This document shows, one piece after another, positions 1 to 24,314 of a stretch of DNA of 24,314 bases. The position numbers and the translations under genes were made by a program. The stretch is from a virus: positions 1 through 24,314 of the IMG/VR virus record IMGVR_UViG_3300009149_000273. One strand, given 5' to 3'. How positions within the stretch are numbered: the first letter of the stretch is position 1; the number at the start of each line of letters is the position of its first letter. The notes beneath the pieces are model-generated. The model did not search any database, was not told the DNA's origin, and was given only the letters and a program-made list of their open reading frames with translations.

Positions 1-222
1 CACAACCCTCGGTATCCAGATGACAGCTACGGGCTGATTCAACTGAACATGCGGGCGCATCGCAAATGGGTTGGCCCGCTCGTCGGGTGGGACTTCACTC
101 GACTGTTCAACGGGTACACAAACCTGACGACGGGACGGACTCTGTTCGACATGGCGGTCGGCTATTACGGCAACGGGTGGCGACCGTGGTTCGCCTCCGA
201 TGGATCATGCCCGTCGCCATGA
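1..222 (+). CDS. Lysozyme/transglycosylase-like protein, C-terminal end (partial)
   Basis: Reading frame 1 is open from the window edge to TGA at 220-222 and gives 73 residues. It starts inside a lysozyme-like fold: the stretch DDSYGLIQLNMRAH resembles the 'SYGLxQIN' motif of soluble lytic transglycosylase and phage lysozyme domains. The ending, with NLTTGRTLFD and GNGWRPWFAS, matches the usual 'N...A......GWxPW' tail of these domains. Family knowledge: such domains cut peptidoglycan and occur in endolysins or in tail proteins that help DNA entry. The catalytic Glu would lie upstream of the window, so activity and full architecture cannot be judged. It converges on the leftward operon, with hairpins between them. 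Fairly sure of the fold, unsure of the role. Confidence 0.62.
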   Translation, partial: HNPRYPDDSYGLIQLNMRAHRKWVGPLVGWDFTRLFNGYTNLTTGRTLFDMAVGYYGNGWRPWFASDGSCPSP

Positions 223-266
223 CTCGACGCATCCCGTTGGAGCTTTGCGCCGTCTGAGGACTCTCA

Positions 267-301
267 CCCTCGCCGACCGTGGGGGGCAAGATCGGCGAGG
301 G
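267..301. terminator. Hairpin between convergent operons (probable terminator)
   Basis: CCCTCGCCGA (267-276) pairs perfectly with TCGGCGAGGG (292-301) around a 15-base loop. It sits 45 bases after the stop of the rightward lysozyme gene and 70 bases past the end of the leftward operon. There is no U-run, as is common for hairpin terminators in high-GC bacteria, so termination is inferred from position and stem strength. Confidence 0.55.
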
Positions 302-326
302 AGGCTGACACCGCAATAGAAAGGAA

Positions 327-342
327 CGGCTCCTCGGAGCCG
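327..342. terminator. Second short hairpin in the convergent gap
   Basis: CGGCT and AGCCG enclose CCTCGG, a GC-rich stem followed on the plus strand by CAAAAATC and lying 29 bases past the end of the leftward operon. It could be a second terminator of a bidirectional pair. An AAAGGA just before it could instead mimic a ribosome site, but no plausible gene follows. Confidence 0.35.
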
Positions 343-370
343 CAAAAATCGTGGTGGTCTTACGTCAGCC

Positions 371-517
371 TTACGATATAAGTCGCCATAGTACAGCGGA
401 ACCGGCAGCCGAGATCCACAGAGTGAAGATCGCGAAGATGATTCGGATGAACCCGTAGGCCATATCGGCGGTTCGTTGATCGTCGGTCTTTCCGCGATCT
501 GGTGCAGGTCGGCTCAC
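371..517 (-). CDS. Small single-span membrane protein
   Basis: Last gene of the leftward operon. A GTG start at 517 overlaps the stop of the 65-residue gene upstream in a GTGA arrangement and gives 48 residues; an internal ATG at 463 would give a 30-residue protein. The C-terminal segment (MAYGFIRIIFAIFTLWISAA and following) is strongly hydrophobic and reads as one transmembrane helix. No family is recognised. The position next to a lysozyme gene tempts a holin guess, but it belongs to the recombination operon by direction, so I do not assign that. The start codon is uncertain because neither candidate has a strong ribosome binding site. Confidence 0.4.
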   Translation of the reverse strand: MSRPAPDRGKTDDQRTADMAYGFIRIIFAIFTLWISAAGSAVLWRLIS

Positions 518-711
518 GACCAAGACCAGACGTTGATGCGGCGAGGCATCGTTGTTCGTGGCCGTGATTTCGTGGCTCGACGCGCGCCAGCCTCGCTGAG
601 TTTTGTCGGGTCCGTCACAATGACTTTGAGAGACTGCCATTTGCCGTTCACGTTGCGTTGCCAGGTGCCGTCAACCTTTCGCATCTGGTGCCCGGTGCAG
701 GGTTTCGCCAT
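514..711 (-). CDS. Hypothetical basic 65-residue protein
   Basis: Directly follows the SSB gene: the SSB stop and this ATG share one base (TGATG), which fixes the start at 711. The N-terminal half (TGHQMRKVDGTWQRNVNGKW) looks like a small beta-hairpin with regular aromatic residues. The C-terminal half is rich in Arg, Lys and Thr. No family is recognised. Co-translation with SSB suggests a role in single-strand DNA handling or recombination, but that is guilt by association only. Confidence 0.55.
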   Translation of the reverse strand: MAKPCTGHQMRKVDGTWQRNVNGKWQSLKVIVTDPTKLSEAGARRATKSRPRTTMPRRINVWSWS

Positions 712-1133
712 CAGAAAGGCTCTTCTTCAGAGTATGAAGGATTGGCTTTCTTCGCTTGCTGCGGAGCGCTGGTCCGCTCGGTGCGAGTCACTTCGCAGGT
801 CGCCCATCGCAGGTCGGGACCAACCGAGTCGGCGACGACCTCGGTAACGGACTTCTCGTTGCCTTCGCGGTCGGTGTAGTTCCGTTGGGCGAGGCGTCCG
901 GTGACGATCAGCCGGTTGCCTTTCTGGAGGCTGGCTGCACAGTTCTCGCCGAGTTCTGCCCAGGCGGTCACGTTGAAGAACGAGACCTCTTCTTTCCATT
1001 CGTTGCTGGCTTTGTCCATCCATCGTCGGTTGCAGGCGATGCCGAACGAAGCTACTCCTCGTCCTCCTGCCGTGTATCTGAGTTCCGGCTCACGGGTGAG
1101 GTTCCCGATCAGTGTGACTTGTGAATCGCTCAT
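711..1133 (-). CDS. ssb: Single-stranded DNA-binding protein
   Basis: A 140-residue protein with a normal SSB layout: an N-terminal OB fold beginning MSDSQVTLIGNLTREPELRY, the FFNVTAW strand near residue 52, and RLIVTGRLAQRNYTDREGNE near 74-93. A short linker follows, then the acidic tip EEEPF that in SSBs recruits partner repair and replication proteins. The start at 1133 is chosen because AAGGAG precedes it by about 11 bases and it overlaps the previous stop as ATGA. It protects and organises single-stranded phage DNA, and here works beside the ERF annealing protein two genes upstream. Length and tail are typical, so confidence is high. Confidence 0.93.
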   Translation of the reverse strand: MSDSQVTLIGNLTREPELRYTAGGRGVASFGIACNRRWMDKASNEWKEEVSFFNVTAWAELGENCAASLQKGNRLIVTGRLAQRNYTDREGNEKSVTEVVADSVGPDLRWATCEVTRTERTSAPQQAKKANPSYSEEEPF

Positions 1134-1369
1134 GATTCTTGTTCTCCTTCGTTGTTTTGGTCGATCTTTGGCGACCAGATGGTCACCGTGTCGTCGTCGG
1201 CATGAAAGTCGCTCCAAGTGAAAGCCATTGGCAATCCTCGCTGTGCTATCGGTAGCCAAATGTGATCGCCGTGGTGGCCTTCGTATCCGCAGCATTGGCG
1301 GATCATCTCAGGCATGACCAAAGCAGCTGATGTGCAGCGTTGCCCGTAATCTTCGGACGGGTCGCTCAT
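1130..1369 (-). CDS. Hypothetical Cys/His-containing protein between ERF and SSB
   Basis: A 79-residue protein that overlaps both neighbours by ATGA junctions (ERF stop upstream, SSB start downstream), so its start at 1369 is well supported. Residues 11-35 contain C, CC and the string GYEGHHGDHIW. A similar Cys-then-'GHxGDH' pattern occurs in many short actinophage proteins and may bind a metal; this is a pattern resemblance, not an assignment. The C-terminus is acidic (DQNNEGEQES). Its place between recombination genes suggests an accessory role in the same process. Confidence 0.6.
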   Translation of the reverse strand: MSDPSEDYGQRCTSAALVMPEMIRQCCGYEGHHGDHIWLPIAQRGLPMAFTWSDFHADDDTVTIWSPKIDQNNEGEQES

Positions 1370-1974
1370 TCGCCTGTCTCGGTCTTCGTCCATGCGAGAG
1401 CGTCGCCGTGCTTCGATTCGGGCAGGCCGGTCAGCGTCGAGCCGAACGCTTCCTTGAACGCATTGCTGAACTCTGCTCGACGCTCCTTGTCCATCGCCCC
1501 GATGATGCTGCGGATCTGCTTCTCGGCTTCGGTCCGCTGCCCCGGCTTGGCCTCCGCCCGGTGTGCGATGCCACCGTCGTCGTCGTGGGCCTCCAAAGCG
1601 AACAATGAGGTCAGGCCGTAACGGCGGAAGTACGTGATCGCCGAGCCAGCTTGTTGCGGGTCGCCTTTGACCGGGAAGCCTGGACCTGGGAAAACGAGGC
1701 GCTCGCCGGTTTCGGTGCAAACCAGCATCGTCGTGATGACCATGTTGCCGTCAACGATCTCGATTGGTTGAGCGATCGACATGTTGTATTTCGCGAGGAC
1801 CGGCTTCAGTCCTGCGAGGATCTGGTTGATGTCTGCATACCGGTAGCTGAATGTCTCGTTGATCTTGGCCGATTGGTCTTTGACGACCTTCTCGACAGAG
1901 GCGAGGACGTTGGCGAACCGCGTCATCATGTTGGCTTGTTCCATGTTGTTATCTTTCTGTTGGGGATTGGTCAT
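1366..1974 (-). CDS. erf: ERF family single-strand annealing recombinase
   Basis: A 202-residue protein with the two signatures of the ERF superfamily: YRYADINQILAGLKPVLAKY near residues 44-63, and GSAITYFRRYGLTSLFAL followed by EAHDDDGG near 112-134. Known role: ERF proteins anneal complementary single strands for phage recombination, genome circularisation and repair, usually with SSB, which is encoded two genes downstream. The ATG at 1974 overlaps the previous stop (ATGA). An internal ATG at 1944 has a better-looking upstream sequence (CAGAAAGATAACAAC), like the leaders used elsewhere in the window, and would remove 10 residues. The C-terminal third is a variable tail. Confidence 0.9.
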   Translation of the reverse strand: MTNPQQKDNNMEQANMMTRFANVLASVEKVVKDQSAKINETFSYRYADINQILAGLKPVLAKYNMSIAQPIEIVDGNMVITTMLVCTETGERLVFPGPGFPVKGDPQQAGSAITYFRRYGLTSLFALEAHDDDGGIAHRAEAKPGQRTEAEKQIRSIIGAMDKERRAEFSNAFKEAFGSTLTGLPESKHGDALAWTKTETGE

Positions 1975-2540
1975 GACTGGTCTTCGTCGGTCGCGAACTG
2001 GACTGACCAGGACGGCTCCGGCATGGATGCTTCGACGCCAGGGATGATCTCTCCGGTTGCGTCGAGGACTCCGGCTTCGGTGACGTTGGCGATCGACTTG
2101 ATGCCGGTCACGTTGATTGTTCTGCCGAGGATGTCGGGATGGTTGTTCTCTGCCCAGGCGAGCGTCGCTGCTTTGTCGGTGAATGTCAATGTCGGTGTCT
2201 TCGACACTCGGATCTTCGACGTGCCGTATGGCAGCTCGATCGACTTGCGCTTCGGATCGTCGCGGACCAAAGCGCGGTGGAGCGATTCGATCGGGGCTTG
2301 GTGCCAGGCGATCTGATCGTTGAAGATGCGACGGCGGTGGAGTCGGCGGATTTCCAGCCTGTCAATTTCGGCTTGGTACACGGCGTCGATCTCGTCACGT
2401 TGGGCGGTGGCTCTGGCTGCCATCTTGAGGTGCCAGGATGCCCGGTCGAGCGCTTCGGCTGTCCCATCTGGCATGAGTGCCGGGGTGCCGTAGTCGATGT
2501 CTGGCTCGTCGCCGATGGGGATGTCCAGGTCTTCGTTCAT
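1971..2540 (-). CDS. Gam-like host-nuclease inhibitor (putative)
   Basis: First gene of the leftward recombination operon, 189 residues. Residues 27-95 form a long charged helix pair typical of a coiled coil (SWHLKMAARATAQRDEIDAV and following). A compact segment follows: KRKSIELPYGTSKIRVSKTP, then TLAWAENNHPDILGRTINVT. This helix-then-'pG.i..r..P' layout resembles the Mu Gam-like proteins that bind DNA ends and block host exonucleases, and those genes commonly sit next to ERF or RecT. I infer the function from layout and neighbourhood without a confirmed match; the phage Gp157 family is an alternative. Start 2540 is the first ATG after the operator region. Confidence 0.52.
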   Translation of the reverse strand: MNEDLDIPIGDEPDIDYGTPALMPDGTAEALDRASWHLKMAARATAQRDEIDAVYQAEIDRLEIRRLHRRRIFNDQIAWHQAPIESLHRALVRDDPKRKSIELPYGTSKIRVSKTPTLTFTDKAATLAWAENNHPDILGRTINVTGIKSIANVTEAGVLDATGEIIPGVEASMPEPSWSVQFATDEDQS

Positions 2541-2597
2541 GGGTTTCTCGTTTCAGGGTTGTCCTCGACGGGGTGCCGGGGTTGGTGGAACAATCAC

Positions 2598-2626
2598 AGC
2601 TTACTCGACCCGAGTCGATGTGGCTA
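2598..2626 (-). promoter_or_regulatory. Leftward promoter-operator of the start-associated family
   Basis: On the minus strand the order is TAGCCA, a 17-base spacer containing TCGACTCGGGTCGA, then TAAGCT (2603 to 2598). This matches the four rightward elements in spacer length, palindrome and -10 sequence but has a poor -35. Unlike those, it lies about 58 bases before the first gene (start 2540), so this mRNA would have a leader. It is the likely control point of the recombination operon. Confidence 0.6.
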
Positions 2627-2657
2627 CCCCATCTTCCAAATAGTTTCGGGCCAATAG

Positions 2658-2692
2658 TTGTCGCATCGACCCGAGTCGAGTAAGGTGTTGAC
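2658..2692 (+). promoter_or_regulatory. Rightward promoter-operator, copy A
   Basis: TTGTCG (2658-2663), a 17-base spacer with TCGACCCGAGTCGAG, TAAGGT (2681-2686), GTTGAC, then ATG at 2693. The -10 to ATG distance would place the mRNA start at the A of ATG. AGGTG, five bases before the ATG, could also act as a ribosome site if the transcript starts further upstream. It shares an upstream block AAATAGTTTCGGGCC with copy D at 22260. Confidence 0.72.
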
Positions 2693-2863
2693 ATGACCAA
2701 CGAGACAAACTCCCAATCCGACCCATCGAACGAAGAAGAATCCTGCGATTGCCAAATCGGCTGGCGGCGCGGTTTGTCCGGCATTGGCTGTCTCTCGGTC
2801 TGTGATCAGTTCGTCCGTGAGTTCCCCTTCGCCGAAGATTGGCTCGACTGGTCGCGTCGCTGA
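2693..2863 (+). CDS. Small protein behind operator copy A
   Basis: A 56-residue ORF starting exactly at the ATG of the promoter-operator. It begins MTNETNSQSDPSNEEESCDC, with four Cys in total, and ends in an acidic, aromatic segment (FAEDWLDWSRR). The first nine codons resemble, at DNA level, those of the ORF behind copy B (11660), so the duplicated cassette seems to extend into the coding region. No family is recognised. The stop codon at 2861-2863 is the first part of a strand that can pair with the structured RNA downstream, so translation of this ORF could influence its folding. It may be a functional protein or a leader ORF. Confidence 0.5.
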   Translation: MTNETNSQSDPSNEEESCDCQIGWRRGLSGIGCLSVCDQFVREFPFAEDWLDWSRR

Positions 2864-2962
2864 TCCGCCCGCCTCGCTTGCTGATCCCGAAGCGGCCTCG
2901 GCCACGGCCGAGCGTTGCGAAGGTCTTCCCGACTCGGGCGGATCTTCGGAGCGATCCCCGCT
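2862..2962 (+). ncRNA. Structured RNA element, copy 1 (leader of the DUF932-like gene)
   Basis: Folding by eye: hairpin CTCGGCC/GGCCGAG (2897-2912); CGTT (2913-2916) with AGCG (2950-2953); an internal GC/GG mismatch; GAAGGTC (2919-2925) with GATCTTC (2941-2947); and CCCG (2928-2931) with CGGG (2935-2938). AGCG can instead pair with CGCT at 2959-2962. GATCCGCCCG (2862-2871) is perfectly complementary to CGGGCGGATC (2935-2944) and so competes with the main helix. The same conserved blocks and helices recur at 13708 and 14955 with compensating base changes. It ends 25 bases before the downstream ATG. Candidate cis-regulatory RNA; ligand or protein partner unknown. Confidence 0.68.
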
Positions 2963-2987
2963 TCAACCAACCAGAAGGAATGGCACC

Positions 2988-4187
2988 ATGCCCACCACCG
3001 AAGAACTCTCCACCCGGCTCCGCAACGAGACCGACCTTTCCAAGATCAGCGGCACGCTTGCCGCCGTCGCCTCTTCCCGCTTCGATGTCGTTGCGCCGCA
3101 ATCAGCGATGAACGTCAACGACGGAATCATCACCATTACTGACCCCAACGGCGAACCCCAACTCACCGACGAAGGCGTCACGTCCCCGGTCATCGAAGCG
3201 ACCTACTCACGGATGGCCGAACGCCAAATCGCCGGTCGCCTCCGCATCCCCGTCCAGTACCTCGACCGGCTCAACGCTGCCGACGTTGGATCAGCACTCC
3301 CCGAACTGGCCGACCATTCCATCAACACCCTCGCCACCGCCGACAACCGCAAAGCGCTGTACCGCTTCCTGCGAGCCGACGACGGGCTGCTGCTTCGCTC
3401 GATCCTGTCCGACAGCTACGGGCTGTTCGACAACGATCGTGCGCTCCACGCTCTCATCGAAGGACTCGGCGCTTTCGGCCTCGGCCTCGGCGACTGCCAA
3501 GTCAAGGGCGACGTGACCCCAGACCAGCTCCGCCTTCGCATCACGGTCCCGGCGATCGAGCTGGCCGTCCCCGATCTGCTCGGCGACTACCGGATGCCGT
3601 TCTCGATGAAGCCGGAGAACGGAATGCACGACCGACCCGACGCTGGCGAGACACCTCCGGTGCTGTGGGCCGGTATCGAGATCGGCAACTCAGAGACTGG
3701 CAACGGCACCTTCTTCGTCCGCCCTCGGGCCGAGGTCGCGATCTGTCGGAACGGTCTGGTCAAGCCGATCGAGTTCAAGCGTGCCCACCTCGGCGCTCGA
3801 CTCTCCGACGGCGAAATCAACTGGTCCGGCGAGACTCGCCAGAACGTGTACAAGCTGGTCGCCTCGCAAGTCGCCGACGTGGTCCGAACCTACCTTTCGA
3901 CCGACTACCTGGAAACGATCGCGACCGAGATGCGTGCTGCGAAAGGTGTCGAGATCCGATCGGCGGCATCGGCCATTGAAGTGGTGACTGACCAGATCGG
4001 CTTGACCGACGACGAGCAGAGAAACGTCTTTGACTGTTTCGCTCGTGGCGGCGACTCGACTCTCCTGGGATTGGGGCAAGCCGTTACCGCTGCTGCCCAG
4101 CTTGTCGAGGACGGCGACCGTCAGTCCGAGTTGGAGGGGGAGTTCTGGAACGTGTTGAACTCGCCAGCCCGTTACGCCACAGTCTGA
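2988..4187 (+). CDS. DUF932-like phage protein
   Basis: A 399-residue protein. The start at 2988 is chosen because AGAAGGA precedes it and a structured RNA occupies the region before. The block AERQIAGRLRIPVQYLDRLN followed by YRFLRADDGLLLRSILSDSY and GLFDNDRALHALIEGL resembles the DUF932 family of phage and plasmid proteins, where 'aiLSdrYrrlDN' is typical. That family is widespread in mobile elements and has no established biochemical role. The middle region (AGIEIGNSETGNGTFFVRPR and following) is beta-rich. Position between recombination and replication genes suggests an early function. A strong hairpin follows the stop codon. Confidence 0.66.
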   Translation: MPTTEELSTRLRNETDLSKISGTLAAVASSRFDVVAPQSAMNVNDGIITITDPNGEPQLTDEGVTSPVIEATYSRMAERQIAGRLRIPVQYLDRLNAADVGSALPELADHSINTLATADNRKALYRFLRADDGLLLRSILSDSYGLFDNDRALHALIEGLGAFGLGLGDCQVKGDVTPDQLRLRITVPAIELAVPDLLGDYRMPFSMKPENGMHDRPDAGETPPVLWAGIEIGNSETGNGTFFVRPRAEVAICRNGLVKPIEFKRAHLGARLSDGEINWSGETRQNVYKLVASQVADVVRTYLSTDYLETIATEMRAAKGVEIRSAASAIEVVTDQIGLTDDEQRNVFDCFARGGDSTLLGLGQAVTAAAQLVEDGDRQSELEGEFWNVLNSPARYATV

Positions 4188-4198
4188 CTTGAAAATAC

Positions 4199-4249
4199 AC
4201 CCGGCCCAGAAGCTCGCACTTTGAACGGTGCGTTGCTTCTGGGCCGGGT
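4199..4249. terminator. Long perfect hairpin after the DUF932-like gene
   Basis: ACCCGGCCCAGAAGC (4199-4213) pairs perfectly over 15 bases with 4235-4249; inside, CGCAC (4215-4219) pairs with GTGCG (4228-4232). There is no U-run on the plus strand, whereas on the minus strand the stem is followed by GTATTTTC, a better terminator end. It may end DUF932 transcription, stop antisense transcripts, or be an RNA processing site. Confidence 0.5.
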
Positions 4250-4288
4250 AAGGTCATCGTCCCTACCAAGAACGAACCAGGAGAACAA

Positions 4289-4327
4289 GTGTACCAAGAA
4301 TTGACAGAAGCAGGAGTCGTGGCTTGA
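4289..4327 (+). other. Possible 12-codon leader ORF coupled to the replication gene
   Basis: GTG at 4289, preceded by AGGAGAACAA, opens a 12-codon frame whose TGA (4325-4327) overlaps the TTG start of the next gene. That junction is the translational coupling arrangement used throughout this window. It could also be a chance open frame. Confidence 0.28.
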
Positions 4328-5121
4328 GTATCGAGCGCGTCGCCCTAGTTCTCAAGAAGTCGTGGGGCGTGCCGGGAACCGCCAAGCTGATCTTGATCGG
4401 CATCGCCAACCATGACGGTGACGGTGGATCGTGGCCGTCGATTGACACTCTGGCGGCATACGCTGAGGTCGATCGGCGTGGAGTGCAGCGGCACCTCGCA
4501 ACAATGTCCGAGAAGGGCATCCTGATTGTCCACACCAACCGGGGCGGCACTGATGCCACTCCGGTTGATCGCCGCCCGAATCGCTACGAGATCGAGTACG
4601 GGTACGAGGCGGTTCCAGCGTCGCCCCGCGGGGCGGTGTCTACGACGCAACGGGGCGGTGTAGAAGGCGCGAACGGGGCGGTGTCTACGACCGAACGGGG
4701 CGGTGTGTGCGCCGCCCGAACCGTCCTTGAACCATCCATAGAACCGTCCGTAGAACTATTCGTCTCATCGCAAGCGATCGAGGCGGTGCCGCTGATGGAG
4801 GTTCTGGCTTTTTCGCTCGATGACGAATTCGATCTGTTCTGGCAAACATATGGCAGAGTCGGCTCGAAGAAGAAGGCACGCGAGTGCTGGGAGCGGGCGA
4901 TCCGCAAGGCTGCACCCCAGGTGATCCAAGCTGGCTTGGAGCGATGGACCGAATACTGGATGTTGCCCGACGCCGCCAATCAGAAATGGCCGCAAGGCTG
5001 GCTGAGCGAAGAGCGCTGGAACGACGAGCCACCTTTCGCCTCGGCCAAGTCCTCCGCACCGAAACTTACAAACTCCACTGCCGCTCTCAAGCAGGCCATG
5101 TTGAACAGGATGAATCAATGA
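4324..5121 (+). CDS. Helix-turn-helix replication initiator-like protein
   Basis: A 265-residue protein with a TTG start preceded by GCAGGAG at suitable spacing. Residues 37-68 (SWPSIDTLAAYAEVDRRGVQ and following) form a winged-helix of the kind found at the N-terminus of lambda O and Rep-like initiators. A low-complexity linker (about 98-140) follows, containing AVSTTQRGGV and AVSTTERGGV. The C-terminal domain begins FDLFWQTYGRVGSKKKARE and ends WPQGWLSEERWNDEPP, resembling the phage replisome-organiser/DnaT-like C-terminal region. Known role: binds origin iterons and helps load the helicase. The linker DNA carries four regularly spaced repeats, just as lambda ori lies inside the O gene. Confident of the initiator class, less of details. 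Confidence 0.72.
   Translation: MSIERVALVLKKSWGVPGTAKLILIGIANHDGDGGSWPSIDTLAAYAEVDRRGVQRHLATMSEKGILIVHTNRGGTDATPVDRRPNRYEIEYGYEAVPASPRGAVSTTQRGGVEGANGAVSTTERGGVCAARTVLEPSIEPSVELFVSSQAIEAVPLMEVLAFSLDDEFDLFWQTYGRVGSKKKARECWERAIRKAAPQVIQAGLERWTEYWMLPDAANQKWPQGWLSEERWNDEPPFASAKSSAPKLTNSTAALKQAMLNRMNQ
4629..4706 (+). repeat. Four iterons inside the replication gene (candidate origin)
   Basis: CGGGGCGGTGT occurs at 4629, 4651, 4674 and 4696, at spacings of 22, 23 and 22 bases, about two DNA turns. Copies alternate between two codon phases, so the conservation is of DNA rather than of peptide. An AT-richer stretch with the near-repeat GAACCATCCATA and GAACCGTCCGTA follows at about 4729-4753. Confidence 0.65.
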
Positions 5122-5552
5122 CCGAAGAAGAATCGTGGATGCTCATTAGCACCCTGGCAGTCGAAACAAGCGGCTGGGACGACAAGAACATCGAGGCCAC
5201 CCGGCAACGGATTGAAGGTTGGACCGACTACGAATGCGGTCGTCAGGCGGTCGAGACTGTCATTGAAACGCACGACGGCTACGGTCGCCCTCTCTGGGGC
5301 AATCTGAACAACGCTTACCGCTCGGAGGCCCGACGGCGGGCGATGTCCCTTCCAGCACTACCTTCGGGCGCTGAGGGACGCATCCTGCCGTTTGCAGAGG
5401 GTCGCGCCGTAGCGGCGAGATCGTATTCGCAGGCGTGTGCGTTGCGAGATCCGAAGACCGATCCGCACATCTTGTCTGGCTTCCGATCGAACGAGCCGAA
5501 TACGAAGATTCTCGATGAGCTTCTTGGATTCGTGGAGGGCGCAAGCGTATGA
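5118..5552 (+). CDS. Replication-region protein, possible helicase-loader-like
   Basis: A 144-residue protein joined to the initiator by an ATGA overlap. The N-terminal 70 residues are helical (EESWMLISTLAVETSGWDD, then IEGWTDYECGRQAVETVIE), followed by GRPLWGNLNNAYRSEARRR. This pattern of a short helical unit, 'A..AV', then 'P..L...YR', resembles the G39P-type loader/inhibitor proteins encoded beside initiators in many phages. The C-terminal half is unlike anything I recognise. The assignment rests mostly on position after the initiator and is tentative. Confidence 0.4.
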   Translation: MTEEESWMLISTLAVETSGWDDKNIEATRQRIEGWTDYECGRQAVETVIETHDGYGRPLWGNLNNAYRSEARRRAMSLPALPSGAEGRILPFAEGRAVAARSYSQACALRDPKTDPHILSGFRSNEPNTKILDELLGFVEGASV

Positions 5553-5815
5553 GCGTGACACCACGGGAGCGGGCGCTCAACCGAGGCCACGTCATGGACG
5601 CCGACGTGAGAAAGGCAGAGCGCGCCGAGGCAAAAAGGAACGCTCCGAAACTGATGGCGCTGTCGGTCGGGCAAGAGGTGTTTTTTGAATCTGGGGAATG
5701 GGGAGCTGTTTGGGGCAGGGTGTTGCGTGTGCTCGACACAGACCGGGCTGAGATCAGGCTGACTGACGGCGGCCGTTTGATTGTCCCGAGGTCAATGCTG
5801 AGTGGAGGTTCTTGA
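5549..5815 (+). CDS. Hypothetical protein with small beta-barrel C-terminus
   Basis: An 88-residue protein, ATGA overlap with the gene before. Residues 1-35 are basic and helical (RKAERAEAKRNAPK). Residues 38-84 (LSVGQEVFFESGEWGAVWGR and following, ending RLIVPRSML) alternate hydrophobic and polar residues like an SH3/KOW-type small barrel. No family is assigned. Co-translation within the replication operon and a basic N-terminus would fit nucleic-acid binding, which is inference. Confidence 0.52.
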   Translation: MSVTPRERALNRGHVMDADVRKAERAEAKRNAPKLMALSVGQEVFFESGEWGAVWGRVLRVLDTDRAEIRLTDGGRLIVPRSMLSGGS

Positions 5816-5816
5816 C

Positions 5817-6185
5817 GTGATTCAATCCGGTCCGATCAAACGTAAGAAGTCGCTCAATCGGTCCAAGGCTGCAACGTCATCTGGCGTCGCTCAAAGGCCA
5901 TCTAAGCAACGATCCCGTCCGAAGAGGGCCGGTGTCGCTCCCGATACTGCTGAGGCTGTGAAGGAGCGAGACCAAGAGTGCCAGGCATGGCCGCTCGGGT
6001 TCGCTCTCGATGTTCGATGCTCGGGCCGAGGACACATTCATCATCGAGTTCTTCGTTCGCAGGGCGGAGGGCACGATGCCACCAATCTCCTGCTGATATG
6101 CGAGGCGCATCATGACCTCGCCCACAACTCAAGACGGGCCGACGCCGAGGCTGCGACCGTCATTATTAGAAAGACAAAAACATGA
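5817..6185 (+). CDS. HNH endonuclease
   Basis: A 122-residue protein. The GTG at 5817 is chosen because GGAGG lies 8 bases before it; an upstream in-frame GTG at 5802 has no such site. The first 45 residues are strongly basic (IKRKKSLNRSKAATSS and following). The HNH fold is clear: HIHHRVLRSQGG at 73-84 with the metal and general-base histidines (75-76), N90 in DATNLLLIC, and HHDLAHN at 98-104. Family knowledge: such enzymes nick or cut double-stranded DNA and serve in packaging, homing or repair. It lies far from the terminase, within the replication operon, so a replication or homing role is possible. A homing integration cannot be tested here. Confidence 0.8.
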   Translation: MIQSGPIKRKKSLNRSKAATSSGVAQRPSKQRSRPKRAGVAPDTAEAVKERDQECQAWPLGFALDVRCSGRGHIHHRVLRSQGGGHDATNLLLICEAHHDLAHNSRRADAEAATVIIRKTKT

Positions 6186-6754
6186 ACGATCATATTAGTT
6201 ACGATCACGCCGCCTACGGCCAGACACCGCTATGCGGGGCTGCAATGTGGGACGAGCTAGTCACCGAAAATCATGCCAGGGCAGACGACACGAACGTCTG
6301 TTGGGAGTGCGCCAGCATCTGCGGGTGGGAAGTCTCATGGATGATCCCGAACGACGGGCAACTCGACATCTTCGGACAAGAATTCAAGCCTGTCGCCCGA
6401 TCTGGAGATCCAGAGACAAGCTGGCAGGCGGCAAGGTCGGTTGACGAATTCAAGATGCGTGAACTCCACGCCAGGCAGATCGAGTTACTCAGCCTCCGAC
6501 CGGGAACGCACGAAGGTCTGATGAGCCGATACGCACAACGATGGGAAGATCCGATCTCGGCATCGGGTTTCAGAACCCGTATCAGTGAACTGCGTGACGC
6601 TGGACTGGTTCGGGACAGCGGGCTGCGGGCGCTTATATCGTCTGGCCGTCGAGCGATCGTGTGGGAGATTGGCAGGGAGGAGTCGCTGGACCGTCAGCCG
6701 GTCCCTTCGTTCAACTCGATTTGCCCGACGTGCCACGGATCGGGCACCCGATGA
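6182..6754 (+). CDS. Protein with zinc-like motifs around a winged-helix domain
   Basis: A 190-residue protein with ATGA overlap at its start. The N-terminus holds CGAAMWDEL and VCWECASICGW, a possible metal site. The centre begins SGDPETSWQAA and continues through THEGLMSRYAQRWEDPISAS to GFRTRISELRDAGLVRDSG and SGRRAIVWEI. This is the winged-helix 'sR..eLrd.GlV.dsG.R....GR.a.vW' form seen in many phage proteins, likely DNA-binding. The C-terminus CPTCHGSG is a second, DnaJ-like Cys pair. The combination suggests a DNA-binding regulator or replication accessory. No named family is claimed. Confidence 0.6.
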   Translation: MNDHISYDHAAYGQTPLCGAAMWDELVTENHARADDTNVCWECASICGWEVSWMIPNDGQLDIFGQEFKPVARSGDPETSWQAARSVDEFKMRELHARQIELLSLRPGTHEGLMSRYAQRWEDPISASGFRTRISELRDAGLVRDSGLRALISSGRRAIVWEIGREESLDRQPVPSFNSICPTCHGSGTR

Positions 6755-7143
6755 GCAATGATATTCGTCCGGTCATGTCTCAGGCTCAGATCGAACATAA
6801 GATCATGGACACTGCGGATGCGTTGGAGCTTCTCGTCGAAGAGTACGCAGAGATCGCCGAGGCGGCTGGCGTGTCCACGGCGAATCATCTGAAACAGCAG
6901 GCGCTTATGACGTTGGCCGTCATCGAGCATCCGCCGCGCGACGAGAACGGACTCGTATTGAAGCAGGATGCGAAGTCTCGCGACGCAAGAATCGAGCTGG
7001 CTTCGAACGACGAACGGAAGACTGCTGCGATTGCTGGCGCTCGCCGAGAGTTCCAGCGAGAAGCAATGTCGATGAAACGTGCCAGGCTTGACGCTCTCCG
7101 CACTCTCGCCGCAAACGTGCGATACCAGTTGAACAACGGATGA
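6751..7143 (+). CDS. Hypothetical helical protein
   Basis: A 130-residue protein starting at the ATGA junction with the preceding gene. Nearly all helix by composition: LELLVEEYAEIAEAAG at about 27-42, then a charged stretch RKTAAIAGARREFQREAMS near 90-108, suggestive of a coiled coil. The conserved-looking link DENGLVLKQDAKSRDARIEL sits between them. No family is recognised. Its place in the replication operon suggests an early function. Confidence 0.5.
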   Translation: MSNDIRPVMSQAQIEHKIMDTADALELLVEEYAEIAEAAGVSTANHLKQQALMTLAVIEHPPRDENGLVLKQDAKSRDARIELASNDERKTAAIAGARREFQREAMSMKRARLDALRTLAANVRYQLNNG

Positions 7144-7406
7144 GCACGACCGTAGTCGGCTATGATGTGGGCATGACCGACAACGAATCTAAGAAGCTGG
7201 CAGCTCTCCAGCTCTCCGTGTGCCGAGGCAACGTAGCGATGCTGGAACGTAATGCGTTCCTCAAGGAGTTGTACGAAAAGGGTGCGACTCAGCCCGAGCT
7301 GGCCGTAAGACTCAACGAAGTTTCACGCACAGTGGGCGACAAGGAGATCACGCCGGACGCCGTGTATCGAGCAATCAAGCGAATCAACGATCGGATCGAA
7401 GCATGA
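7140..7406 (+). CDS. Small HTH-like protein
   Basis: An 88-residue protein from the ATGA junction at 7140; an internal ATG at 7173 gives 77 residues and lies behind a good -10 (TATGAT at 7161-7166, six bases before the ATG). The C-terminal half, LKELYEKGATQPELAVRLNE then EITPDAVYRAIKRINDRI, has the helix-turn-helix pattern of a small DNA-binding domain. No family is named. It precedes the modification cassette directly and could be made both from operon mRNA and from its own leaderless transcript. The second route is inferred from spacing alone. Confidence 0.55.
   Translation: MSTTVVGYDVGMTDNESKKLAALQLSVCRGNVAMLERNAFLKELYEKGATQPELAVRLNEVSRTVGDKEITPDAVYRAIKRINDRIEA
7161..7172 (+). promoter_or_regulatory. 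Possible leaderless promoter before the internal start at 7173
   Basis: TATGAT followed by six bases (GTGGGC) and ATG, the same geometry as TAAGGT-6-ATG in the repeated operators. No clear -35. It lies inside the start of the upstream-initiated frame, so it would create a second transcript and protein start. Confidence 0.4.
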
Positions 7407-8032
7407 GTGGCTACACAATCAACCAAGAGTTCAACGAAGCAATCCCGCTCGCTGACCTGACCGAGCATCCCGACAACCCGAGGCGAGGCGACGACGTGGC
7501 GGTAGCCGAGTCGGTCCGCGCCAACGGCTTCTACGGTGCGTTGCTCGTTCACAAGGAGACAGGGCACGTCCTGGCTGGTAACACCCGTCTACGTGTCGCA
7601 CGAGATGCGGGCGAGACCTCGATCCCAGGCTTCTGGATCGACTGCGACGACAAGACCGCCAAGCGGATTCTTCTTGCGGACAACCGGGTGTCGGATCTCG
7701 CCTACTACGACGACCAACTTCTGCTCGACATCCTGCGGATGGTGGACGACGAGAACGGCAGCCTGGTCGGCACCGGGTATGACAGTTCTTCGATGGATCT
7801 TCTTTTGCAGGCGGCAGCAGCCGACGAAATTATGGGCGGCGTGCGGCAAGGCGCGACTCCAGAGGACCGTATTGGCGCTTACGCTGCCGCCGATATCCGG
7901 TCGTTGATCTTGCCATACGATCACGACGACTACGAAATTGTTGTGGACAGCCTGATTGCTCTTCGCTCGTCGATGAGCTTGGATACGAACGCCGAAGTGA
8001 TCTTGCGGCTGGTGACAGAAGCCACGGCCTGA
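7403..8032 (+). CDS. ParB/sulfiredoxin-like domain protein
   Basis: A 209-residue protein, ATGA overlap with the gene before. Residues 15-75 are a ParB N-terminal-type domain: IPLADLTEHPDNPRRGDD, AVAESVRANGFYGALLV, and the phosphate-binding box HVLAGNTRLRVARDAG (G59-N-T-R62). There is no ParB HTH or methyltransferase fusion; the remainder is acidic and helical. Family knowledge: stand-alone phage ParB-like proteins occur beside DNA methylation and base-modification genes, and some have nuclease or CTPase-like activity. It opens a run of overlapping genes that includes a TET/JBP-like enzyme, so a role in targeting or regulating DNA modification is a reasonable inference. Confidence 0.78.
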   Translation: MSGYTINQEFNEAIPLADLTEHPDNPRRGDDVAVAESVRANGFYGALLVHKETGHVLAGNTRLRVARDAGETSIPGFWIDCDDKTAKRILLADNRVSDLAYYDDQLLLDILRMVDDENGSLVGTGYDSSSMDLLLQAAAADEIMGGVRQGATPEDRIGAYAAADIRSLILPYDHDDYEIVVDSLIALRSSMSLDTNAEVILRLVTEATA

Positions 8033-9009
8033 TGGAGCTGGCGCAGACAGTCGTTCCGCGCATCGTTCGGAAGCGAACGTTGAGTCCGCTTGTTCGCTGC
8101 ACGTTCGCCGAGCTGGACCAAAGGCTGAAAAACGATTACAATTCGTGCGGCGCGATGGTCCCATACACGCCTTTGAAGCCGTGCGCTAGCTGCGGTCAGC
8201 GGCAGGTTCAAGCAATCGTTTCTTCTCCGCCACCGGGTGCCGAAATTATCGAAGGCAACGCTGCGCTAATTGACGAAGACACAGGAGAGGTTTCCGCTTT
8301 ACAAGTGATCGCTGTACCCGACCTGGCGAACCGTTTGTCTGTCGGCTTTGGTCGAATGAAATGGAATTCGGACAATCTCCATAAAACGAGTGGCGGTGAA
8401 TCGCGACTGTCGGGCATGGTCGTAACCCACCGGACCTTCGGGTACACTCCGCCCGTTCCGCTCCGTAGGCGGTGGGCCTGCGCTTCTTCGAGATTCGACA
8501 TTGAAGAACCAGAAATGTCATCGAAGATCTTGGAATACATCGTGGCCGCTGAGCATGTGTTCCGTACTCAAGCAGGCGACAAGTACGAGCAGACGGCAGC
8601 AGCGGTGCTAGAAAAGATTCCGGCTGCGTGGCGTATCGCTGGTAGCCCTTGGACATCGGGCATCATCAACAACACAGCGGCGCTCCCGTATCACCGAGAC
8701 TCGAACAACATCAAAGGCTCCTGGTCGGCGATGCTGGCGATCCGAAACAACGTCGATGGCGGTCTGCTGCATCTCGCCGACTATGACGTTTGGTTGCGTG
8801 TACCGAACGGCTCGATTTCGATCTTCGATGGACAGTCGGTACTCCACGGTGTCTCGCCGTTCAAGCTGTCTGGCCCGAACGCTTACCGGTACACGATCGT
8901 GTCGTATGCCCGCCGAGGCCTGCGGGTGTGTTGCCCAGATCCGAAGGGCGAGTCCAAGCGTGCTGCGATCGCAGCGACTGTCGCCGACGACAAAAGGCGC
9001 ATCAAGTGA
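8032..9009 (+). CDS. TET/JBP-like 2-oxoglutarate/Fe(II) dioxygenase
   Basis: A 325-residue protein, start sharing one base with the previous stop. The C-terminal half is a double-stranded beta-helix dioxygenase: LPYHRDSNN gives the HxD iron ligands H221 and D223, DGGLLHLADYDVWLRVPNG forms the middle strands, and VLHGVSPF gives the distal ligand H272. AYRYTIVSYARRG gives R286 for the 2-oxoglutarate carboxylate. The 'GG.L.L..Y.......G....FdG...HGV.P....AYRyT..Y' pattern fits the TET/JBP branch, which oxidises 5-methylcytosine or thymine in DNA. A CASCG motif near residue 51 may bind zinc. Neighbours (kinase, aGPT-like transferase, methyltransferase) suggest the hydroxymethyl product is built up further. 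The precise substrate base is unknown. Confidence 0.75.
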   Translation: MELAQTVVPRIVRKRTLSPLVRCTFAELDQRLKNDYNSCGAMVPYTPLKPCASCGQRQVQAIVSSPPPGAEIIEGNAALIDEDTGEVSALQVIAVPDLANRLSVGFGRMKWNSDNLHKTSGGESRLSGMVVTHRTFGYTPPVPLRRRWACASSRFDIEEPEMSSKILEYIVAAEHVFRTQAGDKYEQTAAAVLEKIPAAWRIAGSPWTSGIINNTAALPYHRDSNNIKGSWSAMLAIRNNVDGGLLHLADYDVWLRVPNGSISIFDGQSVLHGVSPFKLSGPNAYRYTIVSYARRGLRVCCPDPKGESKRAAIAATVADDKRRIK

Positions 9010-9989
9010 GTGACGCCGAGACCCACATGCATTTCCTGTCGGAGTTCACCCGGCTGGAACAAGCAGTCGGTGGGCCGGACCCGCACATGAGGATCGTCTG
9101 CGAGGGCTTGGTGCGTGACGTGGCTGACACGCCTGAGCACCGTGCTTGGCTGATCGGCTGCTACCTCGGCCCGTACAACGTCCCGTCCGGTGAGGTCGTT
9201 CTGCATTATTGGCCTGATCCGGCGATGGTCGTTGCCAACCCCGATGAATTCGCGTCATGGGTCGAAAGTGCATGGAAGCAGCTTTCGCTACGCCGTGAGC
9301 GTCGGGCGATCAGGACTCCGAGGAAGTTCACGGCCCACATGCTCGGCTACGCCGAATGGTGTTTGCGGGTCGCCCCAACGATTGGTTCGGCCCGTGACGC
9401 GGACGAGGTGTGGGACCGGCTGATGCTGATTGCCGGGAATGGCCGGTACGCCACGATCAAGTTGTACGAGGCGCTGCACAGGGTCGGCGTGATCGACTAC
9501 CCGTTCCCCGATATCCGGCCGAGCGGCGGCTGGTCACCGAGGGAAATGCTCGCCCGGTTGCACCCTGACACGGCGGCGCATCTGAACGCTGGGAACACGG
9601 CGGTCCTGTGCCAGATTGCGAATGACAAGGCGTCGATCTCCCGCCGTCACTTGTCGGAAAGGCTCGGCGCTCAGGTCGATTGGTACACGATGGAGGTCGT
9701 CTTGTGCGAGTACAAGCAGGCTTGGGACGGAGGCCAGTATCCAGGGCGCGCGCACGATTCGGAGCTGGGCCACGTCCGTAAGGTCACTCCGCTTTGGCCT
9801 GACGTGCCGTTCAAGACTCTCGATATTCGGCGTGAGTTGTTTCCCGAGATCGCCTTGGGGGAGGTGCGTGGCTGGGATGGCCGACGTGAAGGACTAGGTG
9901 GGTGTCCTTCAGCTCACGGGTATATGTGGTCTGACACGTTGTACGACTGGGATGCCACGATCGACCTCGCTGATCCGGTGCCGTGGTGA
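9006..9989 (+). CDS. aGPT-pyrophosphorylase-like (DNA base hypermodification) protein
   Basis: A 327-residue protein from a GTG at 9006 in a GTGA overlap. The helical core contains LIAGNGRYATIKLYEALHRV then IDYPFPDIRPSGGWSPR, resembling the 'GRW.A.K..DLLe.v....p.D' core of alpha-glutamyl/putrescinyl-thymine pyrophosphorylase-like proteins. In hypermodifying phages these displace a (pyro)phosphate from a phosphorylated hydroxymethyl base and attach an amino compound. An earlier segment, HRAWLIGCYLGPYNVPSGEV, also fits. The match is by eye, with no search to confirm it, but being between a TET/JBP-like enzyme and a P-loop kinase strengthens it. The nucleophile it would use cannot be told. Confidence 0.5.
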   Translation: MSDAETHMHFLSEFTRLEQAVGGPDPHMRIVCEGLVRDVADTPEHRAWLIGCYLGPYNVPSGEVVLHYWPDPAMVVANPDEFASWVESAWKQLSLRRERRAIRTPRKFTAHMLGYAEWCLRVAPTIGSARDADEVWDRLMLIAGNGRYATIKLYEALHRVGVIDYPFPDIRPSGGWSPREMLARLHPDTAAHLNAGNTAVLCQIANDKASISRRHLSERLGAQVDWYTMEVVLCEYKQAWDGGQYPGRAHDSELGHVRKVTPLWPDVPFKTLDIRRELFPEIALGEVRGWDGRREGLGGCPSAHGYMWSDTLYDWDATIDLADPVPW

Positions 9990-10639
9990 AGCAGTACAGC
10001 GATAAGCGCAACGGCTGGGCCGAGGGCATGTGGGTTCGGGAAGTCGGGCCTGACACTGATTGTGTGCGCGAGCAGCGGCGGGAGTACGGGTCGCTGGTTT
10101 GGCGCGGTCACCGTGTCCTCGACTTGGGGGCAAATATCGGGGCTTTCGCCTGGTTCGCTTTGATGCACGGGGCGGAGAGGGTGACGTGCGTGGAGCCTGA
10201 CCCTGGGAACATTCAGGTTCTCGACTTGAACCTTCAAGCGTTCTCCGCTTCGATGGTGCGGATCGCTGCTGCGGTGGCGAACGATCCCGGCCAGGTCGAG
10301 TTGTACCTGGCGAACAACGATCAGCATTGGTCGCATTCGACCGTCCCGACGAAAGGTCGTGAGCCTGTGTCGGTCCCGGCCGTAGCGATGGCTCCGCTGT
10401 TGCCTGGTCACACGGCAGTCAAGTGCGATATCGAGGGCGCTGAGTACGGCATCGACTGGTCGTTCCTTGCTGCGTCGGACGTGTCGATGGTGGCGATGGA
10501 GCTTCACTTGAATCGTGGGACGTGGCGGACGGAGGAATGCCCTCGCTTGTTTGAGGTGATGGCGGATGCTGGGTTCACGATCAATGACGAGTTCATCCCA
10601 GAGAAGCATTGGAACATTGTGCGGACATGGCAACGGTAA
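9986..10639 (+). CDS. FkbM-type SAM-dependent methyltransferase
   Basis: A 217-residue protein; GTG at 9986 overlaps the previous stop as GTGA (a GTG one codon earlier is possible). Motif I is VLDLGANIGAFAWFAL near residues 38-53, followed by VTCVEPDPGNIQVLDLNL with the acidic residue that holds the SAM ribose. TAVKCDIEGAEYGIDWSFL near 139-157 is the 'kiDiEGaE' signature of FkbM-like enzymes. Those usually methylate hydroxyl groups on small molecules or sugars. Co-translated with base-modification genes, it may cap the group added to the base, which is inference. Stop is TAA, and a gap of ten bases with AAGGAG follows before the next gene. Confidence 0.78.
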   Translation: MKQYSDKRNGWAEGMWVREVGPDTDCVREQRREYGSLVWRGHRVLDLGANIGAFAWFALMHGAERVTCVEPDPGNIQVLDLNLQAFSASMVRIAAAVANDPGQVELYLANNDQHWSHSTVPTKGREPVSVPAVAMAPLLPGHTAVKCDIEGAEYGIDWSFLAASDVSMVAMELHLNRGTWRTEECPRLFEVMADAGFTINDEFIPEKHWNIVRTWQR

Positions 10640-10649
10640 GGAGATCAAA

Positions 10650-11072
10650 ATGAAAATGTATTACTACGGACATTCGCTCTACACGCGGGGAAAGCCGTTG
10701 GCGTCCCATGTTGAGTGGCTGCGGCAGCATGACTTTATGGTTGTGTCGCTGTCGCCTGCGTACCCGCCGCACCTCGCTGAGCTAGGCGCAAACTCGATTC
10801 ATCAGTCAGTCCCTGATGGGCGGTTGAGTCCTGCGGTGTTGGCCGATTTCTTGCAGGCAAAGGAATGGATCGTGGAGCGCGCCTCTCAGAATCGTCCTGT
10901 TCTGACGCATTGCAACGCAGGCCGCAACCGGGCGGCTTTCCTCACAGGGCTTGCGTATGCGGATTTGGCAGGCGTATCAGGAGCCGAGGCGTTCTCTCAT
11001 GTCCGTCAGATCAGGCCGAACAGCTTGGCAAACGATGACTTCGCTGAGTATTTGATGTCGTACAAGCCGTGA
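10650..11072 (+). CDS. CX5R (dual-specificity/tyrosine-type) phosphatase-like protein
   Basis: A 140-residue protein with AAGGAG six bases upstream of ATG, the clearest ribosome site in this cassette. The catalytic loop is VLTHCNAGRNRAAFLTGL: H87, nucleophile C88, R94, the full HCx5R signature. VPDGRLS (D56) is placed to be the general acid. Length fits a minimal DSP-like fold. Such enzymes remove phosphate from proteins, nucleotides or RNA. Being between a methyltransferase and a kinase in a putative base-modification cassette, it may act on a phosphorylated nucleotide or DNA base rather than on protein. That is inference and would be an unusual pairing. Confidence 0.72.
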   Translation: MKMYYYGHSLYTRGKPLASHVEWLRQHDFMVVSLSPAYPPHLAELGANSIHQSVPDGRLSPAVLADFLQAKEWIVERASQNRPVLTHCNAGRNRAAFLTGLAYADLAGVSGAEAFSHVRQIRPNSLANDDFAEYLMSYKP

Positions 11073-11605
11073 AGTCGCAAGCGATCTACGTCCTGGGTGC
11101 GCCTGGGTCGGGAAAGTCGACGTTGGTGCGGTCGTTGATGTCGTCGCTCGGAATGGGCGAGGAAGCCACTCAGCATGACCGGCCTGTGCCTTACCTCGAT
11201 CATCACAACGGTTGGGTCGAGGTTGGTCGCCGCCGTGAGACTTTCTCGGGGACGGATGCGTTGGCGATGTCGATTATGCCGAAGGCAACTGAGTGGGTGC
11301 GGTCTGACGCTGCTCCTGAGCGGTTGATCGGCGAGGGTGCCCGGTTGGGTTCTGCGAAGTTTCTGCGGGTGGTGCGTGACGAGTACGACTCGTTGGTGGT
11401 GTTGCACTTGACGGGCGACCCGGTGCTGATGTATAGCCGGATGCTGGATCGTGCGGCTGCGTTGGGAACGAAGCCGCAGAATGAGGCGTGGTGGCGTGGC
11501 CGGTTGACGGCGGCGAGGAATGCGGCGGCGGCTTTGGGTGCGGTTTCGTTGGATGTCAGGGAGCCTCCTGATGCTGTGTTAGCTGCGGCTTTGCAAGCTT
11601 TCTAA
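11069..11605 (+). CDS. P-loop kinase, possibly a DNA hydroxymethyl-base kinase
   Basis: A 178-residue protein from GTG at 11069 in a GTGA overlap. Walker A is GAPGSGKST (10-18). RLIGEGARLGSAKFLRVV near 89-106 resembles the substrate-binding 'GEG.RlG' of nucleotide kinase-like proteins. SLVVLHLTGDP forms a beta strand, and the Arg-rich segment YSRMLDRAAALGTKP looks like a lid. Phage P-loop kinases of this size phosphorylate nucleotides or, in hypermodifying phages, hydroxymethylated bases in DNA. The neighbouring dioxygenase and aGPT-like protein favour the latter. Last gene of the cassette; promoter copy B follows 19 bases later. Codons here favour G/T endings more than the genes downstream do. 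Confidence 0.68.
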   Translation: MKSQAIYVLGAPGSGKSTLVRSLMSSLGMGEEATQHDRPVPYLDHHNGWVEVGRRRETFSGTDALAMSIMPKATEWVRSDAAPERLIGEGARLGSAKFLRVVRDEYDSLVVLHLTGDPVLMYSRMLDRAAALGTKPQNEAWWRGRLTAARNAAAALGAVSLDVREPPDAVLAAALQAF

Positions 11606-11624
11606 ATTGCTGTCGGGCCAGTAG

Positions 11625-11659
11625 TTGTCAACTCGACCCAAGTCGAGTAAGGTGTTGAC
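11625..11659 (+). promoter_or_regulatory. Promoter-operator, copy B
   Basis: TTGTCA (11625-11630), 17-base spacer ACTCGACCCAAGTCGAG, TAAGGT (11648-11653), GTTGAC, ATG at 11660. Over 57 bases (from 11607) it differs from copy C at a single position, indicating recent duplication or active homogenisation. Likely leaderless. Confidence 0.75.
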
Positions 11660-11833
11660 ATGACCTACCAGACAAACTCCAAATCAACCAGCCCGACAGT
11701 CGGAGCACCCGACCGCAACCCAGCGAAGCTAGTGCAATGGGTCGGACTGTGCTCGACCACTACCACGGCTACCCGAGCCGACCAGCTTCGTCTCGGCGAC
11801 ACCTTTCCCCTTCAGAACTGGCGGGGCGAATAG
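11660..11833 (+). CDS. Small protein behind operator copy B, ends at amber codon
   Basis: 57 codons from the operator ATG to TAG at 11831-11833. The sequence starts MTYQTNSKSTSP, like the ORF behind copy A, and ends RADQLRLGDTFPLQNWRGE. The same frame stays open after the TAG for 35 more codons and then ends with a TGA that overlaps the next ATG as ATGA, the usual junction in this genome. The peptide on either side of the TAG reads as one domain: GDTFPLQNWRGE, then KNTTVESLAFEGEDVLVND. So the annotated stop is probably a nonsense change, a readthrough site or a sequencing error in a 93-residue protein. No family is recognised. Confidence 0.5.
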   Translation: MTYQTNSKSTSPTVGAPDRNPAKLVQWVGLCSTTTTATRADQLRLGDTFPLQNWRGE

Positions 11834-11941
11834 AAGAATACGACAGTTGAGTCGCTCGCTTTCGAGGGCGAAGACGTTCTGGTGAACGACACCCTCTCGA
11901 CCAGCCCCAGCAACTGCTTCCAAGTTCTAAGCTCACGATGA
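11834..11941 (+). other. In-frame continuation after the amber codon
   Basis: Continuation of the preceding frame: 35 sense codons with normal composition, ending TGA at 11939-11941 overlapped by the next start. No ribosome site or start of its own is evident, apart from a GTG 19 codons before the end. It would be made only by readthrough or suppression of TAG. Confidence 0.42.
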
Positions 11942-12192
11942 TCTACCCCATCGACATGGCTGACGGCGAATGGCCGACCAGCAACTTCGACTACACGCTT
12001 GGCATCCCGCCGATCGGTGACACCGTGTCAGCCCACCCGGCACGATGCGAATGCAGCCCATGCTGGGACCGTGCCGAGTTCGCTGACTGGATTCGCAAGA
12101 TGGACAAGGATCGGCTAAGCGGCGACTACGGATCACTCTCCGACTGGCAGCGAGAGACAGCCCGAGATGACATCGCGAACGGGTTTGGCTGA
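11938..12192 (+). CDS. Hypothetical protein with Cys cluster
   Basis: 84 residues, start at an ATGA junction with the frame before. RCECSPCWDR (about 36-45) is a compact Cys cluster suited to metal binding. The C-terminal half is charged and helical (FADWIRKMDKDRLSGDYGSL, then DWQRETARDDIA). No family is recognised. First of three consecutive small Cys-containing proteins. Confidence 0.52.
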   Translation: MIYPIDMADGEWPTSNFDYTLGIPPIGDTVSAHPARCECSPCWDRAEFADWIRKMDKDRLSGDYGSLSDWQRETARDDIANGFG

Positions 12193-12193
12193 G

Positions 12194-12382
12194 ATGATTG
12201 CCAGATATGAGTTGACGACAAGCGAGTGTGTTTACTGCCATCGGCCGATCACGCTCGACAAGCGGTGGCCTGCACCGCACGGACGTTTGGGCATCTGGTA
12301 TCACGATGACCTTGTGGACGTGGACTGCTCGGGCGAGTCGTGTGATGTCGATGATGGCGAAGGCAACGAGGCTACGCCATGA
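12194..12382 (+). CDS. Small putative zinc-binding protein
   Basis: 62 residues from ATG at 12194, one base after the previous stop. CVYCHRPI near residue 12 followed by an H-containing strand (GRLGIWYHDDLVDVDCSGES) gives a CxxC...H...C layout of a treble-clef-like small zinc protein. Function unknown; many phages carry strings of such proteins in the accessory region. Confidence 0.55.
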   Translation: MIARYELTTSECVYCHRPITLDKRWPAPHGRLGIWYHDDLVDVDCSGESCDVDDGEGNEATP

Positions 12383-12720
12383 GCGGATTCCGCTACGCCA
12401 GCCCGATGGTCGGGCACATGAGCGACCGGGACTTCTGGCATTCCGGCGCTCGCTCGGTCTGCTCGAAGTGCGAGGACGACCTGACCAACACCACCCTCTC
12501 GGCTCATCCTGGCAAAACAGTTTGCCAGTTCTGTCGGCTCGACCTCGGCGACGCAATCGAAAAGCGAGTACACGCTTCCGTCGCTCACGGTCGAGGCGAG
12601 CAGCCGACCAGATTTTCAGCGTGCAACTCTGGTGCGTGCAACGAACGGGTGTTCATCGGTTCGAGGTGCTCAGCCTGCTCCACACTCAACTTGAAACAAT
12701 CCGAAAGGGAAACAAAATGA
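12379..12720 (+). CDS. Double zinc-ribbon-like hypothetical protein
   Basis: 113 residues with ATGA overlaps at both ends. Two paired Cys motifs, CSKC (near 28) and CQFC (near 49), form one likely zinc site. CNSGACNERVFIGSRCSAC near 82-100 forms a second. DFWHSGARSVCSKCEDDL shows the ribbon start. No recognised family. Likely a nucleic-acid or protein adaptor by composition only. Confidence 0.55.
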   Translation: MSGFRYASPMVGHMSDRDFWHSGARSVCSKCEDDLTNTTLSAHPGKTVCQFCRLDLGDAIEKRVHASVAHGRGEQPTRFSACNSGACNERVFIGSRCSACSTLNLKQSERETK

Positions 12721-13076
12721 GTTACATGACGGTGACCGAAGCAGCGGACCGCCTCGGCGTGTCTCGCCAGGCGGTACTGAAGGCCATCAACAGCGGCAGC
12801 TTGCCGTCGAGAGCCCAGGTGGAGCATGGCCGTGTTGTGCGTTACCTCGTGACCGCTGAAGGCGTGTCGGCGAGGATCGCTGCTCAGGCTCGACCGACCG
12901 GCTTCTTGTCTGTCAGGGAGGTCGCTGAGCGTTTGGGGGCTGGTAAGTCTTCTGTGGGTCGGTGGATTGCGTCTGGTCGCTTACCGGCAACGAAAGTTGG
13001 TGAATCGCACTTCATCGACCCGAGCGACATCGTTGCTGTCGGGCCGGTAGTTGTCAACTCGACCCAAGTCGAGTAA
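12717..13076 (+). CDS. Tandem excisionase/MerR-type HTH protein
   Basis: 119 residues. The ATG at 12717 overlaps the previous stop and has GAAAGGGA upstream. Two excisionase-like winged helices are visible: MTVTEAADRLGVSRQAVLKA with INSGSLPS (residues 4-32), and FLSVREVAERLGAGKSSVGR with WIASGRLPATKVGESHFI (about 63-99). Such proteins bind DNA as regulators or recombination directionality factors. The last 13 or so codons (AVGPVVVNSTQVE) are encoded by promoter-operator copy C itself, and the stop TAA is the TAA of its -10. The native C-terminus may therefore have been replaced when the element was inserted. It could be the regulator of the repeated operators, but that is untested. Confidence 0.75.
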   Translation: MSYMTVTEAADRLGVSRQAVLKAINSGSLPSRAQVEHGRVVRYLVTAEGVSARIAAQARPTGFLSVREVAERLGAGKSSVGRWIASGRLPATKVGESHFIDPSDIVAVGPVVVNSTQVE

Positions 13077-13085
13077 GGTGTTGAC
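13051..13085 (+). promoter_or_regulatory. Promoter-operator, copy C
   Basis: TTGTCA (13051-13056), spacer ACTCGACCCAAGTCGAG, TAAGGT (13074-13079), GTTGAC, ATG at 13086. Near-identical to copy B over 57 bases. It lies entirely inside or touching the end of the double-HTH gene. Drives the 62- and 130-residue genes and then structured RNA copy 2. Confidence 0.75.
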
Positions 13086-13274
13086 ATGAGCAACAAGACA
13101 CAGATCAAATCCAAGAAATCCCAAAACGTCCACGATCTCGGCAATGGGATGTTCCGAGTCGGTGAGGGCACCAGCTCGATTGTCCGCACGATCGACGCCG
13201 ACCAGCTCGCAGAGTGGGAAGCCAGCCCATACAACAACTGGCCCAACCACAAGCCGACTTCCCGGTCCCGCTGA
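13086..13274 (+). CDS. Small hypothetical protein behind operator copy C
   Basis: 62 residues beginning at the operator ATG (MSNKTQIKSKKSQNVHDLG). A basic first 13 residues are followed by a compact beta-rich segment (NGMFRVGEGTSSIVRTIDAD) and a short C-terminal helix and tail (LAEWEASPYNNWPNHKP). No family is recognised. The start is fixed by the promoter; the mRNA would have no leader. Confidence 0.6.
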   Translation: MSNKTQIKSKKSQNVHDLGNGMFRVGEGTSSIVRTIDADQLAEWEASPYNNWPNHKPTSRSR

Positions 13275-13302
13275 AATCCGAAACCAGAGAAAGCAGAAAC
13301 CA

Positions 13303-13695
13303 ATGACAAACCAGACAACCCTCCAGTCAGCCATCGCAACCGAGATCGCCACCGAGTGCCTGACGCGCTCCAACGATGAGAGCGTTCACTACGACAGCCT
13401 GAAGGACGTGTCGATCACCTCGGTCGAACAAGCCGCCGAGACAGCCGTAGCAATGGCCGAAGCAAAAGCCGTCGCTCAGCTGTACGGGAAGTTTGCTTCG
13501 ATCGCCAAATGGTTCATCGAATCCGAGATGACCGAAGATCAGATCCGCCTGGGAATGATGAGCGAACTTGTCGACCTCGCCACCGATGGTGCCGACGATC
13601 GCTGGAGCGGACGTGGCAACGATCTCGCCCGTTCCGCCAACGATGCCCGCCTCAGGCAGGTCCGCCGCATCCGGTCGATGATAAACGCTGGCTGA
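13303..13695 (+). CDS. Hypothetical helical protein preceding structured RNA copy 2
   Basis: 130 residues; start chosen at ATG 13303 behind the recurring leader GAGAAAGCAGAAACCA. Helical throughout: EQAAETAVAMAEAKAVAQLY near 46-65, then SIAKWFIESEMTEDQIRLGM. The C-terminus is basic (RLRQVRRIRSMINAG). Its TGA stop is the start of the strand TGATCCGCCCG that can pair with the RNA element downstream. No family is recognised. Confidence 0.55.
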   Translation: MTNQTTLQSAIATEIATECLTRSNDESVHYDSLKDVSITSVEQAAETAVAMAEAKAVAQLYGKFASIAKWFIESEMTEDQIRLGMMSELVDLATDGADDRWSGRGNDLARSANDARLRQVRRIRSMINAG

Positions 13696-13784
13696 TCCGC
13701 CCGTGGCCCTCGGCTCCCCGCCGAGGCGCTGCGATGATCTCCCGAGCCTCCCCCTGCTCGGTGGATTATCGGAGCGACCGCTCC
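13694..13784 (+). ncRNA. Structured RNA element, copy 2
   Basis: Hairpin CCTCGGC/GCCGAGG (13708-13726); CGCT (13727-13730) with AGCG (13773-13776); GC/GG mismatch; GATGATC (13733-13739) with GATTATC (13764-13770); and CCGAG (13742-13746) with CTCGG (13757-13761). AGC can instead pair with GCT at 13780-13782. GATCCGCC (13694-13701) can pair, with two G-U wobbles, with GGTGGATT (13760-13767), the same competition as in copy 1. It is followed by a ribosome-site leader and the gene at 13807. Confidence 0.68.
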
Positions 13785-13806
13785 ACCTACCAGAAAGAAG
13801 ATCACG

Positions 13807-14133
13807 ATGACCAACCAGATTCAATCCGAAATCCGACCCGGCAACTACGTCGGCCAATCGGCTCGATGCCTCGAACAGAACCAGGCATCGCACGGTCCCC
13901 TCCAAACAGAGGTGGCCCGATGGGAACGCAGTAATGGCGAACCGTACTTCTCCGGCCAGATGAGCATTTCCCCTCTTTACGCAAGGGCATGGACCACGCC
14001 GAGCGGCGAGTTCAACCATGCCTCGATCGACTGCCACAAGGTGACCGACGTTGACTTGAGCAACCCGACCAAGATCGTCGTCACCACCGCCACAGGCGAG
14101 ATCGTCATCAACCTGTTCGCTGAAGAAGCATGA
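13807..14133 (+). CDS. Hypothetical protein downstream of structured RNA copy 2
   Basis: 108 residues, ATG preceded by CAGAAAGAAGATCACG. The N-terminal part is polar (MTNQIQSEIRPGNYVGQSAR). The C-terminal half is beta-rich and ends KIVVTTATGEIVINLFAEEA. No family is recognised. If the RNA element is regulatory, this is its target, together with the overlapping genes downstream (14130-14942). Confidence 0.55.
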   Translation: MTNQIQSEIRPGNYVGQSARCLEQNQASHGPLQTEVARWERSNGEPYFSGQMSISPLYARAWTTPSGEFNHASIDCHKVTDVDLSNPTKIVVTTATGEIVINLFAEEA

Positions 14134-14441
14134 GCGATCCGGTGAAAGCCGAGAGGTACAACGGCTGGGTCAACCGAGAAACGTGGGCTGCCCACCTTTA
14201 CCTCAGCAACGACGAGTCGCTGTATTCGCAGTGCGTCGATCTGGTCGATGGGAAGTCCCCTTGGTTTGCTGGCGATGCGATCGAAAAGTTCTGCACTGAG
14301 AACGTCGAGATGGTCCTGTTCCCATACGAGCAAGAATGGAACCCAACCGCTCTGTGGCGGATGTTCATCTCCGAAGTGGGCAGCATGTGGCGAGTCGATT
14401 GGCAAGAAGTAGCACATTCGTTCCTGGAGGCATCAAAATGA
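14130..14441 (+). CDS. Phage protein of the 'NGWxNxETW' type (DUF7249-like)
   Basis: 103 residues, ATGA overlap at the start. The N-terminal box RYNGWVNRETWAAHLYLSND is typical of a widespread family of small phage and plasmid proteins (DUF7249-like) in which 'NGW.N.eTW...LWL.Ne' is the signature. Near the C-terminus, VGSMWRVDWQEVAHSFLEA matches the family's 'ei..vdW.eIa..l' ending. Biochemical role unknown. Often found in early accessory regions, as here. Confidence 0.66.
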   Translation: MSDPVKAERYNGWVNRETWAAHLYLSNDESLYSQCVDLVDGKSPWFAGDAIEKFCTENVEMVLFPYEQEWNPTALWRMFISEVGSMWRVDWQEVAHSFLEASK

Positions 14442-14734
14442 ATCAGACACAGCTACGTTTCACCGACGAACGGATGGCAGCCATCAAGTCCGTCGCTAGC
14501 CACGACTGGCAGCAAGCCATCGTCGATGCCTACAAGGGTTTCGGCATCTACCTGAACGATGATGACTGCCCGCCCGTTGACCCGAAGAAGTATGCGTTGC
14601 CTGCTGACCAGTGGAAGGAAATCGCTGCCGCGCTGGCCGACTCCCCGAACCAGTCACCGATCATGGCAGCCAACCGGATGCTGACATGGGTCAACATTGG
14701 CCCGTCATCGTTCGAGGGCGTGATGACGTCATGA
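14438..14734 (+). CDS. Hypothetical protein
   Basis: 98 residues from the ATGA junction; CTGGAGG precedes the start. Mixed helical composition (DERMAAIKSVASHDWQQAIV, then LPADQWKEIAAALADSPN). A Pro/Asp-rich loop in the middle is DDDCPPVDPKKY. No family is recognised; co-translated with the genes on either side. Confidence 0.52.
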   Translation: MNQTQLRFTDERMAAIKSVASHDWQQAIVDAYKGFGIYLNDDDCPPVDPKKYALPADQWKEIAAALADSPNQSPIMAANRMLTWVNIGPSSFEGVMTS

Positions 14735-14817
14735 ACGACGGACCGATCTGGGCGTTGAGCCTCGCCATCATCCTGCTCGCAATGTTGGCCTATGTGGCTT
14801 ACACCGAAAAGTCTTGA
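14731..14817 (+). CDS. 28-residue single-span membrane peptide
   Basis: ATG at 14731 overlaps the previous stop (ATGA). After a short polar start (MNDGPIW) residues 8-24 (ALSLAIILLAMLAYVAY) form one transmembrane helix, with TEKS at the end. It is too short for a family call, but the overlap and clean helix support a real gene. N-out/C-in orientation is suggested by the charges. Confidence 0.5.
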   Translation: MNDGPIWALSLAIILLAMLAYVAYTEKS

Positions 14818-14819
14818 CA

Positions 14820-14942
14820 GTGACGCTGACTCAATGCTCGCTGTGCGGTCGGTGGATCGCTGCGATGACTTTCCACCAACCCATCTGCCCGAACGACCGG
14901 CCTCAACCAATCGTGAGGCTCGATCCTCTGACATCCGATTAG
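14820..14942 (+). CDS. 40-residue Cys-containing protein
   Basis: GTG at 14820, two bases after the previous stop, reading MTLTQCSLCGRW and QPICPNDRP to TAG at 14940-14942. CxxC followed by another Cys is a plausible small zinc site. No clear ribosome binding site; coupling to the upstream gene is likely. It ends 12 bases before structured RNA copy 3, as other ORFs end just before copies 1 and 2. Confidence 0.42.
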   Translation: MTLTQCSLCGRWIAAMTFHQPICPNDRPQPIVRLDPLTSD

Positions 14943-14954
14943 ACACGAAGCGAC

Positions 14955-15074
14955 CTCGGGCGAAATGCCCGAGCGTTGCGATGAATCTCTCCAGTCGAGA
15001 ACAGTGATCGCGAGGTCTGTCCAGGATTGTCTTCCTGCATTGAGACTGGAGAGGTTCATCGGAGCGAAAACGCT
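14955..15074 (+). ncRNA. Structured RNA element, copy 3
   Basis: Hairpin CTCGGGC/GCCCGAG (14955-14973) with loop GAAAT; CGTT (14974-14977) with AGCG (15063-15066); GC/GG mismatch; GATGAATC (14980-14987) with GGTTCATC (15053-15060); and TCTCCAGTC (14988-14996) perfectly with GACTGGAGA (15044-15052), closing a 47-base variable insert. AGCG can also pair with CGCT (15071-15074) around AAAA. It shares GAGCGTTGCGA and ATCGGAGCGA with the other copies. It precedes a GTG-started membrane protein. Confidence 0.68.
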
Positions 15075-15097
15075 TCACGAACCAAAGGCAGAGCCGC

Positions 15098-15304
15098 GTG
15101 ATCTACGCCATTCCTATCTTGGCTGTCGCCGCTCTCGCCGCAACAACCATTTCGCTTCGGATCAGCGATGCCGCCGTCACCGCATCTCGCGTCGAAGCGG
15201 CCAGCCGCCGCGCCCTCCTAAGAGAACTTGCAGCCATCCCGCCCCAACTCCCCACCCAAAGTGACAGTACTGCTTACACGGCCACGGAGAGCGTCGAGAA
15301 CTGA
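15098..15304 (+). CDS. Small membrane protein downstream of structured RNA copy 3
   Basis: 68 residues from GTG at 15098, with AAAGGCAG upstream. Residues 2-19 (IYAIPILAVAALAATTIS) form a transmembrane helix or signal anchor. A charged helix (SRVEAASRRALLRELA) and a polar tail follow. No family is recognised. It may be the gene controlled by RNA copy 3. Confidence 0.5.
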   Translation: MIYAIPILAVAALAATTISLRISDAAVTASRVEAASRRALLRELAAIPPQLPTQSDSTAYTATESVEN

Positions 15305-15355
15305 CCTGACGGTCACCGACCTCCACCCGAAACCGAAACGCCGACAGCAGTCGGG

Positions 15356-15368
15356 TATTGTGCGGGGT
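15356..15368 (+). promoter_or_regulatory. Possible leaderless promoter of the VRR-NUC gene
   Basis: TATTGT followed by seven bases and ATG. No clear -35 in the 64-base gap after the previous stop. GCGGGG just before the ATG is too close to be a good ribosome site. Confidence 0.35.
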
Positions 15369-15710
15369 ATGAACGAAGCCGAGTTCGAAAGACAGGTCGT
15401 AGACACCGCAACCATTTTCGGCTGGCGAGCCGTCGGCCACCGACCCATGCGAACAAAACAAGGCTGGGCGACAGGATGGAAATACGACGGTGTCGGCTGG
15501 CCCGACCTCACCCTGATCCACGAAACCGGCAAAATCGTCATCACCGAACTCAAGATCCCGCCAAACAAGCTGTCACCAGAACAAGCCGTATGGCAAACAA
15601 CACTCCGAACATGCGCCATCAACAGCGAAAACCACATCGAATACCACGTCTGGACACCCGACGACTTCAACGACATACTCAGACTGCTATCACACGGCAG
15701 ACAACAATGA
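15369..15710 (+). CDS. VRR-NUC domain nuclease
   Basis: 113 residues, a stand-alone VRR-NUC domain. GVGWPDLTLIHETGKIVITE then LKIPPNKLSPEQAVWQTTLR contains the PD-(D/E)XK-type active site: D46, E60-x-K62 and Q72. An N-terminal E (MNEAEFERQVV) completes the pattern. Family knowledge: VRR-NUC enzymes include FAN1 and phage Holliday-junction or flap nucleases. The placement between small proteins and the small terminase suggests a role in resolving branched DNA before packaging. Codons end mostly in C or A (many ACA, AGA, CTA), unlike the G/T-ending kinase region, which suggests separate origin. ATGA overlap with the next gene. Confidence 0.85.
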   Translation: MNEAEFERQVVDTATIFGWRAVGHRPMRTKQGWATGWKYDGVGWPDLTLIHETGKIVITELKIPPNKLSPEQAVWQTTLRTCAINSENHIEYHVWTPDDFNDILRLLSHGRQQ

Positions 15711-15919
15711 TTACAAGCCACACCTGCACCACCTGTGGCGCACCCCTCCACGCCACCACACTCAACGGCCAACCAACCAACATCGACACACAACCATACC
15801 CCGACGGAACCCATATCTCCGCAGGCCGAAACACAATCACCCGACCCAACCAGATCCCCGCAACCGAAGCATTCAGATACCGCCTCCACCGCTGTCCACA
15901 GAAAGCCACAAATGCCTAA
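15707..15919 (+). CDS. Small protein with N-terminal CxxC
   Basis: 70 residues from ATG at 15707 overlapping the nuclease stop. HTCTTCGAPLHATT near the N-terminus is half of a zinc ribbon, and a single C in RLHRCPQKATNA at the end may contribute. The middle is Thr/Asn/Pro-rich. The strongly A/C-biased composition continues from the nuclease gene, so the two probably arrived together. It overlaps the small terminase by eight bases. Confidence 0.5.
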   Translation: MITSHTCTTCGAPLHATTLNGQPTNIDTQPYPDGTHISAGRNTITRPNQIPATEAFRYRLHRCPQKATNA

Positions 15920-16400
15920 GAAGCCAGAGCAGATAGAACAGCCGTCGATGCTGGATGAGCACAAGGAACGCATCATCCAAATGAAACTGGCGGGTGTCAG
16001 CGATCGGCAGATAGCAGATTCGCTCGGCGTGTCGAACTCTGCTGTCTCACGGTATGTGAAGCATTCTTCCGTTCGCTCGGCGATCGACGTTGCTCACGGC
16101 GCGCTTATCAGTCGTGCCCAGCATCAGATGGCGATGGCGCTTGGTCTTGCGACGCAGACGTTGATCCATTACGCCAACATGGAGAACTTCGCCACGATCC
16201 CGCATCAGTATCGGTTGAAGGCAACCGAGCTGCTCATCAATGCGTCGGGTGCTTCCCGGTCTTCCGATGTGACGGCTTTGATATCGGTGTCGGTGACGGA
16301 AGTTGCCGCCGAGTCGGCGAGGTCGAAAGCGGCAGCGATCGAAGCGACTTTGATGGACACGCAACTCGGCGATGTACCGCCGTTACGGCTCGCCGAATAA
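15912..16400 (+). CDS. terS: Small terminase subunit (putative)
   Basis: 162 residues from ATG at 15912 (AGAAAGCCACAA before it). Residues 13-50 are an HTH (HKERIIQMKLAGVSDRQIAD then SLGVSNSAVSRYVKHSSV) as in small terminases, which recognise the packaging site. A central helical region (MAMALGLATQTLIHYANMEN then YRLKATELLINASG) would form the oligomeric ring. Position one gene before the large subunit fits the usual order. Family identity is inferred from HTH, length and context, since small terminases diverge strongly. Confidence 0.72.
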   Translation: MPKKPEQIEQPSMLDEHKERIIQMKLAGVSDRQIADSLGVSNSAVSRYVKHSSVRSAIDVAHGALISRAQHQMAMALGLATQTLIHYANMENFATIPHQYRLKATELLINASGASRSSDVTALISVSVTEVAAESARSKAAAIEATLMDTQLGDVPPLRLAE

Positions 16401-16404
16401 CGAA

Positions 16405-16443
16405 TACGGTATGCGGCATCTTCCCGTGTACGGTATGCGGCAT
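16405..16443 (+). repeat. Two direct repeats with palindromic cores before the RHH gene
   Basis: TACGGTATGCGGCAT occurs at 16405-16419 and 16429-16443, a 24-base period. Each contains the palindrome ATGCGGCAT. The second copy supplies TACGGT seven bases before the ATG (16442) and runs into that ATG. This is the layout expected for an autoregulated ribbon-helix-helix gene: operators over promoter and start. Confidence 0.6.
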
Positions 16444-16591
16444 GTCTCGACCAAAGACCAAGGGTGAGTCGATCTCGCTTCGCCTACCGATTGACCACGA
16501 CCGGAAGCTCCGACAGTTCGCAGATTCGAGAAACGAAACTCCAGCCGAAGTGATCCTGCGAGTCATCAGCCGATCGCTCGACGCGCAATGA
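16442..16591 (+). CDS. Ribbon-helix-helix DNA-binding protein
   Basis: 49 residues. GESISLRLP is the N-terminal beta strand of an RHH dimer; DHDRKLRQFADSRNETPAE and VILRVISRSL are the two helices, spaced as in CopG/Arc-like repressors. ATG at 16442 lies within the second of two direct repeats, and its TGA overlaps the large terminase ATG, so both are translated together. Likely an autorepressor that also sets terminase levels. The class is well supported by pattern; the operator is inferred from adjacency. Confidence 0.7.
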   Translation: MSRPKTKGESISLRLPIDHDRKLRQFADSRNETPAEVILRVISRSLDAQ

Positions 16592-17973
16592 GCGAGTCGC
16601 GCGCAGACCGGCTCGCCCGAGCAGGCAAGCTGTCCGAACTCTTCGCTCAGCTAGACGATGACGAAGCCGCAGAGTTGTCTTACGACTGGTCTTTCTGGCA
16701 GCGACCGGAGCAAGCAATCCCGGCAGGAAAGTGGGATGTCTGGATGAATCGTGCCGGTCGAGGCTACGGGAAGACACGCACCGGCTCCGAAACGATACGA
16801 GACCTCGCTCACAGCTCCGCTACGGGCCTCCTCGCAGCGGTCGCCCCAACGTCCGGCGACGCACGGGACGTTCTTGTAGAGGGCGAATCAGGAATCCTCG
16901 CCGTCTGCCCGCCGTGGGACCGCCCAAAGTACGAGCCATCGAAGCGACGCTTGACCTGGGAATCGACCGGCGCACGCCTCATCCTGTTCTCGGGAGAAGA
17001 ACCCGACCGGCTCCGAGGCCCGCAGCACGAAGTCGTCTGGGTGGACGAACCAGCCTCAATGGATGCTGGCGGCGAGGTGATCGACATGGCCCGCCTCGGC
17101 CTCCGCTTGGGCACACCGAAACTGATTATTACCGGCACCCCGAAACGTGTGCCGTGGATGAGAGCAATCGAAGCCGAAGCAGGGACCGTCACGACGACCG
17201 GCTCGACATACGAGAACCTCGGCAACCTTGCCCCAGCATTCATTCAGGTCGTCCTCGGCAGATACGAAGGCACCCGGCTCGGCCAGCAAGAACTACACGC
17301 CGAATACTTGGATAGCGTCGAAGGCTCCCTGTGGATCATGGGAACGGTGGACGCATCTCGCTTCGCTGTATGGGATGCGACACAGCCGGACTCGTCGCTG
17401 AGGGACGGGATGATGGCGCACGGCATCGAAGCACCGAAACCCGATGGCCGTTTGTGGCGGACGATCGTCGCCGTTGACCCTCCTGGCGAAACTGCTGAAT
17501 GCGGCATCGTCGTCGGCACCGCACCGACCGGAGCGAAAGCAGGCAAAGACCACGCCGTCATCCTCGCCGACGAGTCGCTCTCCGGTACACCCGAGCAATG
17601 GGGGGCAGCCGTCGTCGCCGCCGCCCGACGCTGGAACGCCCAAGCCATCTACGTCGAGAAAAACCAGGGCGGAGACATGGTCCGCTCCACCATCCACGCC
17701 GTTGACCCGTCCGTCGTCGTCAAGAAGATCACGGCCAAAGAATCGAAGCAGGCCCGAGCCGAACCAGTCTCTGCGCTCTACGCCAAAGGCTGGATTCATC
17801 ACGCAGGGTTCCTGCCGAAGCTGGAGGATCAGATGACCGAGTGGGTTCCGAACGAATCGAAATCACCTGACCGCCTCGACGCTTTGGTCCATTGCGTCCG
17901 CACGCTCCTCGAAGAAGTCCAGCCACGCAGCGTCGGCAGGGTGCCGAGATCATTCAGCGACAGAAACTTCTGA
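16588..17973 (+). CDS. terL: Large terminase subunit (packaging ATPase/nuclease)
   Basis: 461 residues, normal length. The ATPase domain has Walker A NRAGRGYGKT (54-63), Walker B HEVVWVDEP (147-155) and the coupling motif ITGTPKR (181-187). The nuclease domain has RTIVAVDPP with D297, AIYVEKNQGG with E357, and SPDRLDAL with D431: the three acidic residues of the RNase H-like terminase fold. It packages DNA into the prohead by ATP hydrolysis and cuts the concatemer. The gene overlaps the RHH gene (ATGA). This is the surest phage marker in the window. Confidence 0.95.
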   Translation: MSESRADRLARAGKLSELFAQLDDDEAAELSYDWSFWQRPEQAIPAGKWDVWMNRAGRGYGKTRTGSETIRDLAHSSATGLLAAVAPTSGDARDVLVEGESGILAVCPPWDRPKYEPSKRRLTWESTGARLILFSGEEPDRLRGPQHEVVWVDEPASMDAGGEVIDMARLGLRLGTPKLIITGTPKRVPWMRAIEAEAGTVTTTGSTYENLGNLAPAFIQVVLGRYEGTRLGQQELHAEYLDSVEGSLWIMGTVDASRFAVWDATQPDSSLRDGMMAHGIEAPKPDGRLWRTIVAVDPPGETAECGIVVGTAPTGAKAGKDHAVILADESLSGTPEQWGAAVVAAARRWNAQAIYVEKNQGGDMVRSTIHAVDPSVVVKKITAKESKQARAEPVSALYAKGWIHHAGFLPKLEDQMTEWVPNESKSPDRLDALVHCVRTLLEEVQPRSVGRVPRSFSDRNF

Positions 17974-17975
17974 CG

Positions 17976-17987
17976 TAGACTCCGCAC
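17976..17987 (+). promoter_or_regulatory. Possible leaderless promoter after the terminase
   Basis: TAGACT, six bases, then ATG at 17988. TTCAGC lies exactly 17 bases upstream of TAGACT. Same spacing as the repeated operators but no palindrome. It could supply the head genes independently of the terminase mRNA. Confidence 0.42.
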
Positions 17988-18287
17988 ATGCCCGCTCTAT
18001 TCGTCGTCGTCCTTCTTCTCGCCTGCTGGCGTGTCGCCCGCTTCCTCGCTCTCGATGAGTTGAGCCGACCGGTACGGGAACGCCTCATTATCAAGTTCGG
18101 TGCGGAGTCGCAGCTCGCATACCTGATTTCTTGCCCGTGGTGCATTTCGTTCTGGTCCAGCATCCCGATCGTCTGGCTGTCGCTCATCCACCAAGACCAC
18201 CTCGCCGCCAAAGTGATCTTGTTGTCGCTCGCCGGTTCGCTGGTAGCCGGGTTCGGACAGACAATCGAGGACCGCTTAGACCGGTGA
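17988..18287 (+). CDS. DUF1360-like membrane protein
   Basis: 99 residues. The layout has an N-terminal hydrophobic helix (FVVVLLLACWRVARFLALDE), the pair CPWCISFWSS near 50-59, and C-terminal hydrophobic helices (WLSLIHQDHLAAKVILLSLA). The 'L..aR....D....plR' start and 'C.wC..fW' centre match the DUF1360 family, found in actinophages between terminase and portal. Biochemical function unknown. It is the first of three small membrane proteins before the portal. Confidence 0.75.
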   Translation: MPALFVVVLLLACWRVARFLALDELSRPVRERLIIKFGAESQLAYLISCPWCISFWSSIPIVWLSLIHQDHLAAKVILLSLAGSLVAGFGQTIEDRLDR

Positions 18288-18379
18288 GCTGGGCCGACAT
18301 TTCTATGGTCTTGACTTCCTCCGGTCTGATCGCTGCGACACTGATCTTGATGATTCTGTCTGATCGGCGTCGGCGATGA
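18284..18379 (+). CDS. 31-residue membrane peptide
   Basis: GTG at 18284 overlaps the previous stop (GTGA) and the TGA overlaps the next ATG (ATGA). Residues 9-25 (VLTSSGLIAATLILMIL) form one transmembrane helix, followed by SDRRRR, a strong cytoplasmic anchor. Short, but junctions on both sides support it. Confidence 0.55.
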   Translation: MSWADISMVLTSSGLIAATLILMILSDRRRR

Positions 18380-18588
18380 AGCGGGCCAAAACGATCGTGG
18401 CGGTATTCGTCGTAGTCGTAATGATGCTGGCCGAGCTGGGGCGCGCCGCATGTGTCGCTCTAATCCGACACTTCGAGGAACAAGAAGGTGCTGAATTGAA
18501 TGAGAATCTCGTAATTTTGGAAGCTGAAATGATTGTCGCGAATGAGTCTCGACGCCGATCCCAAGATCAACACCCCTCACAGGAGTAG
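18376..18588 (+). CDS. Small membrane protein with acidic C-terminal helix
   Basis: 70 residues, ATGA overlap at the start. A membrane helix (KTIVAVFVVVVMMLAELG) with basic N-terminus is followed by a charged helix (EEQEGAELNENLVILEAEM) that could form a coiled coil. The stop is TAG. A spanin or holin role is conceivable from the layout but not supported by other evidence. Confidence 0.52.
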   Translation: MKRAKTIVAVFVVVVMMLAELGRAACVALIRHFEEQEGAELNENLVILEAEMIVANESRRRSQDQHPSQE

Positions 18589-18598
18589 CCTGACCGTC

Positions 18599-20509
18599 AT
18601 GGCTGATCGATCACCCGCACGTTCTGCGCCGCACCGGTACTCGCTGGTCGCCGCCGCTGAGGTCATCGCCTCCGCCGACATCTCCCGCCCATACAAGTCT
18701 TCGGGCATGATGCTTGAATGGCAGGAGCGAGCTTGGGGATACTACGACCGGGTGGGCGAATTCCGTTTCGGCGTCGGTTGGACATCGAACGCAATGTCGA
18801 GAGTCAACCTGACTGCCGCCGCACCACCCAGGCAAGTCGGCGACGAGCCGACACCGATCGACGTGGACAGCGATGAGGTCACACCTTCTGAGCGGCGCGC
18901 AATCGAGCTTGTCGAACAGATCGCTGGCGGCGCTTCGGGCCAGGGTCAACTGTTGGGAGAGTTCGGGTCGCACCTGTCGATCGCCGGGTTCGGCTGGCTG
19001 GTCGCCGAGCCAAGCCTCCAAGATCCAAACTCGGACTCATACGAAACCTGGCAGGTTCTCCCACAGGATGCCCTGAAGTTCGAGGGCATCACCAACCAAA
19101 AGATCTACGTCCGAATCGGTGACGGCAACGGCGACGAGGCATGGCGACGTGTCCACCCGAACTCGCTGATCGTCAAAGTTTGGCGCAGGCACCCTCGCAA
19201 GCCGTGGCAACCGGATGCGCCGGTACGGGCTGTTCTCGGTGTCTTGGAAATTATTGAGCTTCTCACCGATCACATCACCGCCTCGGGACGGTCCCGCTTG
19301 GCCGGTGCCGGTCTGCTTGCGATCCCCTCGGAGACAGAGTTCCCGCCGCCGCCACCCGTCGAGGGTGAGACGACCGTAGCTACCGAGCAGGATCGTTTCG
19401 ACCATTTCGTTGAAGAGCTGACAAACGCAATGACCACGCCGATCAAGAACCGGCAGTCCGCTGCGGCAGTCGTGCCGTTGCCGATCGCGATCCCTGGCGA
19501 GTTCATCGACAAGATCAAACACATATCATTCTCAACTCCGTTCGATGCTCAGGTGCGCGAGCTAATGGAGGACGCCATCAAGCGTCTGGCGCTCGGCCTC
19601 GACATGCCGCCCGAAGTCCTGACAGGCATGTCGGGTGTGAATCATTGGACAGCATGGCAGGTCGAGGAAACTGCGATCACCCTGCACATCGAGCCGAACG
19701 CCGAGATCGTATGCAACGCTTTGACCGAGGCATGGTTGAAGCCTGCGCTTAGGGCCGAGGGCTTCGATGAGAACGCAGCGATGGTCTGGTACGACACAAG
19801 TGACTTGACCTCGCCGCCAGACAAGACAACTTCTGCGATCGCTGTCTACGACCGCATCCAACTTTCGGCTCAGGCGTTGCGTCGGGAAACCGGATTCACC
19901 GACGACGACAAGCCGGACGACGAAGAGTTCAAGCAGCGTGTGCTGCTCGATACTGCGAAGGGCGCTCCGGCGCTCGCACCGGCGATGCTCGCAAACGCTG
20001 GCATTCTCGACCAGGAGATCGCAGACGTGATTGCGGCTGCTCAGGGCACGTCAGGCGGTCCTAATTCGCCATCTACGGAGCCGGAATCCCAATCCGCCAC
20101 AGAGCGGTCCGCGCCGTCCCGAAACGGCAGGCCGAGCCAAACTTCCGCAGCCTACGATCATGCCTTCTTGATGGCCTGTGACGGGATCGCAGATCGGGCG
20201 ATGGAGATGGCAGGCAAACGTCTTCTCGGCGCGATCGGCAAACGAACCGGGCAAGGTCCGCAAGCAGTAGACAAGAAGGGCGACGCCCGCACGCTGCATC
20301 TCCAATATGAGCCGACCGTGTACGCAGACTTGGACATGCTCCTGTCAGGGTCATTCGATCGAGTACCACAGATCGCCGAATATCTTGGGACCGGTGAGAA
20401 GGCTTTGCTGGACACGATGACGGCATATCTCAAGGGTCTTCTCGCCGCCCAGCATGAACACACCCTTCCTCGCCTTGTTGCTGCGCTCGACATCGAAGCA
20501 ATGGCGTGA
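18599..20509 (+). CDS. Portal protein
   Basis: 636 residues from ATG at 18599 (AGGAG 13 bases upstream; TAGCCT could serve as a leaderless -10). In-frame ATGs at 18533 and 18542 would lengthen it by up to 22 residues and overlap the previous gene. Typical siphovirus portal features: FGVGWTSNAMSRVNLTAAAP near 60-79, WQVLPQDALKF, a stem/crown region with ASGRSRLAGAGLLAIPSETE, and ISFSTPFDAQVRELMEDAIK then RLALGLDMPPEVLTGMSGVN. The last motif is highly typical of actinophage portals. It forms the ring at the capsid vertex through which DNA passes. The C-terminus has a low-complexity stretch before a helical end. Confidence 0.88.
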   Translation: MADRSPARSAPHRYSLVAAAEVIASADISRPYKSSGMMLEWQERAWGYYDRVGEFRFGVGWTSNAMSRVNLTAAAPPRQVGDEPTPIDVDSDEVTPSERRAIELVEQIAGGASGQGQLLGEFGSHLSIAGFGWLVAEPSLQDPNSDSYETWQVLPQDALKFEGITNQKIYVRIGDGNGDEAWRRVHPNSLIVKVWRRHPRKPWQPDAPVRAVLGVLEIIELLTDHITASGRSRLAGAGLLAIPSETEFPPPPPVEGETTVATEQDRFDHFVEELTNAMTTPIKNRQSAAAVVPLPIAIPGEFIDKIKHISFSTPFDAQVRELMEDAIKRLALGLDMPPEVLTGMSGVNHWTAWQVEETAITLHIEPNAEIVCNALTEAWLKPALRAEGFDENAAMVWYDTSDLTSPPDKTTSAIAVYDRIQLSAQALRRETGFTDDDKPDDEEFKQRVLLDTAKGAPALAPAMLANAGILDQEIADVIAAAQGTSGGPNSPSTEPESQSATERSAPSRNGRPSQTSAAYDHAFLMACDGIADRAMEMAGKRLLGAIGKRTGQGPQAVDKKGDARTLHLQYEPTVYADLDMLLSGSFDRVPQIAEYLGTGEKALLDTMTAYLKGLLAAQHEHTLPRLVAALDIEAMA

Positions 20510-20512
20510 CCG

Positions 20513-22084
20513 ATGGCGAATCCTCCTCCGCTGAAAGCTGACGAGAATGGCTTCGTGTCGGCGACCGACTTTGAGGAGTGGCTCGTTTCGTGGGAGGTTT
20601 ATGCGGCGAAACTGATGGGCGACGCTGCCGCCAAGATCGCTGAGAAGCATCTCAACATGTACGTCGATACTTTGGTGGCTTCGGGCGACGCGTCTGTGTT
20701 CGATCCGATGACCGCAGAGTGGCAGGTTGCGGTCGATGAGTTCTTGGATCTGGGCGTCAAGCCGATGTACCTGCAAGGCTCGATTGGTGCCCAGCTCGGT
20801 GCCCCAATGATGCCGATAGATCTTCTGGCTGAGTGGACCGAGGTCGTGAATGTGAACGCCAAGAATTATGTGGCGACTGCCAGCAACAGGATCGTCGGTG
20901 CTTCGCAGTCGATCTGGTCGCAGGTCCAGTTCTCTGCCGAGCAGTCGATTTCGGTGGGCGTCGAGATTCCGAAGCTCCGCCAAGAGGTCGAGAATATTAC
21001 TGGGTATGCGCGCGGCAGGGCACAAGCGATTGCTCGGACTGAAACGATGGGTGCGTATAACGGCGGCGACATGGATGGCGCTCGGGCGCTCGGCGAGTAC
21101 GGTCCGGTCGAAAAGTCGTGGCTGGCTACTCCCGGTTCCCGCACCCGCGCAAGTCATAAGAAGGCCAACAATCAGACCGTGCTGATGGACGAATCGTTCA
21201 TCGTGGGTGGGAAGTCAATGGATCGCCCGCTTGATCCGTCTGGCCCTGCCGACGAGGTCGTGAATTGTCGGTGCGTGATGCAAATGTTTTTCGTCGGCGA
21301 CACCCGGCCAGATGGGACAACGATCGAGGCGGTGACTGAAGAGGTGTTGGAGGCACCCGTGGCGAGGGAGGCGATCACCCAGGAAACGTTCACGCAGCCT
21401 GTCGCCCAGCCGTTCGTTCCTGATGGGCCGACGCCTGCCGAACGCCGACCGAAACTGATGGAAGCCATCTTGGATCGAACCGAAAACGGCGACGACTGGC
21501 GGCGGTCGAGCGATCTGGAGGTACGGGGCACCGCTGTCTGGCAGCAGGAATATGATTCCATGCGCGCCGTGCGTCAAGCAGAGATGAACCTACGGGCTGG
21601 TCGCCCTGCGCTCGACGGCGTAGAAGTTCCCAACCTCAAGAAATTGCGGTACGCACGCACCGATGACGACGTGTTCGAGGTGCTGTCGTCCAACCAGATG
21701 CGAGACGAGATTGAGGCGTCGGCTCGGGTGCTTCGCAAGGCACTCGATGAGGCGACCCCGACCTCTCCGACGATGTACCGCGGCATGACGGTCGGCGACG
21801 ATTTCAAGTTGTCGCAAGGCCAGAAGATCGACCTCGATGTGACGTCGTTCACCGATGACGTGCGCGAAGCGTTGTCCTATACCGAGAGCGATTACTACGG
21901 CGACCGTGTCGGGAGCCGGGCAGTGATAATTGAGGTGCTGCCGGGTTCCCGGTCGGTGTCGTTGTCTGGATCGGCCACTGGGAAGATGGCCGGGTCAAGC
22001 GAGCGTGTATATCAGGGTGGCTTGGTCATCGAGTCCGTCGAGCAGAGAGGGGAAGTTCTGTATGCCATCGCAAAAGCGGTCTGA
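20513..22084 (+). CDS. MuF-like head protein fused to an ADP-ribosyltransferase-like domain
   Basis: 523 residues, starting three bases after the portal stop. Residues 150-265 are the MuF-type domain: ARTETMGAYNGGDMDGARAL, then SWLATPGSRTRASHKKANNQ and GPADEVVNCRCVMQMFF, the 'W....D.R.R..H...' and 'P....NCRC' hallmarks. The C-terminal 150 residues look like an ADP-ribosyltransferase: MYRGMTVGD with R423, DVTSFTDD with T444-S445, and SSERVYQGGLVIESVE with E497. Known: MuF proteins attach to the portal and are packaged in the virion, and MuF-toxin fusions occur in phages and prophages. The first Glu of an ExE motif is replaced by Ser495, so activity is uncertain. Confidence 0.8.
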   Translation: MANPPPLKADENGFVSATDFEEWLVSWEVYAAKLMGDAAAKIAEKHLNMYVDTLVASGDASVFDPMTAEWQVAVDEFLDLGVKPMYLQGSIGAQLGAPMMPIDLLAEWTEVVNVNAKNYVATASNRIVGASQSIWSQVQFSAEQSISVGVEIPKLRQEVENITGYARGRAQAIARTETMGAYNGGDMDGARALGEYGPVEKSWLATPGSRTRASHKKANNQTVLMDESFIVGGKSMDRPLDPSGPADEVVNCRCVMQMFFVGDTRPDGTTIEAVTEEVLEAPVAREAITQETFTQPVAQPFVPDGPTPAERRPKLMEAILDRTENGDDWRRSSDLEVRGTAVWQQEYDSMRAVRQAEMNLRAGRPALDGVEVPNLKKLRYARTDDDVFEVLSSNQMRDEIEASARVLRKALDEATPTSPTMYRGMTVGDDFKLSQGQKIDLDVTSFTDDVREALSYTESDYYGDRVGSRAVIIEVLPGSRSVSLSGSATGKMAGSSERVYQGGLVIESVEQRGEVLYAIAKAV

Positions 22085-22208
22085 TCCGTGGGAGCAACCG
22101 CAACACATCGTTGAGCGTGACGGCGGTTTGCGTCGTCCTACGGTCGAGGAACTCAAAGAGATCGAGTTGCCGGACCAGATGGATTACATGCCTGCGAGTT
22201 CGCCATGA
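22062..22208 (+). CDS. Small hypothetical protein
   Basis: 48 residues from ATG at 22062, overlapping the MuF gene end by 23 bases, with AGAGGGGAAG upstream as ribosome site. Polar and acidic (DPWEQPQHIVERDGGLRRPT, then VEELKEIELPDQMDYMPAS). No family is recognised. Probably a structural or assembly accessory by position. Confidence 0.5.
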   Translation: MPSQKRSDPWEQPQHIVERDGGLRRPTVEELKEIELPDQMDYMPASSP

Positions 22209-22277
22209 TCCGATTCTCTTCGACCTGTGGATGAGGCGAACCGCCTGCCGGTCCCGTAAATAGTTTCGGGCCGGTAG

Positions 22278-22312
22278 TTGTCAACTCGACCCGAGTCGAG
22301 TAAGGTGTTGAC
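22278..22312 (+). promoter_or_regulatory. Promoter-operator, copy D
   Basis: TTGTCA (22278-22283), spacer ACTCGACCCGAGTCGAG, TAAGGT (22301-22306), GTTGAC, ATG at 22313. Upstream block AAATAGTTTCGGGCC and palindrome centre CCCGAG match copy A. It starts a separately controlled gene group inside what is normally the late structural region. Confidence 0.75.
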
Positions 22313-22546
22313 ATGAGCAACCCGCTGACCGCCAAATTCGCCATCGTCCCCAACGGCGACGACGCACGCTTCATCGCCGGATTCGACACCCACGCCGAGG
22401 CCGAGGCGGCTGCCCTCGCCCGCTCCGGCCACTGGCTCGGCATCGCTCTCTACGGTCCATCCGGCAAGATCGCCGCCTACAAAGACGGCACCTGCATCGG
22501 CTTCCTCGACGGCGACACCCGCAAATGGGTCGGCGACTTCAACTGA
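22313..22546 (+). CDS. Hypothetical protein behind operator copy D
   Basis: 77 residues, start fixed by the operator. The sequence alternates short strands and a helix (FAIVPNGDDARFIAGFDTHA, AEAEAAALARSGHWLGIALY, GPSGKIAAYKDGTCIGFLDG), suggesting a small alpha/beta fold. No family is recognised. Followed directly by a 32-base leader repeat. Confidence 0.6.
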   Translation: MSNPLTAKFAIVPNGDDARFIAGFDTHAEAEAAALARSGHWLGIALYGPSGKIAAYKDGTCIGFLDGDTRKWVGDFN

Positions 22547-22578
22547 ACCAACGATCACCAACCAGAAAGAAGAAACCA
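22547..22578 (+). repeat. Leader/ribosome-site repeat, first copy
   Basis: A 32-base stretch from a stop codon to the next ATG (begins ACCAACGATCACCAACCAG, ends AAGAAGAAACCA). It recurs at 22819-22850 with one base different. The core CAACCAGAAAGAAGAAACCA occurs again at 23117-23136, and looser forms occur at 13284 and 13791. AGAAAGAAG is the likely ribosome contact. Confidence 0.65.
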
Positions 22579-22818
22579 ATGACTACCACCACTACCACTA
22601 CCGCCACCATCACCAAAATCGACTACTCGACACAAACCATCAGGTCGCTAGACCCTGGCGAATCGTTCGACATCCTGGGCTTCTACCTGGGCGAACCTGG
22701 CGACACGATCACCGTCACCACGACACAGGGCGACACGTTCAACGCCGACATCCTCGACTCCTGGAATCAGCCGGTCCACGGCGGCAGCTGCTCCTTTACC
22801 TACGTCAGCTTCCACTGA
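22579..22818 (+). CDS. Hypothetical protein with poly-Thr start
   Basis: 79 residues from ATG at 22579, directly after the leader repeat. It starts MTTTTTTTATITKIDYS, then LDPGESFDILGFYLGEPGDT and VTTTQGDTFNADILDSW, a beta-rich small domain. The Thr run comes from an ACT/ACC trinucleotide repeat (22580-22605) that could vary in length. No family is recognised. Confidence 0.52.
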   Translation: MTTTTTTTATITKIDYSTQTIRSLDPGESFDILGFYLGEPGDTITVTTTQGDTFNADILDSWNQPVHGGSCSFTYVSFH

Positions 22819-22850
22819 ACCAACGATCACCAACCAGAAAGCAGAAACCA
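22819..22850 (+). repeat. Leader/ribosome-site repeat, second copy
   Basis: Identical to 22547-22578 except for one A-to-C change (AAGCAG for AAGAAG). It links a stop codon to the ATG at 22851. Gene-plus-leader duplication or recombination between leaders would explain it. Confidence 0.65.
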
Positions 22851-23063
22851 ATGATGAACAGCACCGAAGCACCAACCAACGGCGCAGGCCACACATTCAA
22901 AGAGTGGTACCGGCTGGCCGACGAAGCCGTAGCCGCAGTCTGTGGATTAGGCATCGACGATCTTCCTGATGGCAACAGCTACGACGCTTGGGATGCCGAT
23001 GAAGCACCCAAAGATTATGCCCGAATGATCTTGGAGGAAGAGGGGTTCCCGTTCGGATCATAA
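22851..23063 (+). CDS. Small acidic hypothetical protein
   Basis: 70 residues. The core, FKEWYRLADEAVAAVCGLGI then DDLPDGNSYDAWDADEAPKD and YARMILEEEGFP, follows a pattern shared by many small phage and plasmid proteins of unknown role: helix, 'G....DLpD..Y.....g..p...A...l...g'. Strongly acidic, so possibly a protein-binding or DNA-mimic-like factor. That is speculation. Confidence 0.6.
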   Translation: MMNSTEAPTNGAGHTFKEWYRLADEAVAAVCGLGIDDLPDGNSYDAWDADEAPKDYARMILEEEGFPFGS

Positions 23064-23136
23064 AACCGCCACCGACTCTGACCGCACCGCTAAAGAACAC
23101 ACGATGCCCGCAACACCAACCAGAAAGAAGAAACCA

Positions 23137-23622
23137 ATGACTACACCCGCCACCACCCTGCGAGCCGAAGCTGCTCAGCACGAACAGGACGCCGCCGACA
23201 GCTTCGAGCGCTGCGACACCGACGGCTTCATGAGCCAATGGGCCTCGGGCTGCAACGCAGCGAAGAAGCGGCTCCAGGCCGACATCGAAGACAACGGCGG
23301 CAAGGCTGAGGTGCCCGCCCTGTTCGACCTCGACGGCAACCTGATCCCGGCCAAGCTGATCGACACCCGCTTCGGCACGTCGTGGGGGATCTTCAAGTCG
23401 TGGGATGCCCTCAACGGCTCGGGCGACATCGTCCGCTGGGTCAAGGCGTTCCCGGCTCGCCGCTCGACGCTCGTCGGCTACGACGTGATGGAGGGCCGGG
23501 TGATGGCTCTGGCCTACGCCGACCTGCGTGGCAAGAGCGCTAGCAACGTGACTGCGGTCATCGTCCGCAAGCAGTTCGACGGCAACGAAGAAGTCGTCAC
23601 CTCCGACCGGTTCGCCCGATGA
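23137..23622 (+). CDS. Conserved phage/plasmid protein of unknown function
   Basis: 161 residues from ATG at 23137 behind the recurring leader; an in-frame ATG at 23104 lies inside the leader region and is less likely. The N-terminal RAEAAQHEQDAADSFERCDT then DGFMSQWASGCNAAKKRLQA is a familiar block in actinobacterial mobile elements, followed by VPALFDLDGNLIPAKLIDTR and GTSWGIFKSWDAL. Family function is not known to me. The C-terminal domain (YDVMEGRVMALAYADLRGKS) is beta-rich. ATGA overlap with the next gene. Confidence 0.62.
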   Translation: MTTPATTLRAEAAQHEQDAADSFERCDTDGFMSQWASGCNAAKKRLQADIEDNGGKAEVPALFDLDGNLIPAKLIDTRFGTSWGIFKSWDALNGSGDIVRWVKAFPARRSTLVGYDVMEGRVMALAYADLRGKSASNVTAVIVRKQFDGNEEVVTSDRFAR

Positions 23623-23765
23623 GCCTGCTCGAAGATTATGAACCGTCAGGATGTCCGGCGTGCGGCGACCGGGCCTGCAAGTTCCCGCCCGCCTGCCAAG
23701 CCGTCGTCGGACCGGCACCCGAGCGGGGCTACCCGCACCACGATTCTGACAAGGCCACAGCATGA
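23619..23765 (+). CDS. 48-residue Cys-rich protein coupled to the methyltransferase
   Basis: ATGA junctions at both ends. CPACGDRACKFPPACQ near residues 12-27 has four Cys, enough for one zinc site. GYPHHDSDKATA closes the protein. It may be an accessory to the methyltransferase gene that starts within its stop codon. Confidence 0.55.
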   Translation: MSLLEDYEPSGCPACGDRACKFPPACQAVVGPAPERGYPHHDSDKATA

Positions 23766-24314
23766 ACGTCACACTCGAATACCGCGTGGGCGACGTATTC
23801 GACCGTCTCGCCGAGATCCCCGACAGCTCGATCGACCTGATCGTGTCGTCGCCGCCGTTCCTGGCGCTCCGGTCATACCTGCCAGACGATCACCCCGACA
23901 AAGGTAAGGAGATCGGGCAGGAACCGACGCCGGCCGCGTTCATCGACACCCATCTGGCCCTTGCCGCCGAATACGCCCGAGTCCTCGCACCACACGGGAC
24001 GCTCTGTTACGAGATCGGCGACACGTACAGCGGCAGCAACAACGGACCTGATGCGATGAAAAGCGGAGTCGGTTCGCACGATCTGTGGAAGGACGACAGC
24101 GTGCCGCCCAAGCGAGGAGAAGGCTGGCCGCTCGCCAAATCCATGTGCATTATCCCGCACATGTTCACCGGAAGCCTCGCCTACGGCCGCAACCTACTCA
24201 CCGGCGAACCGTCACCCGCCGGATCATGGCGCATCCGAAACGTCATCTGCTGGGCACGCCCAAACCCGCCAGTCGGCGCACTCGGCGACAAGTTCCGGCC
24301 CGCAACGTCCTACA
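23762..24314 (+). CDS. Site-specific DNA methyltransferase (N4-C/N6-A type), 3' end cut
   Basis: At least 184 residues, open at the window edge. LIVSSPPFLALRSYLPDD (27-44) is catalytic motif IV in its SPPF form, used by amino-methyltransferases acting on adenine N6 or cytosine N4. GTLCYEIGDTYSGS (79-92) is the next core strand, and WRIRNVICWARPNPPVG then GDKFRPATSY matches the conserved 'kR...w.KpNp.P....dR...s.E' region. Motif IV first and the SAM site later indicates the beta-type order; the SAM motif would lie beyond the edge. It protects phage DNA or affects regulation. It is not a 5-methylcytosine enzyme by this motif, so it does not supply the usual TET substrate. Confidence 0.85.
   Translation, partial: MNVTLEYRVGDVFDRLAEIPDSSIDLIVSSPPFLALRSYLPDDHPDKGKEIGQEPTPAAFIDTHLALAAEYARVLAPHGTLCYEIGDTYSGSNNGPDAMKSGVGSHDLWKDDSVPPKRGEGWPLAKSMCIIPHMFTGSLAYGRNLLTGEPSPAGSWRIRNVICWARPNPPVGALGDKFRPATSY

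Follow-up and report, generated by a model that had tools for sequence, protein, structure and literature searches.

A repeated RNA element between viral genes with two predicted, mutually exclusive folds

To our knowledge, repeated structured RNAs between phage genes have rarely been described outside a few model phages. In the early mRNA of T7, the RNase III processing sites are structured intercistronic RNAs, each placed after a stop codon and ahead of the ribosome-binding site of the following gene. In HK022, the put RNA suppresses termination through the zinc-binding domain of RNA polymerase. The put RNA is about 70 nt, contains two stem-loops and binds RNA polymerase (PMC9378689). RNA-unfolding translational coupling has been proposed as a general mechanism, phage examples included, and the cases comprise f1 gene VII/IX, MS2 coat/lysis and rpmI-rplT (PMC12548453). 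The closest described arrangement to that reported here is the ESAS/SAS arrangement: in cluster K mycobacteriophages, the extended start-associated sequences (ESAS) are imperfect inverted repeats of 17 bp whose spacer is variable and in most cases measures 4-13 bp (PMC3203893), and the SAS consensus is GGGATAGGAGCCC (PMC12699233).

The window analyzed here is the whole IMG/VR virus record IMGVR_UViG_3300009149_000273, which is 24,314 bases long and contains three copies of an RNA element (Table 1). In all three, the order of the blocks is a GC-rich hairpin, CGYTGCGA, a variable helix, TCGGAGCGA and CGCT. An earlier note made from the sequence had placed three copies here in this block order; the places and the order are retained, whereas its coordinates missed the upstream strand a. 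Four short strands can be distinguished, a (GYGRC), b (CGYTGCGA), c (TCGGAGCGA) and d (CGCTYC), and the stretch intervening between b and c varies greatly in length among copies, from 25 to 79 nt. A general repeat finder run on the window did not list the element because the copies have only short blocks in common.

Table 1. Coordinates of the three element copies, their parts and the flanking cistrons in the window
Feature	Position	Strand	Remark
Upstream cistron of copy 1	2693-2863	+	56 aa, no family match
Second in-frame TGA, upstream cistron of copy 1	2882-2884	+	7 nt before strand a
RNA element copy 1	2889-2964	+	covariance-model score 85.8 bits
Copy 1, a	2889-2896	+	within GAAGCGGC
Copy 1, P2	2897-2912	+	
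Copy 1, b	2913-2920	+	CGTTGCGA
Copy 1, variable helix	2921-2945	+	
Copy 1, c	2946-2954	+	TCGGAGCGA
Copy 1, d	2958-2964	+	CCGCTTC
Ribosome-binding site, copy 1 downstream gene	2973-2979	+	AGAAGGA; outside both predicted folds of the element
Downstream cistron of copy 1	2988-4187	+	399 aa, PHROG 1362 (function unknown)
Upstream cistron of copy 2	13303-13695	+	130 aa, function unknown; stop codon 7 nt before strand a
RNA element copy 2	13703-13786	+	covariance-model score 80.0 bits
Copy 2, a	13703-13707	+	GTGGC
Copy 2, P2	13708-13726	+	
Copy 2, b	13727-13734	+	CGCTGCGA
Copy 2, variable helix	13735-13768	+	
Copy 2, c	13769-13777	+	TCGGAGCGA
Copy 2, d	13779-13784	+	CGCTCC (CCAC to 13786)
Ribosome-binding site, copy 2 downstream gene	13792-13800	+	AGAAAGAAG
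Downstream cistron of copy 2	13807-14133	+	108 aa, function unknown
Upstream cistron of copy 3	14820-14942	+	40 aa, small Cys-containing protein; stop codon 7 nt before strand a
RNA element copy 3	14947-15076	+	covariance-model score 65.2 bits
Copy 3, a	14947-14954	+	within GAAGCGAC
Copy 3, P2	14955-14973	+	
Copy 3, b	14974-14981	+	CGTTGCGA
Copy 3, variable helix (long)	14982-15058	+	
Copy 3, c	15059-15067	+	TCGGAGCGA
Copy 3, d	15071-15076	+	CGCTTC
Likely ribosome-binding site, copy 3 downstream gene	15084-15091	+	AAAGGCAG
Downstream cistron of copy 3	15098-15304	+	68 aa, GTG start, hydrophobic N-terminus

Each of the three window copies, like the copies in related records, follows the stop codon of one gene and precedes the ribosome-binding site of the next, as had been claimed, and the copies examined are in the sense orientation to both flanking genes. 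In all nine distinct copies, c is separated from the start codon by 29-35 nt (counted by hand), and in eight of them 0-7 nt separate a from the upstream stop codon. In window copy 1, this second gap is 28 nt; because a further in-frame TGA precedes a by 7 nt, the sequence suggests that the upstream gene has recently gained an earlier stop. Sited between two cistrons, and apparently within operons, the copies are not 5' leaders, as they had been called.

The element resembles ESAS in that there are several copies per phage, in that inverted repeats are located immediately upstream of start-associated motifs, and in that they are conserved together with particular genes (PMC3203893). Its anatomy differs: the element is an RNA of ~75-130 nt that comprises P2 and a variable hairpin, is predicted to fold in two alternative ways and lacks the SAS consensus; in the window and relative copies, no 17-bp imperfect inverted repeat with a short spacer was found beside a GGGATAGGAGCCC SAS. 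The intercistronic placement is that of the T7 RNase III sites, which are a functional analogy only, but the element has invariant blocks and alternative pairing, which are not part of RNase III recognition. As in RNA-unfolding coupling, an upstream ribosome would change a structure governing the downstream start. Each of those systems, however, is an individual case whose structure is believed to mask the ribosome-binding site, whereas the element forms a repeated family and is predicted to leave this site unpaired. HK022 put may be likened to the element by function only, as a phage RNA of adjacent stem-loops that acts in cis; put sits downstream of early promoters, ahead of genes and without start-codon spacing, whereas the copies described here lie between cistrons.

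The gene downstream of copy 1 has relatives mainly in Mycobacterium, Gordonia and Arthrobacter phages (best ~32-34% identity), and the record is therefore probably an uncultivated phage of actinobacteria. A DNA search of isolated phages returned no meaningful match and no close relative. The same gene had been called DUF932-like, a name that is not borne out: profile searches gave no Pfam match, PF06067 included, and no NCBIfam match, leaving only PHROG 1362. The protein encoded downstream of copy 3 is probably a membrane protein, judging from its sequence. Elsewhere in the window, genes overlap one another (14130-14441 with 14438-14734, and 14438-14734 with 14731-14817).

Relatives were sought by pattern scans of viral contigs followed by a filter for the adjoining hairpin and the inner stem, which gave copies in five further records. 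In total, these scans yielded at least nine distinct sequences in at least six IMG/VR records, the window's record included. Long-loop pattern scans of viral contigs added orthologues of copy 3, among the matches listed, and half-element scans recovered only already-known copies. A covariance model, a check proposed in the earlier note, was built from the nine distinct sequences, which represent about four lineages, with the longer variable helices shortened for alignment. It finds copies in six IMG/VR records: three in the window, two in G001, one in G002 (locus L007), three in G003, one in G004 and two in G005. The true copies score 62-86 bits, values that are descriptive as the model was built from the same sequences, and the model is now usable to look for more members. 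Weak model matches on the reverse strand correspond to the palindromic stem read backwards. No copy was found in 35 further records with related terminases (best 14.7 bits versus 62-86 for true copies). One strict pattern scan of bacterial genome contigs gave four matches that scored only 9.5-14.3 bits with the model, and thus no homologue. The leaders of homologues of the copy 1 gene in Mycobacterium, Gordonia and Arthrobacter phages contain no such element by eye and folding. The element matches no Rfam 15 family, consistent with the earlier claim: a search of the whole window with E up to 5 gave nothing at its positions, and the sole match, at 9270, was below its gathering score.

Several lines of evidence point to a conserved RNA structure. 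Compared with dinucleotide shuffles, the folding z values of copies 1, 2 and 3 are -4.2, -6.2 and -6.9, respectively, and none of 200 shuffles was as stable as the real sequence. In a plus-strand scan with 100-nt windows, copies 2 and 3 have z ranks 1 and 3 of 808, and copy 1 is weaker at this size (z -2.9). In the nine-copy alignment, P2 and the variable helix extended by b:c have 96% of cells paired, with 25 both-side changes versus 10.1 in shuffles; for the alternative a:b pairing, 96% of cells are likewise paired, with 28 both-side changes versus 11.5. As this shuffle comparison ignores the kinship of the copies, comparison of orthologues is more telling: window copy 3 differs from its orthologue in G003 at seven stem pairs, of which four are changed on both sides and three on one side to an allowed pair, and none is broken. 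The compensating base changes reported earlier are thereby substantiated. The a:b helix shows A-U/G-C/G-U changes among the nine copies, whereas the b:c helix is near-invariant, varying at one pair and on one side only. Covariation thus speaks for a:b and for the two stems, whereas b:c receives no such support. Overall, the element is very probably a conserved, functional cis-acting RNA.

A protein-coding repeat, which the earlier note had named as a possible refutation, is ruled out, as orthologues differ by indels and compensatory changes. A DNA-level repeat or mobile element is unlikely, given that the element is always on the sense strand and that the compensatory changes point to a single-stranded structure. 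No tRNA or tmRNA was detected. An intrinsic terminator was rejected, as a U-tract is lacking and no more than about 35 nt lie ahead of the downstream gene, a distance in which a new promoter would hardly fit.

The new feature that constrained folding brings forward is that the same conserved blocks are predicted to pair in either of two mutually exclusive folds. In predicted state I, three adjacent hairpins form: P2 is lengthened by a:b, with a C bulged out, the variable hairpin stands next to it, and c pairs with d where d is kept. In predicted state II, a three-way junction forms, in which b:c extends the variable hairpin across a G.G mismatch and a:d closes the junction where possible. Both states are available in all nine distinct copies, and their minimum energies are 0.2-4.2 kcal/mol apart, predicted energies carrying errors of several kcal/mol. 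State I is predicted to be favored in seven of the nine, copy 1 of G003 (L013) being a near tie and window copy 1 favoring state II. The ribosome-binding site is unpaired in both predicted folds. In three records (G001, G003 and G005), copy 3, represented by two distinct sequences, has lost d while c is unchanged, and c is therefore not kept only for c:d. U34 forms a G.U wobble in state I in all nine copies and a U-A pair in state II; a U-to-C change at position 33 is accompanied by an A-to-G change at position 10, and the state II partner of position 33, G80, tolerates both. A constant U34 would be expected if b must serve both partners, a signature that is no more than suggestive, given how little b and c vary.

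The reading that we tentatively prefer, although we rate it somewhat below an even chance, is that the element is a phage intercistronic RNA switch through which the downstream gene is adjusted in its translation or processing, probably by sensing a ribosome that finishes the upstream gene. In this model, a cis-acting RNA in the gap between two genes of a phage mRNA would set downstream expression post-transcriptionally. During RNA synthesis, a would pair first with b, giving state I. A ribosome stopping at the upstream stop codon, which lies within 7 nt of a in eight of the nine copies, would cover a and free b, which would then pair with c and leave d unpaired. The 30S subunit would then meet an unstructured stretch ahead of the ribosome-binding site, and downstream translation would track upstream translation. 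Alternatively, a protein or nuclease might set or read the state. The ribosome as sensor, which we infer, is the least certain step of the switch reading. Since neither fold is predicted to pair the ribosome-binding site, any effect on initiation would be indirect. Against a switch, similar stems in hairpins 1 and 3 would yield b:c and a:d as a by-product, d is lost in one lineage, and the stop codon of window copy 1 is distant from a. A fuller form of the model, in which a repeated phage-specific family of switches would sense the ribosome leaving the upstream gene, alternate between the three-hairpin and junction states and thereby couple the translation of unrelated neighbor genes, is unlikely at present. 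As a small element ahead of unrelated genes, with both folds predicted in every copy, it offers a tractable case for asking whether intercistronic switches coordinate phage operons.

RNase III cleavage needs a double-stranded stem of about two turns. The variable helix together with b:c is predicted to reach ~17-22 bp with mismatches in state II, and to be shorter in state I; with its repeated, sense, intercistronic position directly between stop codon and ribosome-binding site, the element might be an mRNA processing or stability site, where RNase III-type cleavage or a stabilizer hairpin would separate the upstream and downstream messages. The L440/L441 related phage group provides a parallel, having repeated intercistronic 13-bp hairpins directly after the stop codon (L440, 259-288 and 1184-1213), which precede the same ACCAGAAAGC start-associated motif as the element does. 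These are single GAGCGCACCG hairpins without the b and c blocks, and score only 14.7 bits with the model. We regard a processing site as rather doubtful, as the invariant b and c and the fixed G.G mismatch are not needed for RNase III and the helix length is very variable. The same blocks had been described as a recognition core, and in that description the fixed G.G mismatch and the invariant A after GAGCG are upheld in the aligned copies, but the blocks may equally be a switching strand. A binding site for a protein, of phage or host origin, by which the downstream genes would be jointly repressed or activated, as a translational operator or through a terminator/attenuator readout, would accord with short conserved blocks, the mismatch and the invariant A among drifting stems, and with several targets per phage; dual pairing explains this conservation equally well and the terminator version lacks a U-tract, so that such a site also seems improbable.

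The remaining explanations are weaker. A translation insulator, a passive structure that keeps ribosomes from running on into the next gene, would fit an element filling the gap between cistrons, whereas neighboring genes of the window overlap, and reduced coupling has been correlated with structure that immediately follows a stop codon (PMC12548453); a plain hairpin would suffice for this, however, with the conserved b and c blocks superfluous, and we consider it very unlikely. Factor-independent antitermination like that of HK022 put RNA is highly improbable: the element shares with put two or more adjacent stem-loops of similar size and is repeated in one phage, but put occurs once per operon and is untied to start codons, whereas copies 2 and 3 are only 1.2 kb apart on the same strand with tight start-codon spacing, and no Rfam match was obtained at the element. 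Equally hard to sustain is a ligand-binding riboswitch, which the invariant nucleotides of the predicted three-way junction, together with the alternative fold, might suggest; the element is intercistronic rather than a leader, the downstream genes have no common metabolic theme, the invariant bases are mostly paired, and no Rfam riboswitch matches.

The association between the element and particular genes can be followed among the phages. Copies 2 and 3 have orthologues shared across phages, and G001 lacks both the copy 1 gene and copy 1. A close relative, G006 (locus L298), carries the copy 2 gene at 84% identity in the absence of the element, and this gene can therefore do without it. The L007 copy lies between the terminase and portal genes, ahead of a different gene, indicating that use of the module is not confined to a single site.

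Two kinds of repeated sequence mark gene starts in the window (see the table below). The 79-nt repeat combines a palindrome (TCGACCCRAGTCGA) with TAAGGTGTTGACATGA, and its start codon has next to no leader; it resembles a repeated early promoter/operator. The second motif, resembling ACCAACCAGAAAGMAGAAACCAATGA, surrounds several start codons, and the structured intercistronic RNA element is present at only some of these sites.

Repeats and start-associated motifs of the window
Feature	Window positions
79-nt repeat, four copies	2640-2718, 11607-11685, 13033-13111, 22260-22338
ACCAACCAGAAAGMAGAAACCAATGA-like start-associated motif	2967-2990, 13288-13305, 13787-13809, 22558-22583, 22830-22853, 23116-23141

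Motifs resembling the ACCAACCAGAAAGMAGAAACCAATGA-like one were also seen in L440, a locus of a related phage group; this locus additionally carries a repeated 13-bp intercistronic hairpin (GAGCGCACCGG...CGGTGCGCTC; 259-288 and 1184-1213), which is unlike the RNA element and lies shortly 3' of stop codons. The related phage G006 has a separate repeated start motif of its own, GATAGAAAGGTATTTATGAGCAACC (locus L298, 3040-3118 and 3740-3822). A AAATAAATAAA stretch 5' of its orthologue of the copy 2 gene could pair with GATAGAAAGGTATTTATGAGCAACC, thereby masking the start region.

Window 8032-11605 is a possible DNA base-modification island, encoding a Tet/JBP-like 2OG oxygenase, an FkbM-type methyltransferase, a dual-specificity phosphatase fold and a P-loop nucleotide kinase (PF18751), and is immediately preceded by a ParB-like protein.

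The PHROG 1362 gene, the cistron downstream of RNA copy 1, is followed by a strong 15-bp hairpin (window 4200-4250; z -6.4 in the window folding scan), and in its orthologue from the relative G003 (IMGVR_UViG_3300027848_000009; locus L424, about 14128-14168) the equivalent place is taken by a hairpin that differs in sequence. The GC content of the G003 record is 0.61 at 20-40 kb versus 0.51-0.53 in the 60-72 and 100-112 kb pieces; more than one phage may be joined together in this record, the part in question being 60-156 kb. At window 4290-4328, a stretch of 12 codons, opening with GTG and continuing as YQELTEAGVVA, may encode a leader peptide; there is an overlap between its stop and the start of the replication initiation gene, and L424 has a similar counterpart.

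Follow-up and report, generated by a model that had tools for sequence, protein, structure and literature searches.

A phosphatase-linked ADDT branch in a candidate viral thymine-hypermodification cassette

Results

A six-gene cassette on a viral fragment

What is encoded at this locus? The window, by which we mean the whole stretch of DNA analyzed, is a virus record of 24,314 bases, that is, a 24-kb fragment. Six genes, all on the + strand, occupy positions 7403-11605, and all six frames lie where a first-pass annotation had placed an overlapping six-gene cassette:

7403..8032, +, ParB-like protein, first cassette gene; 209 aa; phrog_723 (ParB-like) 6e-32
8032..9009, +, TET/JBP Fe(II)/2-oxoglutarate dioxygenase; 325 aa; Tet_JBP PF12851 3.4e-11, above cut-off
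9006..9989, +, ADDT-family transferase (ADDT2, phosphatase-linked clade); 327 aa; PF18724 1.5e-7
9983..10639, +, FkbM-family SAM methyltransferase; 218 aa; PF05050 4.3e-7, above cut-off
10650..11072 (frame from 10641), +, dual-specificity-type phosphatase (DSP); 140 aa; DSPc PF00782 1.6e-10
11069..11605, +, P-loop kinase (Ploopntkinase3), predicted 5-hmU DNA kinase; 178 aa; PF18751 4.5e-25

Neighboring genes overlap by a few bases, except for a 10-base gap before the phosphatase, which starts with the ATG at 10650 and has a Shine-Dalgarno sequence (AAGGAG) just 5' of it. The ParB-like protein matches Pfam ParB_N at 4e-4, below that model's cut-off; a gene of this type precedes TET in most TET loci, including that of a sister phage, L003, in which it is 87% identical. 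The transferase scores 31.8 bits against PF18724, "Amino acid:DNA transferase" (cut-off 26.2), and the phosphatase, whose HCx5R loop reads HCNAGRNR, 41.4 bits against PF00782 (cut-off 33.5). The FkbM protein is also above the cut-off of TIGR01444 (3.1e-15) and contains the SAM motif VLDLGANIGAFA, and the kinase has the P-loop GAPGSGKST. HMUDK_hel had no match in the PDB. The full six-gene order is found again in L002, a virus near-identical to the window, and in an independent contig (L028/L097/L163) whose ADDT is 66% identical; the order is therefore not a chance arrangement.

Profile searches (Pfam and PHROG) placed terminase, portal, and MuF-type genes downstream of the cassette, with TerL 5 kb from the kinase gene. 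An actinobacterial host appears likely, because the portal protein matches mainly actinophage records (the single best match is a cyanophage). Megablast of the whole window against phage records gave no match at the DNA level, and PADLOC found nothing relevant in the window. ADDT2 was absent from all 84,980 genomes of bacteria and archaea that were scanned, so prophages give no host reading.

Folds of the dioxygenase and the transferase

The dioxygenase carries the HxD...H iron triad and the 2-oxoglutarate-binding Arg of TET/JBP enzymes (H221, D223, H272, and R286), all four of which are unchanged across the TET sequences compared, 10 from phages and 30 from IMG/VR. Its AlphaFold2 model (pLDDT 91.6) finds TET2 (Z 20.2) and NgTET1 (Z 20.1) as best PDB matches, with AlkB and FTO lower, at about 14. 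Together with the above-cut-off PF12851 match, these results bear out the first-pass identification of both the family and its active-site residues.

The model of the transferase (pLDDT 93.0) is closest to 8z2m/8z2n, the 5-PmdU glycinyltransferase PUGT of phage PaMx11 (Z 17.4 over 246 residues, rmsd 3.3); the next PDB neighbors are DNA glycosylases, at Z of 9.7 or less. Profile A2, built from phage ADDTs with the window protein included, reaches the 8z2m chain by sequence at 1.8e-7 and 25qc at 1.2e-14. The protein thus combines an above-cut-off match to the ADDT family with a PUGT-like fold, as expected of a 5-PmdU transferase. Because both model and profile lead to PUGT, the acceptor used by a relative of this fold is phosphomethyl-uracil in DNA. 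The window ADDT may transfer an amino acid to 5-PmdU DNA, or its clade may use another nucleophile instead.

A clade of ADDTs linked to a phosphatase

How widespread is this kind of transferase among viruses? Searching with the subfamily to which the window ADDT belongs gave 29 viral loci; after redundancy removal 25 were kept, the window included. These 25 ADDT2 loci form a clade with 100/100 support, separate from the ADDTs of phages Tonitrus and Wooper. A DSP-type phosphatase is adjacent to the transferase or fused with it in every one of them (25/25), nearly always directly 3' of ADDT, whereas the loci of 80 other ADDT frames contain no phosphatase. Six ADDTs from TET loci without a DSP scored slightly better with the ADDT2 profile; the three placed on the tree fell outside the clade. 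Single-frame fusions tie the phosphatase to the pathway: ADDT with DSP in L171 (503 aa) and DSP with kinase in L183 (354 aa).

The FkbM gene occurs in six ADDT2 loci, among them four that lack TET (L099, L171, L177, and L183), and is fused to TET in L035 and L040. It is a predicted optional capping enzyme that may act on the adduct or on the hydroxymethyl group. Among phage isolates, our searches returned no record for the DSP and two for FkbM. In L093, TET is followed by a TAGT glycosyltransferase and then by FkbM. The methyltransferase and phosphatase, initially listed as extra, are no random additions: the phosphatase is universal in the ADDT2 clade, and FkbM recurs in TET and ADDT loci. 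What is new here is the subtype, a previously unreported phosphatase-bearing ADDT2 branch.

Two sources of the hydroxymethyl group

Which enzyme would supply the hydroxymethyl group in this clade? TET is present in 8 of the 25 ADDT2 loci and a thymidylate-synthase-type enzyme in 12, and no locus has both (Fisher 0.0016, a value that counts related loci as independent, so that the safer statement is the tree count: at least three changes of hydroxymethyl source by parsimony on the ADDT2 tree). Whole-record searches agree that TET and the thymidylate-synthase-type hydroxymethylase do not occur together. Five of the 25 loci have neither source, and three of those five sit on contigs between 5 and 33 kb long. 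The kinase type follows the source: PF18751 (Ploopntkinase3) is found in 8/8 TET loci and the 5-hmdU DNA kinase type (PF18748) in 11/12 thymidylate-synthase-type loci, and the window kinase fills the slot that HMUDK_HMUD1 (5-hmdU DNA kinase) holds in the hydroxymethylase-type relatives. Eleven of the 12 thymidylate-synthase-type enzymes keep the uracil-type Asn at the position where dCMP hydroxymethylase has Asp; the enzyme of L100 has the cytosine-type Asp.

This distribution suggests that TET replaces the thymidylate-synthase-type hydroxymethylase of the window's ADDT2 relatives. Because the two enzymes alternate within the clade and are never found together, the window TET probably makes 5-hydroxymethyluracil from T in DNA. 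This alternation, the matching switch of kinase, the uracil-type Asn, and the lack of a C5-cytosine methyltransferase (see Discussion) form the main case for T as the substrate. If so, one DNA-decorating module could be fed interchangeably by TET after replication or by a hydroxymethylase at the nucleotide level, and whether actinophage TET enzymes act on T or on 5mC would become directly testable.

Discussion

A proposed thymine pathway

We infer the reaction order, the T substrate, and the side-group chemistry from what was observed, namely gene identities, folds, motifs, linkage, and the either/or pattern of hydroxymethyl sources. TET would oxidize the thymine methyl group in finished DNA to give 5-hydroxymethyluracil, which the P-loop kinase would phosphorylate to 5-phosphomethyluracil. 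The ADDT transferase would then replace the phosphate by a nucleophile, the phosphatase would take a phosphate off the donor or the adduct, and FkbM would O-methylate the adduct. Leaving the identity of the donor aside, we put the probability that the cassette encodes a phage pathway for hypermodifying thymine in finished DNA at 0.78. The five ADDT2 loci with neither hydroxymethyl source and the cytosine-type Asp of L100 count against it. The scheme of oxidation in place, phosphorylation, substitution, and tailoring had been put forward in the first-pass annotation, and its logic is well supported by the TET fold, the 5-PmdU-transferase fold, and the replacement of the hydroxymethylase by TET.

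Amino acid or inositol as side group

What is attached to the base? The transferase is of the ADDT/PUGT type, for which amino compounds, named in the first-pass annotation, are the known chemistry; for this branch inositol must also be considered as a donor, an option absent from that annotation. To an amino acid donor, as for PUGT, we give somewhat less than even odds. The side group would then be an amino acid or amine (glycine in the case of PUGT), FkbM would act on its carboxyl or amine, and the myo-inositol-phosphate synthase (MIPS) found in related loci would serve another purpose; this reading as a whole seems to us plausible at similar odds. The only characterized relatives, by fold and by sequence, are glycinyltransferases, and radical SAM genes adjoin ADDT2 in L166 and L178, an arrangement that presumably recalls known amino-acid tailoring. 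The amino-acid reading fits less well with a phosphatase that is constant in the ADDT2 branch and missing from the 80 other ADDT frames, or with the frequency of MIPS beside ADDT2.

MIPS genes are present in 9 of the 25 ADDT2 loci, in several of them directly upstream of ADDT. The L098 protein matches the Mycobacterium tuberculosis inositol-3-phosphate synthase 1gr0 at 7.6e-128. It also matches TIGR03450 (1.4e-141), though not above the cut-off of that model. The window, L096, and L163 all have TET and belong to a clade with 99/100 support; its remaining members, L164, L099, L165, and L187, are the four nearest TET-less relatives of the window, and every one has MIPS. No MIPS was found in the window or in any other TET-bearing ADDT2 record, which favors the amino acid; the case for inositol in the window thus rests on phylogeny and host supply. 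Among control genomes, a MIPS gene is present in Corynebacterium glutamicum and missing from E. coli, B. subtilis, and Caulobacter; an actinobacterial host could therefore supply inositol phosphate to a TET-type phage. Elsewhere, MIPS adjoins 7-deazaguanine DNA-modification genes in Stenotrophomonas phage Moby and has no such annotated neighbor in Caulobacter phage Cr30. None of the papers searched tied inositol to phage DNA bases.

If inositol were the substituent, ADDT2 would join (phospho)inositol to 5-phosphomethyluracil, the phosphatase would free the phosphate, and FkbM would cap the product as O-methyl-inositol; TET-type phages would use host inositol, and hydroxymethylase-type phages would bring their own inositol-phosphate synthase. 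That inositol or inositol phosphate is the donor for the window ADDT2 is a tentative proposal, and we hold with the same reserve that the phosphatase-linked branch as a whole, the window included, decorates thymine with inositol. A donor that is neither amino acid nor inositol is likewise possible but doubtful. If right, the pathway would add a non-amino-acid class, possibly an inositol one, to the known DNA bases, with uses in restriction-enzyme resistance and DNA labeling.

Other readings of the cassette

Does FkbM act on the adduct at all? Acting straight on the hydroxymethyl group, it would yield a methoxymethyl-pyrimidine, which the TET-FkbM fusions of L035 and L040 would suit, as would L029, in which FkbM follows TET and neither kinase nor ADDT was detected. 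We nonetheless consider this unlikely: in the window FkbM sits between ADDT and the phosphatase, and the four TET-less ADDT2 loci that also hold FkbM point to the adduct.

Still less likely is a cytosine route, in which TET would act on 5-methylcytosine and the final base would be a decorated cytosine. Eukaryotic TETs act on 5mC, phage TETs reportedly do so too (as Burke et al. are said to have found in 2021), and a C5-methyltransferase is present in a few TET records. However, a C5-cytosine methyltransferase was absent from the window, from the six-gene contig, and from the 8 complete actinophages searched; the kinase and transferase have relatives of the 5-hmU/5-PmdU type; and TET alternates with dUMP-type hydroxymethylases. 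A patchwork of genes, with the kinase serving as terminase small subunit and the phosphatase directed at the host, is very improbable: PHROG 800 and RefSeq do label the kinase "terminase small subunit," and Ploopntkinase3 adjoins TerL in TET-less 7-deazaguanine phages, which would fit a packaging role, but in the window TerL is 5 kb away, 5-hmdU DNA kinases occupy the same slot in related loci, and the phosphatase is fused both to ADDT2 and to the kinase.

Comparison with known systems

How does the thymine pathway proposed here relate to systems already described? The closest are those of Gordonia phage Wooper, annotated in order as ParB, Tet-like J-binding protein, aGPT-Pplase2, and 5-hmU DNA kinase (the counterpart of the window kinase reads "DNA kinase, 5-hmU DNA kinase"), and of Rhodococcus phage Tonitrus, whose set was put forward in 2025 as a possible thymidine hypermodification system with which it "may be associated" (PMC11955845). 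The window has the same ParB-TET-ADDT-kinase operon, aGPT-Pplase2 being of the ADDT family, and this core is carried by Gordonia, Rhodococcus, and Mycobacterium phages. Among the first 160 loci/records, TET, ADDT, and this kinase are combined in 76 locus entries, with 6 more that include the phosphatase. Since Wooper, Tonitrus, and these other loci carry the core, the enzyme set cannot be called novel at that level, as the first-pass annotation had done. Unlike the window, Tonitrus and Wooper have neither phosphatase nor FkbM and have instead a gene with weak NAD-binding-domain matches; their ADDT is about 30% identical to that of the window and lies outside the ADDT2 clade.

PUGT (gp46 of Pseudomonas phage PaMx11) shares its fold with the window ADDT at 13% identity; the window's clade differs from it in a conserved C-terminal region (YTWSD-type) and in the linked phosphatase. 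The general idea of phage TET/JBP enzymes feeding further modification is an older one: Iyer, Burroughs, and Aravind are said to have regarded TET/JBP-derived hydroxymethyl pyrimidines in 2013 as the start of complex phage bases. A further comparison comes from the sister phage L003/L004, which has the same upstream genes and backbone as the window and a TET that is 82% identical, with one putative glycosyltransferase gene in place of the window's ADDT-FkbM-DSP-kinase. Membership of that gene in the TAGT family was considered and set aside, the L003 gene having only a sub-threshold match via a relative (0.025). The two phages would thus share the same oxidation and differ in the decoration.

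The TET of the sister phage L003 is 82% identical to that of the window, and a single putative glycosyltransferase (L003:6978-7826) stands where the window has its four tailoring genes (ADDT, FkbM, DSP phosphatase and kinase). At two other viral loci, one frame joins TET and the FkbM methyltransferase, with a ParB-like gene immediately before it (L035:3859-5427 and L040:728-2332).

Elsewhere in the window lie two further genes:
15228-15710, after the cassette and before the terminase: a nuclease gene of VRR-NUC-like type (weak match, below the cut-off)
23762-24313, where the window ends: a gene resembling N6/N4-type DNA methyltransferases, truncated

Both phrog_6059 and RefSeq records (e.g., NC_011044 gene 2) give TET/JBP proteins of phages the name "queuine tRNA-ribosyltransferase," probably a misannotation; the phrog_800 label of the Ploopntkinase3 kinase, "terminase small subunit," is likewise probably mistaken.

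Radical SAM/SPASM-type genes are flanked by inositol-phosphate synthase and ADDT2, the phosphatase-linked ADDT clade, at two loci (L166:3478-4350 and L178:8031-8993). In Stenotrophomonas phage Moby, inositol-3-phosphate synthase (L189:8034-9284) is flanked by folE and the 7-deazaguanine genes QueC/TGT/QueE, a position that may reflect a second DNA-modification role for inositol. In Mycobacterium phage Quesadilla (L014, 1-4613), TET is replaced within the ParB/kinase-flanked arrangement: a 7-deazaguanine gene set lies between ParB and the Ploopntkinase3 kinase, adjoining TerL.
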